From positions 19,923 to 83,922 of the IMG/VR virus record IMGVR_UViG_3300042521_003909: 64,000 nt of DNA; one strand, written 5' to 3'. Below, piece after piece: positions 1 through 64,000 of the stretch (its first letter is position 1; each line of letters starts with the position of its first letter). The position numbers and the translations under genes are program-made. This stretch comes from a virus. The notes below the pieces were generated by a model. It was given only the letters and a program-made list of their open reading frames with translations, was not told the DNA's origin and made no database searches.

Positions 1-209
1 TTTCTATGCTCTACTGCGTTGTATATATCTGGTTCTATTGCTCGTGGCTCTAAAAGCCATAGTGCTTTTTTGCATGGCTTATTAAAACTGTTTATTCTAT
101 TAACAGAAACTATCAGGTCCGCATTATCAATATCAGAGCTAATCCAATTATGGTGCGAAAGAGCTTCAAGCTTGTAATCCCAGTCTATAAATACTTTGTA
201 TTTTTTCAT
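1..209 (-). CDS. Partial gene, possible fucosyltransferase-like glycosyltransferase
   Basis: The N-terminal 69 residues of a protein that runs off the left edge. It starts MKKYKVFIDWDYKLEAL and contains KKALWLLEPRAIEPDIYN. The LLEPRAI.P..Y stretch resembles N-terminal parts of GT10-like fucosyltransferases, but too little is present to be sure. Its ATG overlaps the stop of the upstream GT25 gene as ATGA, so it belongs to the minus-strand sugar-transfer operon. Confidence 0.5.
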   Translation of the reverse strand, partial: MKKYKVFIDWDYKLEALSHHNWISSDIDNADLIVSVNRINSFNKPCKKALWLLEPRAIEPDIYNAVEHR

Positions 210-820
210 TTTAAAAAGTCATATTTTCTATGACCGCCCTCTATGTCTGAGTAGCCTTCTCTTTGCCAAGCAAGATGGTGACAAAATCCATAGCATGATA
301 TTCTTTTTTGTATTTTGTGCAAATGTACATCCGCTGGTAGGTTAAAGATATTGCTATCAGAAAATTGTTCCATTAAAACATTAACTGCATTTTGATTTAT
401 TGCATAGCAATGAGTGGTGAATGTCTTCCTAAGTTTGTGTACGTACTCATTTATCTTTTTAGGCGGCTCATTGTGAGACCCCCCAAAGAAAAGTAAATTC
501 CAATCTTCTGGCACATGTTTGTAGTATTGTGAAAAAAGATTTTTAAAGTTTGGATGAAATTCAATATCATCTTCAAGAACTAGTACTTTTTGCAAACTTT
601 TATCATCAAACATTTTTTGATATATTTTTTTATGAGAAAGGCAGCAGCCTGCAGCTCCTTTCTTGAGCCCCTTAGTATCGGATATGGTATCGCCATCAAT
701 AGCTTCTATAAATTCAACGTTCAGTCCGTGTGTGCGGAATATTCTTTCGCATTCTGAACGACGATCTTTTCTTCTTTGCAAATTAATGCAGTATATTTTA
801 TTAAAATCTGATATGTGCAT
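206..820 (-). CDS. GT25-family glycosyltransferase
   Basis: A 204-residue protein with the GT25 (LPS-type sugar transferase) layout: N-terminal YCINLQRRKDRR, an early IDGD motif, GAAGCCLSHKKIY, and the metal-binding-type acidic motif VLVLEDDIEF near residue 80. It should transfer a sugar from a nucleotide sugar to a glycan or protein acceptor in the cytoplasm. It lies 3 nt after the next glycosyltransferase gene and overlaps the partial gene at the edge by 4 nt, so the genes are probably co-transcribed. The acceptor is unknown. Confidence 0.85.
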   Translation of the reverse strand: MHISDFNKIYCINLQRRKDRRSECERIFRTHGLNVEFIEAIDGDTISDTKGLKKGAAGCCLSHKKIYQKMFDDKSLQKVLVLEDDIEFHPNFKNLFSQYYKHVPEDWNLLFFGGSHNEPPKKINEYVHKLRKTFTTHCYAINQNAVNVLMEQFSDSNIFNLPADVHLHKIQKRISCYGFCHHLAWQREGYSDIEGGHRKYDFLK

Positions 821-823
821 ATT

Positions 824-1744
824 TTATATTTTATGAGATTCTGCTGCTATCCTATTGAGTACGGATTGTTTTTGTAACTGTAAAAAGTCTTCAAACATTC
901 TTACCAGCTTTAACTTTTCCTCATTATTTAAATGAATAAAATATTTTTGTATTTTTAAACCTTTATTCCTTACTGGTAGCGGAGTCACTTTTTCATTACT
1001 TGGATGCCATAAATGGAACATTTCTATACGTGGATTGTCACATCCTACAAACTTTTTAAATAATTCAATTTTATCCACAAAGAACTGATCTTCTATTGAG
1101 TATGCCCAGAAGTAATATGGATCAAATCCACCAACTTTATTAAATAGCTCTCTTTTAATAACTATAGATCCTCCTGGAGCTCCTGGCCTTCCAGTATGAA
1201 AAGAGTTAGGTCTTACAATTGCTTGTTCTACACTTATATGATTAGAAAATATCTCATTTGAGATCTGTTCATTTAAATAATTTACTCTTCTACCAGCAAA
1301 TGACTGGACTATATCTTTTCCATTTAAGTTATCTCTTAACTGCTTCCAGAAATGCTTTGGCATCCATAGGTCAACGTCATGAAAATGTATGTATTTTGAA
1401 TCATGTAAAAAACTTCCAATATTCATTGATAAGCATTTATTGAACAAGTCTTTGTTTTTGTTCATGAAAATATAGTCTATGTCATGTTGTATGCACATGT
1501 CTATTGCTTCTGGATTATTTGAGTGTTCAACAACAACCATTCTATGAGAATTTTCACTCTCTTGTCTACATTCATTAAAGCATTTTATAAATTGAGCAAG
1601 ATGCTTGTTTCTTCCACATACGGGAACAACTGTAAGAAAATCGTAGTAAGATCTTGGAACAGACCTATATCTTGCGTTTTCTAAACGTTCAATAATATTG
1701 CTTTTATTGCCAATAAAATTGTCTAATAAAAACTGCATGTTCAT
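824..1744 (-). CDS. Glycosyltransferase, GT2/GT7 galactosyltransferase-like
   Basis: 306 residues. The middle has KYIHFHDVDLWMP (DxD-type nucleotide-sugar site) followed by PGAPGGSIVIKRELFNKVGGFDPYYFWAYSIEDQFF, the GGF.....W..ED signature of GT2/GT7 C-terminal catalytic domains. It is upstream of the GT25 gene in the same minus-strand run. A CGATAAATA box lies a few bases before its ATG and no good Shine-Dalgarno is visible. Substrate not predictable. Confidence 0.8.
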   Translation of the reverse strand: MNMQFLLDNFIGNKSNIIERLENARYRSVPRSYYDFLTVVPVCGRNKHLAQFIKCFNECRQESENSHRMVVVEHSNNPEAIDMCIQHDIDYIFMNKNKDLFNKCLSMNIGSFLHDSKYIHFHDVDLWMPKHFWKQLRDNLNGKDIVQSFAGRRVNYLNEQISNEIFSNHISVEQAIVRPNSFHTGRPGAPGGSIVIKRELFNKVGGFDPYYFWAYSIEDQFFVDKIELFKKFVGCDNPRIEMFHLWHPSNEKVTPLPVRNKGLKIQKYFIHLNNEEKLKLVRMFEDFLQLQKQSVLNRIAAESHKI

Positions 1745-1747
1745 GTT

Positions 1748-1759
1748 TTATTTATCGTC
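1748..1759 (-). promoter_or_regulatory. CGATAWA box upstream of glycosyltransferase gene
   Basis: On the minus strand this reads GACGATAAATA, four bases before the ATG at 1744. It is one of about ten similar boxes in AT-rich intergenic gaps and resembles T4-type late promoters (TATAAATA). Role inferred. Confidence 0.35.
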
Positions 1760-1772
1760 ATTATAAAAATAA

Positions 1773-1792
1773 CCGCTGTCTTGCGACAGCGG
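1773..1792 (-). terminator. Hairpin with T-rich tail, probable terminator
   Basis: Perfect 8-bp stem (CCGCTGTC/GACAGCGG) with a 4-nt loop. On the minus strand it is followed by TTATTTTTAT, as expected for intrinsic termination after the 1868-2680 gene. A second stem (CAAGGTG/CACCTTG) lies at 1823-1846. Confidence 0.6.
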
Positions 1793-1867
1793 ATAAAAAG
1801 GGGTAATGGGGCGAAAATTGGCAAGGTGTTACGCCCATAGCACCTTGATTAGTGGAGTAGGGAAGAA

Positions 1868-2680
1868 TTAGACGTATCGTCTGTCTGGATTCTTCTTCAT
1901 GATCTCTTTGCCCATTTTGACGAGAGCGTTTTTGCTTCTCATCGCATGCACGATAGCTGGATCAACAACCGACTCCTTATGAGTCATGTATTCAACAAAT
2001 TTCCAAGGCATACCTTCAGGTATGTTGTCTTTTAATGCTCCAGTCCATTCACTTGCCCATATGTCCATGTAGTTTTTATGCATTCTTTTTTCGTAATCAA
2101 GACTGAACATATGAGACAATACCCCTATAGGGACCTCCTCTGGTAAATTAAGTCCTAATTTTGCTTGATATTGTCTGAAATTATTCACTACATATTTTGC
2201 GTGTTTGGCGAACTCTTTTTTACAAATCCAGAAACCACCATTTGTGTTGTACACCACTTTTTGAGACACTCCAAACTGTCTCCAAAGGTTGACCATATTT
2301 TCATTCTTCACGCTCCACCAGTCAGACCTTAGTGTTGTTGGGTCATTGAGCGGACTTTCCAGAAAGCTGTGCCAAACATCATTACCTATAATTTCTGAAA
2401 AATCTAGGATTGGTTTTCTGACAAAATAATGATCACTATCTATAAATACTAGCAGATCGTAATCCATTTCTGCGACCTTGACAAGATACTCAAATTTCCA
2501 ATATTGAGTTTGATCCATTTGTATCTCTTTTATCATAGCTCTTGTTTTGCAGCCATGAAGAGGCTCATCGCAGTAAACCACAATGTCATGTTCAATGCCG
2601 CAGTTCCTCATGCTTTGCACAAGAGATTGTAGCATATACCTATATTCACCCCAAGCAACAGACCAAATCAATGTTTTCAT
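1868..2680 (-). CDS. Glycosyltransferase, GT8-like
   Basis: 270 residues. The sequence MKTLIWSVAWGEYRYMLQSLVQSMRNCGI, then YDLLVFIDSDHYFVRKP (DxD motif near residue 83) and NTNGGFWICKKEFAKH, matches the general plan of GT8/GT-A transferases that use a metal-bound nucleotide sugar. The start overlaps the stop of the upstream GT4-like gene by 4 nt (ATGA), indicating coupled translation. Exact family is an inference from motifs. Confidence 0.7.
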   Translation of the reverse strand: MKTLIWSVAWGEYRYMLQSLVQSMRNCGIEHDIVVYCDEPLHGCKTRAMIKEIQMDQTQYWKFEYLVKVAEMDYDLLVFIDSDHYFVRKPILDFSEIIGNDVWHSFLESPLNDPTTLRSDWWSVKNENMVNLWRQFGVSQKVVYNTNGGFWICKKEFAKHAKYVVNNFRQYQAKLGLNLPEEVPIGVLSHMFSLDYEKRMHKNYMDIWASEWTGALKDNIPEGMPWKFVEYMTHKESVVDPAIVHAMRSKNALVKMGKEIMKKNPDRRYV

Positions 2681-3732
2681 GATTTTACCTCTATGTTTTG
2701 ACCAGCAAGGTTTAAAAGATTATCCCATTTAGCAATATATTTATTCTTGTCACACCATATATCTTTGGCGTACTCACTAGCCTTTTTGCCCATAGTCTTT
2801 CTAGTATGCGTGTCACACATATGCCTTGCTGCGTCCTTAGCCTGATCAAGATTGTCCCATAAGAATCCGCATTCATTTTCTATGATCATGTTTGGAAAGT
2901 TCCATTTGCGTGGAGCTATTACTGGTGCTCCAGTAAGCTGGCTTTCCATAATTGCCCTACTTTGATTTTCTACAAATTTAAAATTGCAGTTGTACAGAAA
3001 TACGTCAAGGTCTACGAACCACTCATGAGTTGGCATAGCGTTAGTTGCGTACAGTCTCCATTTATCATTGAATTCATACCAGCTGTAAATGGAAGATAAT
3101 GAGTCAGACCATCCTAGTATTGAATACTCACAGTTTAGCCCTTCGCAAACTTGGTCATAAAAAATAGGAAAGTTATCGCCAAATTTCATTACGTCATCTC
3201 TGGAAACTTTTCCAAACACTGTTTTATTTCTTAAGGGTCTGTCTATATACTTCCACATATCAGCTTCAAAGTAATTTTCTAATACAAATGTTTTTTGAAG
3301 ACGATTTTGATTTGCTACTTCTTTATGCATCACAGACCTATGAAAGGGTGATGTGTATAGTACAACGTCTACTTGATTTTTCTTTATGGCGCTCAATTCC
3401 TCTGGAGTATGCCACATCATATCATTAGACCACATGAATTTTAGACCAGATTCTTTTATGAAATTTATTCTTTGAAAATCAGCAAAAACACGGAAATTGC
3501 AATTGGAGTAGGCAAAACCTGTTAATTTTTTTGGCAAGCTTGACATCATGCAATATTTTATGCCAAGTTTATCTAAAAAGTCTGTATTATGCTTTTCTCT
3601 CAGTCTAAATTCATCATTGGGAATACATGTAATATTATGAGTATCTTTTAATAAAACGAGCAATTCTTTCAGTCTTGTGTCTGCTCCACCAAGATCTGAT
3701 ATCCATTGAAATACATATAGGTTTTCTTTCAT
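2677..3732 (-). CDS. Glycosyltransferase family 1/4-like (GT-B fold)
   Basis: 351 residues. The C-terminal half has the GT-B nucleotide-sugar region, FLYNCNFKFVENQSRAIMESQLTGAPVIAPRKWNFPNMIIE.ECGFLW, in which an E...E pair and a GAPVI motif are typical of GT1/GT4 enzymes. It heads the minus-strand glycan operon. The start is preceded by a CCGATAAAT box at 3738-3748, and 53 nt separate it from a divergent plus-strand gene. Confidence 0.75.
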   Translation of the reverse strand: MKENLYVFQWISDLGGADTRLKELLVLLKDTHNITCIPNDEFRLREKHNTDFLDKLGIKYCMMSSLPKKLTGFAYSNCNFRVFADFQRINFIKESGLKFMWSNDMMWHTPEELSAIKKNQVDVVLYTSPFHRSVMHKEVANQNRLQKTFVLENYFEADMWKYIDRPLRNKTVFGKVSRDDVMKFGDNFPIFYDQVCEGLNCEYSILGWSDSLSSIYSWYEFNDKWRLYATNAMPTHEWFVDLDVFLYNCNFKFVENQSRAIMESQLTGAPVIAPRKWNFPNMIIENECGFLWDNLDQAKDAARHMCDTHTRKTMGKKASEYAKDIWCDKNKYIAKWDNLLNLAGQNIEVKS

Positions 3733-3737
3733 GTATC

Positions 3738-3748
3738 ATTTATCGGTT
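3738..3748 (-). promoter_or_regulatory. CGATAWA box
   Basis: Minus-strand AACCGATAAAT, seven bases before the ATG at 3732. Same box family as at 1748, 5578, 5931, 8049, 9665, 13499, 27714 and 31785. Inferred late-type promoter. Confidence 0.35.
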
Positions 3749-3785
3749 AAAAAGTAAATCTGCTGATTAGACGAAGAACTATTAT

Positions 3786-4448
3786 ATGGAAAATACAGTA
3801 ACATTTACAACTACAGCGATGGCTAGACCGGAGATACTTGAACAAACATATTATAATTTTCAAATATGCTTGAATATAAACATGAAAGATTTTGATTTAC
3901 GAATAAATGTTGACCCATTGCCAAAAATAAATAAAGTTGATGAAGTAGTAAATGTAGCAAAGAAATTCTTTAAAAATGTTGACTATAACATATCAAAAGA
4001 TGCCAATTTTCCTAGCGCAATCAAGTGGTGTTGGATGGACTTGCACACTAAATACACTTTTCACTTGGAAGACGATTGGGAGTTAACAAGGGGTATACCG
4101 CTCTATGAATTAGTAAAAATGCTTGAGAGCAATAAAGATATTAATCAAGTTTTACTAAGACCGTATCTTGAAACACATAAAGTAAGTTTAGTTCCTGGAT
4201 TAATAAGAAGTGATGTCGCAATGTATTTAAGTAGGCATATGTTGCTTAATAAAAATCCAGAAAAACAAATTCATTCAAATGAGCATACAGGAAAAGACGG
4301 AGATCCTGGCTTTGACGCCAATAAAGTCATAGTATATCCAGAAGATGTGTGCCTAAGGGACATCGGAAGAGTTTGGATGAAATCTCAATCTGTAATCAGG
4401 CCTGGCCCAGACTTCGTAAAATGGGAAAAGAAAAAAGATATTTACTGA
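3786..4448 (+). CDS. Putative GT-A glycosyltransferase
   Basis: 220 residues beginning MENTVTFTTTAMARPEILEQTYYNF, with YTFHLEDDWELTRG near residue 95. The acidic LEDDWE motif and the N-terminal strand-turn (multiple partners, RPE) fit a small GT2-like transferase. It is the only plus-strand gene in the sugar block, converges on purA, and the two overlap by 7 nt tail to tail. Function is inferred from context and one motif. Confidence 0.55.
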   Translation: MENTVTFTTTAMARPEILEQTYYNFQICLNINMKDFDLRINVDPLPKINKVDEVVNVAKKFFKNVDYNISKDANFPSAIKWCWMDLHTKYTFHLEDDWELTRGIPLYELVKMLESNKDINQVLLRPYLETHKVSLVPGLIRSDVAMYLSRHMLLNKNPEKQIHSNEHTGKDGDPGFDANKVIVYPEDVCLRDIGRVWMKSQSVIRPGPDFVKWEKKKDIY

Positions 4449-5452
4449 GCCATTTCGGGTGTAGCTACATTTTCCTTATGACCAGAAAACTGAATATTGA
4501 CAATATCAGTATTGTCTCTAATAACGTCATCTAAAAATCTCTGCATCTCATAAAGACTTGAGAATTCAACAAGTTTATTTTCAAACTTTAGTTTAAAAGT
4601 TCCAACAGCTTGCAGTATATCGCATTTATTAATGACTAGATCTGTGCATCCAGATATCTTAATTGACTCCATAAGCTTGTCAACGTTTAGCCAATTCACC
4701 ATTCTTTTTCTTCCGGTAGTAGATCCAAATTCTTCTCCTATTGTGATTATCTTATTTAAAGTTTCATCATCCCAAAGAGATTCTGGGAATAGGGGGTCAA
4801 CTCCGCTTTTAGTGTCATAAATTTTAGCAACACCAATCAGTCTGCGTATTTTTTGAGGAGAGAAGCCAAGCGAGCAAGCACCATATGGCATAGTGGTACT
4901 ACTTGTGACAAACGGATAGCAGCCATGGTCTATGTCGAGCCAAACACTCTGTGCCCCTTCGCAAAGTACCTTTCCCTCTAATTTTCCATCCCATAAGTAC
5001 TCGCTCGGAAATAAGTCTTTTGCCCTGATCCCCTTGCGAAGCATTTTATCTGCATAGCATGGAGCAATTCCCTGTCCAGTTGTTCCCAATCCTTTTTTTA
5101 AGTTATTTACATCAAACTGAATGTGTTCTTCAGTTATAATATGCGCATTAGGAGATACTTTTACTAAAGAAGTGTCAAAACCAGATGCCTTTAAGTATTC
5201 AATTTCTTCAAAAAACTTTTTCACATTTACTACACAACCTGGGCCTATAATGCACTTTTTACCTTTAAAAATACCAGAAGGTATCATGTGTGTTTTGTAT
5301 TTTTTGTCATTTAAATATACTGTATGTCCAGCATTTGGCCCACCATTCCATCTGCAAACATAGTCATACTTTTCAGCAAGTGCGTTTGCAATTTTTCCCT
5401 TACCTTCATCGCCCCAAGAAAGTCCGTAAATAACATCAACAAATTTGATCAT
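4442..5452 (-). CDS. purA: Adenylosuccinate synthetase, short form
   Basis: 336 residues. It makes adenylosuccinate from IMP, GTP and aspartate in AMP synthesis. Visible family motifs: SWGDEGKGK near residue 13 (the GDEGKGK nucleotide loop with the catalytic Asp kept), GPNAGHTVY with the catalytic His, GTTGQGIAPCYADK, DIDHGCYPFVTSS, and FGSTTGRKRMVNWL (Arg loop). It is about 90 residues shorter than bacterial PurA (about 430), like archaeal and phage forms. Phage PurZ, the diaminopurine enzyme, is reported to lack this Asp, so a normal PurA role is favoured. It overlaps the small membrane-protein gene by ATGA. Confidence 0.9.
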   Translation of the reverse strand: MIKFVDVIYGLSWGDEGKGKIANALAEKYDYVCRWNGGPNAGHTVYLNDKKYKTHMIPSGIFKGKKCIIGPGCVVNVKKFFEEIEYLKASGFDTSLVKVSPNAHIITEEHIQFDVNNLKKGLGTTGQGIAPCYADKMLRKGIRAKDLFPSEYLWDGKLEGKVLCEGAQSVWLDIDHGCYPFVTSSTTMPYGACSLGFSPQKIRRLIGVAKIYDTKSGVDPLFPESLWDDETLNKIITIGEEFGSTTGRKRMVNWLNVDKLMESIKISGCTDLVINKCDILQAVGTFKLKFENKLVEFSSLYEMQRFLDDVIRDNTDIVNIQFSGHKENVATPEMAQ

Positions 5453-5556
5453 CTGATACCTTTCTTAAAAAGTTTATAAATAAATTTAAAAGACATGTGT
5501 CCAATTGCGAAAGCAACCGCAAGAACTGTTAGCATTGTCCAAGTATTTTCACTCAT
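5449..5556 (-). CDS. Small single-pass membrane protein
   Basis: 35 residues, MSENTWTMLTVLAVAFAIGH followed by a short basic tail ending KLFKKGIR. One hydrophobic segment covers residues 7-20. It is directly upstream of purA with a 4-nt ATGA overlap. No recognised family. Confidence 0.6.
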   Translation of the reverse strand: MSENTWTMLTVLAVAFAIGHMSFKFIYKLFKKGIR

Positions 5557-5577
5557 ATATTTTCTACTTTTACTTTC

Positions 5578-5590
5578 TTTATTATCGACT
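5578..5590 (-). promoter_or_regulatory. CGATAWA box
   Basis: Minus-strand AGTCGATAATAAA, about 20 bases before the start of the small membrane protein/purA pair. Inferred promoter of that unit. Confidence 0.35.
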
Positions 5591-5594
5591 TAAT

Positions 5595-5676
5595 GCGAGC
5601 GGAGGGATTCGAACCTTCGTAGACAAATGTCAGCAGATTTACAGTCTGCCCTCGTTGACCGCTTGAGTACACTCGC
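5595..5676 (-). tRNA. tRNA-Tyr (GTA)
   Basis: Full class II cloverleaf on the minus strand: acceptor GCGAGTG/CGCTCGC, anticodon loop CTGTAAA with GTA, long variable arm, and T loop TTCGAAT. CCA is not encoded. Last gene of a four-tRNA array. Confidence 0.9.
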
Positions 5677-5680
5677 AAAA

Positions 5681-5751
5681 GCCACCTGTGGGATTTGAAC
5701 CCACAACCTCTGCTTTACAAAAGCAAGGCTCTACCGTTGAGCTAAAGTGGC
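5681..5751 (-). tRNA. tRNA-Thr (TGT)
   Basis: Acceptor GCCACTT/AGGTGGC, anticodon loop TTTGTAA giving TGT, T arm TGTGGGTTCAAATCCCACA. Four bases from tRNA-Tyr, so probably one precursor. Confidence 0.9.
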
Positions 5752-5759
5752 ATTCAAAC

Positions 5760-5831
5760 TCCTCCGACTGGACTCGAACCAGTGACCCGGGAGTTAACAG
5801 CTCCCTGCTCTACCAACTGAGCTACAGAGGA
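5760..5831 (-). tRNA. tRNA-Asn (GTT)
   Basis: Acceptor TCCTCTG/CGGAGGA, anticodon stem GGGAG/CTCCC with loop CTGTTAA (GTT), canonical T loop TTCGAGT. Minus strand, part of the same array. Confidence 0.9.
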
Positions 5832-5836
5832 ATAAC

Positions 5837-5925
5837 GGATAGAGAGGGATTCGAACCCCCGGATGACTTCTTGAGCCATCGGCGGTTTAGTAAACCGCAG
5901 CCTTAAACCACTCGGCCATCTATCC
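5837..5925 (-). tRNA. tRNA-Ser with anticodon ACT
   Basis: 89-nt class II tRNA: acceptor GGATAGA/TCTATCC, D arm GCCGAGTGG, long variable arm and T loop TTCGAAT mark a serine tRNA. The 17-nt anticodon hairpin GCGGTTTACTAAACCGC centres on ACT. Serine tRNAs for AGY codons normally carry GCT, so A at position 34 is unusual. First gene of the array, preceded by a GCCGATATAAAA box. Confidence 0.85.
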
Positions 5926-5930
5926 ATGAA

Positions 5931-5944
5931 TTTTATATCGGCAC
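5931..5944 (-). promoter_or_regulatory. CGATAWA box before tRNA array
   Basis: Minus-strand GTGCCGATATAAAA ends 5 nt before the tRNA-Ser 5' end. It is the best-placed member of the box family, since there is no coding sequence in between. Confidence 0.4.
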
Positions 5945-5951
5945 TGGATCT

Positions 5952-6479
5952 TCACATGCCTGGTGGATTATAGGTTTGTTCGTATTCTTTTTTTGCAATC
6001 CTGTAATAAGCGCCTTCGCCCTCTTTTACAAGATAGTCTCCTGGCTTAAGAACCATGTCTTCTCCCCAAGAAGCTTTAAAGGTAATTGGTTCTGTTCCTA
6101 AATATTCAGCTACCATTCTAGGAGATTGTTCTGGAGTTACATCTTCCCCCATATTACCTTCATACATCTTTGAAAACTTTGAGGACTTTATAACATATTT
6201 TTCCGAACTTGGGCCACTCATTATGACATCGCCATCTTTAGCGGTGTTTTCTGTTTCTTTTCCGTCAGAAGTCATTGTCACTACTCTTAAATCTTCCTTA
6301 TCATTTACTCCATAACTCATTGGAGGCATGCTTTCTATATTGCCGCCAATGATTTTAAAGAAAGAGTATCTTCTTGCTTGTTTGTGAGTAGGTAGAAATT
6401 TCAAGCTTGATGCTACGTCTTCAATCCCATGCGAATTTCTACCTTGATCTTCTGATTGCGATATTTTGTACCAGTTCAT
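5952..6479 (-). CDS. Hypothetical protein, MNWYKIS N-terminus
   Basis: 175 residues starting MNWYKISQSEDQG, a start shared in style with the 26048 gene (MNWYSITKLADS). The C-terminal half has MVLKPGDYLVKEGEGAYYRIAKKEYEQTY, a small beta-rich segment repeated in looser form around DGDVIMSGPSSEKYVIKSSKF. No catalytic motif was recognised. It has a good RBS region (TAGGAGAAAA) before the ATG. Confidence 0.6.
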   Translation of the reverse strand: MNWYKISQSEDQGRNSHGIEDVASSLKFLPTHKQARRYSFFKIIGGNIESMPPMSYGVNDKEDLRVVTMTSDGKETENTAKDGDVIMSGPSSEKYVIKSSKFSKMYEGNMGEDVTPEQSPRMVAEYLGTEPITFKASWGEDMVLKPGDYLVKEGEGAYYRIAKKEYEQTYNPPGM

Positions 6480-6580
6480 TTTTTCTCCTATTGTGTAAAA
6501 TTATTTACAAAAATAACTACTCCTGTACCTTGCTTGTATTTTATACGTTATATATTTCCGAAATAATGCTTGGAGGATTC

Positions 6581-6784
6581 ATGAAGAATTTTAAAATCTA
6601 CTATACAGTTGCCACTATCACCAGTTTAATATTGCTTACTTTAAAAGTATTTAACTTTTGCGAAATAGGATGGTCTTGGATTTTGTTGCCAGTTGCCGCA
6701 CCGCTATTACTTCTTATTGCAGCAGCTGCCTTTGCGATTTGCATAGCAATTTGCATGGCTTGTTTGTTTTTGCTTTTGAAATAG
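6581..6784 (+). CDS. Small two-helix membrane protein
   Basis: 67 residues. The ATG at 6581 is set by GGAGG at 6572-6576. Two hydrophobic stretches (about residues 7-22 and 32-66, alanine/isoleucine-rich) suggest a hairpin inner-membrane protein. No family recognised. Confidence 0.6.
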   Translation: MKNFKIYYTVATITSLILLTLKVFNFCEIGWSWILLPVAAPLLLLIAAAAFAICIAICMACLFLLLK

Positions 6785-6826
6785 TATATCGGCAGGATAT
6801 GTTTGATATTTATAGAATTTAAAATT

Positions 6827-7318
6827 ATGAAATTTAAATTTAACAAGATAGATTGGTTGCAAGTGGGGATTAACACTGGTTGGCTAAAAAAAGCTGACGT
6901 AAGTGCAGAAGATCAAGAGTTAATATCTCAAATATCGAATGCTCCACCTTACAGCGCAAAGCAGCCTTCTGATGCTCTCATAAGAGATGCATATCTTGTC
7001 CTTCAAGACGCAATAGATAGACTGTTGCATATATCCAATCAGTTTTACCAATTTTCAGATAGTGTCAGAGATTCAGAAGATGACGTGCTGGCGTTGACTA
7101 ATTTTTTAGAAGAAGACTATACGCATGTAATGCAAGAATATCCAAATAAGCCAGTTCGTTTTGCCCAAGAGATGATTAATGTTGCGAATCAGGCACTCAG
7201 TCACCTTGATATGCTTACGGATGCCATGAAGCGCCAAAACTTAAAAACAAGTTCTTTGATTAATGATATTCGTAAAGATCTCATATTTGGTCGTAGAATT
7301 TTAGAAAGCATTACTTAA
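6827..7318 (+). CDS. Hypothetical helical protein
   Basis: 163 residues from the ATG at 6827 (the frame is open further upstream, but only with a TTG start). It begins MKFKFNKIDWLQVGINTGWLKKADV. The W..IG...GW pattern recurs at the C-terminus of the 8076 protein (KEAWFEIGLKAGWI), suggesting a shared small motif. The rest is predicted helical. It abuts the convergent metallopeptidase gene. Confidence 0.55.
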   Translation: MKFKFNKIDWLQVGINTGWLKKADVSAEDQELISQISNAPPYSAKQPSDALIRDAYLVLQDAIDRLLHISNQFYQFSDSVRDSEDDVLALTNFLEEDYTHVMQEYPNKPVRFAQEMINVANQALSHLDMLTDAMKRQNLKTSSLINDIRKDLIFGRRILESIT

Positions 7319-7945
7319 TTATTTAAGATATCCAGCAAGTGCTTTATGGATCTTGTCTGGAATTCTCTTATGAGTGTGAACTCTAAAATTATCAGGCATC
7401 AATGACAGTATATATTTGCTTGCCATTGGGTCTCTTCTAAAAGCCCAAAACTTTTGTTCTTCTTCCATTATCCAATGCGAATATATGTATACATTTGCTC
7501 TTCTAGCATAACCATGAAGGTTTATTGGTAGCTTAAACTTTTTAGCTATTCTGCAGGCCTTTATCTCGCAGTCTCTTTCCATTTCTCTCACGATATTAAA
7601 TGCGTTTTCAAGTCTTTTCTTTTGTATCTTTTCTCTAGAAAACCACTTGTCTACATATATTAATGCAGAGTCTGATTTCTTATATATTTTAGACTTTTCA
7701 AGCCATTGTAAAAAATGGCCGTATTCATGAACTAAAGCCTCAAGCCACAGATTGTTCTTTTTTGCTACTCTAATTACTCTTTCTTGTTCAGAGAAGTAAG
7801 CACTGCTTGTATAGCCTCCGCAGTGCACCGTATATCCCTGACCCCATATTAGAGTCATTTTGTATTCTTGCAAATGTTTTTTAACGTGCTTAATAAATCT
7901 TTTTACGGACTTATATCTTGCTAAGTGCTCACTTGTTTTTAGCAT
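7319..7945 (-). CDS. Putative zinc metallopeptidase (HExxH)
   Basis: 208 residues with ALVHEYGHFLQWLEK near residue 94, a HExxH zinc site in a helix, and a downstream MERDCEIKACRIAKK that could supply the third ligand. This matches the general plan of small phage-encoded putative metallopeptidases and SprT-like proteins. The start has a strong GGGAGGAG ribosome site. Substrate unknown; it may process virion or host proteins. Confidence 0.65.
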   Translation of the reverse strand: MLKTSEHLARYKSVKRFIKHVKKHLQEYKMTLIWGQGYTVHCGGYTSSAYFSEQERVIRVAKKNNLWLEALVHEYGHFLQWLEKSKIYKKSDSALIYVDKWFSREKIQKKRLENAFNIVREMERDCEIKACRIAKKFKLPINLHGYARRANVYIYSHWIMEEEQKFWAFRRDPMASKYILSLMPDNFRVHTHKRIPDKIHKALAGYLK

Positions 7946-8048
7946 ACAAACTCCTCCCTGCTTATATGTCGATTAAAGCGTGCCCGAAGCAGCTGTTATT
8001 ATTTCTCTTTTAAGCAATCTTTCACCTTGAGGAGGAATATGTAAAAAC

Positions 8049-8059
8049 ATCGATAAATT
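8049..8059 (+). promoter_or_regulatory. CGATAWA box
   Basis: ATCGATAAATT, 16 nt before the ATG of the 8076 gene; member of the AT-region box family. Confidence 0.3.
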
Positions 8060-8075
8060 AAAAAATAGAGTTTTT

Positions 8076-8471
8076 ATGGAAAAAGAATCTTTAGAAAAAT
8101 CGGCAGACCTAAGACAATGGCTCAAAGAAAAATGGGTGGATATATCTCGTACAGATAAAAGCGGCAAACACCCACCATGCGGTAGGTCGGATTCATCTAA
8201 GGGGGCCTACCCAAAATGTCGGCCCTCCAAGAAAGTATCCAAGAAGACCCCCACAACATCCCGTGGAATGTCAAAAAAGACTAAAAGCAAGGCTGTCAGA
8301 CAAAAAAGAGATGCTGAAAAGTCTCCAAGAGTGGACAAAAAGCCTCATATGACATCTCATCATGATTTAAAAAATAAAAAATCTTCCTCTGAAATCCGTA
8401 TGACCAAAGAGGCTTGGTTTGAGATAGGCTTAAAAGCGGGGTGGATCAATGTCAAAGACAGCTCAAATTAG
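8076..8471 (+). CDS. Basic conserved protein with CG/CRP motifs
   Basis: 131 residues. The N-terminal LRQWLKEKWVDISRTDKSG followed by PPCGRSDSSKGAYPKCRPSKKV is a pattern I know from conserved hypothetical proteins of phages and giant viruses. The middle is very Lys/Arg-rich and probably binds nucleic acid. The C-terminus, KEAWFEIGLKAGWINV, repeats the W..IG..AGW motif of the 6827 gene. The two Cys (CGR, CRP) may bind metal. Confidence 0.6.
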   Translation: MEKESLEKSADLRQWLKEKWVDISRTDKSGKHPPCGRSDSSKGAYPKCRPSKKVSKKTPTTSRGMSKKTKSKAVRQKRDAEKSPRVDKKPHMTSHHDLKNKKSSSEIRMTKEAWFEIGLKAGWINVKDSSN

Positions 8472-8571
8472 CGAAGGCACTTGCAACTTAAAAGAAAAAC
8501 TTAAATTTTTCTTTTGGTTTTGGACTGGCTGGATGCTTGCACTTATATCATGCACTAGTATAATGCGTTAA
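8449..8571 (+). CDS. Small membrane protein
   Basis: 40 residues (MSKTAQISEGTCNLKEKLKF then a Trp/Phe-rich hydrophobic segment). It overlaps the previous gene by 23 nt and the next by TAATG, so it looks translationally coupled. Too short for family assignment. Confidence 0.45.
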   Translation: MSKTAQISEGTCNLKEKLKFFFWFWTGWMLALISCTSIMR

Positions 8572-8801
8572 TGTTCGCCATAAAAGTTGTCGGATATGAC
8601 ATTGACGGGGAGCCTCTTTTGCTTGCCGATGGCATTGGCGGTGAAGGGCGTAAAATTCTTGTTTTTTCATCTAAAGAATCTGCAGACAAAACATGCAAAG
8701 AGATGAATGTCATCAGTGGTCGCATGAAGACTACTGGTGGTTACGAAGTCATTAAGATTAAAAAAGAGTGGATTGAAGGCATGTCAGTCGAGCATCTGTA
8801 A
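8571..8801 (+). CDS. Hypothetical 76-residue protein
   Basis: MFAIKVVGYDIDGEPLLLADG... with a beta-alpha-beta look and a charged C-terminal half. Its ATG overlaps the TAA of the preceding small gene. No family recognised. Confidence 0.5.
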   Translation: MFAIKVVGYDIDGEPLLLADGIGGEGRKILVFSSKESADKTCKEMNVISGRMKTTGGYEVIKIKKEWIEGMSVEHL

Positions 8802-8837
8802 TCTTCGTATAAAAGTAAAAAAAGTTTCCGACAGCAC

Positions 8838-8865
8838 TTGACAAGGCTGTGCGCGCATGTATAGT
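8838..8865 (+). promoter_or_regulatory. Sigma70-type promoter with dyad over the -10
   Basis: TTGACA, 16-nt spacer, TATAGT. A palindrome, GCATGTA-tag-TACATGC, spans 8855-8873 and covers the -10, so a repressor could compete with polymerase. It drives the 9003 gene. Confidence 0.65.
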
Positions 8866-9002
8866 ACATGCACAAGGCGATTGCTTCCGTATACGCAAAC
8901 GCTTTGTCTGCAGGCACTTACAAAAACTCTTTCATCAACTGAATCTGTTGTTTCAGTGATGCGAAGGAACAGTACTTGCTGAATTCTAGGAGAGTAAGCC
9001 AG

Positions 9003-9629
9003 ATGATCAACTTTATCGCCACTCAAGAGCACAAGACTACTACCGCAAGCAAGTCTATGACCCTCTACGAGATGTACGAGTACATCAGAGCGCACAGAGT
9101 AGAGCTTGCCTCAATGAAAAAGCAGGCCGCAAATACTCGAATTGAGCTTGAGCACATCGTTGCAGACATGACTTACAAGATTGCTTCTGTTGAAAGTGCT
9201 AAGAAGGCAAATAGACTGAGATCTGCTCTTGATGAGATGATCAAGAACATTAGGGCAATTGAGGCATGCTCAAAAGAGATCGTAAGTCTTGAAGATCAGG
9301 CAAAATCTAAAAATTCTCAAAAGGACATCAGAAAGCCTTTCAGGGAATGTGTTGAGAACTTTGTTAAGCTTAAGGGTTCAGAGCCTTTTGAGCCCACCGA
9401 AGTAGCAAGGTTTGTTGCAGAGTCAAGAAATCAGCCTTTGACTAATTCTTTGCGAGTGTTTACTCACCGCATCATCAAAGACTTTGTGCTTGAAAAAAAG
9501 ATCGTGCAGCTTGCTCATGGGCTTTATGAAAGCTCAAATGCTCCCACTCTCTTTTGTGAAGGATCTGTGATTATCGACAGTGCACAGATTACAGAGTCTT
9601 CTGTAGACCCAAAAGCAAATTGCGCATAA
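9003..9629 (+). CDS. Coiled-coil protein with C-terminal winged-helix-like region
   Basis: 208 residues from the ATG at 9003, chosen for the TAGGAGAG ribosome site 8 nt upstream. Residues 25-105 are heptad-like and highly charged. Residues 120-190 (FEPTEVARFVAESRNQPLTNSLRVFTHRIIKDFVLEKKIVQLAHGLYE) look like a winged helix. Possibly a DNA-binding regulator; a dyad-bearing sigma70 promoter lies upstream. Confidence 0.55.
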   Translation: MINFIATQEHKTTTASKSMTLYEMYEYIRAHRVELASMKKQAANTRIELEHIVADMTYKIASVESAKKANRLRSALDEMIKNIRAIEACSKEIVSLEDQAKSKNSQKDIRKPFRECVENFVKLKGSEPFEPTEVARFVAESRNQPLTNSLRVFTHRIIKDFVLEKKIVQLAHGLYESSNAPTLFCEGSVIIDSAQITESSVDPKANCA

Positions 9630-9635
9630 AATAGC

Positions 9636-9711
9636 AATATCGCCTTCTGTCTTTTTCTTATGTTGCCGATATAGGGGGATGGACAACATAGAAAAAACAG
9701 AAGGCGATATT
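9636..9711 (+). repeat. 29-bp inverted repeat enclosing a start codon
   Basis: Left arm 9636-9665 and right arm 9684-9711 match over 28-29 bp with only a couple of differences. The 18-nt loop holds CCGATATA, GGGGG and the ATG at 9679. A read-through transcript would fold the ribosome site into a long stem; one started from the loop box would not. It may also terminate the upstream gene. Confidence 0.75.
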
Positions 9712-9975
9712 ATTTCTATCTTCAATCAGATAGATTACATTTTGCAAAACTTAGATGTAGAGCCACTACCTGGGCATGTGATTGCTACTTTATGTCAATC
9801 TAGGCGCTATATCAATTCACTTGAGCATGACTTGCAGTTTCTTGCCAGTGAAGAAAAATGGGTTTTGCAAAACGAATTCATAAATCAATTAAAAAATGAG
9901 AATTTAGATCTTAGACGACAAATGGACAATAACAATGAACCAGAAGTGTCCGACAATTTGAATAGTGAAATTTAA
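9679..9975 (+). CDS. Hypothetical coiled-coil protein
   Basis: 98 residues, MDNIEKTEGDIISIFNQIDY..., with heptad-like stretches at residues 8-35 and 55-85 and an acidic/Asn-rich tail. The start codon sits in the loop of a long inverted repeat, with a CCGATATA box just upstream. No family recognised. Confidence 0.55.
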   Translation: MDNIEKTEGDIISIFNQIDYILQNLDVEPLPGHVIATLCQSRRYINSLEHDLQFLASEEKWVLQNEFINQLKNENLDLRRQMDNNNEPEVSDNLNSEI

Positions 9976-9998
9976 CATCCAAGATGGAGAAAAAAATA

Positions 9999-10331
9999 AT
10001 GTCAGAAAATATTGTAAAACTTGATACTGATAATTTTGACAAAGAAATTTATCAGAGTGATACTCCTTGTTTTGTTCAGTTCAGCACGCCGTGGTGTGCT
10101 CCGTGCAGAACCTTTGCGCCTATCATGGCTTCTTTATCTGAGCAGTTTAATGGCAAGTGCAAATTTGGAAAAATCGATGCAGAAGAAAATATGGAACTAG
10201 CATATAAGTTTAATATTTCTTCTGTTCCAACTATGCTAATATTTAAAAAAGATCAAGTGGTTGAGCGAATAAATGGACTGGTTCCTAGAGATAATCTAGT
10301 ATCAAAAATAGAAAACGTTTTACAATCATAA
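9999..10331 (+). CDS. trxA: Thioredoxin
   Basis: 110 residues from the ATG at 9999 (GGAGA at 9986-9990). Thioredoxin fold with FVQFSTPWCAPCRTFAPIMASL (active-site WCAPC, versus the usual WCGPC), KIDAEENMELAYKFNISSVPTMLIFK (cis-Pro after SVP) and a C-terminal helix. It would reduce disulfides in the cytoplasm. In phages, thioredoxins can serve ribonucleotide reductase or act as polymerase processivity factors; no such partner is in the window. Confidence 0.92.
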   Translation: MSENIVKLDTDNFDKEIYQSDTPCFVQFSTPWCAPCRTFAPIMASLSEQFNGKCKFGKIDAEENMELAYKFNISSVPTMLIFKKDQVVERINGLVPRDNLVSKIENVLQS

Positions 10332-10347
10332 GTAAGATTGGATAAAA

Positions 10348-11343
10348 ATGCAAAAAACAGCGATTATCACAGGCGTCAATGGTCAGGATGGATCTTACCT
10401 TTCAGAGCTACTGCTATCGAAAGGTTACAGAGTAATAGGGCTGAAGAGAAGAACTTCAACTATTAATACATCTAGAGTAGATCATTTGATGTCTCACCCA
10501 GATTTTATATTGCGTTATTATGACTTGCAAGATGGACCATGCATAACTCACCTTCTTGGCTCATGTCATGTTGATGAACTTTACAATCTGGCTGCACAGT
10601 CTCATGTGGGGGTGTCTTTTGAAATTCCAGAATACACATCATACGGGATATGCCAAGGAACCTTAAAGATACTTGAGGCAATACGCGCATCAAGTCCTCA
10701 TACAAAGTTCTACCAAGCATCTTCTTCTGAAATGTTTGGAGACAGTACTGATTATGATGACAATCAGGCTTTTAATGAGAATAGTAAAATGTTACCTGTA
10801 TCCCCATATGCATGCTCAAAGCTGCATGCGCATCACATGACTCGTGTTTACAGAAATGCATACGGTATGCATGCGTCTTCCGGCATACTGTTTAATCATG
10901 AAAGCCCTCGTCGTGGTGAAACTTTTGTAACACGCAAAATCACAATTGCTGCTGCAAAGATTAAGCTTGGCATGCAAAGAAAGTTGAGTCTAGGCAATCT
11001 TGATGCTAAAAGAGATTGGGGTCATGCAGCAGATTATGTTGAAGCCATGTGGCTTATGCTTCAGCACGATTTTGGCGATGACTACGTGATCGCTACGAAT
11101 GAAACTTACACTGTACGTGACTTCTTGAAGGTAGTTTTTGATCACGCTGGACTAGGAAGCTATGAGCAATATGTAGTAATAGACCAAAGACTTTTCCGTC
11201 CAAATGAAGTTCCTTTCTTAAAAGGAAATCCCGCAAAGGCAAAGTCAGTTTTGGGATGGAAGCCGAAGTACAACATGGAATCGCTAGCAATCAGCATGTT
11301 TGATGAAGACATGAAAAATTTAACAGAAAAGGTTTTAAGATGA
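10348..11343 (+). CDS. gmd: GDP-mannose 4,6-dehydratase
   Basis: 331 residues, an extended short-chain dehydrogenase. It has the NADP loop ITGVNGQDGSYLSELLL at residues 7-23, NLAAQSHVGVSF, the catalytic SSSEMFG and YACSKLHAHH (YxxxK), NHESPRRGETFVTRKI, and GNLDAKRDWGHAADYVEAMW. It converts GDP-mannose to GDP-4-keto-6-deoxymannose, the precursor of GDP-fucose and related sugars. This fits the glycosyltransferases at the left end and a possible fucosyltransferase at the edge. Confidence 0.93.
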   Translation: MQKTAIITGVNGQDGSYLSELLLSKGYRVIGLKRRTSTINTSRVDHLMSHPDFILRYYDLQDGPCITHLLGSCHVDELYNLAAQSHVGVSFEIPEYTSYGICQGTLKILEAIRASSPHTKFYQASSSEMFGDSTDYDDNQAFNENSKMLPVSPYACSKLHAHHMTRVYRNAYGMHASSGILFNHESPRRGETFVTRKITIAAAKIKLGMQRKLSLGNLDAKRDWGHAADYVEAMWLMLQHDFGDDYVIATNETYTVRDFLKVVFDHAGLGSYEQYVVIDQRLFRPNEVPFLKGNPAKAKSVLGWKPKYNMESLAISMFDEDMKNLTEKVLR

Positions 11344-11747
11344 GTAAGAAAAAAGATAATTCGAAAAAAGTTAATGGGAAGAAGCATGCAAAGAAAGAGG
11401 TTAAGAAGAAGGAAAAGAAGACTTCAAAGACAGCACAATCTAAGCCTATGAAACCTCAGTTTGTATGGCCAAAAGAACATGAAGTAAAAGACAATAAGCC
11501 ATGCAATGTCTCTGAGGAAAAGAAGGAAGAAACTTTGATGCCCGAAGAAGCTGGTTTTGCTTCATTTGAGGAACCCAAGCTGAATGGTGATGAAACTCCA
11601 TTTATATTTACAAGTCACGTTTCGGTTGGAACATCTGCAAACTTTGATGAAATTAAAAGCAAGACATCTGAAATTGTTGAAAAAACAAAGAAAGACATCA
11701 AGGGCATGTGGAAAACTTTCATACGAAGGATGAAAGGGCTGGCTTGA
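11340..11747 (+). CDS. Lysine-rich hypothetical protein
   Basis: 135 residues; the first 40 are almost all Lys/Ser/Asn, followed by an acidic middle and a basic amphipathic C-terminus (KKDIKGMWKTFIRRMKGLA). Overlaps gmd by ATGA. No family recognised. Confidence 0.55.
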   Translation: MSKKKDNSKKVNGKKHAKKEVKKKEKKTSKTAQSKPMKPQFVWPKEHEVKDNKPCNVSEEKKEETLMPEEAGFASFEEPKLNGDETPFIFTSHVSVGTSANFDEIKSKTSEIVEKTKKDIKGMWKTFIRRMKGLA

Positions 11748-11779
11748 TTAAAGTTTTTGCAGGTGTATAATAGCCTGTT

Positions 11780-11974
11780 ATGATTCTTAAAGCATACTTT
11801 CTTCCAGTTGCAGCAGCTTTCTGCGTTTTTGCAGTAACTGCTGCAATTTTTATTCACAGCAAATTAAAAAATAAAAAAGTAACTAGAAAAAGTTATTCTG
11901 GAAATTCTTTGTCTTCTCAAATGCTTGACGACATTAAAAAAATAGAGAAGATTCTCTATGATAGTCAGGGATGA
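11780..11974 (+). CDS. Small membrane-anchored protein
   Basis: 64 residues with one N-terminal hydrophobic helix (residues 4-27) and a basic, then charged, cytoplasmic-type tail. No family recognised. Confidence 0.5.
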   Translation: MILKAYFLPVAAAFCVFAVTAAIFIHSKLKNKKVTRKSYSGNSLSSQMLDDIKKIEKILYDSQG

Positions 11975-11998
11975 TTTGAGAAATCTTTTGATTACCTG

Positions 11999-12027
11999 TT
12001 GACAAGTATAGACAACATCTCTATACT
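11999..12027 (+). promoter_or_regulatory. Strong sigma70-type promoter for csrA
   Basis: TTGACA, 17-nt spacer, TATACT, about 44 nt upstream of the csrA ATG. Matches the host vegetative consensus closely. Confidence 0.75.
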
Positions 12028-12070
12028 ACAAGAGAAGTCACGTGACTCAAACATCAAGCCAAGGAAGGTT

Positions 12071-12262
12071 ATGCAAAAAGAAAAAAACGAAAAGAAGGTT
12101 TTAGTTGTTTCTCGAAAAGTAGGAGAGATTGTGGTGATTGGCGACAGCGCCAGCCCTCTTGGAGAGATTGAAGTTGTTCGAATTGACGGGGGTAAGGTAA
12201 GAATTGCATTGAGGTTTCCTGAAGACATCAGGATCAACCGTAAAGAGATTGCGTTAGCGTAA
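12071..12262 (+). CDS. csrA: CsrA-like RNA-binding translational regulator
   Basis: 63 residues from the ATG at 12071, set by AAGGAAGG at 12061-12068; the longer open frame would start inside the promoter. It contains VLVVSRKVGEIVVIGD, then IEVVRIDGGKVRIALRFPEDIRINRKEI, which matches the CsrA strand order (SRK.GE.I.IGD, V...G..VR.....P..I...R.E). CsrA dimers bind GGA in mRNA leaders and control translation. A phage copy could redirect host metabolism or tune the phage's own GGA-rich ribosome sites. Confidence 0.88.
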   Translation: MQKEKNEKKVLVVSRKVGEIVVIGDSASPLGEIEVVRIDGGKVRIALRFPEDIRINRKEIALA

Positions 12263-12282
12263 TAAGTTTTTTCATTTAGATT

Positions 12283-12320
12283 TTTGAAGGCTGCACATGA
12301 ATATGTGCGGCCTTTTTATC
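12283..12320 (+). terminator. Intrinsic terminator after csrA
   Basis: Hairpin AAGGC/GCACAT-gaat-ATGTGC/GGCC followed by TTTTTATCTTTTT. csrA therefore forms its own transcription unit. Confidence 0.8.
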
Positions 12321-12362
12321 TTTTTAGAACAGTGTTGGATATAGGTGTATAGGAGATACTTC

Positions 12363-12992
12363 ATGGGAGCAAATGATCCTGTAGCCACATACCTTATCAT
12401 TGAGCATTCTGGTGAAAAATACTATTCATACCGTGAAAGTAAGGAACACTTTGCTGTTGCGGAAGAATCGAGAAGAGCCTCTGGGCTTAAAAGGCTTTCA
12501 GAAACTCTTTTAGATGAAGACTGTGATCTTTCACATCTTCCCGCCAATACGTACATTGTGATTAATCTTGATTCTCAAAATGCTTGCATTGCTTCAAGAG
12601 AAGAAGTACTTATGAAAGATTTTTGGGGTGAAAAGTGTGAAGATTTTGAGGGCAAGTGTGCTGGATGTATCGCATGGCAGATTTTTGAGTCTACGGGCAC
12701 TGTCCCCTTGTCAGATGAAGTTTCTGACAAAGTGAAAATGAATAAGAATAATGGAAAGCTTGCCACATGGGACTACAGAGTTGTTAGATCAGTTTGTCCT
12801 ACGAGTGGCGAAGAAAGCTTTGCAATTTATGAAGTCTACTATGACAAATGCGGCAGACCAGAGAGTCGCACCGCAGATCCTGTCGCTGCATTTGGCAATA
12901 ATTTGAAAGAATTGAAGAAAGACATGAAATACATGAAAAAGGCACTGAAAGAGCCTGTATTGGACGATTCAATCTTTAACGAGGAAAAATAA
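12363..12992 (+). CDS. Hypothetical protein, fused acidic domain and small conserved domain
   Basis: 209 residues from the ATG at 12363 (AGGAGAT upstream). The C-terminal 75 residues, WDYRVVRSVCPTSGEESFAIYEVYYDKCGRPESRTADPVAAFGNNLKEL, match a small free-standing bacterial protein family of unknown role (YRVVR....E..FAIHEVYYD..G.P...T..PV). The N-terminal half is unrecognised and has a CxxxCxxC-like cluster (CEDFEGKCAGC). Confidence 0.6.
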   Translation: MGANDPVATYLIIEHSGEKYYSYRESKEHFAVAEESRRASGLKRLSETLLDEDCDLSHLPANTYIVINLDSQNACIASREEVLMKDFWGEKCEDFEGKCAGCIAWQIFESTGTVPLSDEVSDKVKMNKNNGKLATWDYRVVRSVCPTSGEESFAIYEVYYDKCGRPESRTADPVAAFGNNLKELKKDMKYMKKALKEPVLDDSIFNEEK

Positions 12993-12993
12993 A

Positions 12994-13458
12994 ATGGCTT
13001 TAAACTTTGGAACATTCGGAACTTCTAGACTTTACGGAACTGGTAATTTTTTACATCAGTCAAACGCAGAAGGCTCTACCTATCTAGACTTTGCGTATAC
13101 ACTTCCGCTTTCTTTTACTCCATCTTTTGAGCACCCAGTTCCAACTGATGAAGGAATCTATCAGCCCACTGTAGGACATTCATATCCTAATGTGCTTTTT
13201 ACTGGATTCGCTGACGGTTTTTGGGTGCACAGAGTTTTTCTTGAAGGACGATTGGTAAAAACATTTACACTTGTTGATCAGCAGTTTGCAATACCAATAC
13301 AGTTTGATTTTGTTGAAAGCGTGTGCTTGCAGACATCTACAGAATTAGATGGAGGTGATATAGACGGAAAATGTCCCGATGTTCCAGGCCCTGCCAGTAT
13401 TGTTACCTTGTGCGCAGGTCTAGCACTAATTATGGGTAAGCGCAGTAGACGTTTTTAA
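12994..13458 (+). CDS. PEP-CTERM-like protein
   Basis: 154 residues. The C-terminus, VPGPASIVTLCAGLALIMGKRSRRF, follows the PEP-CTERM plan: a short V-P-x-P motif, a hydrophobic helix and a basic end. PEP-CTERM proteins are normally exported and processed by a host exosortase. No Sec signal peptide is visible at the N-terminus (MALNFGTFGTSRLYG), which is odd for such a protein. The middle is beta-rich. It starts 1 nt after the previous stop. Confidence 0.55.
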   Translation: MALNFGTFGTSRLYGTGNFLHQSNAEGSTYLDFAYTLPLSFTPSFEHPVPTDEGIYQPTVGHSYPNVLFTGFADGFWVHRVFLEGRLVKTFTLVDQQFAIPIQFDFVESVCLQTSTELDGGDIDGKCPDVPGPASIVTLCAGLALIMGKRSRRF

Positions 13459-13498
13459 TTAAACGCACCTTTCTGCTGTCACACACTGTGCGTAAAAA

Positions 13499-13509
13499 GT
13501 CGATAATTG
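13499..13509 (+). promoter_or_regulatory. CGATAWA box
   Basis: GTCGATAATTG, 3 nt before the ATG at 13513; AT-region box family. Confidence 0.3.
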
Positions 13510-13512
13510 AAT

Positions 13513-13638
13513 ATGGACCCGATACTGCAATTAGCAATTATTCTTGTTTGTGGCGCACTCGGAACTGTAATTATAATTAATGAAGTGCCAAGAAACGTAA
13601 TAAAAGCAAAAAGAAAAAGTAAGGTAAAAAGCAAATGA
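13513..13638 (+). CDS. Small membrane protein
   Basis: 41 residues, MDPILQLAIILVCGALGTVIII then a Lys-rich tail; one membrane helix. Overlaps the SLOG gene by ATGA. Confidence 0.5.
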   Translation: MDPILQLAIILVCGALGTVIIINEVPRNVIKAKRKSKVKSK

Positions 13639-13982
13639 AAGTAGTTATAGCTGGGTCGAGAGGTATTAACGACAAAAATGTCGTTAATCAGGCTATTAAA
13701 GACTCTGGTTTTAAAATCACAGAAATACTTTGTGGCTGTGCAAAGGGAGTGGACAGTCTAGGTAGAGATTACGGTCTGCAAAATAATATTCCAGTTGCTG
13801 AATTTCCAGCAAACTGGACTAAGTACGGAAATGCAGCTGGCATTATGAGAAATATCGTTATGTCTAAAAAGTGCGATGCTCTCATTGCTATTTGGGACGG
13901 CCACTCAAGAGGCACGAAGCACATGATTGAGTGTGTTGAAAAACTAAAACTTCCTAGTTATGTAAAAATAATCGAAACATAA
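13635..13982 (+). CDS. SLOG-family protein (DUF2493/YspA-like)
   Basis: 115 residues starting MKVVIAGSRGINDKNVVNQAI, then ILCGCAKGVDSLGRDYG and KCDALIAIWDGHSRGTKHMI. These are the nucleotide- or ligand-binding loops (GSRG, G.A.GVD, W.G.S.GT) of the SLOG Rossmann family also seen in DprA and TIR-associated proteins. It probably binds a nucleotide-like ligand; the reaction is unknown. Common in phages. Confidence 0.85.
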   Translation: MKVVIAGSRGINDKNVVNQAIKDSGFKITEILCGCAKGVDSLGRDYGLQNNIPVAEFPANWTKYGNAAGIMRNIVMSKKCDALIAIWDGHSRGTKHMIECVEKLKLPSYVKIIET

Positions 13983-14064
13983 TTTTTCATATTGTGGCAC
14001 TGAAACAGTGATGCATGGATACTTAAATATGCACAATCAAATTGCGAAAGAAAGGAAGTGCATC

Positions 14065-14259
14065 ATGGAAAAAGTTTCAACACATTTCGTTGCCAATTTT
14101 TCGACTGAAGAAATTCCTCAAAGTGTAATCGGTCTTTGGAGAAACTGGATTTTTTGTGGTTCTATAAGCCCGATTTTAGATTATGGTCACGAAAAAGATA
14201 TAGCAAAGGCACTGGAAAAAAGTGCGAATGACGAAAACAAAATTTCAAGGAGAAAATAA
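14065..14259 (+). CDS. Hypothetical 64-residue protein
   Basis: ATG at 14065 set by AAGGAAG; MEKVSTHFVANFSTEEIPQSVIGLWRNWIF... No recognised family. The stop and the next start overlap as TAATG. Confidence 0.5.
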   Translation: MEKVSTHFVANFSTEEIPQSVIGLWRNWIFCGSISPILDYGHEKDIAKALEKSANDENKISRRK

Positions 14260-14426
14260 TGAACACAACTAAAAATGAAAACTCATCAGAAACTGAAGTA
14301 GCTCGCCTCAATTCCATCATATCTGAGGCACTGAATAAGCTTGAAAAAGCACCAAGCAACCTTTTTACAACTTCAAGGCACGCAATATTTATTTATGAAT
14401 TAGAAGAGATTTTGAGAAAAGCGTAA
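14259..14426 (+). CDS. Hypothetical 55-residue protein
   Basis: MNTTKNENSSETEVARLNSIIS..., mainly helical and charged. Ribosome site AAGGAGA precedes it inside the previous gene. Confidence 0.5.
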   Translation: MNTTKNENSSETEVARLNSIISEALNKLEKAPSNLFTTSRHAIFIYELEEILRKA

Positions 14427-14430
14427 TGAA

Positions 14431-14577
14431 ATGAAGTACATCAAAAGTCTGTTGGAAGCTAAAAAGGTAAGACCAATAGAAGTTGTTATGTCTGTCACGG
14501 ACATAGCAATTGACGGATTTTTAACTATGTGTATTTTAGCTATCATATTGGCACTTATTAGTTGGACTTTCAAATAA
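14431..14577 (+). CDS. Small membrane protein
   Basis: 48 residues; MKYIKSLLEAKKVRPIEVVM then one hydrophobic helix ending LALISWTFK. Starts 4 nt after the preceding stop. Confidence 0.45.
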   Translation: MKYIKSLLEAKKVRPIEVVMSVTDIAIDGFLTMCILAIILALISWTFK

Positions 14578-14643
14578 TAACGTATTTTATGAAATGAAGA
14601 TTGCATTGATCACGAATGTATTGTTTAATAACTGGTCAAAAAC

Positions 14644-15207
14644 ATGATAAATGCAAAAGAGACACGTAATATCATAGATCATTATGCATACTGGAAAGAC
14701 GACGCTATTAGAGCTGATCTTAATGACAAGCGTTTTGATTATTCAGTTGTCTGCTGCAACATTGGGAATGATTTTAATATTGCAACCGTTATTCGTAACG
14801 CTAATGCGTTTTTGGCGAAAGAAGTAGTCATTTATGGAAACAAAAAGTACGACAGGCGTGGGACCGTTGGAACTCATAACTACACTAATTTTCGTCATGT
14901 TAAGTCTGTTGACGATCTATCTGCTTACTTTTGCTCATTGGGCGGATTACATGGTTGCAAAAAGATCAAAATAGTCGGTATAGACAATGTTGAGAATTCA
15001 GAAAACATAAACGATTTTTTATTTGAACCCTCAGTTTACTATGTTCTGATTTTTGGCCAAGAGCAGATAGGTATACCTCAAGAGGTGCTTGAAGTGTGCG
15101 ATAATGTCCTATACATTCCTCAGTATGGATCAGTTCGGAGCATCAATGTTGGCTCCGCAAGCGCAATCGCCATGAACGCATACTGCGCCGCCTGCGCCAT
15201 CGTGTAA
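14644..15207 (+). CDS. SpoU/TrmH-family RNA 2'-O-methyltransferase
   Basis: 187 residues. SPOUT motif 1 NDFNIATVIRNANAF (Asn and Arg of the active site), motif 2 VLIFGQEQIGIPQEVL (FG.E..G) and motif 3 LYIPQYGSVRSINVGSASAIAMNAY (knotted SAM site). It should methylate a ribose in tRNA or rRNA using SAM. It lacks the N-terminal extension of TrmH proper. With the many tRNA genes here, a tRNA target is plausible but unproven. Confidence 0.88.
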   Translation: MINAKETRNIIDHYAYWKDDAIRADLNDKRFDYSVVCCNIGNDFNIATVIRNANAFLAKEVVIYGNKKYDRRGTVGTHNYTNFRHVKSVDDLSAYFCSLGGLHGCKKIKIVGIDNVENSENINDFLFEPSVYYVLIFGQEQIGIPQEVLEVCDNVLYIPQYGSVRSINVGSASAIAMNAYCAACAIV

Positions 15208-15260
15208 TCTACAAAAAGTACAGTACGGGGCTTGACAAAGCCCGCCTCCTGCACTACCTT
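15203..15260 (+). promoter_or_regulatory. Sigma70-type promoter with upstream TGTAATCTA box
   Basis: TGTAATCTA at 15203, TTGACA at 15232, 17-nt spacer, TACCTT at 15255. A GGGCTT-gaca-AAGCCC dyad covers the -35. The ATG at 15267 is 6 nt after the -10, so the mRNA may be leaderless. Confidence 0.6.
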
Positions 15261-15266
15261 GTAGTC

Positions 15267-15527
15267 ATGTCAATGGCACAAGTAATGGAGCGCATGTCCT
15301 CCAAAGGCTACAGGTTTGCGGTTGGGATGATGACGCCAACTGCTATTCAATTACTTTTCCCTAATTTTAATCCTTGCACTGGGCCGACGATGGTTCCCAT
15401 GTGGGTGCGAGAAGAAAAAGACGGGTATGTGTTCTGCGTGCTTGGCTCTGAGCCCACAGAGAATCATCCTGAAAAGAAATTGCCACGTAGTTACTTTCTT
15501 AATCTCAACATTTTGCCCAAGCAATGA
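15267..15527 (+). CDS. Hypothetical 86-residue protein
   Basis: MSMAQVMERMSSKGYRFAVGMM..., compact with no recognised motif. Overlaps the HNH gene by ATGA. The start is right at the predicted transcription start. Confidence 0.55.
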   Translation: MSMAQVMERMSSKGYRFAVGMMTPTAIQLLFPNFNPCTGPTMVPMWVREEKDGYVFCVLGSEPTENHPEKKLPRSYFLNLNILPKQ

Positions 15528-16006
15528 GAAAACCATATACTGAGCAAGAATGGATTGTAAGAGGCAGAGAGCTTCTTTCAAGCAAATCCATTCAAAGTGC
15601 TGACGGCTGTATCTTATGGAATGGCTATGTCCACAAGACTTGTGGATATGGCGTTCAAAAATTCATGGGAATGCCACGAGATGTTCGTCGTGTTGCTCTT
15701 ATCTGCGCTGGTATGCAGCACAAAAAAGGAGTAGTAATTCCGTCATGCGGCAATAGACTGTGCATTAATCCTGAACATTTGTCACTTGTGAATCGACAGG
15801 TGTGGCGCGAAAAAAGATTTCCAACTGTTTTCCCTATTGGGGCAGGAGAGAAAAATGGTCGTGCAAGGCTTAATGAAAGTCTTGTTCGCAAGATGAGAAA
15901 AGACCGTGATGTCGGCAAGAAAGTCTCTGAACTTTCTGAAGAGTACGGGGTTTCAGAAAGCACTGTGCGAGAAATCCTAAGTAAAAATCTTTGGAAGCAT
16001 TGCTAG
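15524..16006 (+). CDS. HNH homing-type endonuclease with HTH tail
   Basis: 160 residues. The HNH-like core IPSCGNRLCINPEHLSLVNRQ resembles free-standing homing endonucleases (C.N.LC.NP.HL). Residues 125-160, RKDRDVGKKVSELSEEYGVSESTVREILS, form a helix-turn-helix for target binding. It could nick or cut DNA at a specific site and spread its own gene. It is not inside a visible intron. Confidence 0.8.
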   Translation: MRKPYTEQEWIVRGRELLSSKSIQSADGCILWNGYVHKTCGYGVQKFMGMPRDVRRVALICAGMQHKKGVVIPSCGNRLCINPEHLSLVNRQVWREKRFPTVFPIGAGEKNGRARLNESLVRKMRKDRDVGKKVSELSEEYGVSESTVREILSKNLWKHC

Positions 16007-16018
16007 CAGGAGTAGATC

Positions 16019-16777
16019 ATGGAAGAACCTGATTTTGGCATCGAAGTCACCACTTCTCCCTTTGATGGAATGCACGATGGTGATAAGATTTCCGATTGGA
16101 TGGATCGTCGCGAGGACGGAGCCAGCATCAAGGAACTGTTGGAGGTGATCTCTGACAGAACCTTTACGGCAATGGATTCTTATAGGAAAGAAAATAACCA
16201 AGATATGCCTCCACACGCGACTGCTTTCTACAGTGGTGGAGTTGCTTTTATTTCTCCCAATAAGCTTGGTTGCATTGAAGAAAAAGACTTATTTTTTGAA
16301 GCCACTTCTCAGATCATCTATAAGGTCGCAGAAGACTTTGAAGATCAGCCGATTGTTGTTACTTTTGCATCAACAGCATGGTCTTGCTTTATGCGCAAGG
16401 AGCATGCGGAAGACTTGGATAAAATGTGTGCAGAAAAGAAAATTCCTATCAGTTCTCAAGAATTGAAGAGCGCGCTTGTGGAGCAAGTTGTTAGAGATCA
16501 TGGCTCCATGGAACAGGTCCCAGCAGATCATCCGTTCGTTTTGAAAATGGAAGTCATGGTTTTTACTTTTCATTTTCTTTCAATGGACGGGCCTATCTGT
16601 ATCAGTCAATTTCGTCCCGTTAATCAGGGTGACGCAAGAATGATTGAAGATTGTCATTTGCCGTTTTTCAACATCTTTCGTGTCGATAAGCACTTTGGGC
16701 ACAATCGCGTAAACTTTGATGTGAGCAATTACGAGCCTGTCAACTTCAAGGATTCGGAGTTTTCAAATCAGGATTAA
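16019..16777 (+). CDS. Hypothetical 252-residue protein
   Basis: Acidic protein, MEEPDFGIEVTTSPFDGMHDG..., with alternating strand and helix segments (YKVAEDFEDQPIVVTFASTAWSCFMRKEHAEDL). No catalytic motif was recognised. Followed after 2 nt by a small gene. Confidence 0.55.
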   Translation: MEEPDFGIEVTTSPFDGMHDGDKISDWMDRREDGASIKELLEVISDRTFTAMDSYRKENNQDMPPHATAFYSGGVAFISPNKLGCIEEKDLFFEATSQIIYKVAEDFEDQPIVVTFASTAWSCFMRKEHAEDLDKMCAEKKIPISSQELKSALVEQVVRDHGSMEQVPADHPFVLKMEVMVFTFHFLSMDGPICISQFRPVNQGDARMIEDCHLPFFNIFRVDKHFGHNRVNFDVSNYEPVNFKDSEFSNQD

Positions 16778-16779
16778 AA

Positions 16780-17106
16780 ATGCAGACGGAAAACAAAACT
16801 GTCAAGAAGAAGTCTCTTCCTCACTACGGCAAGAAGCTACCATTTGGTATTTTTTCATTTAGAGTTTGCGTTTCCAAGGACAGGAAAGATGATCTAACCT
16901 CAGCAATCGGCGTGATGCATCATCACATTCGTGATGCATTTAGGTCTATGACAGAAGAAGACGGTAATGTTTGTGCCGAGTTCCGATGTCAGGGAGCCTA
17001 TCGAAGAAAAGCCATCATTAATCATTTTGCTGAAACGCTTCTTGATTTTGTTGTTCAACACTCCACGGACGGCATCCACTTTGGTGCTGCTGAAAGAAAT
17101 GTCTAG
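16780..17106 (+). CDS. Hypothetical 108-residue protein
   Basis: Basic N-terminus (MQTENKTVKKKSLPHYGKKLPF) and a mixed helical body. Overlaps the next gene by 8 nt. No family recognised. Confidence 0.5.
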   Translation: MQTENKTVKKKSLPHYGKKLPFGIFSFRVCVSKDRKDDLTSAIGVMHHHIRDAFRSMTEEDGNVCAEFRCQGAYRRKAIINHFAETLLDFVVQHSTDGIHFGAAERNV

Positions 17107-17692
17107 TCAAACATGGCTGATTGGTTGCACTCACTTTGGACATGAAGCCATGTACGGCTTCAGGCGATTCAATGGAGAGAAAGTGCGCCCTTTTTCAAGC
17201 GCAGCAGAAGGCGATGCAAAGATGGTGGAGAACTGGAACTCTGCCGTTAAGCCAGGAGACAAGGTGTATGTGCTTGGCGATGTTGCGTTCAAGCCAAAAG
17301 ACATGGAGATTCTTTCAACTCTTCATGGCTCTAAGGTTCTCATCAAGGGTAACCACGACACCATGGACCTGTCCGTCTACAGGAAGTATTTTTACGACAT
17401 TCGTGCCACTCATCAACTTGCTGATGAAGTGCTGTCGCACATCCCACTGCACCCAGGGTCTCTTTACAGGCACCGGAGCAAGACAAACTGGGTTAACATC
17501 CACGCACATCTTCACGCAGAAGCGGTACTGGAGAACTATGATGGCTCCCCAGACGACATTATGAGACCACATGTTTCAGAGGACTTAAGATATTTCTCTG
17601 TATGTGTAGAGAGAATTGGCTATACTCCGATATCTCTTGAAGAAGTGCGAGACAGGATTAAAAAGAGAGGCATAGTTGAAAAGAAGAACTGA
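17099..17692 (+). CDS. Calcineurin-like metallophosphoesterase
   Basis: 197 residues from the ATG at 17099. Metal-site motifs in order: LIGCTHFGHEA (D/GxH variant with Cys before T-H), VYVLGDVAF, VLIKGNHD and NIHAHLH. The fold matches phage and bacterial small phosphoesterases. The first motif lacks the usual Asp (DxH reads CTH), which may alter metal binding. Substrate unknown. Confidence 0.8.
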   Translation: MSSQTWLIGCTHFGHEAMYGFRRFNGEKVRPFSSAAEGDAKMVENWNSAVKPGDKVYVLGDVAFKPKDMEILSTLHGSKVLIKGNHDTMDLSVYRKYFYDIRATHQLADEVLSHIPLHPGSLYRHRSKTNWVNIHAHLHAEAVLENYDGSPDDIMRPHVSEDLRYFSVCVERIGYTPISLEEVRDRIKKRGIVEKKN

Positions 17693-17705
17693 TAGTTCCG
17701 AGCGC

Positions 17706-17981
17706 ATGCACCTCATGGAAACTGGTATCCGTGAGAGAATGGAACTTGATCAAGGTTATTCATTTAACCAGTTGATGTTTGCTGCTTCGGAGCACATTCC
17801 AGAAGGCATCAATTCAACAGAACTGAGCAAAGTAATTGACGACATGATGGCTCGCAGCATCATTATTGCAACGAGCAAAGGTGGTAAGAGTCGTTTCTTA
17901 CCGTTTTTTCACGAAGAAGCAACTTACTTCATCAATCCTTTTGGAGAACTGATGAACAAAGCAAAGGAAGCAAATGGGTAA
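17706..17981 (+). CDS. Winged-helix-like paralogue 1
   Basis: About 91 residues; start uncertain (ATG at 17706 or 17715, no clear ribosome site). It has a helical N-half, a beta wing (GGKSRFLPFFHEEATYFINP) and the tail INPFGELMNKAKEANG. The tail and wing recur in the 17974 and 18588 genes, so these are tandem paralogues. Possibly DNA-binding. Confidence 0.5.
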   Translation: MHLMETGIRERMELDQGYSFNQLMFAASEHIPEGINSTELSKVIDDMMARSIIIATSKGGKSRFLPFFHEEATYFINPFGELMNKAKEANG

Positions 17982-18237
17982 TTCTTTGAGTCGTTTGGAA
18001 GAAGACATCATTTGTGCTATCTCTCAGACAAGTAAGATTGATTACGATACGCTGCAGAGATGTTTAATGAAAAAGCACAAAAGTTTGCTCAAGAGAGAGT
18101 TTGAGTACTCTGTCAACAACCTTGTCAGAGAAAATTACGTTGAAAAAACATGTGTAAGAGATGCTCTGGGCAAGGTGTCATGCATTGATTTTTCTCTCAC
18201 GCCTTTTTACGATCTGCTGAGAGCGGCAAAAAACTGA
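17974..18237 (+). CDS. Winged-helix-like paralogue 2
   Basis: 87 residues, MGNSLSRLEEDIICAISQTSKIDYDTLQRCL... with a wing GKVSCIDFSLTP and the tail TPFYDLLRAAKN. Overlaps paralogue 1 by 8 nt. Confidence 0.55.
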   Translation: MGNSLSRLEEDIICAISQTSKIDYDTLQRCLMKKHKSLLKREFEYSVNNLVRENYVEKTCVRDALGKVSCIDFSLTPFYDLLRAAKN

Positions 18238-18282
18238 AGTTTGCGGTCACTCTGCCACTGGTCGGGATACTGATAGATAAGT

Positions 18283-18450
18283 ATGCACCACGACCTGTTC
18301 ATTTGGTTTTTTGTTATCGGACTCCCATCTGCAATTGCATTCTTGGGATACGCATACGCCAATGAAGTCTGGCCGTTTGATCCCAAAGTTCACTACAGCA
18401 ACGATTGCTTGAGAAAGAGCAGCAATGTCTACTCCAAAAGAAAAATCTGA
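18283..18450 (+). CDS. Small membrane protein
   Basis: 55 residues; MHHDLFIWFFVIGLPSAIAF is a membrane helix, followed by a polar tail. It overlaps the next small gene by 26 nt. Confidence 0.4.
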   Translation: MHHDLFIWFFVIGLPSAIAFLGYAYANEVWPFDPKVHYSNDCLRKSSNVYSKRKI

Positions 18451-18574
18451 GTACATCACTCTGTCGATTCCAGTTTCTGCCATCAAGTGCATTGTTCTTG
18501 CTGGCTTCACGGCATGGGGAGTTTGGATTCTCTTCCAGATGGTGAAAATCATCCCCACGATCCCTTCGAAATAA
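18425..18574 (+). CDS. Small membrane protein
   Basis: 49 residues with one central hydrophobic helix (IKCIVLAGFTAWGVWILFQ). No family recognised. Read from a different frame than the gene it overlaps. Confidence 0.4.
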   Translation: MSTPKEKSEYITLSIPVSAIKCIVLAGFTAWGVWILFQMVKIIPTIPSK

Positions 18575-18587
18575 AGGGGATTTTTCC

Positions 18588-18887
18588 GTGAATAAATCCA
18601 GTCCTTCAAGACTAGAGATTCAGGAAATGGCGATTGTTTTTTTGCGCAAAGGCAAATTGACCCTTGGCGAGATGTACGGTCTTTTTGAGGCTTATTACCG
18701 CACAAGTCACACCTCAAGAAGCAGTGAGTATTTTGCGGGAAGAATTATCAATGGTCTTAGTGCACTAGAAAAAAAGGGTGTTATTTTAGAAAGTCGCGCA
18801 GACAACCCGCATAATCCAACCTATGTCATCAACCCGATGTGGGAGATTTTAGACAAGGCTCGCACCGAAGCAGGCATCAAATCATGA
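18588..18887 (+). CDS. Winged-helix-like paralogue 3
   Basis: 99 residues from a GTG. It has helices, then the wing ESRADNPHNPTYVINP and the tail NPMWEILDKARTEAGIKS, matching paralogues 1 and 2. A later ATG (residue 14) is an alternative start. ATGA overlap with the next gene. Confidence 0.55.
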   Translation: MNKSSPSRLEIQEMAIVFLRKGKLTLGEMYGLFEAYYRTSHTSRSSEYFAGRIINGLSALEKKGVILESRADNPHNPTYVINPMWEILDKARTEAGIKS

Positions 18888-19291
18888 ATAGTGCCTCTTA
18901 TACAGTTTTAGATGAATTGTACAGAATTTCTAAACTGCTTGATACAGATGCGGGGGCTGTGGAGTTTGCCGTCTTACGTGAAGGCATCTCCAATCAGATT
19001 GAAGACATTGAAAGCGATGTTCTTGACTTTAAGAGAAAAGTCTTGAGCGACTGCGATGATGTCTACGGCATCGTTGCCGGAATAGAGAAGATCAGGATGT
19101 GCTCATCTGCTCGTGACAGCATTATGTCTGTTGTTGAAAAAGCGCAGAAAGACCTTTATTCATGCATCTCTATACTTGATGATGCTGTCAGGAGCATAAA
19201 CCGAGCAAGAAGTGCTGACTCTGCAAAGAGAGCTTCTTCTTATCTCTACGACGCACACCAGTGTCTTTCAGAGGCACTTAGGCTCCTTTAA
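18884..19291 (+). CDS. Hypothetical helical protein
   Basis: 135 residues, entirely helical in character with repeated heptads; MNSASYTVLDELYRISKLL... No family recognised. Confidence 0.5.
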   Translation: MNSASYTVLDELYRISKLLDTDAGAVEFAVLREGISNQIEDIESDVLDFKRKVLSDCDDVYGIVAGIEKIRMCSSARDSIMSVVEKAQKDLYSCISILDDAVRSINRARSADSAKRASSYLYDAHQCLSEALRLL

Positions 19292-19313
19292 TGAATGAGG
19301 CGGGAGTATAAAA

Positions 19314-19823
19314 ATGGATAGCGATTCACGATCAGAAAAAGAGCAAATTGATTCTTTGGTCAAAGCGCTTTCCGAAAATGGAAAAGACGGCAAATCTATT
19401 GATGATTGTTTGCAAGAAGAAAAAGAAAACTTCAAGCAGAGTGCGGAAGACTTTTGGAACAGACTTTCTAACGATGATCGTTTAAGGGCGTTCTATGAAG
19501 TCTGCAAGAGAATCCATGAAGGAGACCTTGTGCACCGTGGCTCTTACAGATACGTTCTGTATCAGATATTTGGATTTGGTCCAGATGCGTACTTTGCAGG
19601 ATTAGAGTGTGGATACATCGACATCCACAACTCCATCATGCCACCTGAAGACATAAAAAAAACAGAGAGCATTATTTCTGCCATGATGGAGGCAAGAGAT
19701 GAGGCAAGACGCGAAGTGTGTGAGTTGAAGTCTCACAACTTTGAGGGAAAGATCTCTCCTCAAAGTTATGCAGCAATGAGGAAGTGGGACTGCTTCCCTG
19801 ACGAATCACAGGGCCAGAAATAG
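19314..19823 (+). CDS. Hypothetical protein with shared WDCF tail
   Basis: 169 residues. The C-terminal 45 residues (MEARDEARREVCELKS ... AAMRKWDCFPDE) resemble the C-terminus of the 21619 protein (KERDEARREVAQSQ ... SRGWDCFKKD), although the N-terminal parts differ. This suggests a mobile C-terminal module. Confidence 0.55.
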   Translation: MDSDSRSEKEQIDSLVKALSENGKDGKSIDDCLQEEKENFKQSAEDFWNRLSNDDRLRAFYEVCKRIHEGDLVHRGSYRYVLYQIFGFGPDAYFAGLECGYIDIHNSIMPPEDIKKTESIISAMMEARDEARREVCELKSHNFEGKISPQSYAAMRKWDCFPDESQGQK

Positions 19824-19919
19824 CGTCCTGTAATCGGTTCAGTACTTTTTTGAAATCTTGCCGTTTTCTGTGCTCTGAATCTTCAGATGTTGGACCTGTA
19901 TCTATACGAGGCCACAACC

Positions 19920-20132
19920 ATGAATACTTGCAAAGCAATCGAACAGTTCATGAAAGAAAACGGCTTTTTCATTTCAAGAAAAGGCAAACACTTAGTTTGG
20001 AAGAATCGTGATGGAGCAACTGTGGTGACAAGCAAAACTCCATCAGACCACAGAACATTGAAAAACATAGAGTCATTAGTCAGAAAAATTAGACGGACAA
20101 ACAGTTTGGCTAGTTTAAAAAATGCGGCATAA
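19920..20132 (+). CDS. HicA-like dsRBD-fold protein
   Basis: 70 residues from the ATG at 19920 (GAGG upstream). FMKENGFFISRKGKHLVWKNRDGATVVTSKTPSDHRTLKNIESLVRKI matches HicA/YcfA-type small proteins (G....R.GKH.V......T.PSDHR). HicA toxins cleave mRNA with the His in the R-G-[SK]-H motif, kept here. No hicB partner is adjacent, so it may be an orphan or a non-toxic RNA binder. Confidence 0.7.
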   Translation: MNTCKAIEQFMKENGFFISRKGKHLVWKNRDGATVVTSKTPSDHRTLKNIESLVRKIRRTNSLASLKNAA

Positions 20133-20173
20133 ATTTTCATTTTAAAAAGTGTCGGAAAAGTAGCATACACCTC

Positions 20174-20201
20174 TTGACAGCCCCCAACGGTTGCGTAAAC
20201 T
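20174..20201 (+). promoter_or_regulatory. Sigma70-type promoter, likely leaderless start
   Basis: TTGACA, 16-nt spacer, TAAACT; the ATG at 20208 is 6 nt further, near the expected start point. GTCGGAAAA lies 14 nt before the -35, as also seen at 32936. Confidence 0.6.
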
Positions 20202-20207
20202 ACCTCT

Positions 20208-20498
20208 ATGACACTTGCCACTTCTACGAAAAAGCCATCGAAGCACCACTACTTCATCCATTACAAGAAGGGTGACTACATCTCCACCAGAGATCTGCTG
20301 GAGGAGCGTTACGAAAGCGCCGTGTACGGATCAGGCATGTTCATCCAGACGGGAGCATTCGACATCCACCTGTACTGCACTTCACAGAAGTTCAGAAACA
20401 TCAAGCGGCTTCTCCATCGGAATGTCGTGAACAAGCTTGGGTCGCCCATTAGTTTCAACTACACCCGCCAGACTGCTGCCGAATACAACAAGAGATAA
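20208..20498 (+). CDS. Conserved paralogue family A, copy 1
   Basis: 96 residues. HHYFIHYKKGDYISTRDLLEERYESAVYGSGMFIQTGAFDIHLYCTSQKFRNIKRLL matches the 22914 gene (YHYIFFYSRGDYFDISHALEDFY...GSGCGGSGFDVHFYCTAKEYKRIV). An alpha/beta domain of unknown role. Confidence 0.6.
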   Translation: MTLATSTKKPSKHHYFIHYKKGDYISTRDLLEERYESAVYGSGMFIQTGAFDIHLYCTSQKFRNIKRLLHRNVVNKLGSPISFNYTRQTAAEYNKR

Positions 20499-20519
20499 TT
20501 CTGAAACAAGGAAACCACC

Positions 20520-21350
20520 ATGCCTGCCAAAAAGAAAAACAAGATCAATCCCATTCTTGCAAAGTTCTTTAAAGATGCTGTTCACAGCGACAACTTCTTA
20601 AAATTGATAGCCAAAAATTTTGCAGAGATTGATTTCTCCTATTACTCCAACAAGCTGGATGAGCCTTTTGTGTTTTGCCTTCTGGACCTTGTGAACTGCA
20701 AGGACAAGAAGATGAAGGAGATCGCATACAATGTTGCTCAGCAATCGCTGTCGAAGCGGTGCATCGACAAGGCTCTTGCGTCCAAAGATTGCCGTCTCAT
20801 GTGTATGGCTATCGAAAATGCTCGTCTGACAAAGGAGCAGGAACTCATTTGCATGACCTGCGAGTATGAGGATGTGCGGGGAACTGCTGCAGACAGTTGT
20901 CACGCGAGCAAGACGGTTTTGGGGCTTGCGCTTCAGGACGCTTCCCGGAGGGTCCGCATGGAGGCAGTAAGTAACTCCGAGATGCTCAATTACAGTGATT
21001 TGGCTGTTCAGGCTCTTAGCAGTCGTTCTCCAGATATTCGCACATCCATCACAAAATACGCCTGTTGGAGCAAGACGGTGTGCGGTGCTGATGTTCACAA
21101 GGCTGCATTGGTCAGCAAATGGACCGATGTCCGCATTGAGATCGCTGAAAGTTCCGTGTACCTCACGGAGGGTCAGTGGCATACTCTTCTGGAAGACCCC
21201 AACAAAAATGTTCGCAAGGCAGCGCGTAAGCACCCGAACGCAAAGAAGTGGAAAGATCCTCTTCGCGCTCTTCTCCGCAAGGCTCGTGCTGCGCGCAAGG
21301 CGGGCAAAGTGGTCATCGAATCCCCCGCAGCAGAACCCATTGCCGACTGA
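20520..21350 (+). CDS. HEAT/LRV-like repeat protein
   Basis: 276 residues built of roughly 23-residue helical repeats (CEYEDVRGTAADSCHASKTVL, SRRVRMEAVSNS, SPDIRTSITKYACWS, WTDVRIEIAESS, NKNVRKAARKHP). The xVRxxAxxxP core is that of HEAT/LRV solenoids used for protein binding. It ends with WKDPLRALLRKARAARKAGK, the shared DPLxxLxxxA motif, plus a short tail. First of a cluster of six repeat proteins. Confidence 0.7.
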   Translation: MPAKKKNKINPILAKFFKDAVHSDNFLKLIAKNFAEIDFSYYSNKLDEPFVFCLLDLVNCKDKKMKEIAYNVAQQSLSKRCIDKALASKDCRLMCMAIENARLTKEQELICMTCEYEDVRGTAADSCHASKTVLGLALQDASRRVRMEAVSNSEMLNYSDLAVQALSSRSPDIRTSITKYACWSKTVCGADVHKAALVSKWTDVRIEIAESSVYLTEGQWHTLLEDPNKNVRKAARKHPNAKKWKDPLRALLRKARAARKAGKVVIESPAAEPIAD

Positions 21351-21358
21351 GGAGTCCC

Positions 21359-21580
21359 ATGGATTTCGACATGAACAGACCGACATCTTCCACCCGTGCA
21401 GATTTCATTCGTGATCTGCGAGAAATTGCTGCCGAAGCAAAAAATGGCGCAGATTTGGAAGACTGCCGTAAGCGAGCAGAAGAAGTTCTATGGAAATTGG
21501 CGAGGCTTGGCATCTACCCACATCCAACACACACCGAGTGGTTTCAGCCAATCTCCAAAGCATTGGGCTGGGATGATTAA
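21359..21580 (+). CDS. Hypothetical 73-residue protein
   Basis: ATG at 21359 set by GGAG; MDFDMNRPTSSTRADFIRDLREIAAEAKN..., mostly helical. No family recognised. Confidence 0.5.
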   Translation: MDFDMNRPTSSTRADFIRDLREIAAEAKNGADLEDCRKRAEEVLWKLARLGIYPHPTHTEWFQPISKALGWDD

Positions 21581-21618
21581 ACATAAATATTCTTTTGAAG
21601 TGAAAGGAATCACGCAAG

Positions 21619-21996
21619 ATGGCACTTGAACCAAAGCCACAGGAAATAAGGCTGAGACACATCAACGAGTCACTTTCTGAGGCAATCAGATATTTTGATC
21701 CAGACAGATGGTATGAACATCGTCTTCTGATGCTTCAAATGAAGGACATGATTGACGAACTCGTGTCTCAACGCGACGATGCGAGGGAGCAGGAAGAGCG
21801 CTTTTCCGATGATGCCCTGCGCCTGATGGAGGAGCGCAATCAGGCGCTGAAGGAGCGTGACGAGGCAAGACGAGAAGTTGCCCAGTCGCAAGCGCAGTAC
21901 AACTCCCTCATGTTTGACAATTCTCGTTTACACGATCCTCATGCCATTGCTGAGTCAAGGGGCTGGGACTGCTTCAAGAAAGATGACGGTAAGTGA
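21619..21996 (+). CDS. Coiled-coil protein with WDCF tail
   Basis: 125 residues. Residues 35-95 form a strong coiled coil (RDDAREQEERFSDDALRLMEERNQALKERDEARREV), followed by AESRGWDCFKKDDGK, the tail shared with the 19314 protein. Confidence 0.6.
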   Translation: MALEPKPQEIRLRHINESLSEAIRYFDPDRWYEHRLLMLQMKDMIDELVSQRDDAREQEERFSDDALRLMEERNQALKERDEARREVAQSQAQYNSLMFDNSRLHDPHAIAESRGWDCFKKDDGK

Positions 21997-22046
21997 AGAT
22001 AAGTCCCCAAACTCTTGATCTATTGGATTTGTTGTGGCTCAACTTC

Positions 22047-22136
22047 ATGATTCTGACCTTTATTGCTTTTCTGTGTGTCGGCATTGCCATCGGCATGACA
22101 GAGATTGAGATACACGAAATGAGGAATTTCAAGTGA
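22047..22136 (+). CDS. Very small membrane protein
   Basis: 29 residues (MILTFIAFLCVGIAIGMTEI...), one helix. The stop overlaps the GTG of the next gene as GTGA. An in-frame upstream TTG could extend it by a few hydrophobic residues. Confidence 0.35.
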   Translation: MILTFIAFLCVGIAIGMTEIEIHEMRNFK

Positions 22137-22507
22137 GCAAGAAGTATCGCAAGGCGACAAATGACATTGTGGAAGGCGCGTTTACTGCTTCTCACTCCCG
22201 TAGCGAACGAATGCTGTCAAAGTGCATGAGAGATCCGCATCCCTTGATCCGTTTTGCGGCGGCAGGAAATCCAAACGCCACGGCAAAAATACTCCGATTG
22301 GCAATGGCAGATCCGTGTCCAGAAGTTCGTGGAGCAGCCGCTTCCAATGGAAGGATCAGCCGTTCTCTGTGGAATGAAGCTGCCATTGACTCCAGCAAGC
22401 TTGTTCGCTCCGAAGCAGCAGCAAACGCCAAGGCAATCAGGAGTGGATGGAATGATCCACTTCACTCCTTGCTCTACAGTGCTAAAAAGAAAAAATTGAA
22501 GAAGTAA
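22133..22507 (+). CDS. HEAT/LRV-like repeat protein
   Basis: 124 residues from GTG. Three to four repeats (HPLIRFAAAGNPNATAKILRLAMADPCPEVRGAAASN) and the C-terminal tail GWNDPLHSLLYSAKKKKLKK, another DPLxxLxxxAK ending. Confidence 0.65.
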   Translation: MSKKYRKATNDIVEGAFTASHSRSERMLSKCMRDPHPLIRFAAAGNPNATAKILRLAMADPCPEVRGAAASNGRISRSLWNEAAIDSSKLVRSEAAANAKAIRSGWNDPLHSLLYSAKKKKLKK

Positions 22508-22520
22508 TCTTTATCTTTTA

Positions 22521-22579
22521 TGTAATCTATGTCAAAGTAGCGTACTATACTTGACGGCGCTAGCCTCTTGTGCTACCAT
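22521..22579 (+). promoter_or_regulatory. Sigma70-type promoter with TGTAATCTA box
   Basis: TGTAATCTA at 22521, TTGACG at 22551, 17-nt spacer, TACCAT at 22574; the ATG codons at 22583 and 22589 lie at the predicted start point. Confidence 0.55.
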
Positions 22580-22582
22580 ACG

Positions 22583-22894
22583 ATGAGCATGGCTAAGAAC
22601 AGTACTCCTGAAGAACTCCTGAAAGACTTAGGCAGTAAGAATGGTTATGTCCGCTGTGCTGCTGCGGAGCATCCCAATGCTACTCCCGAAGTCCTGCTGA
22701 AGGCAATCGAAGACAGGTCTGTTCGTGTGCGCCGCCATGCTGCCCGGAATCCCAATGCCACTCCCGAAGTACTCCTGAAGGCAATTGGAGACAAGGATTG
22801 GTCCGTTTGCAGCGCTGCTCAAGAGAGTTTACAAAACGATCCCCTTCTTCAACTCCAAGTCTCTGCTCTGAAGGCACAGAAAGCCGCCTCTTAA
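22583..22894 (+). CDS. HEAT/LRV-like repeat protein
   Basis: 103 residues (start at 22583 or 22589, fixed by the promoter). It opens with TPEELLKDLGSKNGYVRCAAAEHPNATPEVLLKAI; each 24-residue unit has the form NPNATPEVLLKAIxDxxxxVRxxAA. It ends LQNDPLLQLQVSALKAQKAAS, nearly identical to the tails of the 23185 and 24300 proteins. Recent duplication is likely. Confidence 0.7.
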   Translation: MSMAKNSTPEELLKDLGSKNGYVRCAAAEHPNATPEVLLKAIEDRSVRVRRHAARNPNATPEVLLKAIGDKDWSVCSAAQESLQNDPLLQLQVSALKAQKAAS

Positions 22895-22910
22895 GAAAAT
22901 TAAGGAAAAC
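22887..22910 (+). repeat. Intergenic repeat CTTAAGAAAATT, copy 1
   Basis: CTCTTAAGAAAATTAAGG follows the repeat-protein stop codon. Related copies occur at 23716, 24272, 24675 and 25893, with fragments at 26884 and 63722. Confidence 0.6.
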
Positions 22911-22913
22911 AAA

Positions 22914-23183
22914 ATGACTAATAAAATCAAGACCAAGAAGCCGATCAAGTACCACTACATTTTCTTTTACAGCCGTGGAGATTATTTTGATATTTCTCAT
23001 GCACTTGAAGATTTTTACCAGCCATATTTTTGCGGGAGTGGCTGTGGAGGGAGTGGATTTGATGTCCACTTTTACTGCACCGCCAAGGAATACAAGCGCA
23101 TTGTAGCGTTTGCCCGTCGCAATTATGGCAAGATCAAGAGCGTCATTCGTTATACCGATGAAGCCTTTAATGGAGATAGCTGA
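22914..23183 (+). CDS. Conserved paralogue family A, copy 2
   Basis: 89 residues, homologous to the 20208 gene throughout (YHYIFFYSRGDYFDISHALED and SGFDVHFYCTAKEYKRI). Both copies sit directly upstream of a HEAT-like gene, so they may work with it. Confidence 0.6.
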   Translation: MTNKIKTKKPIKYHYIFFYSRGDYFDISHALEDFYQPYFCGSGCGGSGFDVHFYCTAKEYKRIVAFARRNYGKIKSVIRYTDEAFNGDS

Positions 23184-23184
23184 C

Positions 23185-23721
23185 ATGGCTACTTATACTC
23201 CTGAAGAACTCCTGAAAGACCTAGACAGCAATGATCGCGTTGTCCGCTATTGTGCTGCCGGGAATCCCAATGCCTCTCCCGAAGTCCTGTTGAAGGCAAT
23301 GGAAGACGATTATAAGGAAGTTCGCTGGAAGGCTGCCGATAATCCTAATGCCACTCCCGAAGTCCTGATGAAGGCAATGAAAGACAAGGAATACAGTGTC
23401 CGCTATGCTGCTGCCGGGAATCCCAATGCCACTCCCGAAATTTTGCTTAAGGCAATTGGAGACAAGAATTCGGATGTCCGCTATAATGCTGCGGAGAATC
23501 CCAACGCCTCCCCTGAAGTCCTGCTGAAGGCAATTGGAGACAGGTTTGTTAAGATCCGTGAGGCTGCTGCGTATCATCCCAATGCCACTCCCGAAATTTT
23601 GCTTAAGGCAATTGGAGACAAGAATTCGGATGTTCGCAGCGCTGCTCAAGAGAGTTTACAAAACGATCCCATTCTTCAACTCCAAGTCGCTTCTCTCAAG
23701 ACACAGAAAGTCGCCTCTTAA
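23185..23721 (+). CDS. HEAT/LRV-like repeat protein, seven units
   Basis: 178 residues. Begins MATYTPEELLKDLDSNDRVVRYCAAGNPNASPEVLLKAM; near-identical 24-residue units run to the C-terminal LQNDPILQLQVASLKTQKVAS. The unit NPNATPEVLLKAIGDKNSDVRYNAA resembles leucine-rich variant/HEAT solenoids. The high DNA identity between units suggests recent internal duplication. Probable protein-binding scaffold. Confidence 0.75.
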   Translation: MATYTPEELLKDLDSNDRVVRYCAAGNPNASPEVLLKAMEDDYKEVRWKAADNPNATPEVLMKAMKDKEYSVRYAAAGNPNATPEILLKAIGDKNSDVRYNAAENPNASPEVLLKAIGDRFVKIREAAAYHPNATPEILLKAIGDKNSDVRSAAQESLQNDPILQLQVASLKTQKVAS

Positions 23722-23740
23722 GAAAATTCGGGCAAACAAG
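23716..23740 (+). repeat. Intergenic repeat CTTAAGAAAATTCGGGC, copy 2
   Basis: CTCTTAAGAAAATTCGGGC begins in the stop codon region. Downstream, 23741-23835 is AT-rich with repeated CTTAAAAA and no gene. Confidence 0.6.
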
Positions 23741-23835
23741 TAATTGTACCTCAATTACGCACACATCACAATATGTAGATAATCGTACCTTAAAAAACTT
23801 AAAAATTACTCTTAAACCTTAAAAACCTTTCACCC

Positions 23836-24276
23836 ATGCCCACATCACAAAAAGAACAGCCTCCGTATCTGCGTTACCCAGAGGGAGTAGACGTTTCTGT
23901 GACGGTGTACAGGAATCTCCACAAGGCGTGTTGGTCGGTGAAAGACAGGTACACAGGAAAGGTGATTGCCCTTCTGGAGGAAGTTCTTCTGTCTGGTGGA
24001 GTAACTTTTCATGTTTCTTCAGCAGGGCGCGAACGTGTTCTCGCCCAAAGGGTGAAGAATGTTCACGCAGGAGTGCGTGGGCGGTGGAAAACTGCCAAGA
24101 TTCCTCCGCTCTTTACCCTTGACAGTCCACGAAGAGTACGCTACAATCCGTATACTCATCCGTACTTCACCGATGAGGATACGTCACCTGTCTCTTCTGC
24201 TCACTCCGTTCACTTTCGTCGTGATGGCTCCGTATGGGCAACGGGAATCCCCCACACCTCCAATGACGCATCTTAA
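23836..24276 (+). CDS. Conserved phage hypothetical protein (VyRNLhk family)
   Basis: 146 residues. VDVSVTVYRNLHKACWSVKDRYTGKVIALLEEVLLSGGVTFHVSSAGRERVLAQRVKNVHAGVRGRW is a pattern common in phage and bacterial hypothetical proteins (NLHK..WS..., AGR.RVL....KNVHA...G). It is beta-rich; role unknown. It interrupts the run of HEAT-like genes. Confidence 0.7.
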   Translation: MPTSQKEQPPYLRYPEGVDVSVTVYRNLHKACWSVKDRYTGKVIALLEEVLLSGGVTFHVSSAGRERVLAQRVKNVHAGVRGRWKTAKIPPLFTLDSPRRVRYNPYTHPYFTDEDTSPVSSAHSVHFRRDGSVWATGIPHTSNDAS

Positions 24277-24299
24277 GAAAATTCGGGCAGGAAAACAAG
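24272..24299 (+). repeat. Intergenic repeat CTTAAGAAAATTCGGGC, copy 3
   Basis: TCTTAAGAAAATTCGGGCAG directly before the ATG at 24300; no better ribosome site is present. Confidence 0.6.
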
Positions 24300-24680
24300 A
24301 TGACTACCAAGACTACCAATAAACTCCTGAAAGACCTAGACAACAAGGATGAAGATGTCCGCAGTTTTGCTGCCAAGCATCCCAATGCCACTCCTGAAGT
24401 CCTCCTGAAGGCAATGGGTGACGAGTATTGCTGGGTCCGCTATTATGCTGCCAAGAATCCCAATGCCACTCCTGAAATTCTGCGGAAGGCAATGGAGGAT
24501 GAAGATGAAGGTATCCGCAGTGGTGCTGCCCTGAATCCTAATGTCACTCCCGAAATCATGCTGAAGGCTCTGGAAGATAAGATTGAGCAAGTCCGCAGTG
24601 CTGCTCAAGAGAGGTTACAAAAGGATCCCATTCTTAAACTCCAGGTCGCTGCTCTGAAGGCACAGAAAGCCGCCTCTTAA
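24300..24680 (+). CDS. HEAT/LRV-like repeat protein
   Basis: 126 residues, four 24-residue units (KHPNATPEVLLKAMGDEYCWVRYYAA) and the tail LQKDPILKLQVAALKAQKAAS. Very similar at DNA level to the 22583 and 23185 genes at the 3' end. Confidence 0.7.
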   Translation: MTTKTTNKLLKDLDNKDEDVRSFAAKHPNATPEVLLKAMGDEYCWVRYYAAKNPNATPEILRKAMEDEDEGIRSGAALNPNVTPEIMLKALEDKIEQVRSAAQERLQKDPILKLQVAALKAQKAAS

Positions 24681-24699
24681 GAAAATTCGGGCAAACAAA
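24675..24699 (+). repeat. Intergenic repeat CTTAAGAAAATTCGGGC, copy 4
   Basis: Same sequence as copy 2, joining the 24300 and 24700 genes. Confidence 0.6.
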
Positions 24700-25800
24700 A
24701 TGACTACCACAAACGACACCACCCAAGAGAAAACTCCCACCACAAAGGAGTTTCTCAATATCTTAAAGGGAATGAATGAAGATCACCACATGTGGGTTGC
24801 ACAACATCCCCGTGTGCCCCCAGAAGTCCTTAGGAAAATCCTCAAGTACTCCACCTTTTCATTGAAGGTTCGTGCTGCTGCTGCCAAGAATCCCAATGCA
24901 ACTCCTGAAGTTCTCATGGAAGGCGTCAAGAGGTACGATACGACCCTTCCGTGTCTGGAGAATCCCAATGCGAATGGGGATGTGTTCTCCAAGGCAATGG
25001 AATCACGGAGAATTTGCTCATACGACATGTGCGCCATCCTGAAGCACCCCAATGTCACCTTCGACTTTCTCCTCCGTTCTCTGAAGCATCCGAATCCCGA
25101 AGTGGGCTTGTCGTTAGTCTATGCTATTTCAGGTATCCGTAATCCATTCCGCAAGGAGAAGTTCAAGCCCATTGTTGAAAAAGCTCTCAAGAGCAGACTT
25201 AAGCAAACGCGCTACATTGCGAATAGTGTTCTCCAAGACTGGGAGAAACAAGGGTATCTTCACAAACTGGATCGTAGTGAATTCGACAACGATACCCAAA
25301 TGCTCCAATACGATCTCCGGCGTTTCCAGAGGAATGAGTACAACCGCAGTGGATGGAACATTCCAAAAGAACTTCTCAGCGCAATCGCTTCAGAAGCAGC
25401 CACAGAAAGCGTTCTTCTCAGCATCGTGAGTGGGCCGCAATACCATGTGTGGATCAGAAGGGCAGCACTGGAGGGTCCAAATGTCACGGAGAGGGTGCTG
25501 ATGGAGGCAGCGTCACACTTTCCCAGCCTTAGCGTAGACGATTGGAAAACCCCCTATGACATCCTGAATCATCCCAAATGCACCGCAGAGGTTGCTCGCA
25601 AGGTGGGGGATGGATGCGATCATCACATTCTCAATTACATCATCCAGCACGTAAAGCGCATGGGAATCATGGCTCCCACCCATCCCAATTTAGTCCTGTT
25701 GGAGGAGGTTTTGAGGACCAAAACTCCAGACCCCTTCGGACCATCGCTCACTTTCTGCATCCGTAACGACTATGAGCACCCATACCCCCCTCCCTCTTAA
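24700..25800 (+). CDS. Large divergent HEAT/LRV-like repeat protein
   Basis: 366 residues. The N-terminal half has diverged units (HPRVPPEVLRKILKYSTFSLKVRAAAAKNPNATPEVLMEGV) and later parts keep the same rhythm (HPNVTFDFLLRSLKHPNPEVGLSLV, GPNVTERVLMEAA, HPKCTAEVARKV). It lacks the DPLxxL tail of its neighbours and ends in YPPPS. Probably the oldest copy or one with a different partner. Confidence 0.65.
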   Translation: MTTTNDTTQEKTPTTKEFLNILKGMNEDHHMWVAQHPRVPPEVLRKILKYSTFSLKVRAAAAKNPNATPEVLMEGVKRYDTTLPCLENPNANGDVFSKAMESRRICSYDMCAILKHPNVTFDFLLRSLKHPNPEVGLSLVYAISGIRNPFRKEKFKPIVEKALKSRLKQTRYIANSVLQDWEKQGYLHKLDRSEFDNDTQMLQYDLRRFQRNEYNRSGWNIPKELLSAIASEAATESVLLSIVSGPQYHVWIRRAALEGPNVTERVLMEAASHFPSLSVDDWKTPYDILNHPKCTAEVARKVGDGCDHHILNYIIQHVKRMGIMAPTHPNLVLLEEVLRTKTPDPFGPSLTFCIRNDYEHPYPPPS

Positions 25801-25806
25801 CTTCAT

Positions 25807-25868
25807 ACCCCCCGTATTTTAGAGTCTAGACCCCCCGTATTTTAGAGTCTAGACCCCCCGTATTTTTA
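25807..25868 (+). repeat. Short tandem repeat, 23-nt unit
   Basis: Two full units and a partial third of ACCCCCCGTATTTTAGAG plus TCTAG. The 25801-26047 gap contains this repeat and two joined copies of the AAGAAAATTCG element, and no gene. Confidence 0.8.
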
Positions 25869-25892
25869 ACCTTATTTGCCACCCATCTGCGT

Positions 25893-25924
25893 TATAAGAA
25901 AATTCGTTTTAAGAAAATTCGGTT
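25893..25924 (+). repeat. Intergenic AAGAAAATTCG repeat, double copy
   Basis: ATAAGAAAATTCG followed at once by TTTTAAGAAAATTCGG. Related to the joints between HEAT-like genes. Confidence 0.5.
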
Positions 25925-26047
25925 CCCCACTTCTCTCCACAATGCCCCACACTGCTACACACTTCATCACACTTATAACAAAATTACTACCCACTGTAGC
26001 CACTTTTTGCAGAGGAGAAGGCACCTGACGATGGGAAACATAACTAC

Positions 26048-26710
26048 ATGAACTGGTACTCCATTACAAAATTAGCTGACTCCCTTTCCTCTATGGACAA
26101 CGACGAACTCTGGGCATGGATTCGTGAGCACGGTCCTCGTGATCGTGTTGGGCCAATGGAAGGCGGTGAGGAATACGGCAGACGCCGTTTCTTTACGAGT
26201 CGTTACGGCTGGGCTGTTCCCAGTCGTGGGGCACTGGAGGAGTTGAAGGCGTGGCTGGGCGGCAACAAGGTGATTGAAGTAGGTGCTGGCCGTGGTCTAT
26301 GGGCTCGTTTGCTTCGGGACATGGAGGTAACGGTGGAGGCTTCTGACGTTCATGCTGCGGAGAAGAATTCGTTCCTAAAGGAGCGTTTTGACACGGAGGG
26401 GGAAGGCTCCTCCCATACGTGGACGGATGTGGTGCAGCGTTCTGGGGAGGATCACGCTGGGGAAGGGGCTGGAGGAGACGCACTGATGATGGTGTGGCCG
26501 TACATGGATACAGAGGTGGACTGGCAAGCGGAGGCACTGAAGCGCTTTGGTGGGGACAAGCTGATTCTTGTGGGAGAGGGGAGTGGTGGAGCCACTGGTT
26601 CCACTGGGTTATGGAGTGCTGTGGAGAGGGAGTGGGTTTACGATGGCGAGATTGACATTCCCAGGTGGCAGGGAATGCACGACTGGGTACAACTTTATCG
26701 CAGAAAGTAG
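26048..26710 (+). CDS. Putative SAM-dependent methyltransferase
   Basis: 220 residues. It starts MNWYSITKLADSL, in the style of the 5952 gene. NKVIEVGAGRGLWARLLRDMEVTVEASDV at about residue 74 is a class I methyltransferase SAM loop (VxExGxGxGxWA) with an acidic residue at the end of the next strand. DALMMVWPYMD may be motif IV. Substrate unknown. Confidence 0.65.
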   Translation: MNWYSITKLADSLSSMDNDELWAWIREHGPRDRVGPMEGGEEYGRRRFFTSRYGWAVPSRGALEELKAWLGGNKVIEVGAGRGLWARLLRDMEVTVEASDVHAAEKNSFLKERFDTEGEGSSHTWTDVVQRSGEDHAGEGAGGDALMMVWPYMDTEVDWQAEALKRFGGDKLILVGEGSGGATGSTGLWSAVEREWVYDGEIDIPRWQGMHDWVQLYRRK

Positions 26711-26753
26711 AAAGTTTTTTGGGCACTGGGTATGCCCAGACGGATATTAAAGT

Positions 26754-26775
26754 GAGTTCCCTCGGGGGAACTCAT
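26754..26775 (+). terminator. Perfect hairpin, possible terminator
   Basis: GAGTTCCC-TCGG-GGGAACTC between the methyltransferase gene and tRNA-Glu; the tail is only weakly T-rich. Confidence 0.4.
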
Positions 26776-26805
26776 GTTTGGCGAGTAGGCTTCTCGTTTA
26801 AAAAA

Positions 26806-26880
26806 GGCCCTGTCGTCTAGCCTGGTCTAGGACACCTCCCTTTCACGGAGGTAACAGGGGTTCGAATCCCCTCAGGGTCA
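26806..26880 (+). tRNA. tRNA-Glu (TTC)
   Basis: Acceptor GGCCCTG/CAGGGTC, anticodon stem CCTCC/GGAGG with loop CTTTCAC (TTC), T arm AGGGGTTCGAATCCCCT. CCA not encoded. Confidence 0.92.
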
Positions 26881-26901
26881 CTTCTTAAGAAAATAGAGAT
26901 C

Positions 26902-27615
26902 ATGACGACACGTCTTGTTCACGCATCGGACATTCTGGTGTGTTCTTGGAGTCGTCCTTTTGACGGTTCGTACTGGGAAGACATTCATCCTCTTCATCGT
27001 GACCGTTGGGGGATGCCTACGGAGACTCGTGGGCGTCATCTTCGTTGGCAGGGAGAGGCTGTCTGGGGCTGGATGTTGTCTCCGCAGCACATGGGCGTGA
27101 TTGATCTTTTTGACAGGTTGGGGGCCCGCAAGCACCGTGAGTGGCTTGAGGGTGGTCCTGTTTTAAGCAAACGGGCTGAAACGTGGTTGTGTGCGTGGGG
27201 TGCTGAGGCGTTTGGGTCGTGGGACTGGGGGTCTTTGTGGACACGTGGTCAGCGGCAGAACGAGACGAAGATTCGTCGTTTTCCTCCTCCTGGGATTCGT
27301 TGGGCACTGGGGGTGATGGGATCAAAGTGGTGGAGTGACAGGATGGGTTTGGAGGATCGCTTTCTGCGTCCTGCCCAATTTTTTATTCACGAGAGGGCGA
27401 AGCGGGTGCGGCACTGCGGCCCAGATCGTGACTTTCGTCTTCGCAGGGTGGGACTTCACGGGGGTAACCAGGTTGGGTTTGCGCTGGAGTTGCTGCGTGA
27501 AAAAGAAGATTCCCCCATTACTGTCAAGCGCTTTGAGACGTTTGCTGCGAGGTTCTGGGGGGAAGAGCACCGCAAGGAAGCAATGGGGGGAATCCGGGAA
27601 AGAAAATGTGAGTGA
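26902..27615 (+). CDS. Hypothetical Trp/Arg-rich protein
   Basis: 237 residues, unusually rich in Trp, Arg and His (LHRDRWGMPTETRGRHLRWQGEAVWGW). No catalytic motif was recognised. Long open frames exist on other strands here, but this one has a start just after tRNA-Glu and an AAGAAAATAGAG leader. Confidence 0.5.
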   Translation: MTTRLVHASDILVCSWSRPFDGSYWEDIHPLHRDRWGMPTETRGRHLRWQGEAVWGWMLSPQHMGVIDLFDRLGARKHREWLEGGPVLSKRAETWLCAWGAEAFGSWDWGSLWTRGQRQNETKIRRFPPPGIRWALGVMGSKWWSDRMGLEDRFLRPAQFFIHERAKRVRHCGPDRDFRLRRVGLHGGNQVGFALELLREKEDSPITVKRFETFAARFWGEEHRKEAMGGIRERKCE

Positions 27616-27618
27616 AAG

Positions 27619-27710
27619 GGATCTCTCGTAATCCCCTAGCGAGAAGGGGAAGCACCCGAAGGTGGTGTCCGAGAGAATCCTATTCGCTCGTTGGTCAGTA
27701 TTAACTGGCC
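27619..27710 (-). ncRNA. Candidate structured RNA
   Basis: An outer 10-bp stem (27619-27628 with 27670-27680) encloses two hairpins: CCCCT/AGGGG, and CACC/GGTG with a UUCG loop on the minus strand. A further hairpin (27693-27710) lies next to a GCCGATAAATAC box at 27714-27725. No known RNA family was recognised. It could also be a 3' UTR fold of the glycosyltransferase gene. Confidence 0.4.
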
Positions 27711-27713
27711 GAA

Positions 27714-27725
27714 GTATTTATCGGC
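27714..27725 (-). promoter_or_regulatory. CGATAWA box
   Basis: Minus-strand GCCGATAAATAC inside the 3' end of the GT4 gene and just upstream of the candidate structured RNA. Confidence 0.3.
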
Positions 27726-28749
27726 AAGGATGAAGAAGGGCGAGGAAGTCTTGGGCAGTTTTTTCCCAAGTATTTCCTTCAGCATGGGAAATTGCGTCTT
27801 TGGGTGCGCAATGGATGCTTGCCATCTGCACTGCAAACTTCAGTGATTCAAAGGAAGTGTCGTGTGCGATGTACCCATTCTTCCCGTTTTTAATCCAGTC
27901 TTTTGGTCCTGTGACTGGGTATCCCACGACGGGAAGACCACATGCATTGGCTTCCAGCATGACTAAACCAAAAGTGTCAGCCTTGGAAGGGAACACGAAT
28001 ATGTCTGCTTCACGTAGAGCTCTACCAACGTCTGCTGGAGGCATAGAGCCAGTGAAATTAACTTTTGGATAATTTCTTTTAAGAGTATCCAGATACGACC
28101 CACCGCCAACGAGTGTGCACGAGTAGCCGTGTCCTGAAAGGGCGCAAAAGTCTTCTAGGTTCTTTTCACAATGGGCTCTCGACACACAAATAAGGCGCCT
28201 GGTGCCCATCTTGAGAGCATTGCGCTTCCATGCAGGGGGTGAAAAGTGGGCACTGTCTACCCCACGGCCCCACACGTGGATCTTGCCTGCAGGAGACAGC
28301 AGATAGTCAAGGGAGATGAGTTCTCCCTTCATGGAGCGGGTGGGTACGAAAATTCCTTTGGAGAGGCTGTGGAAGTAGCGCAGGTATGATCTGGTCAGAC
28401 CTATGGGGATTCCGTACCACTGGTTTAAAATCTCTGGAAACTTTGTGTGATATCCTGTTGTGAACGGTAGCTCGAGCTTTGCGCATGCTCGTCTGGCACT
28501 GAAACCCAAAGTACCTTCAGTGAAAATGTGAACCCTGTCAGGTTTGAACCTGGCGATCTTCTTCTTAAGAAACGGGTAACACAGCTTTACCCCTCCAGAT
28601 CCTGGGATGGTGACTCCCCAAAAGAGTCCTGGATGAAAAAGTAGGACTTCATGACCAAGCTGGTTTAGCTCTTTGTGTACATTTTTAACGGTAGTGCAAA
28701 CCCCGTTGATCTGGGGTTCCCAGGCGTCGGTGACCAGTAGTATTCGCAT
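27718..28749 (-). CDS. GT4 glycosyltransferase (lipid glycosyltransferase-like)
   Basis: 343 residues with the full GT4 plan: N-terminal LLVTDAWEPQINGVCTTVKNVHKEL, TTGYHTKFPEI, ICVSRAHCEKNLEDF, and the C-terminal EADIFVFPSKADTFGLVMLEANACGLPVVGYPVTGPKDWI (EX7E-type site). It resembles SqdX/MgtA-type transferases that glycosylate diacylglycerol at the membrane. Next to an LpxH-like and a PAP2 phosphatase gene, an envelope-lipid role is likely. Confidence 0.85.
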   Translation of the reverse strand: MRILLVTDAWEPQINGVCTTVKNVHKELNQLGHEVLLFHPGLFWGVTIPGSGGVKLCYPFLKKKIARFKPDRVHIFTEGTLGFSARRACAKLELPFTTGYHTKFPEILNQWYGIPIGLTRSYLRYFHSLSKGIFVPTRSMKGELISLDYLLSPAGKIHVWGRGVDSAHFSPPAWKRNALKMGTRRLICVSRAHCEKNLEDFCALSGHGYSCTLVGGGSYLDTLKRNYPKVNFTGSMPPADVGRALREADIFVFPSKADTFGLVMLEANACGLPVVGYPVTGPKDWIKNGKNGYIAHDTSFESLKFAVQMASIHCAPKDAISHAEGNTWEKTAQDFLALLHPCR

Positions 28750-28767
28750 AGGTAAACCCCTTTTTAA

Positions 28768-28796
28768 AATGAATTTCTATTGTATAGAAATTCATT
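28768..28796. promoter_or_regulatory. Palindromic operator-like element, copy 1
   Basis: AATGAATTTCTAT-tgt-ATAGAAATTCATT: perfect 13-bp arms, 3-nt centre, 19 bp upstream of the GT4 start. Identical arms recur at 30210-30238. Confidence 0.6.
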
Positions 28797-28835
28797 CAAA
28801 GAACGGGTACATCCTTCTTTTTTCTTCCCCGAATT

Positions 28836-29588
28836 TTAAATATCTGCCCAATACACGAGCTTTATTTCACCGTCTTCTGTTTCAACCAAGGCACTGAACG
28901 ACTCCACCCAGTCGCCACAGTTGTAGTACGACACGCCGTTGAGATCACGGATCTCTGGCTTATGGATGTGACCGCAGACAACACCGTCGTATCCACGTCT
29001 CTTCGTGTATTCAGAGATGTGGTGCTCAAAATGAAAAATGAAGTTTGTTGCTTGCTTAAAATTCTGCTTTATGAATTTAGAGAACGACCAATTCTTCTTT
29101 CCGAATATCCTTAAAGTCTTGCCAACAAAACGGTTAGATACAACAAGGAAGTCGTATGCGGTGGAACCGAGGGCACTGATCAGCGGGTTGAGGCGGACAG
29201 CAGAGTCAAACAGATCGCCGTGAAGAACAAGAATCTTCTTGCCGTCAAGAGTTGTGTGACACGCTTCACTTTTGAACTGGATGTCGCCCAAAGTAATTTT
29301 GGTAGGAAGCCAAAGACGTAAGAACTCATCATGATTGCCTGGTAGGTACGTGACACGAGAACCCTGCTTAACCTTCTTCAGAATCTTACGCACCGTGGCG
29401 GAATTTGCGTTTGGCCAGTGCCACCTGCTTTTGAGACGCCATCCATCGATGATATCTCCTACAAGATACATGTAGTCGCAGGTAAACGAATCAAGAAATT
29501 CATTTACTTTATGAGGGGAGGCGCAGTCAGCTCCAAGATGTAAGTCGGAGATCCAGACGGCTCTAAAGTGCTTTTTTGATTTTTTCAT
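28836..29588 (-). CDS. LpxH-like metallophosphoesterase (UDP-2,3-diacylglucosamine hydrolase family)
   Basis: 250 residues. Metal motifs: AVWISDLHLGADCA (DxH), YLVGDIIDGW (GDxxD), VTYLPGNHDEFLR (GNHD), ILVLHGDLFD and VVCGHIHKPEI (GHxH). SDLHLG and VCGHIHKP are typical of the LpxH group. Such enzymes hydrolyse a pyrophosphate in lipid A synthesis, but close relatives act on other lipids. Overlaps the PAP2 gene by 26 nt. Confidence 0.85.
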   Translation of the reverse strand: MKKSKKHFRAVWISDLHLGADCASPHKVNEFLDSFTCDYMYLVGDIIDGWRLKSRWHWPNANSATVRKILKKVKQGSRVTYLPGNHDEFLRLWLPTKITLGDIQFKSEACHTTLDGKKILVLHGDLFDSAVRLNPLISALGSTAYDFLVVSNRFVGKTLRIFGKKNWSFSKFIKQNFKQATNFIFHFEHHISEYTKRRGYDGVVCGHIHKPEIRDLNGVSYYNCGDWVESFSALVETEDGEIKLVYWADI

Positions 29589-30204
29589 TTGAAATTAGCT
29601 CCTCTGTACGTAGACCAGATCTTCTGGCACCGTTCCACAAGAGGTCTGCCCACAGTGCGCCTGCTTGTATATCGGATGGGAAATGAAGACCACCGTCGAT
29701 CCTGCTTCTACCGACAATGTCCGCCATCTTCATGAAAGTGCTTTCTTTATGCGGAAAGCTCTCACTCAAGGCGTGAGCCAGGATCCTGGCGCATGCCATG
29801 TGACCAGACGGGTATGAAGGCGAGTGGTCGGTCTCGGAAGGAGAAGACTGGAAGTCCATGCCCATGCGCTTCGCTACTTCTTTAGGGCGGGGGCGGTTGT
29901 GGTAGATTTTTTCTTTTAGAACAAGAGTCTCTACGTCTTCAGCGAGTAGCTCCAGAAGCGGCCTGAAGACTGGACCAGAGCCTTCTGGCAATAGACGTAA
30001 GAAGTCATCCACAAAAGAAGTATCAAAAAGTTCAACCATCAGCACCCTTTGGGGGTCTGACTGGGATTCTTTCATCTGACGTATGACCTGAATGAGTTCT
30101 TCAGCACTGTCTGGCGGAGACTGTACGTGAGGTGCTTTTGCCCTTAGGATGATAGTTGGTCGGTTAAGGGCAGCCTGATGTTCTGGAGAGAGTGGATGTG
30201 GCAT
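29563..30204 (-). CDS. PAP2-family phosphatase
   Basis: About 213 residues from the ATG at 30204; an in-frame ATG at 30237 lies inside the palindrome and is less likely. Motifs KEKIYHNRPRPKEVAKRMG (KxxxxxxRP), SPSYPSGHMACARIL (PSGH) and GRSRIDGGLHFPSDIQAG (SRxxxxxHxxxD) give the complete PAP2 active site. No membrane spans are evident, so it resembles soluble or periplasmic acid phosphatases. A lipid or nucleotide phosphate is the likely substrate. Confidence 0.85.
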   Translation of the reverse strand: MPHPLSPEHQAALNRPTIILRAKAPHVQSPPDSAEELIQVIRQMKESQSDPQRVLMVELFDTSFVDDFLRLLPEGSGPVFRPLLELLAEDVETLVLKEKIYHNRPRPKEVAKRMGMDFQSSPSETDHSPSYPSGHMACARILAHALSESFPHKESTFMKMADIVGRSRIDGGLHFPSDIQAGALWADLLWNGARRSGLRTEELISNEKIKKAL

Positions 30205-30209
30205 AGTAA

Positions 30210-30238
30210 AATGAATTTCTATACGATAGAAATTCATT
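30210..30238. promoter_or_regulatory. Palindromic operator-like element, copy 2
   Basis: AATGAATTTCTAT-acg-ATAGAAATTCATT, directly upstream of the PAP2 start; same arms as 28768-28796. Confidence 0.6.
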
Positions 30239-30297
30239 CAAAAGCGATAGAGTTCCTTTAAGAAAGGAACGGATTTTTATTATTTTTCAACTAAAGC

Positions 30298-30693
30298 TCA
30301 GCGCAGTTTCACTGAGGTCGTCTTGCCGGTCAGACGTTCGTAAGCGCTAACATAGGCAATGTTTTCTGTGCCCAAATTAATCCTAAGCTTCTCGTACCAA
30401 ACCTCTACGTCGGGATTAGACATCAAGCCTTCGTACTGATACTGGGAAAGATCCCGAACAATACCCTGACGAGCAGCAATCGCTTCTTCAGCCTTGCTCT
30501 TCAGGCCATCCATAGTGCTGGAGCACCGAATCTCTTCCACAAGATCGGTGTGGTACCGAAACCACGTAATCATGATTTTCTCTTCACGAGATACTTCTGG
30601 CTGCGCACCAGCTCTTACTCCATCTGTCGCACTGCAGCCAAAAAAAGCGGGCAGAAGAAGCAAGCTGGTAAGCACTGAGACGTACTTTTTCAT
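30298..30693 (-). CDS. Putative lipoprotein
   Basis: 131 residues. MKKYVSVLTSLLLLPAFFGCSATDG is a lipoprotein signal peptide with the lipobox ending FFGC, followed by a helical mature domain with a conserved-looking RYHTDLVEEIRCSSTMD. It would be anchored in the cell envelope. A phage envelope lipoprotein could serve superinfection exclusion, which is inference. Confidence 0.65.
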   Translation of the reverse strand: MKKYVSVLTSLLLLPAFFGCSATDGVRAGAQPEVSREEKIMITWFRYHTDLVEEIRCSSTMDGLKSKAEEAIAARQGIVRDLSQYQYEGLMSNPDVEVWYEKLRINLGTENIAYVSAYERLTGKTTSVKLR

Positions 30694-31080
30694 TTAGGCT
30701 ACCTCAGCCAATTGAGTTTCATCGATCTCGAGCTTAAGCTCTACAAGTAAAGCGCTCGCGTGAAGATTCAGGTAAAGTTCGCTTGCGGTGCGAAAGTCAT
30801 CATCTGACGCTGTCCCTTCCTGAACAAGCATTGCCATGCGGTCCATCGCAACGGCTCCGAGCTTGAGAATTCCCTCAAGTTCGGCAGATGATGTCAGCTC
30901 ATGCACCACGAATGTTGCATAGCTGAAAAAGCCGAGAAGTTTATCACCGTCAATGGTTTCGTCTTCTTCAAGCACTGTCTGGTCTCCATGGCAACTATGG
31001 AGGGACCAAACACCGCACTGCGGCCCCACTTTGCGCACCGACTTACCTCTTAGTAACCCGTTAATCTTCGGACTGACCAA
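30694..31080 (-). CDS. Hypothetical 128-residue protein
   Basis: Acidic and helical C-terminal two thirds (FVVHELTSSAELEGILKLGAVAMDRMAMLVQEG). It ends 1 nt before the lipoprotein start and overlaps the next upstream gene by 20 nt. Confidence 0.5.
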   Translation of the reverse strand: MVSPKINGLLRGKSVRKVGPQCGVWSLHSCHGDQTVLEEDETIDGDKLLGFFSYATFVVHELTSSAELEGILKLGAVAMDRMAMLVQEGTASDDDFRTASELYLNLHASALLVELKLEIDETQLAEVA

Positions 31081-31780
31081 CCAAATCCAGCTTTTTCACA
31101 TTTGGTAGCACTGCGAGGGGAATGGGGTGGAAGGGCCCTTTTTTCATCCAGATGCGCGAATACATATCGAAGTTTTGGCGCCACGCACCACGCGTCGTGT
31201 CACATCTCCATAGTGGCATGGACCATCTCAGACGCACCGCATTCGTCATGAAGCGACCTGTCATCCCATTCAAATTTAAAAAAGGACAAAAGTAAGCTAG
31301 CCAATACTGGGTGTGCCACGCCCAGAGAGCTATCTCCTTTTGGAAGGGGAGGGGGGAGAAGCCTCTATCGAGATAGTCCATGGCCTTGGAATCAAGGGCT
31401 TCAAACTGTGATTTCCATTCCTCAATTGGATCTTCACCTGGTTGAGGTTGGAAGTATACTTTTTTATCTACAATGTGACGACATGCGTGATCTTCAGGAA
31501 GACCTGCTTCTGTCATGCCTAGTTCTTCTGCTGCTCCCTGCTGCAGGATCTCGTGAACTCTGCATGTCGTTGCCCAGAGTGAGACTTTCTCGTCAGATGT
31601 CACAAAGGTCCAGATCTCGTTGCATGCGTTGGTAAGAGCAAGGGCAAGTCTCCGTGGAGCAGGGGTAGTCCTTACCCTCATGAGTTCATTCTCGCTTACG
31701 AGATAGTTGTCTATCTCGGCTGAATTTGCTAGAAAAGATGTCCAATCCGCCATCTGCGGGATATGTATATGACGGGGCAT
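31061..31780 (-). CDS. Hypothetical 239-residue protein
   Basis: Trp-rich (MPRHIHIPQMADWTSFLANSAEI... WHTQYWLAYFCPFLNLNGM). No family recognised. A TCCGATAAAGGGG box precedes the start. Confidence 0.5.
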   Translation of the reverse strand: MPRHIHIPQMADWTSFLANSAEIDNYLVSENELMRVRTTPAPRRLALALTNACNEIWTFVTSDEKVSLWATTCRVHEILQQGAAEELGMTEAGLPEDHACRHIVDKKVYFQPQPGEDPIEEWKSQFEALDSKAMDYLDRGFSPLPFQKEIALWAWHTQYWLAYFCPFLNLNGMTGRFMTNAVRLRWSMPLWRCDTTRGAWRQNFDMYSRIWMKKGPFHPIPLAVLPNVKKLDLVGQSED

Positions 31781-31784
31781 TCCC

Positions 31785-31795
31785 CTTTATCGGAT
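31785..31795 (-). promoter_or_regulatory. CGATAWA box
   Basis: Minus-strand ATCCGATAAAG just upstream of the ATG at 31780. It lies 37 bp from the first T5C5 element on the other strand. Confidence 0.3.
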
Positions 31796-31832
31796 TGCTG
31801 TAGTTCTAAAAGTCGGTTTGTGAAGCCTGCTC

Positions 31833-31862
31833 TTTTTCCCCCTCGGGGGGAGGACTTGGAGA
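31833..31862 (+). promoter_or_regulatory. T5C5 promoter-like element, first copy
   Basis: TTTTTCCCCC plus 20 nt ending GGACTTGGAGA; the predicted +1 A at 31863 is 57 nt upstream of the ATG at 31920. Confidence 0.6.
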
Positions 31863-31919
31863 AAAGCGTCAACAGTCGCTTCCACTACCCAAACTTTCGT
31901 GTAATCTACGAGCATCCCC

Positions 31920-32918
31920 ATGAACGAGCACTTCACACTAAGCGACATCCCCTTTGAGACTTTGCCGCCTGAGAGCATTCGTATGCTCTGTGAGGTGGCG
32001 GTTCGCCACATGGGTAGCGCTGCCTCCGCTAAGGACATGAGCAACCTGCCCCTTACCCCTGTTAGGGGCATGGACTACCGTATTCCTGCAACCATGCGGG
32101 CGTGTCAGAGTTACGGGTACGGACACGGAAACGGGGCTTGGCGTGGGCTAGAGGACAACAAAGAGGCTGTCCTTACTCTGCTTAAGGCAGTTATGCAGGA
32201 GAAGCAGAGTCAGCCTCGCACCCATGTCTCGCTGTCCACCAAAGACATCAGCCCGTCTGTTTTTACAAACCCGGATGTTCTGTCTTTTGTCTTGGACAAT
32301 GCTTCTAGTCTTGGCTGTGATCGTGGGGGTCAAAACGGAGTCATCGAATCATCGGTGTGGTCAGCGGTCAAGGTAGAGCAATGGTTGAGCCTCTTTGAGA
32401 CTCATCCTGCCCTTGTGGGCAAGGCTTTTGCAAGCCGTCCTGAACTGATCGGTCGCCTTTTTTCTCATGTTTTTCGTGGCTCCACTTCTGCACCCATAGC
32501 CATGAATATTGCCAAGACAGTCATTGGCTTCATGCACATCTACGACAACGATAGTCCTGCGATGCTCCATCGTTTTTGGGTGGAGAAAGACACTTCCAAT
32601 CACTACAAGGACGAGGATACTTACAGCGAACTTTTCATGCACCTGTGCGTGGTGTGTCGCAAAGATTCGGTCAACATGAAGCGCATTGCCGATGATTTGG
32701 AAAGTCAGAGCGTTGGCGGCAAAAAGACCCGCCGCCGTGATGCAGGGTGGATGACTATCTACCTGAACACCAAGTGGGATCAAGGTGACAAGGAGTTTGT
32801 CATTCGCTGCTGCCGCCTTGTTCCGCCTTTGTTCAACCTGCTTTACAGCACCGCAAAGGTGTCAGGAGAGATGCGTACCCTCAAGCGCATGTATCAGTTG
32901 AGTGGAGACACGGTGTGA
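31920..32918 (+). CDS. Hypothetical 332-residue protein
   Basis: MNEHFTLSDIPFETLPPESIRMLCEVAVRHMGS..., mostly helical, with no recognised motif. The C-terminus LKRMYQLSG echoes the YKHLYRLSG end of the 45384 RCC1-like protein. It has a T5C5 element and a TGTAATCTA box upstream. Confidence 0.5.
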   Translation: MNEHFTLSDIPFETLPPESIRMLCEVAVRHMGSAASAKDMSNLPLTPVRGMDYRIPATMRACQSYGYGHGNGAWRGLEDNKEAVLTLLKAVMQEKQSQPRTHVSLSTKDISPSVFTNPDVLSFVLDNASSLGCDRGGQNGVIESSVWSAVKVEQWLSLFETHPALVGKAFASRPELIGRLFSHVFRGSTSAPIAMNIAKTVIGFMHIYDNDSPAMLHRFWVEKDTSNHYKDEDTYSELFMHLCVVCRKDSVNMKRIADDLESQSVGGKKTRRRDAGWMTIYLNTKWDQGDKEFVIRCCRLVPPLFNLLYSTAKVSGEMRTLKRMYQLSGDTV

Positions 32919-32928
32919 CAAAAGTGTA

Positions 32929-32983
32929 ATCTATCGGAAAACCGCAAGAATAGTCTTGCACGATAGCATACATCGGCTATAAT
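32929..32983 (+). promoter_or_regulatory. Sigma70-type promoter with TGTAATCTA box
   Basis: TGTAATCTATCGGAAAA, then TTGCAC at 32956, 16-nt spacer, TATAAT at 32978. Drives the ATPase gene at 33003. Confidence 0.65.
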
Positions 32984-33002
32984 CAACAGTTGGGAACTTT
33001 TT

Positions 33003-33947
33003 ATGCCACGAACTTCTATTTCAGTTGAAGGAGTGCTTGGACACCTGAGCCTCAACCGTGAGGTTGAGTTCATGGTCCAAATGCTCGGCTGGAGTGAATC
33101 TCAGATTTTGGGTGCGATCACGACTGCTCACCCGGAACTTTCCAAAGATCAGCAGTCTCTTATTAATCACATTCGTGTCTGCCGTTCACGATACCGTGCA
33201 GATCAGAAAGAGAATGTCGAAGTGGGCGCACTTATTGGTGGCGGAACCGTTACATCCCTTGACAAGATTGCGGACAAGAAGTTGGTCCGCTTTGCATGTG
33301 GCATCGACCACATTGACATGCTTTGGGGATTCTCTGAAGATGGGAAGTCAAAAGGCTTTCCCCGTGGTCAGATCAGTCTGATTGCAGGAAGTCCCGGTGT
33401 GGGCAAGACTCGCGCAATGATTGCAGTTTGCGGAAAGATTACCGCACCGGATTACCGTCCCGCACTCAAGGCACTTTATTGGCAGAACGAGTTTGCACTT
33501 GAACAGTTCAAGACTGTTTCAAAGACGCAAATCAAGTCGGGCGCACGGTTTAGGTGTGGCGACATTCGCTCTCTCAAAGAGCAGTTGAAGGTGGTTGAAA
33601 AAGAAGTTCCTGACCTTGTGGTGGTTGATTCCATCCAAATGCTTGAAGAAGCAAAGAACAAAACAGGAATGGAAAGATGCATCGCTGCGTATAAATCTGC
33701 TGCGGTTGAAAGCAACATTCATGTCGTACTAGTTGGTCAGTTGAATAAAAAGGAACAGGTCGCAGGAAGCAGGGTGTTGGAACATCTTGTTGACTCGGTA
33801 TTTACGGCAGTTCGTGACCGTGAAACAGGAGGATTCGCCATCCGTTGTACGAAAAACAGATGGGGAATGTCAGGCATCCAAGGTTCTTTCAAGCACACAG
33901 AAAAAGGCATTGAGCCTGTCGGTGACATTACTCAAACGGAGGATTAA
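33003..33947 (+). CDS. RecA/KaiC/DnaB-like P-loop ATPase
   Basis: 314 residues. The catalytic part starts with FACGIDHIDMLWGFSEDGKSKGFPRGQISLIAGSPGVGKTRAMIAVC (Walker A GSPGVGKT), then KEVPDLVVVDSIQMLEEAK (Walker B) and VVLVGQLNKKEQVAGSRVLEHLVDSVFTAV. This is the RadA/KaiC/DnaB-helicase core. The N-terminal 90 residues are helical. It may be a replication or recombination ATPase; with the next genes (ClpS, MoxR) it begins a plus-strand run. Confidence 0.8.
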   Translation: MPRTSISVEGVLGHLSLNREVEFMVQMLGWSESQILGAITTAHPELSKDQQSLINHIRVCRSRYRADQKENVEVGALIGGGTVTSLDKIADKKLVRFACGIDHIDMLWGFSEDGKSKGFPRGQISLIAGSPGVGKTRAMIAVCGKITAPDYRPALKALYWQNEFALEQFKTVSKTQIKSGARFRCGDIRSLKEQLKVVEKEVPDLVVVDSIQMLEEAKNKTGMERCIAAYKSAAVESNIHVVLVGQLNKKEQVAGSRVLEHLVDSVFTAVRDRETGGFAIRCTKNRWGMSGIQGSFKHTEKGIEPVGDITQTED

Positions 33948-33949
33948 GC

Positions 33950-34228
33950 ATGAACAACGAAACAAGTTTGGTAAACAACAAGCCCACATTTAAGCCCCTT
34001 CCGATGTGGAAGGTGATTGTTCATAACGATGACATCAATACCTATAACCATGTCATTGGGACTTTCATGGAAATCGTGAAAATGGACAAGCAGACTGCCT
34101 ATGTCAAGACTGTTGAGGTCGATAAAGAAGGCTTGTCTATCGTTTCTGTCACTCACAAGGAGCACGCTGAACTTCTGAGAGATCAGTTGCAGTCAAAGGC
34201 TCTGACTGTCACGATTGAGCCTGATTGA
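33950..34228 (+). CDS. clpS: ClpS-like adaptor
   Basis: 92 residues. PMWKVIVHNDDINTYNHVIGTFMEIVKMDKQTAYVKTVEVDKEGLSIVSVTHKEHAELLRDQL follows ClpS (Y.V...NDD...M..V......V......A......V...G.........E.AE). ClpS hands N-degron substrates to the ClpAP/ClpCP protease. A phage copy could redirect host proteolysis. It starts 2 nt after the ATPase stop. Confidence 0.88.
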   Translation: MNNETSLVNNKPTFKPLPMWKVIVHNDDINTYNHVIGTFMEIVKMDKQTAYVKTVEVDKEGLSIVSVTHKEHAELLRDQLQSKALTVTIEPD

Positions 34229-34240
34229 TTACAAAACAAA

Positions 34241-34312
34241 GCGGTTGTCGTATAATGGCTATTACGCAGGTTTTCCAAACCTGACATGGGAGTTCGATCC
34301 TCCCCTACCGCA
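34241..34312 (+). tRNA. tRNA-Gly (TCC)
   Basis: Acceptor GCGGTTG/CTACCGC with one T-T mismatch, anticodon loop TTTCCAA (TCC), T arm GGGAGTTCGATCCTCCC. A T5C5 element starts 7 nt downstream. Confidence 0.88.
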
Positions 34313-34318
34313 TTCCTC

Positions 34319-34348
34319 TTTTTCCCCCTCGCCGGGGAAGTTTGGGGC
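34319..34348 (+). promoter_or_regulatory. T5C5 promoter-like element
   Basis: TTTTTCCCCC plus 20 nt ending AAGTTTGGGGC, +1 G at 34349, 57-nt leader to the MoxR gene. Confidence 0.65.
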
Positions 34349-34405
34349 GTTGGAACTCCAGCGGGGAGAACCATCATCGTTTACTACAGTTCGGAGAAAT
34401 AACAA

Positions 34406-35428
34406 ATGAATCTCGTTGAAAAGATCAAGCGCAACCGTAAGACGGGTGTTCCCACCTTCATCTTTGGTGCGCCCGGTGTTGGTAAGTCGCAGATGGTTCA
34501 TCAGGCTGCTGACGGCGATACGGTCATTGATGTTCGCCTGTCGATGCTTGATCCCGTTGACCTGCGTGGTCTGCCTACGGTTGACAAGAACGCCGATGGC
34601 GAGGCTGTCGTTGAGTGGGCGCGTCCTGAGTTCATCCCGGCTGAAGGCAAGGGCATCATCTTCTTTGATGAGTTGAACACCGCCCCTGCTGCCGTGCAGA
34701 ACGCTGCGCTTCAGATCATCCTTGACCGCAAGTGTGGTCCGCATAAGTTGGGTGACGGTTGGTACATCGTGGCTGCGGGAAACAAGGCTTCCCACAAGGC
34801 GCATGTCAACCCGCTGTCGGCTCCGCTGCGTAACCGCTTTGCCGTGGTTGAGTACGAACCCTCCGTTGAGGCGTGGTCTGCTTGGGCGATGAGCACGGGA
34901 GTTCACGATCATGTCATCGGCTTCCTGAACTTCCGTCCCGGTCTGCTCACGACCGATCCGAAGGACGAGTACGCGAACTTTGCGTCCCCTCGTTCGTGGG
35001 AGCGTGTGTCGAAGTTCCTGCAAGCGGGTCTTGACGAGCAGGAGGACATGGAGCCTCTTGTCGGCAAGGGTGCTGCTGCGGAGTTCAATGCGTACCGTAC
35101 TGAGATTCGGGACATGCCCGACATCGACGCTCTCATTGCGAAGAAGGCTGAGTTCAAGGAGAACCCGAAGAAGATCAGCATTTCCTACGCCGTGTCGATG
35201 GCTCTTGCCTCGCGCCTTTCGCGTGGTGACAAGAAGTTTGTTGGCACGAATGCGGATCGCTGCTGCGAGATTGTGTCGGCTCTGTCCCCGGAGATCGCGT
35301 GTCTTTTCTTTGTCCGTACTCTCACCTCCGATCCTCATGTCAAGACGGCTGTGTGTGAGAGCAAGGCGGCTCACAAGTGGGTGCTCACCCATGAGAAGTT
35401 GCTGACGAAGTACGGGATCAAGAAGTAA
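34406..35428 (+). CDS. MoxR-family AAA+ ATPase
   Basis: 340 residues. FIFGAPGVGKSQMVHQAA (Walker A near residue 22), VEWARPEFIPAEGKGIIFFDELNTAPAAVQNAALQIILDRK (Walker B and MoxR helix), IVAAGNK (sensor 1) and LSAPLRNRFAVVEYEP (arginine finger region). MoxR ATPases remodel targets with a VWA-domain partner, and one follows immediately. Role probably chaperone-like assembly or metal loading. Confidence 0.9.
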   Translation: MNLVEKIKRNRKTGVPTFIFGAPGVGKSQMVHQAADGDTVIDVRLSMLDPVDLRGLPTVDKNADGEAVVEWARPEFIPAEGKGIIFFDELNTAPAAVQNAALQIILDRKCGPHKLGDGWYIVAAGNKASHKAHVNPLSAPLRNRFAVVEYEPSVEAWSAWAMSTGVHDHVIGFLNFRPGLLTTDPKDEYANFASPRSWERVSKFLQAGLDEQEDMEPLVGKGAAAEFNAYRTEIRDMPDIDALIAKKAEFKENPKKISISYAVSMALASRLSRGDKKFVGTNADRCCEIVSALSPEIACLFFVRTLTSDPHVKTAVCESKAAHKWVLTHEKLLTKYGIKK

Positions 35429-35429
35429 T

Positions 35430-35490
35430 CCCCCCGCAGGAGTCGGGGAGGGCGGTTCGCCGCTCTCCCCTTCTCCAACTTTTTCCCCCT
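35430..35490 (+). terminator. GC-rich hairpin overlapping promoter element
   Basis: GGGGAGGGCGG-TTCG-CCGCTCTCCCC with a UUCG loop after the MoxR stop; the next T-run is the start of the T5C5 element at 35480. Confidence 0.55.
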
Positions 35491-35509
35491 CCCCCGGTGG
35501 AGTTGGAAC
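35480..35509 (+). promoter_or_regulatory. T5C5 promoter-like element, leaderless
   Basis: TTTTTCCCCC plus 20 nt ending GGAGTTGGAAC; the ATG is the next base. Confidence 0.65.
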
Positions 35510-36766
35510 ATGGCAAAGAAGAAGAACACAACCTCTACGACCGCAACCGTCCCTGCTCCCGCTACGGACAACGCTCAGGATGTCGGACTTACTCCGTCTG
35601 AACTGAACGAACTCCGTGAGCGCATGAAGGGAATCGTGTTTCGCATGTACCGCTTCTTTCCCTTTTGGGGACTGCTTGCGGAGAACTGCAAGGTTTCCAT
35701 CGTGTCCGATAGCGCAGTCTCAACGGCTTGCGTTGACCGATACGGCAACATCCGTTTCGGAGCAAAGTTCTTCAAGGACTTGAGCGAGGATCAGGCGTTG
35801 TTCGTCCTTGCCCATGAGATCGGTCACGCTGCGTTCAGTCACATTGATCGCCGTCAGAGCCGTGATCCGTTCCTGTGGAATGTTGCGATTGACTACGCCA
35901 TCAATCTGCTCCTGAACGACAACTTTGGCGACTCCAAGTATCTCCCGAAGGGTGTGCTCCTTGACAAGAAGTACGCCGGAATGTCTGCGGAGGAGATTTA
36001 CGAGGATGTCATCAAGAACGCCAAAGTCGTGAAGGTCTACACGATGTCGGGCGACTTGGACTACAACGGTCAGGGCGACGAGGAAGGCGATGGCAATGGC
36101 ATCGTGGTTCGTGATCGCCGTGCAGAGAAGAAGCAGAGTGAGCAGGGATGGGATCAGGCAATCGCCTTGTCTCATGCCCGTGCCAAGATGCAGGGCGAGA
36201 TGCCTGAGTCTCTTGACCGTGAAGTGTCTCGCAAGTTGGAGAGCCGTGTTGATTGGCGTGAAGCCCTGAAGCAGTACCTCCGCTTTGGCGTGACTCGCAT
36301 CATGCGCGACCACTACACCTTCATGCCTCCCAATCGGCGGTTTGTCCATCAGGGGCTTTACCTTCCGTCCATGTACGGACATGACGCTCCGAAGATCGGC
36401 TTTGCCGTGGACACCTCCGGTTCGATGGGTGAAGATGAGATGTCTGCCGCAATCGCTGAGATTGACGAGATTCGCAGACAGTTCAACTGCCCTCTTTACC
36501 TTGTGGAATGCGATGCAGATGTTCACGCAGGGCGTTGGCTCACCCCGGAGGAGTCTTGCCCGACTGCCTTCAAGGGCGGCGGCGGTACGGACTTTCGCCC
36601 TGTCTTTGAGCACATCAAGGACGAGAAGGTTCCCGTGGACATCATGGTGTACCTCACCGATGGCTACGGAGAGTTCGGAGATCAGCCTGAAGTGGATGTT
36701 CTGTGGCTGACCACTACGAACCAAAAGCCTCCGTATGGTGAGCACATTCAGGTCAATGTCGGGTAA
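35510..36766 (+). CDS. VWA-like protein with metallopeptidase-type domain
   Basis: 418 residues, partner of the MoxR ATPase. An N-terminal domain has VLAHEIGHAAFSHIDRR (HExxH). The C-terminal VWA-like domain has IGFAVDTSGSMGEDEM (MIDAS DxSGS), FKGGGGTDFRPVFEHI and VDIMVYLTDGYGEFG. This architecture (DUF2201 plus VWA-like) is regularly found beside MoxR genes. The metal ion in the MIDAS probably binds client proteins. No Shine-Dalgarno is present at the start. Confidence 0.9.
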   Translation: MAKKKNTTSTTATVPAPATDNAQDVGLTPSELNELRERMKGIVFRMYRFFPFWGLLAENCKVSIVSDSAVSTACVDRYGNIRFGAKFFKDLSEDQALFVLAHEIGHAAFSHIDRRQSRDPFLWNVAIDYAINLLLNDNFGDSKYLPKGVLLDKKYAGMSAEEIYEDVIKNAKVVKVYTMSGDLDYNGQGDEEGDGNGIVVRDRRAEKKQSEQGWDQAIALSHARAKMQGEMPESLDREVSRKLESRVDWREALKQYLRFGVTRIMRDHYTFMPPNRRFVHQGLYLPSMYGHDAPKIGFAVDTSGSMGEDEMSAAIAEIDEIRRQFNCPLYLVECDADVHAGRWLTPEESCPTAFKGGGGTDFRPVFEHIKDEKVPVDIMVYLTDGYGEFGDQPEVDVLWLTTTNQKPPYGEHIQVNVG

Positions 36767-36799
36767 CATGGGGGTGAGTGGTGAAAGCCTCTCACCCTC

Positions 36800-36829
36800 T
36801 TTTTCCCCCTCCACGGGGGAGTTTGGAGA
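36800..36829 (+). promoter_or_regulatory. T5C5 promoter-like element
   Basis: TTTTTCCCCC plus 20 nt ending GAGTTTGGAGA. The leader to 36913 contains an AGCCGG/CCGGTT hairpin. Confidence 0.6.
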
Positions 36830-36912
36830 GTCAGCCGGATGTTCCGGTTGACAGTAGCACTTGAGAGCCGCAAACCAAGTCACATGACTTGTATAGGCGG
36901 CAAGGAGAAACG

Positions 36913-37569
36913 ATGGCTAACGCCATTACTAGCAACGCTTCGGTCGCAATCACCAACACGCAGAGCCATGCCCTGATTCGCACCTCGCTCTCTAAGAGCG
37001 GTTCGTGCAAGACGATGAAGGGCAACGCCACGGCTGACACGATCCTTGTGGACAAGTCGCGTGGCAACAACTACACCGTTGATGCTTGCGTTCGTGTTCA
37101 CGGCACGATCAAGGTGGATCATAACGGGACGATGAAGAAGCGTCTTGATCGCTTCAAGTTGTTCGCTCAGGCAATCGTCAATCTCACTCGCAAGGGCGTT
37201 GAGATCAACAAGGCGCTCGTCATGGGCGAGATGGATCGCCTGTGGATGGTTCACAAGGAGAACCGTGACCTGAAGCAGATCGACAGCGAGACTTTCGATT
37301 CCGTTCTCGCTGAACTGTTCGGTCAGGGCTTTTACGACCGCATGTACGCCGCCGTTGACGAGAACGCTGTCAAGGCGGGAGACTTCAGCGTGAGCGACCT
37401 CACCATTGACATCCTCACTTCTCGCGTTGGGGCTGTGGGTGCGGACAACATGGCTGTGTGGGAGGCTCCTGCCTCTGCCTCCCCGGTGTCTGCTATGCAG
37501 CATGTTGCGGGTGGTTCTCCCAACGAGGCTGATACCGTGAAGCGCAAGCCCGTTCGCCGGAAGAAGTGA
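36913..37569 (+). CDS. Hypothetical 218-residue protein
   Basis: ATG at 36913 set by AGGAG. MANAITSNASVAITNTQSHALIRTSLSKSGSCKTMKGN..., a structured middle (FKLFAQAIVNLTRKGVEINKALVMGEMDRLWMVHKENRDL) and a basic tail KRKPVRRKK. Follows the MoxR-VWA pair and may belong to the same system; no family recognised. Confidence 0.55.
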   Translation: MANAITSNASVAITNTQSHALIRTSLSKSGSCKTMKGNATADTILVDKSRGNNYTVDACVRVHGTIKVDHNGTMKKRLDRFKLFAQAIVNLTRKGVEINKALVMGEMDRLWMVHKENRDLKQIDSETFDSVLAELFGQGFYDRMYAAVDENAVKAGDFSVSDLTIDILTSRVGAVGADNMAVWEAPASASPVSAMQHVAGGSPNEADTVKRKPVRRKK

Positions 37570-37582
37570 CCAATAAAAGGAT

Positions 37583-37616
37583 TGGGGGTTGGGGCTGAAA
37601 AGCCCCTCCCCCGTCC
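37583..37616 (+). terminator. GC-rich terminator-like hairpin
   Basis: GGGGGTTGGGGCT-gaaa-AGCCCCTCCCCC, followed within 20 nt by the T-run of the next T5C5 element. Confidence 0.55.
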
Positions 37617-37624
37617 TACGGCTC

Positions 37625-37654
37625 TTTTTCCCCCTCTGTCTTTAGATTTAGGGG
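37625..37654 (+). promoter_or_regulatory. T5C5 promoter-like element
   Basis: TTTTTCCCCC plus 20 nt ending AGATTTAGGGG; far (163 nt) from the next gene, which has its own sigma70-type promoter. Confidence 0.5.
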
Positions 37655-37709
37655 GTCAGGGCAACATAAGAAAAATCAAGAATCTTCTTACATTTGTTAC
37701 TAACATCAC

Positions 37710-37737
37710 TTGACACAAATAAGAAGCGTTCTATGAT
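37710..37737 (+). promoter_or_regulatory. Sigma70-type promoter
   Basis: TTGACA, 16-nt spacer, TATGAT, 80 nt upstream of the AT-hook gene. Confidence 0.6.
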
Positions 37738-37817
37738 TTGGTCATATTGATCCCAATACTGCCGAGGATCAATCTGATTCTATTCAGTCGGCAGGTTTTC
37801 AAAGGAGCATCTTCAAA

Positions 37818-38540
37818 ATGAAGAGCAACAAGAATGCCGTCATTCCTTTCAACTCGGCAGACATCATCAGCCGTCAGTTGAAGGTGAGTCGCAACGATTT
37901 GGTCGCTGCGGTTCAGTCGGCGCATGTGGAGTTGGTGGCGCAGTTGAACAGCCTCACGCAGTTTGAGCAGCAGTTGGGCATCGCGCCCAACGAGGGCGAG
38001 AACGGTGGCGGCGGTGAAACGAAGCGTGGTCCCGGTCGCCCGAAGGGGTCGAAGAACAAGGGTCCCGGTCGTCCCAAGACGAAGCGTGGTCCCGGTCGCC
38101 CGAAGAAGGCAAAGGGTCCCGGTCGTCCCAAGACGAAGCGTGGTCCCGGTCGCCCGAAGAAGGCAAAGGGTCCCGGTCGCCCGAAGGCGAAGCGTGGTCC
38201 CGGTCGCCCGAAGGGGTCGGGAGTCAAGCGCAAGTCGGTGAAGGGTGGCGCAACCGCCTCTCGCCGTGGTCGTAAGGCGAAGAACCCCAATGGGATGACC
38301 ATGCGTGATGCGGTGAGCAACACTCTCCGCAACTCCACGGGTCCGGTGAAGGCTGCTGCCATTGCCGAAATCCTGAAGGGTCAGGGCTTTACGAGCAAGT
38401 CCCTCAGCACTCAGGTGGCTCAGGAGTTGAGCCGCATGGTGAACGATGGACTCGCTAGCCGCCCGGAGCGTGGCTCGTATGCTTGGTCGGGCGGCAATGC
38501 CGCTCAGGAGCAGACGGCTGAAGTCGCTCAGACCGCCTGA
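37818..38540 (+). CDS. AT-hook repeat protein with C-terminal winged-helix-like domain
   Basis: 240 residues. Residues 70-140 hold about seven GPGRPK AT-hook motifs (core GRP flanked by Lys/Arg) that bind the minor groove of AT-rich DNA. Residues 155-225 (MTMRDAVSNTLRNSTGPVKAAAIAEILKGQGFTSKSLSTQVAQELSRMVNDGLASRPERGSYAW) look like a winged helix. Probable nucleoid-like or global DNA-binding protein. The repeat DNA is itself nearly identical, indicating repeat expansion. Confidence 0.8.
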   Translation: MKSNKNAVIPFNSADIISRQLKVSRNDLVAAVQSAHVELVAQLNSLTQFEQQLGIAPNEGENGGGGETKRGPGRPKGSKNKGPGRPKTKRGPGRPKKAKGPGRPKTKRGPGRPKKAKGPGRPKAKRGPGRPKGSGVKRKSVKGGATASRRGRKAKNPNGMTMRDAVSNTLRNSTGPVKAAAIAEILKGQGFTSKSLSTQVAQELSRMVNDGLASRPERGSYAWSGGNAAQEQTAEVAQTA

Positions 38541-38559
38541 GTCTGATTGAAAAAAGTTC

Positions 38560-38604
38560 CAACGGTGAGTCGCCCTAAAAAAGCGGCTCACCGTTGTGTT
38601 TTCG
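38560..38604 (+). terminator. Intrinsic terminator
   Basis: CAACGGTGAG(T)CGC ... GCG(G)CTCACCGTTG followed by TGTTTTC, after the AT-hook gene. Confidence 0.75.
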
Positions 38605-38641
38605 TATCACGATTGCTAATAGCCGGATATTAGCCAATGGG

Positions 38642-38890
38642 ATGCCTGAACCAAGAATCAATCAAGCCACTCAAACCATTGGCAACGGACTCGCTTGGGA
38701 CACCAAGAATGGGCTGCTTGCACATTTTCTTTCTAGTCCTTCCACGACTGTGTGTGGACGAGATGTGACCGGTGGCGCTTCTTACGGTTGGTATCCGGGC
38801 AAGCAGGATGAAAAAACTAGGATTTGTCCTGACTGCGCAAAACGCAAAACTGTTCCCGTAGCTCAGTTGGATAGAGCAGCCGCCTTCTAA
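38642..38890 (+). CDS. Small zinc-finger-like protein ending inside a tRNA gene
   Basis: 82 residues from the ATG at 38642. HFLSSPSTTVCGRDVTGG...RICPDCAKRK has a C-x(n)-C..C layout. The frame runs on through VAQLDRAAAF, which is translated tRNA-Arg sequence, and stops at the TAA inside the anticodon loop. An earlier start at 38594 is possible but unsupported. Confidence 0.55.
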   Translation: MPEPRINQATQTIGNGLAWDTKNGLLAHFLSSPSTTVCGRDVTGGASYGWYPGKQDEKTRICPDCAKRKTVPVAQLDRAAAF

Positions 38891-38925
38891 GCGGCAGGTC
38901 GTTGGTTCGAACCCAACCGGGAATG
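38852..38925 (+). tRNA. tRNA-Arg (TCT)
   Basis: Acceptor GTTCCCG/CGGGAAT (G-T first pair), anticodon stem GCCGC/GCGGC, loop CTTCTAA (TCT), T arm GTTGGTTCGAACCCAAC. Two bases downstream a TTGACA begins. Confidence 0.9.
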
Positions 38926-38926
38926 C

Positions 38927-38954
38927 TTGACAACGCAGAGAGCGATGCTATAAT
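38927..38954 (+). promoter_or_regulatory. Consensus sigma70 promoter
   Basis: TTGACA, 16-nt spacer, TATAAT, drives the 39006 gene and perhaps tmRNA. Confidence 0.75.
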
Positions 38955-39005
38955 ATACATGTCACTTTTCTATTCTTCAGTTACCTTTTACAAAAGGAGT
39001 TCAAC

Positions 39006-39296
39006 ATGAGTCATATCTCTGTTCGTAGTTCTTCTATTCGCCTGACTGACGAAAGCGCATCTCCTCGTCAGCGCCTTCATGGTTGGGTCTTTCCTCCTAG
39101 TCCTGTTACGCAGGGAGTGCTTGTGGGCATGAATGATGCTCTTGCAGAAGAGATCATCGGCATGATCCGTGATTGCTGCTCTGATGACAACGGCAACATG
39201 ATTCTTGAAGGACAAAATGGCGATCTGCTTACTTTTGCTAGCCGTCTTGAGCAGAACATTGCTCAGAAGGCAATGCGGAAAACAGATCGTGACTAA
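39006..39296 (+). CDS. Hypothetical 96-residue protein
   Basis: AAGGAG ribosome site; MSHISVRSSSIRLTDESASPRQRLHGWVFPP..., with a helical C-terminal half. No family recognised. It precedes tmRNA by 41 nt. Confidence 0.55.
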   Translation: MSHISVRSSSIRLTDESASPRQRLHGWVFPPSPVTQGVLVGMNDALAEEIIGMIRDCCSDDNGNMILEGQNGDLLTFASRLEQNIAQKAMRKTDRD

Positions 39297-39337
39297 AGGA
39301 CTTTTTACAAGCCCATTGAAATATGGGTCTGTATGAA

Positions 39338-39694
39338 GGGGCTGAAATGGTTTCGATTGCGAAAGGGTTATTCGATACTGCACGACGAGGCTGATGGGCA
39401 ACTCGTAAAAAGCCGATCAAAACAACAACCGCCAACGAATCGTTGATGGCTGTCGCTGCTTAAGCAGCAAAGACTTTAGACGGTGTGGCGCTTGCCCCTA
39501 AAGTCTCGTTAAGAGTGCCAATCAGCGTACTGCGAAGCCTTAGCGTACAAGGCGCTGAAAACTATATTATGAACTCTAAGGCTATCAGAGGACTCATGGT
39601 ACGAGGACTCTTCTGATGGACGGACTCGTACCTAGCGTGGAGAAGGTTCGATAGCAGTTTCGTCAACACAGGGGTTCGACTCCCCTCGGCTCCA
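39338..39694 (+). ncRNA. ssrA: tmRNA
   Basis: 357 nt. The 5' end GGGGCTGAAATGGTTTCGA and the 3' end GGGGTTCGACTCCCCTCGGCTCCA form the tRNA-like domain (acceptor GGGGCTG/CGGCTCC). The likely tag reading frame, from a GCC resume codon near 39432, gives ANESLMAVAA and then TAA, similar in form to ANDENYALAA. CCA is not fully encoded. tmRNA rescues stalled ribosomes and tags products for ClpXP/ClpAP. Rare in phages; with clpS in the same window, a proteolysis link is plausible. Confidence 0.93.
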
Positions 39695-39764
39695 TTCAGC
39701 AACGCCCTCGCTCAGTTAATCCTGAGCGGGGGCTTTTCTAACAGTATCAGCAGAAAGGATAAAA

Positions 39765-40007
39765 ATGGATTTGCTCTACGGGATGGGAATGGTGGCGTGT
39801 TCAGTTGCTTCAGTTTACTTTGGCTGGAAGTTCGGCTACGCACAGGGGTCAAAAGATGGGCACAAGACTGGATACGATCACGGGGTATCCGCAACTATTC
39901 ATGCAAACAAAAACGCGATCTTTCGTCAGAACAAAAGTCGTGTCATGTACGGACCAAAGAAAATCGTGAGTGAAAAAACCAAGCCAGAAGAAGTATGGAT
40001 TGGTTGA
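39765..40007 (+). CDS. Small membrane-anchored protein
   Basis: 80 residues; MDLLYGMGMVACSVASVYFGWKFGYAQG is a membrane helix followed by a polar tail with GHKTGYDHG. AGAAAGGA ribosome site. No family recognised. Confidence 0.55.
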   Translation: MDLLYGMGMVACSVASVYFGWKFGYAQGSKDGHKTGYDHGVSATIHANKNAIFRQNKSRVMYGPKKIVSEKTKPEEVWIG

Positions 40008-40047
40008 GATTTCGTATCACTTTCTTTCTGAGTGGATATTAGTAGGT

Positions 40048-40086
40048 GGGAGATTAGCTCAGCGGTCAAGAGCAGGCGACTCTCTC
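40048..40086 (+). tRNA. Outer split tRNA, 5' half
   Basis: GGGAGAT acceptor strand, TA, GCTC/GAGC D arm and GGCGACTC entering the anticodon loop. The 3' half is 0.9 kb away at 41014-41051. Between them lie long complementary arms and a complete inner tRNA gene. The anticodon cannot be read with certainty. Confidence 0.65.
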
Positions 40087-40118
40087 ATTCTTTGACAATC
40101 GAATAGGTAAACATTTCC
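40084..40118 (+). repeat. 5' arm of long inverted repeat inside outer tRNA
   Basis: CTCATTCTTTGACAATCGAA and the following bases pair imperfectly, over about 34 positions, with 40980-41013. The best block is GTAAACATTT-CC. The arms extend the outer tRNA anticodon stem. Confidence 0.75.
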
Positions 40119-40166
40119 CATTTTTAACTGGGACTTTAGCTCAGCGGCCTAGAGCTGACGACTCAT

Positions 40167-40939
40167 CTGAACCCTCAATGAAGGTTCAAATGATAAAGTA
40201 CGATAATAACTACCGTGCTTTATCATGGAGGTTCATTATGGGTAACAGAAAGTCAGTAAGAGATTTGAATGGGTACAGGATTATCTACTTGCCAGATCAT
40301 CCAAAGGCAATGAAAACAGAAAACTGGGACGGGTATGTATATGAACACATAGCCGTAGCAGAAACTTGCCTAGGAAGACCGTTACAGGTAGATGAGGTTG
40401 TTCATCACTTAGACGGTGATCGGACAAATAATAGATCCTGCAATCTTCTTGTTATCACAAGAGGAGAACATTCAAAGTTAGAGAACTGGCTTTCATGTGG
40501 TGCGCCGTCATCGAAAGTTGACGGATTGAATCGGATGAAATCAGGGAAACCTAAGTGGAAAAAAGCGGAGTATTGCAATATCTGCAACAAGACTCTTCAA
40601 GGTAAGCAAAAGAACTGCTGCTCAAAAGAGTGTAGTGATTTGTTTTGCCGAAAAGTGACGCGTCCATCGAAAGATGAGTTGCTTGAAGATTTAAGTTCAA
40701 AGTCGATATTGTCCATAGGCAAAAAGTACGGTGTTAGCGATAATGCTGTTCGCAAATGGATGAAGCGATACGAAATCCATAAGGCAATCCTGAGCCAAGT
40801 CACCGATACATCGGTGAAAGGTGCAGAGACTACTGGAGAGGTTCAGTCCTCTTAATCACCAGATTAGCGTCCGACACCTAAGGTGACAAAACTAAGGTGA
40901 TGATATAGTCCAAGGAGTAGCGAAAGTTACACAAACTTG
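40167..40939 (+). other. Group I intron in tRNA-CAT
   Basis: 773 nt between the anticodon and the next loop base. The 3' part has ACTAAGGTGATGATATAGTC, the conserved P7/S element of group I introns, and the intron ends in G. The 5' part has GAACC/GGTTC pairing. It carries an HNH endonuclease ORF. Confidence 0.85.
40238..40855 (+). CDS. Intron-encoded HNH homing endonuclease
   Basis: 205 residues from the ATG at 40238, set by GGAGG at 40227-40231. VYEHIAVAETCLGRPLQVDEVVHHLDGDRTNNRSCNLLVITRGEHSKLEN is an HNH_3 core (HH...D....N..NL......H). Then a Cys cluster (CNICNKTLQGKQKNCCSKECSD) forms a zinc ribbon. The C-terminal helix-turn-helix (SILSIGKKYGVSDNAVRKWMKRYEI) should bind the intronless target site and promote intron homing. 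Confidence 0.9.
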   Translation: MGNRKSVRDLNGYRIIYLPDHPKAMKTENWDGYVYEHIAVAETCLGRPLQVDEVVHHLDGDRTNNRSCNLLVITRGEHSKLENWLSCGAPSSKVDGLNRMKSGKPKWKKAEYCNICNKTLQGKQKNCCSKECSDLFCRKVTRPSKDELLEDLSSKSILSIGKKYGVSDNAVRKWMKRYEIHKAILSQVTDTSVKGAETTGEVQSS

Positions 40940-40979
40940 AATCGTCTGGTCACAGGTTCGAATCCTGTAAGTCCCATTA

Positions 40980-41013
40980 GGAAAATGTTTACTTGTTTGA
41001 TTTTAAAGATGAG
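40980..41013 (+). repeat. 3' arm of long inverted repeat inside outer tRNA
   Basis: GGAAAATGTTTACTTGTTTG and the following bases, complementary to 40084-40118. Starts 3 nt after the inner tRNA. Confidence 0.75.
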
Positions 41014-41051
41014 ATTGCGCTTGGTCGTGGGTTCGAACCCCACATCTCCCA
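41014..41051 (+). tRNA. Outer split tRNA, 3' half
   Basis: ATT then the anticodon-stem strand GCGCT, variable loop TGGTC, T arm GTGGGTTCGAACCCCAC, and ATCTCCC, which pairs perfectly with GGGAGAT at 40048. Position 39 (G) opposes A31, a mismatch. Confidence 0.65.
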
Positions 41052-41128
41052 TTATGCGTAAAAGCATCAAACTACTACCTTGGAAAATGTCTCTGAGGCT
41101 GCATGAGGAAACCTACGAAGGAAAGAAA

Positions 41129-41461
41129 ATGTGCGAAAATAACAAGACTTCTTTGATTCTGTTTAGCATTGGCGCAGGAATGCTTTTTGGCGCTGCCGCA
41201 ACGATGAGCGGCAATGTCTATTCAATGTACTTTTTGCTTGGCTCCCAGTTCTTTATCATCGCTGGCGCTATCTCTAGTTCCGCACACTTTACTCGTCGCT
41301 TTGACGAAGTGAGAGTGGACATGGAGCGTGAGCGCCGTGATATGTACAGCAGCATTCACGCAGGAGAAGACAACACGCAGACTGAGATGGATGCACTGCG
41401 CCGTGAACTGGCTGAGGTTGAGCGCCGCATTTGCACTCCTAAACAGAAAGGCACGAACTGA
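41129..41461 (+). CDS. Membrane protein with coiled-coil tail
   Basis: 110 residues from the ATG at 41129 (GAAGGAAAG); upstream parts of the frame are translated tRNA. Two hydrophobic helices (SLILFSIGAGMLFGAAATM, YFLLGSQFFIIAGAISSS), then a charged coiled coil to the end. ATG overlap with the next gene. Confidence 0.6.
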   Translation: MCENNKTSLILFSIGAGMLFGAAATMSGNVYSMYFLLGSQFFIIAGAISSSAHFTRRFDEVRVDMERERRDMYSSIHAGEDNTQTEMDALRRELAEVERRICTPKQKGTN

Positions 41462-41778
41462 TGTCTCGTCGCCCAAGCAACTCCAAGTGTGGTCTTGACA
41501 GACTCGCTGTGTTGAATGGCGAAAGTGCAGGACAGTATGTTCGTGTTTGTGAGGACTCTGTGGGTGCTGTTGAGTTCAAGCCAGGTGTATACTCTCGTTC
41601 TGTGAACGACCACGGTTGGGCGTGTCCTCGTGGCTTGGAAGAAGTCAAAACTCAAGGGCTTATCAAGAGTGCTACTTGGGCGATTCGTGCCATCAAGAAA
41701 CGCGCTGAGTCTGGCGATGTTGAGGCTCAGATCATCATTCAGAACTTGACTGACATTATCGGACAAGTTTCTGCTTGA
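41461..41778 (+). CDS. Hypothetical 105-residue protein
   Basis: MSRRPSNSKCGLDRLAVLNGESAG..., beta-rich start and a helical end (KSATWAIRAIKKRAESGDVEAQIIIQNL). No family recognised. Confidence 0.5.
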   Translation: MSRRPSNSKCGLDRLAVLNGESAGQYVRVCEDSVGAVEFKPGVYSRSVNDHGWACPRGLEEVKTQGLIKSATWAIRAIKKRAESGDVEAQIIIQNLTDIIGQVSA

Positions 41779-41803
41779 AAAAAGACCAAGTGGGAGGGAT
41801 GGG

Positions 41804-41840
41804 GTAGCCCCGATTGTCGGAGATCGGGGCTATCTTTTTT
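41804..41840 (+). terminator. Intrinsic terminator
   Basis: TAGCCCCGAT-tgtcggag-ATCGGGGCTA followed by TCTTTTTT. Confidence 0.85.
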
Positions 41841-41919
41841 AATCTACGATGGCAAACTTTCTGCGGAAAAATGAGAACTTTTCGTACTAGAGCATGATGG
41901 CTGCTGTATACTAGTAGAT

Positions 41920-42183
41920 ATGGAGCGCAATCCGCTATACAGCAAATCAAGACAGACCAGAAGGATCATCAATCAGCCCGATAATAGTCCTTCTTTGCCG
42001 CAGCCAATCCTGAATCCGATGGTGCGAGTCGGACTCTATAACTTGGTGACTGGCAAGAATGCGACTCCTGCTTTTGGCGGTGGTGCTTCATTAAACCAGT
42101 ACTACGACTCATTTGATGCTCAGGGCATGCCGTATCCTGAGTTTGGATTAGACCTCAAAATCAATAAGCCCCCGGAAGGGTGA
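41920..42183 (+). CDS. Hypothetical 87-residue protein
   Basis: MERNPLYSKSRQTRRIINQPDNSPSL..., Pro/Asn-rich and probably little ordered. A TATACT -10-like box ends 7 nt before the ATG. A GGGTGAGGGG/CCCCCTCACCC terminator hairpin follows. Confidence 0.5.
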   Translation: MERNPLYSKSRQTRRIINQPDNSPSLPQPILNPMVRVGLYNLVTGKNATPAFGGGASLNQYYDSFDAQGMPYPEFGLDLKINKPPEG

Positions 42184-42219
42184 GGGGTTGAGGGTTCGCC
42201 CTCCCCCTCACCCTTTTAC

Positions 42220-42249
42220 TTTTTCCCCTTAGGGGGAACAGGTTGTGGC
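42220..42249 (+). promoter_or_regulatory. T5C5 promoter-like element
   Basis: TTTTTCCCCT plus 20 nt ending AGGTTGTGGC, +1 A at 42250, 13-nt leader with AAGGA to uvsE. Confidence 0.65.
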
Positions 42250-42262
42250 AGCAAGGACGACC

Positions 42263-43180
42263 ATGCCCATCCGACACCTCGGTTATGCCTGTCAGAACAT
42301 GACTCTTGGGGCTACGAAGCCCGCCTCCAAGCGTGTCTTTACGGACAGAACGCTGCGGATGGATGGTTTCAGCATCCGCAGGGTCAATGAACTCGCACTT
42401 TCCAACTCACGCGATCTTCTGAAGATCATGTGGTGGAATGTCGAGAACGGCATTCACTTCTTCCGCATTGGTTCGGGAATGTTTCCTTTCATGGATCACC
42501 CGGAACTGAAGTACGGGATTGACGATCTTGCCACCGCACACACCATCAAGGGTGTGTTGGCAGGAGTTGGGGAACTTGCTCGTAAGAACAGCATTCGACT
42601 GTCGATGCACCCGGGACCTTACACATGTCTTGCATCTCCTGACGAGTCTGTTGTTGACAAGTCATTGCTGTGCATGGAGATGCACTCGCTTGTGGGCGAT
42701 CTGCTTGGGATGGATGACTTCCCAATCAACATCCATATGGGTGGCGTCTATGACGGCAAGGAAGCATGTGCGGAGCGTTTTGTCCACAACTTCTCACGAC
42801 TTTCTGAAGGAGTCAGGCGCAGAATGACCCTTGAGAACGATGACAAAGAGGGCATGTGGACAATGCGCGATCTGCTTCCTGTTCACGAAAAGACAGGCAT
42901 TCCACTTGTTCTTGACATTCATCATCACTCTCTCAACTCAGGTGGTGATGATCTGAAAGTTGCTGCTGACATTGCTCTTTCAACTTGGGGTGAAAAAACT
43001 CCAAAAGTTCACTATAGTGAACCAAGAGAGGGCAGCCGTCCACAAGCACATGCTGACTTCATTGTGAATGAGATTCCTGAACTTTGTTCAGTCAGACAAT
43101 ATGATGTGATGATTGAGGCAAAGCAGAAGGAACTTGCCCTTCTCAAATATCGAAACCTCTTTTTCCCCCCAACCGCCTGA
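42263..43180 (+). CDS. uvsE: UV damage endonuclease (UvdE family)
   Basis: 305 residues. The ATG at 42263 is preferred; the GTG at 42245 lies inside the promoter element. Motifs of the UvdE TIM barrel: IRHLGYACQNMTLG at the N-terminus, FFRIGSGMFPFMDHP, RLSMHPGPYTCLAS, INIHMGGVYDGKEA, LENDDKEGMW, LVLDIHHHSLN and KVHYSEPREG. The enzyme nicks 5' of UV photoproducts using bound metal ions. The 3' end overlaps the next promoter element (FFPPTA). Confidence 0.92.
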   Translation: MPIRHLGYACQNMTLGATKPASKRVFTDRTLRMDGFSIRRVNELALSNSRDLLKIMWWNVENGIHFFRIGSGMFPFMDHPELKYGIDDLATAHTIKGVLAGVGELARKNSIRLSMHPGPYTCLASPDESVVDKSLLCMEMHSLVGDLLGMDDFPINIHMGGVYDGKEACAERFVHNFSRLSEGVRRRMTLENDDKEGMWTMRDLLPVHEKTGIPLVLDIHHHSLNSGGDDLKVAADIALSTWGEKTPKVHYSEPREGSRPQAHADFIVNEIPELCSVRQYDVMIEAKQKELALLKYRNLFFPPTA

Positions 43181-43189
43181 GTTTAGACC
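43160..43189 (+). promoter_or_regulatory. T5C5 element, leaderless, inside uvsE 3' end
   Basis: TTTTTCCCCC plus 20 nt ending GAGTTTAGACC, then ATG. Its bases also encode the last residues of uvsE. Confidence 0.65.
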
Positions 43190-44311
43190 ATGCCAGCACG
43201 CATCTACGACAATCTTTCCGTTCGCATCGCAAGCGTCAGCAACTCTCACTCCGCTGCTCTTATTGGTAGTTCCATTCTTGGTTGGGGTAGTTCTGCCAAG
43301 AACAAGTTGGACTTCCCGAAGGGCGAGTATCAGAGCGTTGCCTGTGGCTTCTCTCACTCCGCTGCCGTTGATACGAGTGGTCGCATTGTGACCATCGGAA
43401 ACGCGCTTGGCGGCAAGTTGAACAGCGGAACGCTGAACAGTCGTGGACAGTTCAAGACTGTGCGCTGCTCTCGCAACTACACCGCCGCTACGCTTGACTG
43501 CTCCGATGGCAAGTATCGCATCGCCGTCTTTGGCGATCAGCGTCAGTACAGCGTTCTTCCCTCTACGGTGTATTCAAAGACCTCAAAGGACGAAGGTGTG
43601 TTCACCTTTGATTCTGCGATTGGAGACTTTGACATCTCTGATGATGGAACCATTGTGATTGACATGGGCAACGGCAGCGTGACCGTGGTCGGAGCAAGCA
43701 TGTACACGGTCAATGGTCTGACTGCACAAGCGGTCAAGGTGCGTTGCGGCGATACGATGAACACCACGACCGTTGCCATCATTCACACGACCGATCAGAA
43801 GGCTTTTGTTCTCACGCGCAATCACCACGGCATGAAGGTGATGACCGAGATTGCGGGTGATGTGACCGATGTTTTCTGCGGGAATAAGTATTACGGCTAT
43901 GTTGTTGCTTGCCGTGAGATCAATCTCGTTGGAGATCATTTCGGAAACATTCGTATTCCCGATGGTTGGCGCATTGAAGGTGTTGATGGTGGGAACAACG
44001 GGTACGCCATCCGTGTGATCGACAACGATTCGGATAAGCACCTTGTTCTTGTTGGCGACAATACGAAGAACAAGGAACTCGTCATCAATGGCTACGATCA
44101 TCGTGAATGCCCCCGTAAGGACGGCATGATCTACGAGATTCGTGAGGCAAAGGTTGCGAAGGCAAAGCCCACGGTGACTGCCGCAGTCAGTACGATTGCT
44201 GAAGATGGCGGCGAGGATTCCGATTACGAGTGTGAGCCTTGCAAGTTCCGCTTTGCAGCATCATCTCCTGTTTGTCCACTCTGCAAGAACGAGGTGACTG
44301 CCAATGTTTGA
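43190..44311 (+). CDS. RCC1-like beta-propeller protein with zinc ribbon
   Basis: 373 residues. RCC1-type repeats: SNSHSAALIGSSILGWGSSAKNKLDFPKGEYQSVACGFSHSAAVDTSGRIVTIGN and KTVRCSRNYTAATLDCSDGKYRIAVFGDQ. The C-terminus, YECEPCKFRFAASSPVCPLCKNEV, is a CxxC...CxxC zinc ribbon. A propeller plus ribbon suggests a protein-binding platform. A second RCC1-like gene lies at 45384. Confidence 0.8.
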   Translation: MPARIYDNLSVRIASVSNSHSAALIGSSILGWGSSAKNKLDFPKGEYQSVACGFSHSAAVDTSGRIVTIGNALGGKLNSGTLNSRGQFKTVRCSRNYTAATLDCSDGKYRIAVFGDQRQYSVLPSTVYSKTSKDEGVFTFDSAIGDFDISDDGTIVIDMGNGSVTVVGASMYTVNGLTAQAVKVRCGDTMNTTTVAIIHTTDQKAFVLTRNHHGMKVMTEIAGDVTDVFCGNKYYGYVVACREINLVGDHFGNIRIPDGWRIEGVDGGNNGYAIRVIDNDSDKHLVLVGDNTKNKELVINGYDHRECPRKDGMIYEIREAKVAKAKPTVTAAVSTIAEDGGEDSDYECEPCKFRFAASSPVCPLCKNEVTANV

Positions 44312-44429
44312 TCGTGGTTGGTACAACCGGGTTGAGCCAATCATGGATTGGTGGATCAGCAATACTCCACTTTGGATGCAGCCAAAATGGGTGTGGTCGG
44401 TTTATTTCTACGCCCTAGATCGGTTCTGA
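44304..44429 (+). CDS. Small Trp-rich protein
   Basis: 41 residues (MFDRGWYNRVEPIMDWWISN...), overlapping the RCC1-like gene by 8 nt. Probably membrane-surface associated; no family. Confidence 0.4.
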   Translation: MFDRGWYNRVEPIMDWWISNTPLWMQPKWVWSVYFYALDRF

Positions 44430-44445
44430 ACCGATAAAGTGATAC

Positions 44446-44530
44446 GGCTTTGTGGCGGAACTGGCAGACGCAGCGGATTCAAAATCCGCCGCCCTCAAAA
44501 GGCGTGAGGGTTCAACTCCCTCCGAAGCCA
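44446..44530 (+). tRNA. tRNA-Leu (CAA)
   Basis: Class II: acceptor GGCTTTG/CGAAGCC, anticodon stem GCGGA/TCCGC, loop TTCAAAA (CAA), long variable arm. Preceded by ACCGATAAAG, which is also one side of an ATCGGTT/AACCGAT hairpin. Confidence 0.92.
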
Positions 44531-44532
44531 TC

Positions 44533-44617
44533 GGGACTGTGGCGGAATCGGCATACGCAGCAGACTTAAAATCTGCCGACCTCAAAAGTCTTGTGGGTTC
44601 AAGTCCCACCAGTCCCA
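44533..44617 (+). tRNA. tRNA-Leu (TAA)
   Basis: Acceptor GGGACTG/CAGTCCC, anticodon stem GCAGA/TCTGC, loop CTTAAAA (TAA), variable arm. Two bases from the preceding tRNA-Leu; the T5C5 element begins at once downstream. Confidence 0.92.
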
Positions 44618-44618
44618 C

Positions 44619-44648
44619 TTTTTCCCCCTTTAGGCATGGGTTTCCGGC
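44619..44648 (+). promoter_or_regulatory. T5C5 element, leaderless
   Basis: TTTTTCCCCC plus 20 nt ending GGTTTCCGGC, then ATG. Confidence 0.65.
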
Positions 44649-45347
44649 ATGGCTCAGAGGAAGTTTTCCAATCAGGACATCATCAAGGAACTGCGCTCTT
44701 TTATGAAGGAGCGTGATGAATGGAAGGCTGATTTCAACAAGCCAGAGATTCGCAATGTTATTAGCAAACTGTTTGGCTTGAAGAAGTCTCATGTCACTTC
44801 TTCTCCTACCGATTTTGCTCTTGCTCTTGTTAGGAGTGATCTGAATGCGATTTGTTGCATTCCTTCTCTCTATTGGGAGTGGATCAAGGACGAGGCTGAC
44901 AGGCTGATGACGCTACAGCGTGTTGCGGGTACTTACCCGCACAATACTGACGGCGTTCATTTCTGCCTTGTCGCCCTAGAAGGGTGTGAACTTGTTGGAT
45001 GGCAACCTCTTGCCATTCTACTTGCTGCTGGAGTTCGCGTGATTCACGGTCATACCGGAGACTACGACGGGGATTGTCTTTATCTGACATTTCTAGACGA
45101 GAAAGGCAAGGAACTTGACATTGATGACAACTGGGATATTCCAGATTGGCTCATCAGTTCTTCTTCTATTGAAGGGACCAAGGCTCTCCATATCACTTGC
45201 GACATTCTCAAGATGAAGATTGTTTGCGGAGGAGACATGGTTGTGACTCGCGCCTTTGAAGGATGTATCAACATCGCACAAACTGGCAAGATGGCTTATT
45301 CGCTTGATAGCCTGATTACACAAAAGCACAAAGTCTTCCATAAGTGA
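44649..45347 (+). CDS. Hypothetical 232-residue protein
   Basis: MAQRKFSNQDIIKELRSFMKERDEW..., a helical N-half, then ankyrin-like pieces (GWQPLAILLAAGVRVIHGHTGDYDGDCLYLTFLDEKG). No Shine-Dalgarno; starts exactly at the predicted +1. Role unknown. Confidence 0.6.
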   Translation: MAQRKFSNQDIIKELRSFMKERDEWKADFNKPEIRNVISKLFGLKKSHVTSSPTDFALALVRSDLNAICCIPSLYWEWIKDEADRLMTLQRVAGTYPHNTDGVHFCLVALEGCELVGWQPLAILLAAGVRVIHGHTGDYDGDCLYLTFLDEKGKELDIDDNWDIPDWLISSSSIEGTKALHITCDILKMKIVCGGDMVVTRAFEGCINIAQTGKMAYSLDSLITQKHKVFHK

Positions 45348-45353
45348 CTCGTC

Positions 45354-45383
45354 TTTTTCCCCCTTTAGCGGTAGGTTTGTTGC
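45354..45383 (+). promoter_or_regulatory. T5C5 element, leaderless
   Basis: TTTTTCCCCC plus 20 nt ending GGTTTGTTGC, then ATG. Confidence 0.65.
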
Positions 45384-46601
45384 ATGAGCATCACGGTCAC
45401 ATCTTTCTTTAGCGGTTATAACTGCGCTGCTTTCACCTTGAGTGATGGCTCTGTCCGCATGATTGGCGAGGCGGGTCGTGATGGTGCTTTCGGTTTCTAC
45501 TCTAGGGGCACTCATTCGTGCTGCAAGATCACTCCGAATGGAGTAAATGTCAGCAGCGTGGGGAACAAGAACTTTCACGGACCACCGGAAAACTTTGGTC
45601 ACATTGTTCGATGCATCACCATTTGGGGGATGACTTTCGCCATTGACACTACTGGTCGCCTGTACGCTTGGGGTACTTTCGGCAAGAAGGTGTGGGAGTC
45701 TCTGCCGTTTGATCGCACCTTCAAGGACATCATTTGCGCGAAGTGGGGGACTGTCGTATTTGTGCAGACGAACGGAGAAAATCTGATCTTCAACTTCCGC
45801 AAGGACCCAAGCGCTGAGTTCATGGTGCTTGAAGAAAACGCCAAGAAGTTTGCTCCCATCGCCTCTGCTTCATACGACTCAAGTGGTGGCTACATGATGG
45901 ATGCATCAGGGAATATGCTGTGGTTCCATGACAAGAACCATGAGTTTCGTGGCGATAACAAGAAAGCACCGAAGTGGGTCACTAGCACCGTGAACGGTTG
46001 CATGTGGGCTTCTTTCAGCGAAGGCAATCTGATCTACCGTGATGTGAAGGGTGTTCATGTCGCCTTTTACGACAAGGGCAACCAATACAGGGGAATCAGC
46101 CGAATCGTAGAGGCTGTTCATAATGAGCCAAATAGTCCTGTGCATAACGCGATTGCGGCAGAGGACAACTTCAATACAGGTCATCAGTCCTTTCTCCTGA
46201 GTGACTATTCGATCTTCTCGTATGCCCCTCAGCGATACAACTGGGATAAAGACAGTCAGGGACAATCTCCTGTGTTCTCTGATGGAGTGAAGCAGTTTGA
46301 CAGTAACTTTGTTCTGACGAACAAGGGGGTTGTTATTCCCATATCTAACGAGGCGTGGAGTAGGACCGACATGGTTCTGTCTGCATTCCCTGAATGGGCA
46401 GACAACGAGGACATTGTGTTTGAGATGTGCAAGATTTCTCCCCGCAATCTTGCCTGTGCATCTACGCGACTGCGTAAGGATGTAGAGTTCTCAAAGCGCA
46501 TTGCTGCACTTGGCGCTCATGCTTTCCTTCATATTGACGGCATGGTTCGTCGCAATCGTGAACTGCGCTCGTACAAGCATCTCTATCGTTTGTCGGGCTG
46601 A
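45384..46601 (+). CDS. RCC1-like beta-propeller protein
   Basis: 405 residues. N-terminal FFSGYNCAAFTLSDGSVRMIGEAGRDGAFG and ITIWGMTFAIDTTGRLYAWGTFGKK are RCC1-like blades; later blades have diverged. The last 70 residues are helical (ICKISPRNLACASTRLRKDVEFSKRIAALGAHAFLHID) and end YKHLYRLSG. It differs from the 43190 protein in lacking the zinc ribbon. Confidence 0.7.
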   Translation: MSITVTSFFSGYNCAAFTLSDGSVRMIGEAGRDGAFGFYSRGTHSCCKITPNGVNVSSVGNKNFHGPPENFGHIVRCITIWGMTFAIDTTGRLYAWGTFGKKVWESLPFDRTFKDIICAKWGTVVFVQTNGENLIFNFRKDPSAEFMVLEENAKKFAPIASASYDSSGGYMMDASGNMLWFHDKNHEFRGDNKKAPKWVTSTVNGCMWASFSEGNLIYRDVKGVHVAFYDKGNQYRGISRIVEAVHNEPNSPVHNAIAAEDNFNTGHQSFLLSDYSIFSYAPQRYNWDKDSQGQSPVFSDGVKQFDSNFVLTNKGVVIPISNEAWSRTDMVLSAFPEWADNEDIVFEMCKISPRNLACASTRLRKDVEFSKRIAALGAHAFLHIDGMVRRNRELRSYKHLYRLSG

Positions 46602-46616
46602 AACGAACTTCCTCAC

Positions 46617-46646
46617 TTTTTCCCCCTCCCACCGAGGCTTTGAGGC
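46617..46646 (+). promoter_or_regulatory. T5C5 element, leaderless
   Basis: TTTTTCCCCC plus 20 nt ending GGCTTTGAGGC, then ATG. Confidence 0.7.
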
Positions 46647-47063
46647 ATGAGCCACCCCTTCTATCACGCCAAGAGTTCTGCTCGCAAGTTCGGAGGTCAG
46701 CCCGAGGACTACATCGCCCTCCATGAGTGGTTCGATCAGACGAAGGCTCATCTTCCCGATGCTCGTCACCGTGCAGTTCTCCACTCGTCTTTCGGCATCT
46801 ATCTCGCGCAGCAAGTGTTTGGCGAGGTGATCCTCCGCAAGTCCGATGGAAAGCCTGTGCCGACCCGTATGCTTGGTGAGCAGCACATTCTTGAGGACAT
46901 GGGTATGATCCCCACGCTTCAGGATTGGCTGAAGGAACTTCCCCTCCGGTCTTGGATGGTCAAGGGGGCAAAGGCTTTGAGCAAGGAGTTAGAGTCAGAT
47001 CAGACCCCTTGCGAACCCGCTAACAGTTCAGTTATTGGACAAGAAGTTTCTGCGGAAACTTGA
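46647..47063 (+). CDS. Conserved phage hypothetical (DUF6915-like)
   Basis: 138 residues. MSHPFYHAKSSARKFGGQPEDYIALHEWFDQTKAHLPDARHRAVLHSSFGIYLAQQVFG is a widespread pattern (H...H...S...FGG...DY...H.W.D..K....D.RHRA..H...GI...E..FG), as is RMLGEQHILEDMGMIPTLQDWL. Function unknown; the His array could bind metal. The family number is from memory. Confidence 0.75.
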   Translation: MSHPFYHAKSSARKFGGQPEDYIALHEWFDQTKAHLPDARHRAVLHSSFGIYLAQQVFGEVILRKSDGKPVPTRMLGEQHILEDMGMIPTLQDWLKELPLRSWMVKGAKALSKELESDQTPCEPANSSVIGQEVSAET

Positions 47064-47120
47064 CTGAAAAGTTGATATCCCGTATCGAATGAGTTTCGCA
47101 AGGGATATCAATAAGATAAC

Positions 47121-47193
47121 GAGACTGTAGCTCAGTTGGTAGAGCAATCGGCTTTTAACCGATTGGTCATGGGTTCAAGTCCCATCAGTCTCA
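47121..47193 (+). tRNA. tRNA-Lys (TTT)
   Basis: Acceptor GAGACTG/CAGTCTC, anticodon stem ATCGG/CCGAT, loop CTTTTAA (TTT), T arm ATGGGTTCAAGTCCCAT. Followed by TTC, as are the Gly tRNA and tmRNA genes. Confidence 0.92.
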
Positions 47194-47198
47194 TTCAA

Positions 47199-47447
47199 AT
47201 GAAAAAGTATTATACCAAATCGTTCATAGTAGCGGATGGTATGCTCTTTCTAGGTAAAAAAGACAAGATTGTTCAGATAAACCAAAAGGGGGAGAACGAA
47301 AGACATGTTCCCCTCAATGAGCAAGACAAGTTGGCTGAACTAGTTGCACAATACCCAAGCGTCTACTTTCTGCTTACAAAGACTCTGCAAGATAACAAGC
47401 AGATAAAGTCATCTTACCTGATGGGAAAGTTGAGTCGCAGCGAGTAG
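47199..47447 (+). CDS. Hypothetical 82-residue protein
   Basis: ATG at 47199, 6 nt after tRNA-Lys; MKKYYTKSFIVADGMLFLGKKDK..., beta-strand start and helical end. No ribosome site is evident. Confidence 0.5.
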   Translation: MKKYYTKSFIVADGMLFLGKKDKIVQINQKGENERHVPLNEQDKLAELVAQYPSVYFLLTKTLQDNKQIKSSYLMGKLSRSE

Positions 47448-47451
47448 TCTC

Positions 47452-47481
47452 TTTTTCCCCCACCGAGAGCGAGTTTCCGTC
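47452..47481 (+). promoter_or_regulatory. T5C5 element, leaderless
   Basis: TTTTTCCCCC plus 20 nt ending GAGTTTCCGTC, then ATG. Confidence 0.65.
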
Positions 47482-48189
47482 ATGGCAAAGAAGAACAACA
47501 AGACCAAGACCAATACCGCACCCGTCACGAACTTTGATTGGGCGGCTCACTTCAAGAAGGCACAGACTCGCAAGACGATTGCCAATCTTGTTCAGTCTTG
47601 CATTGAAGATGTGACCATTGATCCGAAGGTTGGTGACGAAGTGTTTGTCACGCAAATCCTCTCGTCTTGCCCGGATGCTTACAAGTTCCTGCCCGAAGGA
47701 CTTGTCCCTGATGCGGAGCGCCGCAAGGTGATCTCTACGCTGAACAAGTTGGCGAAGCCGGAAACCGAAGGCAGTTGGTATCGTCGTGACAATCGCACAG
47801 TCCCGGTTGCTGTTCTTGCCCTGATGTCTATTGGAGTTGAGTCCATCGACTTCCAATACAGCGGCGGTTGGGACGAGACTTCCTATGACGAGCGGGCTCC
47901 CCGTATTGAGTTCCACGATGGCGCTCTCTCCAAGTCGGATCAGAAGCGACTTGACAACAAGAAGTGGACAGAATCAGAAGCATTCTGCGTTGAAATCTTT
48001 GATTGGGTAAAGGAAGAAACGGGAGTCGAACCCCAAGACATCCTGTACGCATTCCTTGATGATTCCGGCGCAGGAGATGGGAATACTTATTCCCAAAACA
48101 TGAAACTTGACCTTGCAAAGTGGTCGATCAATCTTCACGATTACGAGGAAAATGAGAACGATTACGATGATGATGAGGAGGAGGCTTGA
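47482..48189 (+). CDS. Hypothetical 235-residue protein
   Basis: Lys-rich start (MAKKNNKTKTN), a globular middle (KTIANLVQSCIEDVTIDPKVGDEVFVTQILSSCPDAYKF) and a very acidic tail of Asp/Glu. No family recognised. Confidence 0.55.
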   Translation: MAKKNNKTKTNTAPVTNFDWAAHFKKAQTRKTIANLVQSCIEDVTIDPKVGDEVFVTQILSSCPDAYKFLPEGLVPDAERRKVISTLNKLAKPETEGSWYRRDNRTVPVAVLALMSIGVESIDFQYSGGWDETSYDERAPRIEFHDGALSKSDQKRLDNKKWTESEAFCVEIFDWVKEETGVEPQDILYAFLDDSGAGDGNTYSQNMKLDLAKWSINLHDYEENENDYDDDEEEA

Positions 48190-48196
48190 TCTTCTC

Positions 48197-48226
48197 TTTT
48201 TCCCCCGCCTCTCTTGAGGTTGTAGC
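48197..48226 (+). promoter_or_regulatory. T5C5 element, leaderless
   Basis: TTTTTCCCCC plus 20 nt ending AGGTTGTAGC, then ATG. Confidence 0.65.
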
Positions 48227-48556
48227 ATGAAAGAACCAGCGACCATCCAAAAGTCTCTTGATTTCGCAAAGGAATCTTTCATGGAGTGGCATTCACTTGC
48301 CACCGGAGAGTTCCCCGATCAGAGAGAGCGTGAAGCAAAGGCTGTTGCTGCAATCATGGCTCTTTCTGATGTCATCAGCAGGGCTTCCATGAAGTCTTTT
48401 GGCGACCTCCTGACTGCTCAAGAACTCAAGGCTGTGCATCATTCAATGATGATGATTCGCACCAAAGAGTCAGACGATGTGTTCAAGAAGTCGCTTCATC
48501 ATGCAGTTCAGCGCTTGCTTGACAACTTCACCCAATCTTTGACAGACGAGAAATAA
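48227..48556 (+). CDS. Hypothetical helical protein
   Basis: 109 residues, MKEPATIQKSLDFAKESFMEWHSL..., all-helical. First of a three-gene unit (48227, 48558, 48842). Confidence 0.55.
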   Translation: MKEPATIQKSLDFAKESFMEWHSLATGEFPDQREREAKAVAAIMALSDVISRASMKSFGDLLTAQELKAVHHSMMMIRTKESDDVFKKSLHHAVQRLLDNFTQSLTDEK

Positions 48557-48557
48557 C

Positions 48558-48845
48558 ATGCCACGATTTGAAAAGGTCGGATACATCGGTGTTGATAGCG
48601 GTCAGATCATGCTGATTGACCCGTGCTATATCAGGAAGGACTTTGAGAGCGAGTTCAAGGACAAGCCTGATCTCAACTACGCAGGTGCTTGCGAAGTTAC
48701 CCTGTCGAAGGATGGCTGTGGCAACTTTGGTGGGATTGAGATGGCTTTTGCAACGCGCACCGCTTACGGAGATGGGCGATATCCCGTGTATGTGAAGCGT
48801 TGCCCTGAAGGTCGCATTCTTGAAGTGAAGGTCAAGTTCGCGTGA
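48558..48845 (+). CDS. Conserved phage hypothetical (VDSGQIMLIDPCYI family)
   Basis: 95 residues. YIGVDSGQIMLIDPCYI and GDGRYPVYVK..EGRILEVKV match a small beta-rich phage family of unknown role. GTGA overlap with the next gene. Confidence 0.7.
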   Translation: MPRFEKVGYIGVDSGQIMLIDPCYIRKDFESEFKDKPDLNYAGACEVTLSKDGCGNFGGIEMAFATRTAYGDGRYPVYVKRCPEGRILEVKVKFA

Positions 48846-49147
48846 CTCCTGAGATTGATCGGATTGCTGTAATCAGCACAGGTCATATGACCATTGAGGA
48901 TAATGCGTTGTTTACGCAGCGCAATATCACCTATCCGATTACCGCTTTCAACTACGAGGGAGGAGTCATTCTCCCCCTTCTGCAAAGCGAAGTCTTGACT
49001 GCAAGGCAGCGTACTGAAGTGCTTGATTGGGGATTCAGTATGAGCGTCATTGAGATCATTATGTGGGCGCATCAAAACCGCTTTGCGGGAGTTCGCCTTG
49101 ATCGTGATGGTCCGCTTGTTTCTGAACTTCACATTCACGATTGGTAA
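48842..49147 (+). CDS. Hypothetical 101-residue protein
   Basis: GTG start coupled to the preceding stop (GTGA). MTPEIDRIAVISTGHMTIEDNALF... The pattern of His and acidic residues is not diagnostic. Confidence 0.55.
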   Translation: MTPEIDRIAVISTGHMTIEDNALFTQRNITYPITAFNYEGGVILPLLQSEVLTARQRTEVLDWGFSMSVIEIIMWAHQNRFAGVRLDRDGPLVSELHIHDW

Positions 49148-49149
49148 TC

Positions 49150-49179
49150 TTTTTCCCCCGCACCGCAGAGGCTTTGAGC
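49150..49179 (+). promoter_or_regulatory. T5C5 element, leaderless
   Basis: TTTTTCCCCC plus 20 nt ending GGCTTTGAGC, then ATG. Confidence 0.65.
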
Positions 49180-49449
49180 ATGTCGAAGCGTCAGGACGCA
49201 AAGAAGCGGGCTTGGAATGAACTGTACGGTCAGTTAGCGGAGTCTGAAGCCACATTGGAATGTGAAGAATGTGGAACTATGCTGATCGGAGATGGTCCGA
49301 CTTATCAGATCAAGTGCCTTGACTGCTTTCTAAAGCAAGACCCTCTTGAAGAACTTATAGAGATTGCGGAGGAGCAAGATGGACAGCGAAAAGATTCTCA
49401 ACAAGATCGCAAGTGCTCATCTCAAGGAACCAATCGAAAGGCATCTTGA
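49180..49449 (+). CDS. Zinc-ribbon protein with DPLEEL motif
   Basis: 89 residues. LECEECGTMLIGDGPTYQIKCLDCFL is a CxxC...CxxC zinc ribbon, followed at once by KQDPLEELIEIAEEQDGQ, the shared tail. The last 20 residues (polar) are read from sequence shared with the next gene, with a 71-nt overlap. Confidence 0.65.
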   Translation: MSKRQDAKKRAWNELYGQLAESEATLECEECGTMLIGDGPTYQIKCLDCFLKQDPLEELIEIAEEQDGQRKDSQQDRKCSSQGTNRKAS

Positions 49450-49672
49450 TTGGCTCATTGGTGGAGGAAAGTATGAACTCACCGTCACTTGGATTGAGGC
49501 AGTCGAAGTAGTGCGCGATGCTTCTGTGCAGTTGGCTACAGAGCATGGAGTGCCGCTTGGTGATGAAAATGGAATGAGCAGCATCATTGAGTCTGCGATT
49601 GAAACTGTGATTAACGATATCGCAAGTATGCGTCACGATTCGATGGACAGTAGGTACTACAGCGATGAATAA
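49379..49672 (+). CDS. Hypothetical 97-residue protein
   Basis: ATG at 49379 set by GGAGGAG. MDSEKILNKIASAHLKEPIERHLDWLIGGGKYELTV..., helical. It overlaps the preceding gene by 71 nt in another frame. Confidence 0.6.
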   Translation: MDSEKILNKIASAHLKEPIERHLDWLIGGGKYELTVTWIEAVEVVRDASVQLATEHGVPLGDENGMSSIIESAIETVINDIASMRHDSMDSRYYSDE

Positions 49673-49862
49673 CGAAGTTCGCAATAGACTGAAGCACCTG
49701 ATCGAATCCGAAAAAAACGAGGAGATCAAGGAACTTGCTGCAATGCTGTTCTTTTCTCTTACATACACCGATTATGTCCATTCGGTTGATCCCGAAATGC
49801 ACAAGCGTGCAACTACATTCGCAGCAGAGACTCACGGGCTGACCGGCGTAGACTTCACCTGA
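49665..49862 (+). CDS. Hypothetical 65-residue protein
   Basis: MNNEVRNRLKHLIESEKNEEIKELAAML..., helical. Overlaps the previous gene by 8 nt. Confidence 0.5.
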   Translation: MNNEVRNRLKHLIESEKNEEIKELAAMLFFSLTYTDYVHSVDPEMHKRATTFAAETHGLTGVDFT

Positions 49863-49865
49863 TGC

Positions 49866-49895
49866 TTTTTCCCCCTTGCAGGGGGAGGTTGTGGC
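49866..49895 (+). promoter_or_regulatory. T5C5 element, leaderless
   Basis: TTTTTCCCCC plus 20 nt ending AGGTTGTGGC, then ATG. Starts 3 nt after the previous stop. Confidence 0.65.
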
Positions 49896-50423
49896 ATGGG
49901 ATACGGATACCACAACACAGAGCACAAGAAGGCTCGTGCCAAGGCGAGTCGTATCTTGAGGAAGAAGTTGCCCGCAGGCTGGCGACTCAGGCTATCTATC
50001 AAGCGTACTCGTCATCCAAAGCACATTTTCCGCAAAGGCTTCAAGCCATATACGGAAATGAGATACGACTACCATTGGGCAACTGCAACAAAGTACCTTG
50101 GTCCAACAAAAGACCACAAGGGATACCCCTACCTCAAGTTGTTTCTTCATCCTGATGGCAGTCGTGTATGGAGTCTTTCCAACTGGGCTGACCCAAACAC
50201 CGCACCGTATGTCAGCACTCAACTAGCACTGCTTTCAGCCACCGAAATGGAGAGAGCGTTTGAATGCCTTGAAGCACTCTACGACATGTGCGACATTCGT
50301 GATGACATGAAGTTGCTCATCGGAATCAGCAAGGCAAAGAGTCTGCCTGACTGGGTAGGTTCTTTTTCCCCCGCCAAGGAAACTCTTGAGGCATGGACGA
50401 CACCCTCATCATCTCCGTGCTGA
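49896..50423 (+). CDS. Hypothetical 175-residue basic protein
   Basis: MGYGYHNTEHKKARAKASRILRKKLPAGWRLR... Similar opening logic to the 54440 protein (basic, LPxGW). The last 20 codons contain the next T5C5 element (GSFSPAKE), and it overlaps the following gene by 31 nt. Confidence 0.55.
   Translation: MGYGYHNTEHKKARAKASRILRKKLPAGWRLRLSIKRTRHPKHIFRKGFKPYTEMRYDYHWATATKYLGPTKDHKGYPYLKLFLHPDGSRVWSLSNWADPNTAPYVSTQLALLSATEMERAFECLEALYDMCDIRDDMKLLIGISKAKSLPDWVGSFSPAKETLEAWTTPSSSPC
50363..50392 (+). promoter_or_regulatory. T5C5 element, leaderless, inside a gene
   Basis: TTTTTCCCCC plus 20 nt ending CTCTTGAGGC, then ATG; lies within the 3' end of the 49896 gene. Confidence 0.65.
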
Positions 50424-51076
50424 CCGCCAACGGAAGCAACTTTGCACAGTCGCTTCTGTCCTCCTACAACAAGTGGGGCAAGTGGACCCCGAAGCAGCGT
50501 GCTTGTGCTGAGCAGATGGTTCGTGACTCTCAGGCACCGAAGCAGGCACCGCAGGTCGGTCCATTCAAGGGGATTGTTGACCTGTTTACTCGCCCCCTGT
50601 CTCTTGGCTTGAAGCGACCGGGACTTCACTTCATTCTTGATGGCAATAAGTTGACCATCACCTGCGCTCCTGCAAAGCGTGGTGCTGATCCTCACCCGAA
50701 CGCAGGATGCCTGTATGTGAAGCATGGTGGTGCGTACAGCGGTAAGATCACTCCGGGTGGAGTGTTTGCGGGTCGCCATCTCGCGCCTTCCGTGTCTGAG
50801 TTCCTTGAGGTGTTCGCAAAGGACCCTCTGAAGGTCGGCTCTGAGTATGGACGCAAGAGCGGTTGCTGCTGCTTCTGCGGTCTGACTCTGACCGATGGTC
50901 GCTCCATCTCTAAGGGCTACGGTCCAATCTGCGCCCGTCATTGGGAACTGCCGTGGGGCGATGTCTCTGAGGACAACCTCAAGAAGTCTGAGCAGTCGGA
51001 TGTTCACCCGGACATCCCGATCATTCAACTGACTCAGGCTGCTAAGGCTTCATCCGCAGATCAGCAGCCAAGTTAA
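50393..51076 (+). CDS. DUF6011-like zinc-finger protein
   Basis: 227 residues. The C-terminal SGCCCFCGLTLTDGRSISKGYGPICARHWELPWG is the DUF6011-type motif (C..CG..L.D..S...GYGP.C...W). The N-terminal region has LTANGSNFAQSLLSSYNKWGKWTPKQRACAEQM. It ends HPDIPIIQLTQAAKASS, a looser version of the DPLxxLxxxAK tail. Possibly nucleic-acid binding. Confidence 0.7.
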   Translation: MDDTLIISVLTANGSNFAQSLLSSYNKWGKWTPKQRACAEQMVRDSQAPKQAPQVGPFKGIVDLFTRPLSLGLKRPGLHFILDGNKLTITCAPAKRGADPHPNAGCLYVKHGGAYSGKITPGGVFAGRHLAPSVSEFLEVFAKDPLKVGSEYGRKSGCCCFCGLTLTDGRSISKGYGPICARHWELPWGDVSEDNLKKSEQSDVHPDIPIIQLTQAAKASSADQQPS

Positions 51077-51096
51077 AGAAATCGAAACAATCCATC

Positions 51097-51124
51097 TTGA
51101 CAGTTTGACGAGAGGGGCTAGACT
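51097..51124 (+). promoter_or_regulatory. Sigma70-type promoter
   Basis: TTGACA, 16-nt spacer, TAGACT, just ahead of the T5C5 element at 51137; the DUF932 gene may have both. Confidence 0.5.
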
Positions 51125-51136
51125 AGCCAGTTGCCC

Positions 51137-51166
51137 TTTTTCCCCCTCCCCCGGCGGGTTTAGGGC
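51137..51166 (+). promoter_or_regulatory. T5C5 promoter-like element
   Basis: TTTTTCCCCC plus 20 nt ending GGTTTAGGGC, +1 A at 51167, 57-nt leader. Confidence 0.65.
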
Positions 51167-51223
51167 AGACGGCTTGAACGGCAAGCCTGATTCCAAAGTC
51201 CACTACTAGAAAGCAGGACTGAT

Positions 51224-52243
51224 ATGGCACACAACATTGTGACGCATGGTGCGCTGAAGGATCGTGTCCTCATCGAGGGCGACAAGGGTTGGCACGGGCT
51301 GGGCGAGGATCGCAAGACGATCAGCGCGACCGATGTGCGCGAGGCGTTCCCGTGGGATTGGCAGATGGAGGACATTCTCCTCGCCAATGGCAACGCTGTC
51401 AGCGGCTTCAAGGCTGTGACGAGCGAGGGCAACGCTGTCGGCGTGGTTGGCGACAACTACACGATGATCGGCATTGATGATGTTCTCTCGCTTGCGGAGG
51501 AGATCGTCCTTCAGCACGGCACGGGTCGCATCGTGTCGGCGGGTACGCTTCACGGGCGGCAGGACTTCTTCATCGACCTTGAGTTGGGCAAGGAGTTCCG
51601 TCATGGCGATGATGTGAACAAGCCCTTCATCGGACTGTCCAACAACGCTGTCGGCGGTCGCCACTTCATCGGTGGAGCGCATATGCACCGCATCGTGTGT
51701 GCAAACACGCTCAACCTGATGATCGGTGAGGCAAAGACTTCTCCCCGTTGCCTCAAGGTGCGGCACACGAAGTCGGCGTTCAGCCGCCTGTCGGAAGCGA
51801 AGCGCATTCTTGGCGTTGCTTGTGCGGCGTTCGACAAGGCGGACGAGGAGATGCAGGCGATGATCGCCAAGTCTCTGACCGATGCCGAGGTTGAGGCGTA
51901 CTACAACACCGTCATGCCTCTCGCTCCCGTGCCGGGACTCTCTCCCGGTGAGAATGCGGAGCAGTACGATGCGAAGGTTGAGAAGATCGAACGCGCCAAT
52001 CGCAAGACGGAGCGCATCCGTGACATTTGGCGCGACACGCTCAACATGGAGCGTCAGATCCTCAAGTCGCAGTCGCCCAATCTGTGGCTCGCTCTCAACA
52101 GCGTGACCAAGTGGGCGCAGCACGAGCGTACCGTTCGTGGCGAATCGGATGATCCGATGATGCGCCTGTGGTCTAATCGCTTCTCTGACGGTTTCGACCG
52201 GACGAACGAGGCGCATGACCTTGCGATGGCGATGCTCAAGTAA
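51224..52243 (+). CDS. DUF932 phage/plasmid-like protein
   Basis: 339 residues. The pattern WHGLGEDRKTISATDVREAF, NYTMIGIDDVLSLAEEIVL, AGTLHGRQDFFIDLELG and FIGGAHMHRIVCANTLNLMIGEA is the DUF932 (phage/plasmid-like, TIGR03299) domain. Members are common in large phages and plasmids; function unknown. It is one of the longest genes of the GC-rich half and has two candidate promoters. Confidence 0.88.
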   Translation: MAHNIVTHGALKDRVLIEGDKGWHGLGEDRKTISATDVREAFPWDWQMEDILLANGNAVSGFKAVTSEGNAVGVVGDNYTMIGIDDVLSLAEEIVLQHGTGRIVSAGTLHGRQDFFIDLELGKEFRHGDDVNKPFIGLSNNAVGGRHFIGGAHMHRIVCANTLNLMIGEAKTSPRCLKVRHTKSAFSRLSEAKRILGVACAAFDKADEEMQAMIAKSLTDAEVEAYYNTVMPLAPVPGLSPGENAEQYDAKVEKIERANRKTERIRDIWRDTLNMERQILKSQSPNLWLALNSVTKWAQHERTVRGESDDPMMRLWSNRFSDGFDRTNEAHDLAMAMLK

Positions 52244-52245
52244 GG

Positions 52246-52283
52246 GAATCGGGGAGGGGCGCAAGCCCCTCCCTGCCCTTTTT
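52246..52283 (+). terminator. Terminator hairpin whose U-tract is the next T5C5 element
   Basis: GGGGAGGGGC-gcaa-GCCCCTCCC, then TGCCC and TTTTT. The T-run at 52279 is shared with the promoter-like element. Confidence 0.65.
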
Positions 52284-52308
52284 CCCCCTGCCACCGGAGA
52301 CTTGAATC
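52279..52308 (+). promoter_or_regulatory. T5C5 element, leaderless
   Basis: TTTTTCCCCC plus 20 nt ending AGACTTGAATC, then ATG. Confidence 0.65.
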
Positions 52309-52491
52309 ATGGACAAACTTCTCAAGGAAATCAACCTGAACGAATCGGAACTGATTGCTGCTCTTGAGGCGGCTCGTATCGCTCTCTCCGATGAAGATGT
52401 GTTCACGAAGTTGTCGGAAAACTTGGATATGTCGGGAGAAGCCTTGAGCGATTTGCTCAAGAAGATTGAGCGTTTCATGGGGATGGAATGA
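52309..52491 (+). CDS. Small helical protein
   Basis: 60 residues, MDKLLKEINLNESELIAALEAARIAL..., acidic and all-helical. No family recognised. Confidence 0.55.
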   Translation: MDKLLKEINLNESELIAALEAARIALSDEDVFTKLSENLDMSGEALSDLLKKIERFMGME

Positions 52492-52536
52492 GAAGCCTTT
52501 ACTCCAAGTCCACCAAGACGAGGCGGGTAAGCGACC

Positions 52537-52566
52537 TTTTTCCCCCGTCAAAGACGGCTTTTCTGA
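52537..52566 (+). promoter_or_regulatory. T5C5 promoter-like element
   Basis: TTTTTCCCCC plus 20 nt ending GGCTTTTCTGA; weaker second block; 45-nt leader with GGAGG. Confidence 0.5.
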
Positions 52567-52611
52567 CGACGACGAGTCCTGCTTTTTCAATCACAACCGG
52601 AGGCAAGAAGA

Positions 52612-53004
52612 ATGAAGTACGAATGCGTCGCTCATCTGGGAAGCGGAGAGGGTGAGGGAAACCACTCTTTTTCGTTTGAGTTCGACACCGCTGAGGAGTG
52701 TCTGGACGAAGTGTTCTTCTTGATGAACAGCCAAGACACCACTCCGCTCCAAGCCCGCTCTATGTCGGTGGGCGATGCGGTAAGTGTTTGCCCAAAGCGT
52801 AATGGCGGACTTCCTCCAGTTACTCGCTACTTCATCTGCCTTTCAGTTGGCTGGTGCGAGGTAAGTGAGGACGCATTCAATGATTGGATGCGATACGAAT
52901 GGACGCAACGCCTGACGCATCCGCTTTCGGGCGCACAAGATCCGCTTCTTGCACTGCTCCATGTGCAGAAGATGAAGGAAGGGTTCCTGCGGGAACGGGT
53001 TTAG
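52612..53004 (+). CDS. Hypothetical protein with DPLxxL tail
   Basis: 130 residues. MKYECVAHLGSGEGEGNHSFSFEFDTAEECLDEVFFLM is a beta-sandwich-like start. It ends GAQDPLLALLHVQKMKEGFLRERV, a variant of the shared tail. Confidence 0.6.
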   Translation: MKYECVAHLGSGEGEGNHSFSFEFDTAEECLDEVFFLMNSQDTTPLQARSMSVGDAVSVCPKRNGGLPPVTRYFICLSVGWCEVSEDAFNDWMRYEWTQRLTHPLSGAQDPLLALLHVQKMKEGFLRERV

Positions 53005-53014
53005 GCAGTTCCTC

Positions 53015-53044
53015 TTTTTCCCCCTTGCGGGACAAGGTTGAGGC
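53015..53044 (+). promoter_or_regulatory. T5C5 element, leaderless
   Basis: TTTTTCCCCC plus 20 nt ending AGGTTGAGGC, then ATG. Confidence 0.65.
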
Positions 53045-53542
53045 ATGGCTACACGCAGCACAATCGGAATGGTTCGTCTTACAGACGGCAAGATCAACGC
53101 GATCTATTGCCATTGGGACGGATATCCCTCCAACAACGGTCTTTGCCTGTACCGGAACTACAATAGCCACGATGGGGCTTGGTCGCTCATGTTGCTTGGC
53201 GACCTATCATCTCTCCGCAGCAAGATCGGAGAGAAGCATGATCTGTTTGATCTTGGCGGTGTTGAGAATCGTGGCGTAACGAATGATTGGTGCGATGCTT
53301 ACGGGCGTGATCGTGGCGATGATGGTTGCGAGATGAAAACCTTTGACAACATTCGGGAGTTCAAGAAGTGGTCGAAGGGTGTTGGTGCTGACTATCTGTA
53401 CCTGTTCAAGAATGACGATCAATGGTGGGTGAATAGCCCTTACGAGTCCACCGGATTCAAGAAACTTGAGAAGGTTCTTGTTGCAGAGGGGGTCATTGAT
53501 CCGATTGAGGAACTGATCGAAGTGGCGAAGAAGTCGCAGTAG
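53045..53542 (+). CDS. Conserved phage protein (MATRSTIG...IYCHWDGYPSNNG family)
   Basis: 165 residues. MATRSTIGMVRLTDGKINAIYCHWDGYPSNNGLCLYRNYNSHD is a very common phage hypothetical family start. It ends GVIDPIEELIEVAKKSQ, the shared C-terminal tail that is not part of the usual family, which suggests a tag added to an existing fold. Confidence 0.75.
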   Translation: MATRSTIGMVRLTDGKINAIYCHWDGYPSNNGLCLYRNYNSHDGAWSLMLLGDLSSLRSKIGEKHDLFDLGGVENRGVTNDWCDAYGRDRGDDGCEMKTFDNIREFKKWSKGVGADYLYLFKNDDQWWVNSPYESTGFKKLEKVLVAEGVIDPIEELIEVAKKSQ

Positions 53543-53553
53543 GCAACTGCCTC

Positions 53554-53583
53554 TTTTTCCCCTCACCGGAATGGCTTGGAACA
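53554..53583 (+). promoter_or_regulatory. T5C5 promoter-like element
   Basis: TTTTTCCCCT plus 20 nt ending GGCTTGGAACA; about 92-nt leader to 53676. Confidence 0.5.
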
Positions 53584-53675
53584 CATGGGTGCGGCAGGAG
53601 TTCTCTGACGAGGCGAGTTGGCGTGTTGCTGACTTGTGCACACCTGACCGCACCCTCCAAACAAAGGAAACAACA

Positions 53676-54053
53676 ATGGGCGCATGGGGTTACGATGCTT
53701 TCGACAACGATCATGCTCTTGATTGGTCTAGCACGATCATCAATGAAGAAACTTGGGTGAAGATAAAGACCGCACTTGAGGGCAGCAATCACGACGAGAT
53801 TCGCGCTGCCGCAGGACTGACCATCGCACTCCTGTCGGGTTGCAAGGCGATCAGTCCCGTCTACTGCGACATCCGTCAGATTGCATACGATGCGCTAAAG
53901 CGCGTGATGTGGGATGGAAAGTGGCTTGACTCTTGGGATGATCCCGCTCTAGTCCTCACCTCCATTCAGAAGCAGTTGCGTGACCTTGAGGATCTTGACC
54001 CTTCGACTCCGCTGACGGTATCTCTTGACACTTTTGCAAAGGACGCAGAATGA
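53676..54053 (+). CDS. DUF4259 protein
   Basis: 125 residues from the ATG at 53676 (AAAGGA). MGAWGYDAFDNDHALDW is the DUF4259 signature (MGAWG...F.ND.A.DW). Role unknown; the family is widespread in bacteria and phages. ATGA overlap with the next gene. Confidence 0.82.
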   Translation: MGAWGYDAFDNDHALDWSSTIINEETWVKIKTALEGSNHDEIRAAAGLTIALLSGCKAISPVYCDIRQIAYDALKRVMWDGKWLDSWDDPALVLTSIQKQLRDLEDLDPSTPLTVSLDTFAKDAE

Positions 54054-54400
54054 ACCTCACTACGAATCAGCGTGCAATGTGCGCCACCATCCTTGTCGGT
54101 TGCGCCAATCTTCGACTCGCTCTTGCCATGACGAACACGCAGAACCCCCGTTGGGTGAAGTCGATTCGTCACCAGTTTGACCTCATCATGGAGTCCCTGA
54201 CCGGATCGACTCCATCCGTTCGTGATGCCGTCAACGCATGGGACGGCGTGAAGGAGAACATCGACAGGGGGCTGCCCAATGATCTTGAAATGGGCGAGGA
54301 TGTGATGTACCTGTTCAGCGCAGTTGACGAGTCTTTCTACGCGCTGCTTGCGATGCTTGATGTCAACATTGAGCCTGACATGACATTCGCCAACGATTGA
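54050..54400 (+). CDS. Hypothetical 116-residue protein
   Basis: MNLTTNQRAMCATILVGCANLRLALAM..., helical. Coupled to the DUF4259 gene by ATGA. Confidence 0.55.
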   Translation: MNLTTNQRAMCATILVGCANLRLALAMTNTQNPRWVKSIRHQFDLIMESLTGSTPSVRDAVNAWDGVKENIDRGLPNDLEMGEDVMYLFSAVDESFYALLAMLDVNIEPDMTFAND

Positions 54401-54409
54401 CCAGCCGCC

Positions 54410-54439
54410 TTTTTCCCCCTCGCAGGGGGAGGTTGTGGC
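54410..54439 (+). promoter_or_regulatory. T5C5 element, leaderless
   Basis: TTTTTCCCCC plus 20 nt ending AGGTTGTGGC, then ATG. Confidence 0.7.
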
Positions 54440-54919
54440 ATGAAGCAACAGACTACCGCCTACCATTGGACTGCCGAGCAGGGTAAGAATGGCCGCTTTG
54501 AGTACGCAAAGCGCAAGACTGCAAGGGCTGTCAAAGGACAACTCCCACCCGGATGGTCTTACAAGATCATGGCTCCGTATATCGGTGGAGGAGCGCATTG
54601 GTCGATCAAGGTCGATTACTTCAATCCAGTCGGGTCTGGAACGCGACAATGGGTGACGCTGCGTTGGTTCCCGTGTGACGAGAATTGGGATACCGTTTCA
54701 ATGTTCACGGTTCATGCCGTGATTCGACCTGACAGGCACACGAATGAAATGTATGTCAATCAGTCGTTTCAAGAATGGACGAAGGACATCGACAAGGTAA
54801 AGAGTGTCGTGCAGCAGATTTTCGATGGATTGATTCCTGATCCCCTGATGCAACTTCATGCACGGGCAAAGAAGGCAGCCAAGCAGTTTTCCCCCACCGA
54901 TCCCGAGGTTGAGCCATGA
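54440..54919 (+). CDS. Hypothetical protein with DPLxxLxxxAK motif
   Basis: 159 residues. It resembles the 49896 protein in general style (basic start, QLPPGWSYKIM, WVTLRWFP). GLIPDPLMQLHARAKKAAKQ is the shared tail. The final 12 residues (FSPTDPEVEP) are read through the next T5C5 element and may be passengers. Confidence 0.6.
   Translation: MKQQTTAYHWTAEQGKNGRFEYAKRKTARAVKGQLPPGWSYKIMAPYIGGGAHWSIKVDYFNPVGSGTRQWVTLRWFPCDENWDTVSMFTVHAVIRPDRHTNEMYVNQSFQEWTKDIDKVKSVVQQIFDGLIPDPLMQLHARAKKAAKQFSPTDPEVEP
54886..54915 (+). promoter_or_regulatory. T5C5 element, leaderless, inside a gene
   Basis: GTTTTCCCCC plus 20 nt ending AGGTTGAGCC, then ATG; within the 54440 gene's 3' end. Confidence 0.6.
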
Positions 54920-55503
54920 CCCACCGCACCCGCCGATTCATCATTGATTGCGAAACGAACAACATCAACTTCGACGCATGGCACAAGGGAGACTTCAGTT
55001 CTCTCCATGTCGTACATTGCCTGTGTGTCATTGATGTTGATACAAACAAGGTGTATCGTTTCAACAACGAGCAAGTGCATGATGGTATCCTTTGGATTTT
55101 CGGGCAGGCAAAGGAAGTGATTGCCCATTATGCCAAGTTTGATGTGCAGGTAATGGAGGCTTACATCGGGGCGAAGTTTCCTGATGGCATCACGATTACC
55201 TGTACGCAGAAGATGGCGAAGGGAATGTTCCCTAACGGATATCGTGAGGACTCTGTTCCTGACAATCTCCGTAAGACGAACAAGTTGGAGGCTTGGGGAC
55301 ACCGCATTGGAGTTCACAAGGGCTTGTTCAACAAGCGTAGCAACGCATTTGATGGGTATTCCAATGACTTGATGGAATACTGCGTTCGTGATTGCACCGT
55401 GACTCTTGCTCTGTATCGCTTTTTGATGCGGCGCAAGCGTTTGGGAGTGTTTGCCCCAATCTTCGACTACTTTGCCCCGATTCGGGAACCGAAACTGGCG
55501 TAA
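54916..55503 (+). CDS. DEDD-family 3'-5' exonuclease domain (DNA polymerase proofreading-like)
   Basis: 195 residues. Motif I FIIDCETNNI (DxE), motif II VIAHYAKFDVQVME (H...FD), and motif III YCVRDCTVTLALY (YxxxD) give a DEDDy exonuclease like the proofreading domain of family A polymerases. There is no polymerase domain, so it is a stand-alone exonuclease or a split proofreading subunit. ATGA overlap with the preceding gene. Confidence 0.85.
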   Translation: MTHRTRRFIIDCETNNINFDAWHKGDFSSLHVVHCLCVIDVDTNKVYRFNNEQVHDGILWIFGQAKEVIAHYAKFDVQVMEAYIGAKFPDGITITCTQKMAKGMFPNGYREDSVPDNLRKTNKLEAWGHRIGVHKGLFNKRSNAFDGYSNDLMEYCVRDCTVTLALYRFLMRRKRLGVFAPIFDYFAPIREPKLA

Positions 55504-55518
55504 ACTAGCCAGTCGCCC

Positions 55519-55548
55519 GTTTTCCCCCACCGCCCACCGCTTTGGAGC
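55519..55548 (+). promoter_or_regulatory. T5C5 promoter-like element
   Basis: GTTTTCCCCC plus 20 nt ending GCTTTGGAGC, +1 A at 55549 then GAAAGGAC, a 13-nt leader. Confidence 0.65.
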
Positions 55549-55561
55549 AGAAAGGACAACT

Positions 55562-56101
55562 ATGCCAAACTGGTGCATGAATCGTGTTCGTATTCGCGCA
55601 AAGAAGGAAACGCTTGAGGCGATCAAGGCGACCTTGAAGGGCGTTGAGTATTCGCGTCCGTTCAACTTTGAATCAAAGTCGGAGGGTGAACTTGTCGGCA
55701 GCGAGACTTTGTTCTCGTTCCACAACATCGTCCCGCAGCCTGACGAGATTCTTGACCGTGACGATCCTCGTCGCGTGAACAAGTCCATGACGAGCGATCA
55801 ACTCCTTGATGCGCTTGCCAAGAAGGAAGGCGTGATGCCTGACTGGTGGCATTGGCGTGTGAACAACTGGGGTACGAAGTGGAGCGTGGCTGATGTAGAC
55901 TTCGTTGAGAAGAAGGGTTACATCGTCTACGGGTTCGACACGGCATGGTCGCCGCCGGAACCTGTCCTGTGTCGGCTGTCGGAGATGTTCCCCGATGCAA
56001 ACATTCTCCTGTCGTTCTACGAGCCGGGTTGCATTGGTCGTGGATCAGTCACCTACAAGGGTGGTGAGATCGTGAACCAAACAGGGGTTGGTATTGAATA
56101 A
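55562..56101 (+). CDS. Api92-like ferredoxin-fold protein (MPNWC family)
   Basis: 179 residues from the ATG at 55562. MPNWCMNRVRIRAKKETLEAIKATL, then NWGTKWSVADV and YGFDTAWSPPEPVLCRLSEMFPDANILLSFYEPG are hallmarks of the DUF1281/Api92-like family found on phages and mobile elements. Function unknown. Confidence 0.85.
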   Translation: MPNWCMNRVRIRAKKETLEAIKATLKGVEYSRPFNFESKSEGELVGSETLFSFHNIVPQPDEILDRDDPRRVNKSMTSDQLLDALAKKEGVMPDWWHWRVNNWGTKWSVADVDFVEKKGYIVYGFDTAWSPPEPVLCRLSEMFPDANILLSFYEPGCIGRGSVTYKGGEIVNQTGVGIE

Positions 56102-56142
56102 AGACGACGGAAGGGTGGCGGGATGAAACACTCCCGCCGCCC

Positions 56143-56172
56143 GTTTTCCCCCTTCACCGGAGGCTTTGGAGC
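56143..56172 (+). promoter_or_regulatory. T5C5 element, leaderless
   Basis: GTTTTCCCCC plus 20 nt ending GGCTTTGGAGC, then ATG. Confidence 0.65.
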
Positions 56173-56604
56173 ATGAACGACACGAACCGAACTGTCAAGG
56201 TCACGATCACGGACATGAAGATCAAGTCTGCTCCTGAGTGGACGCTTGATGTCACCGTTGATGCTGAGGTTGAATGGGTCAAGGGTGGCATCGGCTCCTA
56301 CGAGTTCTGGGGAGCGCAATGCTGCGACAACAGCGCAGGATGGGAGTGGCAGTCTTGGGGCTTTGATCTCATCGTTGCCAAGCGCATCGACGGATCGCAC
56401 ATCCTGATGGTTTCGCAGCCCATTTACTCTGTTGACAATGCTCGTCGTCTGCTTGAGGATTACGGCATCGACCTGTTCTCTTGGCTGAATGAACTGAACA
56501 ATGAGGCAAACAACACCATTGAGGATGCCATCACCAACGAGGTCGCCAAGTTGGATGACAACCCGTGTGCAATGCCTGAACCGCTATTTCCCGAGGAGGA
56601 CTGA
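56173..56604 (+). CDS. Hypothetical 143-residue protein
   Basis: MNDTNRTVKVTITDMKIKSAPEWTLDVTVDAEVEWVKGGIGSYEFWGAQ, beta-rich start, helical acidic end. Co-transcribed with 56608 (3-nt gap). Confidence 0.55.
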   Translation: MNDTNRTVKVTITDMKIKSAPEWTLDVTVDAEVEWVKGGIGSYEFWGAQCCDNSAGWEWQSWGFDLIVAKRIDGSHILMVSQPIYSVDNARRLLEDYGIDLFSWLNELNNEANNTIEDAITNEVAKLDDNPCAMPEPLFPEED

Positions 56605-56607
56605 AAC

Positions 56608-56808
56608 ATGAACCCGAAGTATCCCGACATCACCGTTGAACTGGTTGGACAGGACGGCAACGCATTCGCCATCTTGGGTCGTGTGCAGCGTGAAATGCGC
56701 CGTGGAGGTGTTCCCCGCACCGACATTGACGCTTTCTTTGCGGAAGCAACGAAGGGCAACTACGACGAACTTCTTGCCACCGTCATTCGATGGGTGAATG
56801 TTGAATAA
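56608..56808 (+). CDS. Conserved small phage protein
   Basis: 66 residues. YPDITVELVGQDGNAFAILGRVQREMRRGGV....IDAFFAEATKGNYDELLATVIRWVNV is a recurrent small family in phages (V.L.G.DGNAF.I.G.V.....R.G......E......GDYD..L......V.V). Function unknown. Confidence 0.75.
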   Translation: MNPKYPDITVELVGQDGNAFAILGRVQREMRRGGVPRTDIDAFFAEATKGNYDELLATVIRWVNVE

Positions 56809-56819
56809 GGCAGCCGCAC

Positions 56820-56849
56820 TTTTTCCCCCTCACCGGGGAAGGTTGGGTC
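56820..56849 (+). promoter_or_regulatory. T5C5 element, leaderless
   Basis: TTTTTCCCCC plus 20 nt ending AGGTTGGGTC, then ATG. Confidence 0.65.
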
Positions 56850-57254
56850 ATGGAGATCAAGAAGGACGCATTCCGGCACTTGATATACGAGCGTATGCAG
56901 CAACTTGTCTCATCTGTTAGCGCAAGCATTGACGCGCTCAACGAACTCCTCCCCATGCTTGAGGGAGATGAGATCGACAAGGATGCAATCTGCTATGAGA
57001 CAGACGAGTTTCGCGCTGTTATGAAGGACGCATCGGGAGGCAAACACATTGCCCTCCTCCTGCATCCAAACGGACAAACAATGCACCGCAGGTTCTACTG
57101 CTGGTATTTCGGGGTAGACAGAAATGTCCACGACAACGGATGGCTCATCCTGACCCACCGACATCCAAGCCTGTTCGCTAGGGGATGCATCATGCGCCCA
57201 AACGACTTCACCAAGAGCATGGCACTGCTCAAGACAATGGAGGACACCAAGTGA
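56850..57254 (+). CDS. Hypothetical 134-residue protein
   Basis: MEIKKDAFRHLIYERMQQLVSSVSAS... helical N-half, then a strand-rich region with several His. GTGA coupling to the next gene. Confidence 0.55.
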   Translation: MEIKKDAFRHLIYERMQQLVSSVSASIDALNELLPMLEGDEIDKDAICYETDEFRAVMKDASGGKHIALLLHPNGQTMHRRFYCWYFGVDRNVHDNGWLILTHRHPSLFARGCIMRPNDFTKSMALLKTMEDTK

Positions 57255-57475
57255 AGATCTATGCAAAGTCTGAAGCATGGGTTGACTGTCTTTGTCCCAA
57301 GTGCGGCAAGCAGATCGCATGGATCAATGATGTTCCGCCACGCGCCTACTGTTGGGGAACTAGCACTAACGAGCATGAGGAAGTAAGTTTTCTCGTCAAG
57401 TTCAACGAAAGTACTGGATCATGGGTTCCAGTTGACGAGATGGTGCATCTCATCAACAAGGCGAAGCACCGTTAG
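57251..57475 (+). CDS. Small zinc-ribbon-like protein
   Basis: 74 residues from GTG. CLCPKCGKQIAWINDVPPRAYCWG has a CxCxxC site. It ends VDEMVHLINKAKHR, reminiscent of the shared tail. Confidence 0.6.
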   Translation: MKIYAKSEAWVDCLCPKCGKQIAWINDVPPRAYCWGTSTNEHEEVSFLVKFNESTGSWVPVDEMVHLINKAKHR

Positions 57476-57486
57476 TCCAGTCGCCC

Positions 57487-57516
57487 TTTTTCCCCTCGCA
57501 CCGGGAGGCTTGCACC
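57487..57516 (+). promoter_or_regulatory. T5C5 element, leaderless GTG
   Basis: TTTTTCCCCT plus 20 nt ending GGCTTGCACC, then GTG as start. Confidence 0.6.
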
Positions 57517-57819
57517 GTGAAGATCAAACACGCACTGGCTGAACTCAAGCGGATGAAGAAGGATTACGGTGAAGATTGCGACATCTTCTACTTCGCCGTT
57601 GCTCCTGACTTGGTGATGGACGCAGGCGAGACATTCAACAAGCACATCTCCGTCTATTGGGCGCAAAGAATCCTCAAGGACATCAGCGTTGAGGAGGAAA
57701 CCGTTGGTCATGTATTTCAGGCGTTTGATCGCATGGTTGACGAGCGCGTGAGCCTGTTCAATCCTGATCCGTTGGAAGAACTACACGACACAGCAAAGGC
57801 AAAGAGGAAGAAGAAATAA
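57517..57819 (+). CDS. Hypothetical protein with DPLEEL tail
   Basis: 100 residues. MKIKHALAELKRMKKDYGEDCDIFYFAV... ends FNPDPLEELHDTAKAKRKKK. TAATG overlap with the next gene, which carries the same type of tail. Confidence 0.6.
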   Translation: MKIKHALAELKRMKKDYGEDCDIFYFAVAPDLVMDAGETFNKHISVYWAQRILKDISVEEETVGHVFQAFDRMVDERVSLFNPDPLEELHDTAKAKRKKK

Positions 57820-58127
57820 TGCCAACCGCAGCAGAACTCATCAAGACCATCGAAATGATGGCAAGTCGCTACCCAACCGGACTAGAGACTCATATGGCGA
57901 TGAGCCTGTGGGTTCCCGACGATGTTGCGTCCATGATTCAGGACAATCTCCTTGATGACAGGAAGTTCAGCGATAACGACATCGCTTGCATCCTTGACGA
58001 CATCTCGCAGCATCATGACGCATCGGTAGGCATCAACTGGAGCGTGATTGAGGCAGCGATCAGCAACTATCAGATTCCCGATCCGCTGGAGCAACTGATA
58101 GATGCCGCAAAGGGGCAGCAGGAATAG
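57819..58127 (+). CDS. Hypothetical protein with DPLEQL tail
   Basis: 102 residues, MPTAAELIKTIEMMASRYPTGLETHM..., ending QIPDPLEQLIDAAKGQQE. Confidence 0.6.
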   Translation: MPTAAELIKTIEMMASRYPTGLETHMAMSLWVPDDVASMIQDNLLDDRKFSDNDIACILDDISQHHDASVGINWSVIEAAISNYQIPDPLEQLIDAAKGQQE

Positions 58128-58138
58128 TCCAGCCGCCC

Positions 58139-58168
58139 TTTTTCCCCCTCTCCCCTTCCCTTTGGGGC
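58139..58168 (+). promoter_or_regulatory. T5C5 promoter-like element
   Basis: TTTTTCCCCC plus 20 nt ending CCCTTTGGGGC, +1 A at 58169, 48-nt leader with GGAGACAGG. Confidence 0.65.
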
Positions 58169-58216
58169 ATCGCCTCCCGGTGTGGGAAGCGGACGCAAAC
58201 GCAAGAGGAGACAGGT

Positions 58217-58636
58217 ATGACGATCACCAAGATCAACCTCGACCCCAAGAGCAGCGGTGCTGCCGCCGTGGTCAAGGAACTGCTCAATCTGCCGCAGGGT
58301 TTCACCTCCGGTCGCATCGAAGTGGCGTTCGACTTCACGGCTGACAAGTCTGCCGATGAGACTTACACGGCTGTGCAGGAACTCTGCCCGTGGACGCTCG
58401 TTGCCGTGCTGATGTCGAAGGTCAACGGTGCAACGCAGCAGGTCGTTATCGACGCCATCCCCGATGTGATGTCGATGTCGGACGCGCAGCGCAAGGTGCT
58501 GCGTGAGTCGCTGAAGGACACCACCACCAAGCGTCTGGAGGAGATGGGCGCGATGGTTCAGAAGGTGCGCTCCGGCAAGACTCGCATCGAAGTGACGGGC
58601 GATGCGATCCTCACGGGGAACCTGCCAATCGCCTAA
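58217..58636 (+). CDS. Hypothetical 139-residue protein
   Basis: MTITKINLDPKSSGAAAVVKELLNLPQGFTSGRIEVAFDFTADKSADETYTAVQELC... Mixed fold, no recognised motif. Followed by a strong hairpin that leads into the next T5C5 element. Confidence 0.6.
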   Translation: MTITKINLDPKSSGAAAVVKELLNLPQGFTSGRIEVAFDFTADKSADETYTAVQELCPWTLVAVLMSKVNGATQQVVIDAIPDVMSMSDAQRKVLRESLKDTTTKRLEEMGAMVQKVRSGKTRIEVTGDAILTGNLPIA

Positions 58637-58647
58637 CACCGCACCGC

Positions 58648-58685
58648 ATGAGGGGAGGGGCGAAAGCCCCTCCCCTTCCCTTTTT
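58648..58685 (+). terminator. Terminator hairpin fused to T5C5 element
   Basis: GAGGGGAGGGGC-gaaa-GCCCCTCCCCTTCCC then TTTTT; the T-run at 58681 is the start of the element. Confidence 0.7.
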
Positions 58686-58710
58686 CCCCCGCAGTCGGAG
58701 TATTTCAGGC
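58681..58710 (+). promoter_or_regulatory. T5C5 element, leaderless
   Basis: TTTTTCCCCC plus 20 nt ending TATTTCAGGC, then ATG. Confidence 0.65.
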
Positions 58711-58818
58711 ATGGACACCCTCATCATCATGCTCATCGGATCGAACATCGCGCTGCTTGGCTACCTGTGCCACAAGGACATGAAGCCCAAGCCCAAGCGG
58801 AAGAAGGCGACCGCATGA
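58711..58818 (+). CDS. Small membrane protein
   Basis: 35 residues: MDTLIIMLIGSNIALLGYLC then a Lys/Pro tail. ATGA overlap with the next gene. Confidence 0.55.
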   Translation: MDTLIIMLIGSNIALLGYLCHKDMKPKPKRKKATA

Positions 58819-58997
58819 GGAAGAAGAAGATCGAAAAGTTTGTCAAGGCTCTCGACAAGTTCGTGGAGAAGTACGGATGCTCCGTTGAAAGGGACAACTA
58901 CGGGCAAATCGTGATCTACACGGGCATGATGACGGACGAGAACGGCAATGTGACCCCTTACGAGGACGCAAATGAACAAGAAGAATCCGTTTCTTGA
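58815..58997 (+). CDS. Hypothetical 60-residue protein
   Basis: MRKKKIEKFVKALDKFVEKYGCSVERDN..., basic start and acidic end. Overlaps the next gene by 26 nt. Confidence 0.5.
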   Translation: MRKKKIEKFVKALDKFVEKYGCSVERDNYGQIVIYTGMMTDENGNVTPYEDANEQEESVS

Positions 58998-59196
58998 GAT
59001 GCTTCACCCCTTGAAGGGCGGAGTGATCTCTGATATCATCGTGGACGACAAAGATCCGTTCGACCCGTACTGCGGGTTCATCGTGACCCGTCCCGAAGCG
59101 GTCTACCAAGTGATCGCACTCCGTGACCCGGAAGGCAACGGAGCAGGCTTCATGGAAGTCATCAAGATTGATGATTGGATGAAGCGGAACAAGTGA
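58972..59196 (+). CDS. Hypothetical 74-residue protein
   Basis: MNKKNPFLEMLHPLKGGVISDIIVDDKDPFDPYCGFIV...; GAGG 6 nt upstream. No family recognised. Confidence 0.55.
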   Translation: MNKKNPFLEMLHPLKGGVISDIIVDDKDPFDPYCGFIVTRPEAVYQVIALRDPEGNGAGFMEVIKIDDWMKRNK

Positions 59197-59245
59197 GTCC
59201 TTTCTGCGAAGGGAGCGTTATCCGAAGTGATGCGCTCCCTTCCTC

Positions 59246-59275
59246 TTTTTCCCCCTCGCGCCGTCCCTTTGGGAT
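59246..59275 (+). promoter_or_regulatory. T5C5 promoter-like element
   Basis: TTTTTCCCCC plus 20 nt ending CCCTTTGGGAT, +1 G, leader with GAAAGGAG. Confidence 0.65.
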
Positions 59276-59290
59276 GACGAAAGGAGAATC

Positions 59291-59542
59291 ATGGCTTACA
59301 AGCAGATTGGTCGCCTGATCGTGGAGCAGGATGATTCGGGTTGGATCGACATTGTGAAGAACTGCCACATCACGAACGAATCGTATTCGGTCAGCGTTCG
59401 CCGCACCGATTACGAGGCGTGGAAGGGTGGCAAGTTGGCGCAACTCGCGTTCCCGTACCTCGCCCCGGAGGATCGTGAGTTCATCATCAGCGGAACTTCC
59501 CCGAAGGGTTGGGAGATCATTTTCGGAGGCGACAATGAGTGA
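59291..59542 (+). CDS. Hypothetical 83-residue protein
   Basis: MAYKQIGRLIVEQDDSGWIDIVKNCHI..., beta-rich. Overlaps the next gene by 8 nt. Confidence 0.55.
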   Translation: MAYKQIGRLIVEQDDSGWIDIVKNCHITNESYSVSVRRTDYEAWKGGKLAQLAFPYLAPEDREFIISGTSPKGWEIIFGGDNE

Positions 59543-59687
59543 CCCATCGCTAGACCCCGCTGATCCCGACAACTACGAGAGCGATGACGGTGACGGCGAG
59601 TGGCTGTATGCCGAGCCGTCTGACGAACCAATGTGGGAACCTAACGAGTTCTACACCGACCCCATGTACGGGGAAGATTCTTTCTGA
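59535..59687 (+). CDS. Small acidic protein
   Basis: 50 residues, extremely acidic (MSDPSLDPADPDNYESDDGDG...), with many Trp/Tyr. Could mimic DNA charge; this is inference only. Confidence 0.5.
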   Translation: MSDPSLDPADPDNYESDDGDGEWLYAEPSDEPMWEPNEFYTDPMYGEDSF

Positions 59688-59735
59688 CTCTTGCGTCCTG
59701 CGGGGCGGGGTGATCCTTTCCCCCGCCCCGCTGCC

Positions 59736-59765
59736 TTTTTCCCCCCACCGTGGTAGACTTTCAGC
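59736..59765 (+). promoter_or_regulatory. T5C5 promoter-like element
   Basis: TTTTTCCCCC plus 20 nt ending GACTTTCAGC, then AGAAAGGAA leader. A GCGGGGCGGGG/CCCCGCCCCGC hairpin precedes. Confidence 0.65.
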
Positions 59766-59779
59766 AGAAAGGAAACGCA

Positions 59780-59968
59780 ATGGCTGAACTCCGCATCACG
59801 ATCAATCTTGACAACGACGCTTTCCGCACCGACGAGTACGGCGAAGTCTCGCGCATTCTTGAGGGACTTTCCCGCAAAGTTCTGCATGGAGACATGGGAA
59901 ACGCCACGATCAAGGACGCCAACGGGAATACCGTTGGATCGTTCACCGTTCAGGATGACGAGGCGTAA
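59780..59968 (+). CDS. Hypothetical 62-residue protein
   Basis: MAELRITINLDNDAFRTDEYGEVSRILEGLSRKV...GNATIKDANGNTVGSFTV; beta-alpha-beta. Similar small proteins (I.LDN.AF........E..RIL) are common in phages; role unknown. Confidence 0.65.
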   Translation: MAELRITINLDNDAFRTDEYGEVSRILEGLSRKVLHGDMGNATIKDANGNTVGSFTVQDDEA

Positions 59969-60019
59969 CGAACCATCTTGCAGGGGAGGGGTTGCATCAC
60001 GAGCGCGCCCCTCCCCACC

Positions 60020-60049
60020 TTTTTCCCCCGCCGCCTTATCCTTTGGGGC
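60020..60049 (+). promoter_or_regulatory. T5C5 promoter-like element
   Basis: TTTTTCCCCC plus 20 nt ending TCCTTTGGGGC, then AACAGAAAGGA. Confidence 0.7.
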
Positions 60050-60065
60050 AACAGAAAGGATCAGA

Positions 60066-60383
60066 ATGCAGCCGAAGTTCGTCAACCTCACCGACAAGCC
60101 CACCGACTACGCCGATGACAACGGTCACGGTCAGCCCACCCACCTCCAGTCGCGTAGCACCGGGCGGTGGATCAAGACCCCCGATGGCTACACTCGCCGC
60201 ACCGATGGCATCATCTCCCACAAGTACCTCAAGAACGAGGACGGGGAGTACGAGTGGTGCGAAGTTCCCTCGTTCGAGGAACTCGACCACATGGTGCATG
60301 ATTGCGTCTGCGAAACGCCGTGGGGCGACATCGTGGAGCCGGATCATCCGAAGTCGTGGCTACGGATCTTGGGTCTGATCTGA
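60066..60383 (+). CDS. Hypothetical 105-residue protein
   Basis: MQPKFVNLTDKPTDYADDNGHGQPTHL..., with YTRRTDGIISHKYLKNEDGEYEW. No family recognised. Confidence 0.55.
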   Translation: MQPKFVNLTDKPTDYADDNGHGQPTHLQSRSTGRWIKTPDGYTRRTDGIISHKYLKNEDGEYEWCEVPSFEELDHMVHDCVCETPWGDIVEPDHPKSWLRILGLI

Positions 60384-60437
60384 AGCCGTACAGTCCCCCG
60401 GATAGGGCGGGAGGGTTGACGAAAGTCCCCTCCCGCC

Positions 60438-60467
60438 TTTTTCCCCTTCCATCGTCGTTTTTGGGGC
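60438..60467 (+). promoter_or_regulatory. T5C5 promoter-like element
   Basis: TTTTTCCCCT plus 20 nt ending GTTTTTGGGGC, then AGAAAGGAA. Confidence 0.7.
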
Positions 60468-60482
60468 AGAAAGGAACGCAAG

Positions 60483-60740
60483 ATGGCTACTCAGAAGATG
60501 GGCGTGGAACTTCAGAGCGCATACGAGCGTCTGCATGACTCGCTTGGTCTGCCGTATGGTTTCTTCCCGATGAAGTTGGAGGAGACTTGGAACGGGCCTC
60601 GTTGGGTGATGACTGACCCAACGGTGGACAATGATCTCTTTCGGGAGATCACGAGTGCCTCGTCTGAGGGGCAGATGTGGTCGAACATCATGTATATGCA
60701 GCGGGGCATCGCGCTGATGTATCGTCACGCTGTCTGCTGA
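60483..60740 (+). CDS. Hypothetical 85-residue protein
   Basis: MATQKMGVELQSAYERLHDSLGLPYGFF..., helical ends, central strand region. No family recognised. Confidence 0.55.
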   Translation: MATQKMGVELQSAYERLHDSLGLPYGFFPMKLEETWNGPRWVMTDPTVDNDLFREITSASSEGQMWSNIMYMQRGIALMYRHAVC

Positions 60741-60756
60741 AACAAGGCAGCCGCCC

Positions 60757-60786
60757 TTTTTCCCCCTCTCCCCGTCCCTTTAGGGT
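60757..60786 (+). promoter_or_regulatory. T5C5 promoter-like element
   Basis: TTTTTCCCCC plus 20 nt ending CCCTTTAGGGT, +1 A, leader with AGAAAGGA. Confidence 0.7.
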
Positions 60787-60816
60787 ACAGCCCCAAAGGG
60801 CAGAAAGGATCGCAAG

Positions 60817-61182
60817 ATGAAGAAGATGCTCGTCGTGAAGATGAACGGTCAGATGGAGGAAGTGGAGAACACGGGTCTGGAGTCCCTTCAGTCCGCCGTG
60901 GGAGGATGGATCGAAGGCATCGACCTGGGCAAGGGTGCGATGATGTACTGCAACGAGGAAGGCAAGTGCAACGGTCTGCCGTGCAATCTTGTCGCCACGC
61001 GCCTCTACGAAGGCGTGTACGGGGCAGGCATCGACATCATCGTGGGCGATGTGTGCATCGTCGGCACGAAGAACCCCGAAACGGGTGAGATCGACGGCGA
61101 GGACTACAGCGTCCCCGCTTGGGTCGTGGAACGGGCAAAGACTGCGGCGGGAATGTTCGCACCACGCTGCGAAGTGCGCTAA
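60817..61182 (+). CDS. DUF3846-like protein
   Basis: 121 residues. VVKMNGQMEEVENTGLESLQSAVGGWIEGIDL....MYCNEEGKCNGLPCNLVATRLY.....GIDIIVGDVCIVG is the pattern I associate with DUF3846 (LQ..VGG.IE.......D......NEEGK...LP.N..AT.L....G..D.I.G...I.G). Common in large phages; role unknown. Confidence 0.78.
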   Translation: MKKMLVVKMNGQMEEVENTGLESLQSAVGGWIEGIDLGKGAMMYCNEEGKCNGLPCNLVATRLYEGVYGAGIDIIVGDVCIVGTKNPETGEIDGEDYSVPAWVVERAKTAAGMFAPRCEVR

Positions 61183-61192
61183 CCCACCGCAC

Positions 61193-61228
61193 CGAATGGG
61201 GGAAGGGGCGAAAGCCCCTCCCCTTTTT
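61193..61228 (+). terminator. Terminator hairpin fused to T5C5 element
   Basis: GGGGGAAGGGGC-gaaa-GCCCCTCCCC runs straight into TTTTT at 61224, the clearest shared terminator/promoter junction. Confidence 0.75.
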
Positions 61229-61253
61229 CCCCCGCACCGCATGGAGTTCAGGC
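61224..61253 (+). promoter_or_regulatory. T5C5 element, leaderless
   Basis: TTTTTCCCCC plus 20 nt ending GGAGTTCAGGC, then ATG. Confidence 0.7.
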
Positions 61254-61439
61254 ATGGACAGCAGGATGCGAAACGGAATCATCGGAGCAGTCGTCACGCT
61301 TTGCGTAGCGTTCGCCGTGTCAGCGGGAGCGATGTGGGTGTTTGGTGTTTGGATGGGATGTAGTCCCGTGATTGTTGCTGGCTTTCTTGGAGTCGGTTAC
61401 GCCTGTAACGGCTACTTCAAGCCACCGAACAAGCGGTAA
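61254..61439 (+). CDS. Small two-helix membrane protein
   Basis: 61 residues; helices GIIGAVVTLCVAFAVSAGAM and VIVAGFLGVGYACNGY. No family recognised. Confidence 0.55.
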   Translation: MDSRMRNGIIGAVVTLCVAFAVSAGAMWVFGVWMGCSPVIVAGFLGVGYACNGYFKPPNKR

Positions 61440-61511
61440 CGCACCGCACCGAAGCACCGCACCCACCGTAACGCATGGGGGAAGAAAGAAGGGGAGAGGA
61501 GTACATCCCTC

Positions 61512-61541
61512 TTTTTCCCCCACAAGGGGCATTTTTGGGGC
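61512..61541 (+). promoter_or_regulatory. T5C5 promoter-like element
   Basis: TTTTTCCCCC plus 20 nt ending ATTTTTGGGGC, then AACAGAAAGGA. Confidence 0.7.
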
Positions 61542-61560
61542 AACAGAAAGGATCAGACGC

Positions 61561-61752
61561 ATGAACGAGGACTACTACAAGAACACCACCGAATCGTGGG
61601 AATGGCAGAAGGCAAAGGAAGCCGACTCCCTCACGCAGGAATGGGTCGCCCGCTGCCAACGGTTGGAAGCGGAGATGAAGCGCATGAAGGAAGACATGAA
61701 GCGGCTACAGATTGAGCGCGACTTGCTCCTCTCCATCGTGAAGGGCAAGTAA
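61561..61752 (+). CDS. Small coiled-coil protein
   Basis: 63 residues; residues 15-60 form a heptad coiled coil (RCQRLEAEMKRMKEDMKRLQ). Confidence 0.55.
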   Translation: MNEDYYKNTTESWEWQKAKEADSLTQEWVARCQRLEAEMKRMKEDMKRLQIERDLLLSIVKGK

Positions 61753-61788
61753 GCACCAATCACGCGCATACATGGCGGCTGGCATCCC

Positions 61789-61818
61789 TTTTTCCCCCGG
61801 AAAGCGTCCTCTTGGGGT
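61789..61818 (+). promoter_or_regulatory. T5C5 promoter-like element
   Basis: TTTTTCCCCC plus 20 nt ending CTCTTGGGGT, +1 G, then AGAAAGGAG. Confidence 0.65.
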
Positions 61819-61838
61819 GCAGAAAGGAGCCAGTCGCC

Positions 61839-61997
61839 ATGAAGTCACAGATTGACATCGCTCGTCGCCTTGCTTGGGAGGCAAGTCGGGACGAGATCGC
61901 AGCAGGTCGTCGCGTTCGCTCCAAGACTTGGGGCAAGAAGTCGCGTGACCCTCGCAAGTCTCGTCGTGAGGGTAAGCGCGAACTCTCGCGTATGTAG
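61839..61997 (+). CDS. Small highly basic protein
   Basis: 52 residues, MKSQIDIARRLAWEASRDEIAAGRRVRSKTWGKKSRDPRKSRREGK..., Arg/Lys-rich; probable nucleic-acid binder. Confidence 0.55.
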   Translation: MKSQIDIARRLAWEASRDEIAAGRRVRSKTWGKKSRDPRKSRREGKRELSRM

Positions 61998-62018
61998 CGC
62001 AAGATACTCCCGCCGCCC

Positions 62019-62048
62019 TTTTTCCCCCTCCCGTCGCCCCTTTGGGTC
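62019..62048 (+). promoter_or_regulatory. T5C5 promoter-like element
   Basis: TTTTTCCCCC plus 20 nt ending CCCTTTGGGTC, +1 A, leader with AGAAAGGA. Confidence 0.7.
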
Positions 62049-62078
62049 AGCCCAACAGGGCAGAAAGGACGCAGCAAG

Positions 62079-62282
62079 ATGAAGCAGAAGCAGCAGGACA
62101 AGCCGTTCGGGTGCGCCGGTGACGGGCGCGAGGTCGAAGCCCGCATCACGGGCAAGGGAGGCAAGTCGTGGACAAGCCTCGACCGCAAGGCAGCAGCGGA
62201 GGGAGATTCCCTCGCCTTCATCGGTCGCCTCTGGCATTGTGTGAAGCACAACTGCCCGACCCCCGAAACCGCCATCGCCTAA
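62079..62282 (+). CDS. Hypothetical 67-residue protein
   Basis: MKQKQQDKPFGCAGDGREVEARITGKGGKSWTSLDRKAAAEGD..., basic, two His and two Cys near the end. Confidence 0.5.
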   Translation: MKQKQQDKPFGCAGDGREVEARITGKGGKSWTSLDRKAAAEGDSLAFIGRLWHCVKHNCPTPETAIA

Positions 62283-62346
62283 CGGTGGCAACCGCCCCGA
62301 AGGGGGAGCCGCAAGGCTCCCCCTTCACCGTTTACTCCCGCCGCCC

Positions 62347-62376
62347 TTTTTCCCCCGCTCATCGTCCCTTTAGGGC
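62347..62376 (+). promoter_or_regulatory. T5C5 promoter-like element
   Basis: TTTTTCCCCC plus 20 nt ending CCCTTTAGGGC, +1 A. A GGGGGAGCC-gcaa-GGCTCCCCC hairpin lies at 62299-62325. Confidence 0.7.
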
Positions 62377-62419
62377 ATCAACCCAAACGCCCCAAACGGG
62401 GCAGATAGGACGCAGCAAG

Positions 62420-62899
62420 ATGGACAAGTCGCAGAAGATCGCAGCCCTCGCCGCCCTCATCAGCAGCAGCCCCGACAAGGCGGAGTTCGCCGCCTCCCTC
62501 ATGGGTGCGCTCGTCAAGGGCAACCCGACCCCGAAGCAGTCGGAGTGGATCGACCGCCTCATCAACGAGGCGCAGAACCCCCTCCCCTCGCTCAACCTGC
62601 ACGGGCTGGTGGAGTCGTTCCGCCTCGCCGCCCTCACGGTGAAGTTCCCGAAGGTCGTGATGTCGGTGGACGGGCAGGATGTCACGCTCTCGTACACCCG
62701 CCCCGACTCCGAGAAGGCGAAGCCCGAGAACAAGGACACCGTGGGCGTGGCATCGGGCAAGTGGGGCGACCCCGCCGCCAAGTGGTACGGGCGCATCGGT
62801 GCGGATGGCGTGTTCAAGCCCGGAAAGGACGCGACCCCCGCCGTGGCGGAAGCCCTCGCCGCCCTTGACCCCAACGCCCTGCCGTGGAAGAAGCGGTAA
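62420..62899 (+). CDS. Hypothetical 159-residue protein
   Basis: MDKSQKIAALAALISSSPDKAEFAASLMGALVKGNPTPKQSEWIDRLIN, helical, then a beta-rich half (MSVDGQDVTLSYTRPDSEKAK...KWYGRIGADGVFKPG). Highly GC-rich with codon bias unlike the left end. Function unknown; similar proteins occur in phages. Confidence 0.6.
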   Translation: MDKSQKIAALAALISSSPDKAEFAASLMGALVKGNPTPKQSEWIDRLINEAQNPLPSLNLHGLVESFRLAALTVKFPKVVMSVDGQDVTLSYTRPDSEKAKPENKDTVGVASGKWGDPAAKWYGRIGADGVFKPGKDATPAVAEALAALDPNALPWKKR

Positions 62900-62912
62900 G
62901 GCAACCCAAACC

Positions 62913-62942
62913 CCGAAGGGGGAGCCGCAAGGCTCCCCCTTC
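62913..62942 (+). terminator. GC-rich hairpin
   Basis: AAGGGGGAGCC-gcaa-GGCTCCCCCTT after the 62420 gene, same hairpin as at 62299 and 63319. Confidence 0.6.
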
Positions 62943-62967
62943 CCCATTGCGTTCGATCCCGCTGCCC

Positions 62968-62997
62968 TTTTTCCCCCGCACTCACTCCCTTTGGAGT
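62968..62997 (+). promoter_or_regulatory. T5C5 promoter-like element
   Basis: TTTTTCCCCC plus 20 nt ending CCCTTTGGAGT, leader with AGAAAGGA. Confidence 0.65.
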
Positions 62998-63027
62998 GTT
63001 CCAACGGAACAGAAAGGACGCAGCAAG

Positions 63028-63315
63028 ATGACCAAGTGGATCGTTAGCACCCAGTACATGGAGAACTACGCCGAGGACGGCGGGGACTACTGGAAGGCGA
63101 AGGGTGGCTCCGACTACGCCGTGACCGCCGCTACCGCCGAGGAAGCGGAGCGCATCGTGCAGGAGAAGAAGTGCCACAAGACCCGCTACTCCGAGGAGTA
63201 CATCTACGGAGCAACCATCCCCTACGACGAGTGGGTGGCTGAGTTGAAGAAGTCGTGCAAGTTCGAGGACTCGCTCAAGTTCTGGATGGAGTCCGTCGAA
63301 ACGGTGGAAGCGTGA
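63028..63315 (+). CDS. Conserved small phage protein
   Basis: 95 residues. TKWIVSTQYMENYAEDGGDYWKAKGGSDYAV is a recurrent phage pattern (W.V.TQ..ENY....G..YWK.KGG..Y.V), followed by an EYIYGATIPYDEWVAEL motif. Role unknown. Confidence 0.7.
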   Translation: MTKWIVSTQYMENYAEDGGDYWKAKGGSDYAVTAATAEEAERIVQEKKCHKTRYSEEYIYGATIPYDEWVAELKKSCKFEDSLKFWMESVETVEA

Positions 63316-63345
63316 GCGAGGGGAGCCGCAAGGCTCCCCCGCCTC

Positions 63346-63375
63346 TTTTTCCCCCTGCACAGCCGTACAAAGAAG
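63346..63375 (+). promoter_or_regulatory. Degenerate T5C5 element
   Basis: TTTTTCCCCC is present, but the following 20 nt lack the TTTGGGGC-like block and no gene starts nearby. The 63316-63802 gap also holds a GAATCCATCCAAACCA direct repeat (63530 and 63551), a GGGATACCTTAG direct repeat (63652 and 63749) and a TGTAATCTA box at 63683. No convincing gene. Confidence 0.4.
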
Positions 63376-63802
63376 CATCTGCGTCCGCCGCCCTGTTCCC
63401 CCACAAGGGGAACGGGGCGTGCTTCATTGCATAGAGGCAGCGCCGGTGTGGAAGGAAGCGGAGTACAGGGCGAGCCGGCATGGGAGAAGATTCCAAGATG
63501 GAGCAGCCGGTATGGAAGGAACTCCAGTCCGAATCCATCCAAACCACGGTCTGAATCCATCCAAACCAACTCCGCAGCGGCAGAGCAGCCACAAGTGCAT
63601 ACACTATACCCCCCACCCGGGGGTGTCTATATAGGGGTGATTTGGGTAAAGGGGGATACCTTAGCGGCTTCTTCGAATTTTGATGTAATCTATCCTAGTT
63701 TAAAAAATCGGGGGGAAGAATTTTAAGAAAATGGGATATCCTAAAAAAGGGATACCTTAGGGAGTTCGGGCAATAATACAATATTCAAAGAAGAGGTAAA
63801 AC

Positions 63803-64000
63803 ATGCACAAGATCATAAGTCCATTAAGGGGTGAAGAAGTTCACGGCAAGGACGAGGCGGAGTATTTTAAGGAAATTGTATCACACATAGACACTGGAGT
63901 AGATCATACTTTCATATTTACTGTATGGGAATGGCCTATTGTGGACCCTCCAGAAGGAGCGATAGTGTTTTCCACTTCTGACGAGAGCCACAAGCAGCCA
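63803..64000 (+). CDS. Partial gene at right edge
   Basis: 66 residues visible: MHKIISPLRGEEVHGKDEAEYFKEIVSHIDTGVDHTFIFTVWEW... AGAGG ribosome site. It returns to AT-richer composition. No family recognised. Confidence 0.5.
   Translation, partial: MHKIISPLRGEEVHGKDEAEYFKEIVSHIDTGVDHTFIFTVWEWPIVDPPEGAIVFSTSDESHKQP

Follow-up and report, generated by a model that had tools for sequence, protein, structure and literature searches.

An array of two-block elements at gene starts

The window analysed here comprises 64,000 nucleotides of a large uncultured phage genome, and a region of approximately 32 kb within it (31832-63376) carries 40 copies of a short element, almost one per gene (Table 1). 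All 40 copies lie on the plus strand, with none on the minus strand. Their consensus is C[T/G]TTTTCCCC[C/T]-N13-TT-N5-[+1], and the exact two-block spacing was kept in 38 of the 40 copies, whereas block 1 and TT at this spacing occurred 0.015 times on average, and once at most, in 200 shuffles of positions 31800-64000. The original prediction had claimed about 40 copies with a fixed block distance in nearly every copy and was correct on both counts. Spacing, strand, and gene linkage are direct observations, and the two-block array is confirmed as real.

Block 1 (-31 to -21) was exactly TTTTTCCCCC in 33 copies, ended in T in four (42220, 53554, 57487, and 60438), and had the GTTTT form in three (54886, 55519, and 56143); a C stood directly 5' of the block in 39 of the 40 copies. 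With up to one mismatch allowed, T5C5 matched 45 times, compared with 5.8 +/- 2.6 in dinucleotide shuffles. Block 2 comprises TT at -7/-6 (p = 6e-43) with RGC extending to -1. A second block had been predicted at this fixed place and was found there; because the TT alone is near-invariant, TT(-7,-6)..RGC(-1) describes it better than the predicted form TTTGGGGC.

Table 1. Copies of the element and contrast sites in the window
Feature	Position	Strand	Context
Element 1	31832..31863	+	leadered; gene 31920-32918
Element 2	34318..34349	+	leadered; MoxR-like ATPase 34406-35428
Element 3	35479..35510	+	ATG at +1; DUF2201 metallopeptidase/VWA 35510-36766
Element 4	36799..36830	+	leadered; gene 36913-37569
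Element 5	37624..37655	+	first ORF start more than 160 nt away; followed by AT-hook protein 37818-38540
Element 6 (TTTTTCCCCT)	42219..42250	+	leadered; UvdE 42263-43180
Element 7	43159..43190	+	ATG at +1; RCC1-like 43190-44311
Element 8	44618..44649	+	ATG at +1; gene 44649-45347
Element 9	45353..45384	+	ATG at +1; gene 45384-46601
Element 10	46616..46647	+	ATG at +1; gene 46647-47063
Element 11	47451..47482	+	ATG at +1; gene 47482-48189
Element 12	48196..48227	+	ATG at +1; gene 48227-48556
Element 13	49149..49180	+	ATG at +1; gene 49180-49449
Element 14	49865..49896	+	ATG at +1; gene 49896-50423
Element 15	50362..50393	+	ATG at +1; gene 50393-51076
Element 16	51136..51167	+	leadered; TIGR03299 gene 51224-52243
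Element 17	52278..52309	+	ATG at +1; gene 52309-52491
Element 18	52536..52567	+	leadered; gene 52612-53004
Element 19	53014..53045	+	ATG at +1; gene 53045-53542
Element 20 (TTTTTCCCCT)	53553..53584	+	overlapped by ORF 53571-54053; gene assignment uncertain
Element 21	54409..54440	+	ATG at +1; gene 54440-54919
Element 22 (GTTTTCCCCC)	54885..54916	+	ATG at +1; DnaQ-like gene 54916-55503
Element 23 (GTTTTCCCCC)	55518..55549	+	leadered; gene 55562-56101
Element 24 (GTTTTCCCCC)	56142..56173	+	ATG at +1; gene 56173-56604
Element 25	56819..56850	+	ATG at +1; gene 56850-57254
Element 26 (TTTTTCCCCT)	57486..57517	+	GTG at +1; gene 57517-57819
Element 27	58138..58169	+	leadered; gene 58217-58636
Element 28	58680..58711	+	short ORF with ATG at +1, or gene 58815-58997 with a leader
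Element 29	59245..59276	+	leadered; gene 59291-59542
Element 30	59735..59766	+	leadered; gene 59780-59968
Element 31	60019..60050	+	leadered; gene 60066-60383
Element 32 (TTTTTCCCCT)	60437..60468	+	leadered; gene 60483-60740
Element 33	60756..60787	+	leadered, 5' hairpin; gene 60817-61182
Element 34	61223..61254	+	ATG at +1; gene 61254-61439
Element 35	61511..61542	+	leadered; gene 61561-61752
Element 36	61788..61819	+	leadered; gene 61839-61997
Element 37	62018..62049	+	leadered, 5' hairpin; gene 62079-62282
Element 38	62346..62377	+	leadered; gene 62420-62899
Element 39	62967..62998	+	leadered, 5' hairpin; gene 63028-63315
Element 40	63345..63376	+	second block not at usual place
Sigma70-like site TTGACA-N16-TATGAT	37710..37737	+	5' of AT-hook protein 37818-38540; contrast to array
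Perfect sigma70-like site TTGACA-N16-TATAAT	38927..38954	+	contrast to array

Start codons and leaders

The element was not equally frequent away from gene starts. As predicted, either a start codon or an A/G-led leader follows it: 18 of the 40 copies had an ATG at +1 and one had a GTG (ATG in 18 of 41 pattern matches, p = 4e-20), and the others, except for the element at 37625, had leaders of 13-104 nt, most of them with a Shine-Dalgarno (SD)-like site. Over four contigs, the offset of the ATG from +1 was 0 in 49 cases and at least 9 otherwise, with none at 1 to 8 or at -12 to -1. This bimodal distribution is expected only with a 5' end at +1 and thus supports a start at that position.

In the copies with ATG at +1, an SD-like stretch occupies positions -13 to -9, 5' of +1. 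The mean SD-like duplex was -6.9 kcal/mol in these copies and -1.9 kcal/mol in the leadered copies of the window, and the stretch was significant in three contigs (p = 1e-4, 1.4e-3, and 1.5e-4) but not in G011. The stretch suggests that the spacer of these copies is transcribed at least sometimes. A simple leaderless start fails to account for it, and this is the main unexplained fact. Read-through from upstream is a poor account because SD strength was no lower behind strong hairpins. As regards the host, the GC content and SD type give no more than a hint of an anti-SD that ends in CCUUUCU.

Known promoter classes

Promoters of the sigma70 type consist of TTGACA and TATAAT hexamers 16-18 nt apart, with TAnnnT at -12 to -7. 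Column frequencies revealed no TAnnnT at -12 to -7 of the elements, and a consensus scan returned 18 sites in 32 kb, the same as in shuffles, none of which supplies the elements. Sigma54 promoters read TGGCACG-N4-TTGCW (-24 GG, -12 GC), and the scan for them gave 8 weak matches against 10.9 expected, none at an element. Both identities, which the original prediction had also discounted, were rejected since the matches do not lie at the elements. The good sigma70-like sites elsewhere in the region make it probable that some genes are transcribed by the host enzyme.

T7-type single-subunit polymerases use a promoter of about -17 to +6 and are encoded by a PF00940 polymerase gene. Block 1 lies outside this footprint, and the PF00940 profile had no match on the array contigs, with none in the control genomes either.

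Replacement of the array in related phages

The conservation pattern and the replacement of the array in relatives were observed directly. In a sister phage, the element lies 5' of 33 of 36 orthologous genes; its blocks are 97-100% identical to those of the window, whereas identity drops to about 40% in spacer and flanks. Base -30 shifts from T (38:3) in the window to G (22:17) in the sister phage (p = 2e-6). T5C5 was absent from more distant syntenic phages, where the same genes carry the other arrays TCCCGAAWCCCGAAAACKGG...GGTTAGGGC and ACCGGCGCGCA; RTCCCGGCA is probably another array box at the same genes. Dialect B, one of these sequence versions, has another box at the corresponding position in 17 of 23 and 11 of 14 orthologues but retains GTT-N5-[+1], and its leaders fold just 3' of +1 (median z -2.35).

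Among the syntenic relatives, at least three, probably four, unrelated upstream boxes would have replaced one another while the position of the putative promoters, gene order, and leaderless or leadered class were kept. Such wholesale replacement would imply a fast-evolving phage-encoded specificity subunit.

Search for the recognising factor

The array contigs are fragments, and the search for RNA polymerase and sigma families gave nothing above the cut-off on them; the phage polymerase or sigma gene that the original prediction had thought possible was not recovered there, and RNA polymerase was found in distant relatives only. Two of these (G016 and G018) have a multisubunit enzyme, and a distant relative with MoxR, DUF2201, and an intron endonuclease in common encodes beta-beta' RNA polymerase subunits. 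The first array gene (31920-32918) is strongly divergent between dialects (26% against 55%). A role as the specificity factor was not supported, its helical-repeat-like model (pLDDT 67) having no significant fold match, and the model of the protein at 36913-37569 was too poor (pLDDT 38). An SNF2-like helicase from G010, used as a bridge to the remaining genome, matched its own contig only.

Interpretation of the array

We consider it probable, at roughly two chances in three, that the copies represent promoter cores, each serving mostly a single gene, with a start at +1 and a phage-encoded factor. Blocks 1 and 2 would be read jointly at a rigid distance, and transcription from +1 would yield an mRNA that is either leaderless, with the start codon at +1, or equipped with a short leader carrying a AGAAAGGA-type ribosome-binding site and, in some cases, a 5' hairpin. 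The factor may be either the holoenzyme of a phage RNA polymerase or a specificity protein acting on the host enzyme. If factor and entire array diverged together, relatives would be expected to have unrelated boxes upstream of the corresponding genes. Besides the spacing, the single strand, and the ATG offsets, this explanation is favoured by the conservation pattern in the sister phage, the box swap and leader folds of dialect B, the location of sigma70-like sites elsewhere in the region, the chance-level result in host genomes, and the beta-beta' subunits of the distant relative. Against it count the SD-like stretch of the ATG-direct copies, the G+C-rich presumed melting region, and the negative search for a polymerase or sigma gene on the array contigs. 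The original reading stands in part: a promoter outside the sigma70 and sigma54 classes is supported, and promoter function, the start at +1, and the phage origin of the factor are what we infer from the sequence.

An unlikely alternative is a promoter with an upstream start, in which block 1 would act as a -10-like box and transcription would begin between the blocks, at about -20 to -14, with a leader that includes block 2 as well as the SD-like purines. The occurrence of the SD-like stretch in ATG-direct copies only would fit this arrangement, as would the early promoters of jumbo-phage virion polymerases, which are conserved boxes of ~10 nt with a start 6 nt downstream (PMC5312081, PMC7598289). 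However, it does not account for a TT that is invariant and fixed in distance in leaderless and leadered copies alike, nor for the exact placement of the ATG, which was absent from +2 to +9 and from the bases immediately 5' of +1. Less probable still is an RNA-level element, namely a translation enhancer or a site at which polycistronic transcripts are processed by cleavage at or close to +1. The fixed position relative to the start codon in about half of the copies, the SD-like stretch, and the tight gene packing are consistent with it, but the leadered copies lie 13-104 nt from the ATG and have their own SD, a common RNA fold of the element was not seen, and block 1 is wholly different at the same genes in relatives.

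Adoption of a host alternative-sigma promoter by the phage is very improbable, even though good sigma70-like sites also occur in the phage region. In bacterial and archaeal genomes totalling 257 Gb (84,980 species), a 17-fixed-base T5C5-ATG pattern was no commoner than expected by chance, with 33 singletons and no second copy per genome in the fetched stretches. This makes a host promoter unlikely, and the boxes are wholly different among related phages. The singleton contigs L036 and L037 had no genes in common and were dismissed as chance matches. Intrinsic terminators with the T-run as tail, or mobile repeats, can practically be set aside: a strong, significantly stable hairpin lies 5' of about 40% of the copies, and scans flag several as terminator-like, but 60% have no such hairpin, dialect B has equally strong upstream hairpins without a T-run, the elements are linked to gene starts, and orthologue spacers and flanks are saturated, unlike those of repeats, which speaks against a mobile repeat. 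The upstream hairpins are probably the ends of preceding units. The fixed spacing despite saturated spacers, the bimodal ATG offset, and the unrelated boxes in relatives agree with the original prediction of a promoter rather than a terminator or repeat.

Somewhat short of even odds, the promoter reading may extend to an initiation system so far undescribed, in which a rigid two-block promoter that is not AT-rich precedes nearly all genes of a ~32-kb region and its box is replaced wholesale in syntenic relatives through a fast-evolving phage-encoded specificity subunit. Phage-specific promoters are markers of dedicated transcription machinery, and this array is easily recognised, is attached to nearly every regional gene, and has several sequence versions at orthologues. 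The dialects would offer a natural experiment in which a polymerase or specificity factor changes together with dozens of sites; if the factor were found, promoter/factor pairs with unrelated boxes would become available. As a sequence tag, the array also allows related phages and the genes they carry to be located.

Comparison with known systems

In T4 middle promoters, a MotA box at about -30 replaces the -35 element and the TAnnnT -10 box is kept. The array likewise has a phage-specific upstream box at a fixed distance, but TAnnnT is absent. The early promoters of phiKZ, AR9, and phiR1-37 are read by virion multisubunit RNA polymerases (PMC5312081, PMC7598289). They resemble the array in placing a conserved phage-specific box of ~10 nt before many genes, findable by sequence, different from phage to phage, and not of host type. 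They have a single AT-rich box centred at -10, initiate transcription 6 nt downstream, and give leaders of at least 26 nt (AR9). The array, by contrast, has leaderless genes and two blocks that contain G/C, with centres near -26 and -6; its box is half C and, relative to the inferred start, has its centre at -26, unlike an AT-rich -10 box, and a polymerase gene was not found on these fragments. In the middle promoters of phiKZ, the motif is weak, AT-rich, and centred at -24 (PMC7598289); conserved DNA is thus centred near -24 to -26 in both systems, but that of the array is near-invariant, pyrimidine-rich, and accompanied by a second block.

Salmonella phage Arash has an RNA polymerase and an RpoS-like sigma (PMC10585845); among described enzymes, its polymerase is the closest (32%) to that of G016. 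The Arash sigma factors had no match in the array contigs, the proteins of Arash and those of the array phages gave a single match, in a phosphoesterase-like family, and the repeated motif of Arash, TGGTATAAGTA, is unlike the array. The SAS/ESAS of cluster K mycobacteriophages contain one 13-bp block, GGGATAGGAGCCC, for which a role in translation was proposed by the authors (PMC3203893); our search for this motif with up to two mismatches gave 0 matches. Like the array, they occur in many copies of one orientation just 5' of start codons, are kept across subclusters, and are absent from host genomes, whereas the array has two rigidly spaced blocks, leaders in half of its copies, and a block sequence that is replaced between relatives.

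A two-block element upstream of genes on one strand

The virus record comprises 83,922 bases and is itself a fragment, of which the window covers positions 19923-83922. A pattern scan of the window for C[T/G]TTTTCCCC[C/T] returned 40 copies, all on the plus strand, and none on the minus strand. The second block, TT, lies exactly 13 nt past the first in 38 of the 40 copies, whereas 200 dinucleotide shuffles of the array region yielded the two-block pattern 0.015 times on average. Column frequencies among the window copies show near-invariance for C(-31), T(-29 to -26), C(-25 to -21), and TT(-7,-6) alone, a preference for RGC at -3 to -1 and for A at +1, and almost free sequence in the 13 nt separating the blocks. 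The original prediction of about 40 copies at a fixed distance, with variable bases between the blocks, was thus borne out. Its claim that a start codon or a leader follows also held: the start codon stands exactly at +1, the putative transcript 5' end, in 19 copies (ATG in 18, GTG in 1), and almost every other copy is followed by a leader of 13-104 nt, most of these leaders carrying a AGAAAGGA-type Shine-Dalgarno (SD) site. The GC content rises from 34% at the left end of the window to 59% at the right, and the array sits in the GC-rich part; in G010, a more distant syntenic phage, it falls back to 33-37% past the array.

Conservation and replacement of the element in related phages

The window has two near-identical counterparts, contigs G001 and G004. 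In the sister phage (G002, G008, and G009), at about 75% nucleotide identity, 33 of 36 orthologous genes are preceded by the element. The block columns are 97-100% identical between the two, except -30 and -21; identity in the spacer and flanks is about 40%, which is near saturation. Base -30 is preferentially T in the window (38:3) and G in the sister (22:17; p = 2e-6), a genome-wide one-base shift.

More distant phages share the window gene order (MoxR 85%, DUF2201 72-73%) and wholly lack T5C5. In its place, G010, G011, and G012 carry TCCCGAAWCCCGAAAACKGG-N5-GGTTAGGGC-[+1], with about 40 copies on one strand of a 35-kb block in G010. This second box occurs at 17/23 (G010) and 11/14 (G011) orthologues of the window genes with an element, usually with the direct or leadered class unchanged. 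The two patterns never share a contig, except for stray single matches to a relaxed T5C5 pattern. A third group (G013-G015; MoxR 61-62%) has ACCGGCGCGCA at -30 to -20, with 16 copies in G013; the equivalence of its start site to +1 is less certain because the proximal part differs. In the 5.7-kb contig L109 (MoxR 64%), RTCCCGGCA occurs eight times, twice at 11 nt before an ATG, and tentatively represents a fourth variant.

Predicted position of the transcript start

We counted the ATGs opening an ORF of 45 codons or more relative to +1 in the window, G002, G010, and G011 pooled. The offset was 0 in 49 cases and at least 9, mostly at least 13, in the remainder, with no ATG at offsets 1-8 or -12 to -1. 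Such a gap would be expected of a 5' end at +1, because each gene then either lacks a leader or has one long enough for an SD site. Leaders often form a hairpin just past +1 (clear in G010, median z -2.35; weak in the window). Moreover, approximately 40% of the elements are preceded by a terminator-like hairpin, so that many units resemble promoter, one gene, and hairpin.

The chief rival, a promoter whose start lies upstream of +1, rests on an SD-like stretch of purines at -13 to -9 that is present in the ATG-direct copies and missing from the leadered ones. The mean SD duplex in the window is -6.9 kcal/mol in the ATG-direct copies versus -1.9 in the leadered copies, and the difference was significant in three contigs (p = 1e-4, 1.4e-3, and 1.5e-4) but not in the small G011 set. 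A start always at +1 conflicts with this stretch, which would then be absent from the mRNA; it is the finding that weighs most against the leaderless reading. Either translation of the ATG-direct genes also draws on read-through mRNAs, or transcription sometimes begins upstream. SD strength is not reduced behind strong upstream hairpins, and read-through therefore lacks specific support. Judged from sequence, the predicted promoter with its start at +1 has a probability of roughly two in three; a promoter starting at either position is very likely. The promoter claim stands as likely, with its leaderless start contested by the SD-like stretch.

The putative reader of the signal

The T5C5-TT-GC-ATG pattern (17 fixed bases) gave 33 single matches in unrelated taxa across 257 Gb of bacterial and archaeal genomes, approximately the chance number, and no stretch there held two. 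All multi-copy matches in IMG/VR are kin of the window phage. The signal is therefore very unlikely to be encoded by the host. Two good sigma70-like sites lie inside the array region, and some genes may accordingly be transcribed by the host polymerase.

The distant relative G016 (183 kb) shares MoxR at 51% and the tRNA-intron endonuclease at 64%. Its genes include one for a 2034-residue beta/beta'-N fusion, which contains an intein, and another for a separate beta'-C subunit; among described enzymes, the virion-associated polymerase of Salmonella phage Arash comes nearest (32%; PMC10585845). Another related contig, G018, also carries a beta-like gene. By analogy, a phage-encoded polymerase is plausible in the array phages; the array boxes are not used by G016 or Arash. 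Of the predicted phage polymerase or dedicated sigma factor, a phage-encoded reader remains likely, but sigma, Rpb1 domain 5, and Rpb2 domain 6 gave no match above cut-off on the array contigs, which are fragments.

Other features

An MNWYKxAQ-like N-terminus (also KISKSDWxxIG) is common to many otherwise different low-GC-region proteins, including a glucose-6-phosphate dehydrogenase, and may be a signal for targeting or processing. For one such protein, homologues occur in jumbo/huge phages (XacN1, 485-595 kb metagenomic phages).

Features of the window and its relatives (window positions unless a contig is named)
Feature	Position	Remarks
Sugar/glycan genes	L003 1-20000 and 1-5452	~25-kb run; glycosyltransferases, epimerases, split transketolase, LegC/PseC-like aminotransferase
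PurA-like adenylosuccinate synthetase	4442-5452 (-)	336 aa; below all curated cut-offs; weak PurZ match; possible modified-base role
MNWYKxAQ-type proteins	5952-6479 (-); 26048-26710; G010 about 49-69 kb	
CsrA-like protein	11999-12262	Below cut-off (E 1e-10); CsrA-like gene also in G013
Element array	31832-63376 (+)	
ClpS-like adaptor	33950-34228	Array region; conserved in G010, G011, G016
Sigma70-like sites	37710; 38927	
Histone H1-like protein	37818-38540	Repeated GRPK AT-hooks, conserved C-terminal domain; both the sigma70-like promoter at 37710 and a T5C5 element
tmRNA	39338-39694	Predicted tag ANESLMAVAA; tRNAs in same region
tRNA-Gln(TTG)	40129-40977	Anticodon loop interrupted by 773-nt group I intron
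HNH endonuclease	40178-40855	Inside the intron; 91% identical in G010, 64% in G016
tRNA-like halves	GGGAGAT... from about 40047; ...ATCTCCC near 41050	Appear to flank the split tRNA-Gln, as if it were nested in another tRNA
Beta/beta' fused polymerase gene	L116:11782-17883 (-), G016	Intein has LAGLIDADG domain

Comparison with known systems

The SAS of mycobacteriophages is likewise linked to gene starts, but it consists of one block close to the start codon, with a proposed role in translation (PMC3203893), and its sequence is absent from the window. In jumbo phages that have polymerases of their own, the early motifs are also phage-specific and vary from one phage to the next; however, each is a single AT-rich box of ~10 nt centred at -10 (PMC7598289, PMC5312081). 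The array probably belongs among phage-specific promoters, a known kind, and its unusual feature is that the recognition box is replaced in place across the array.
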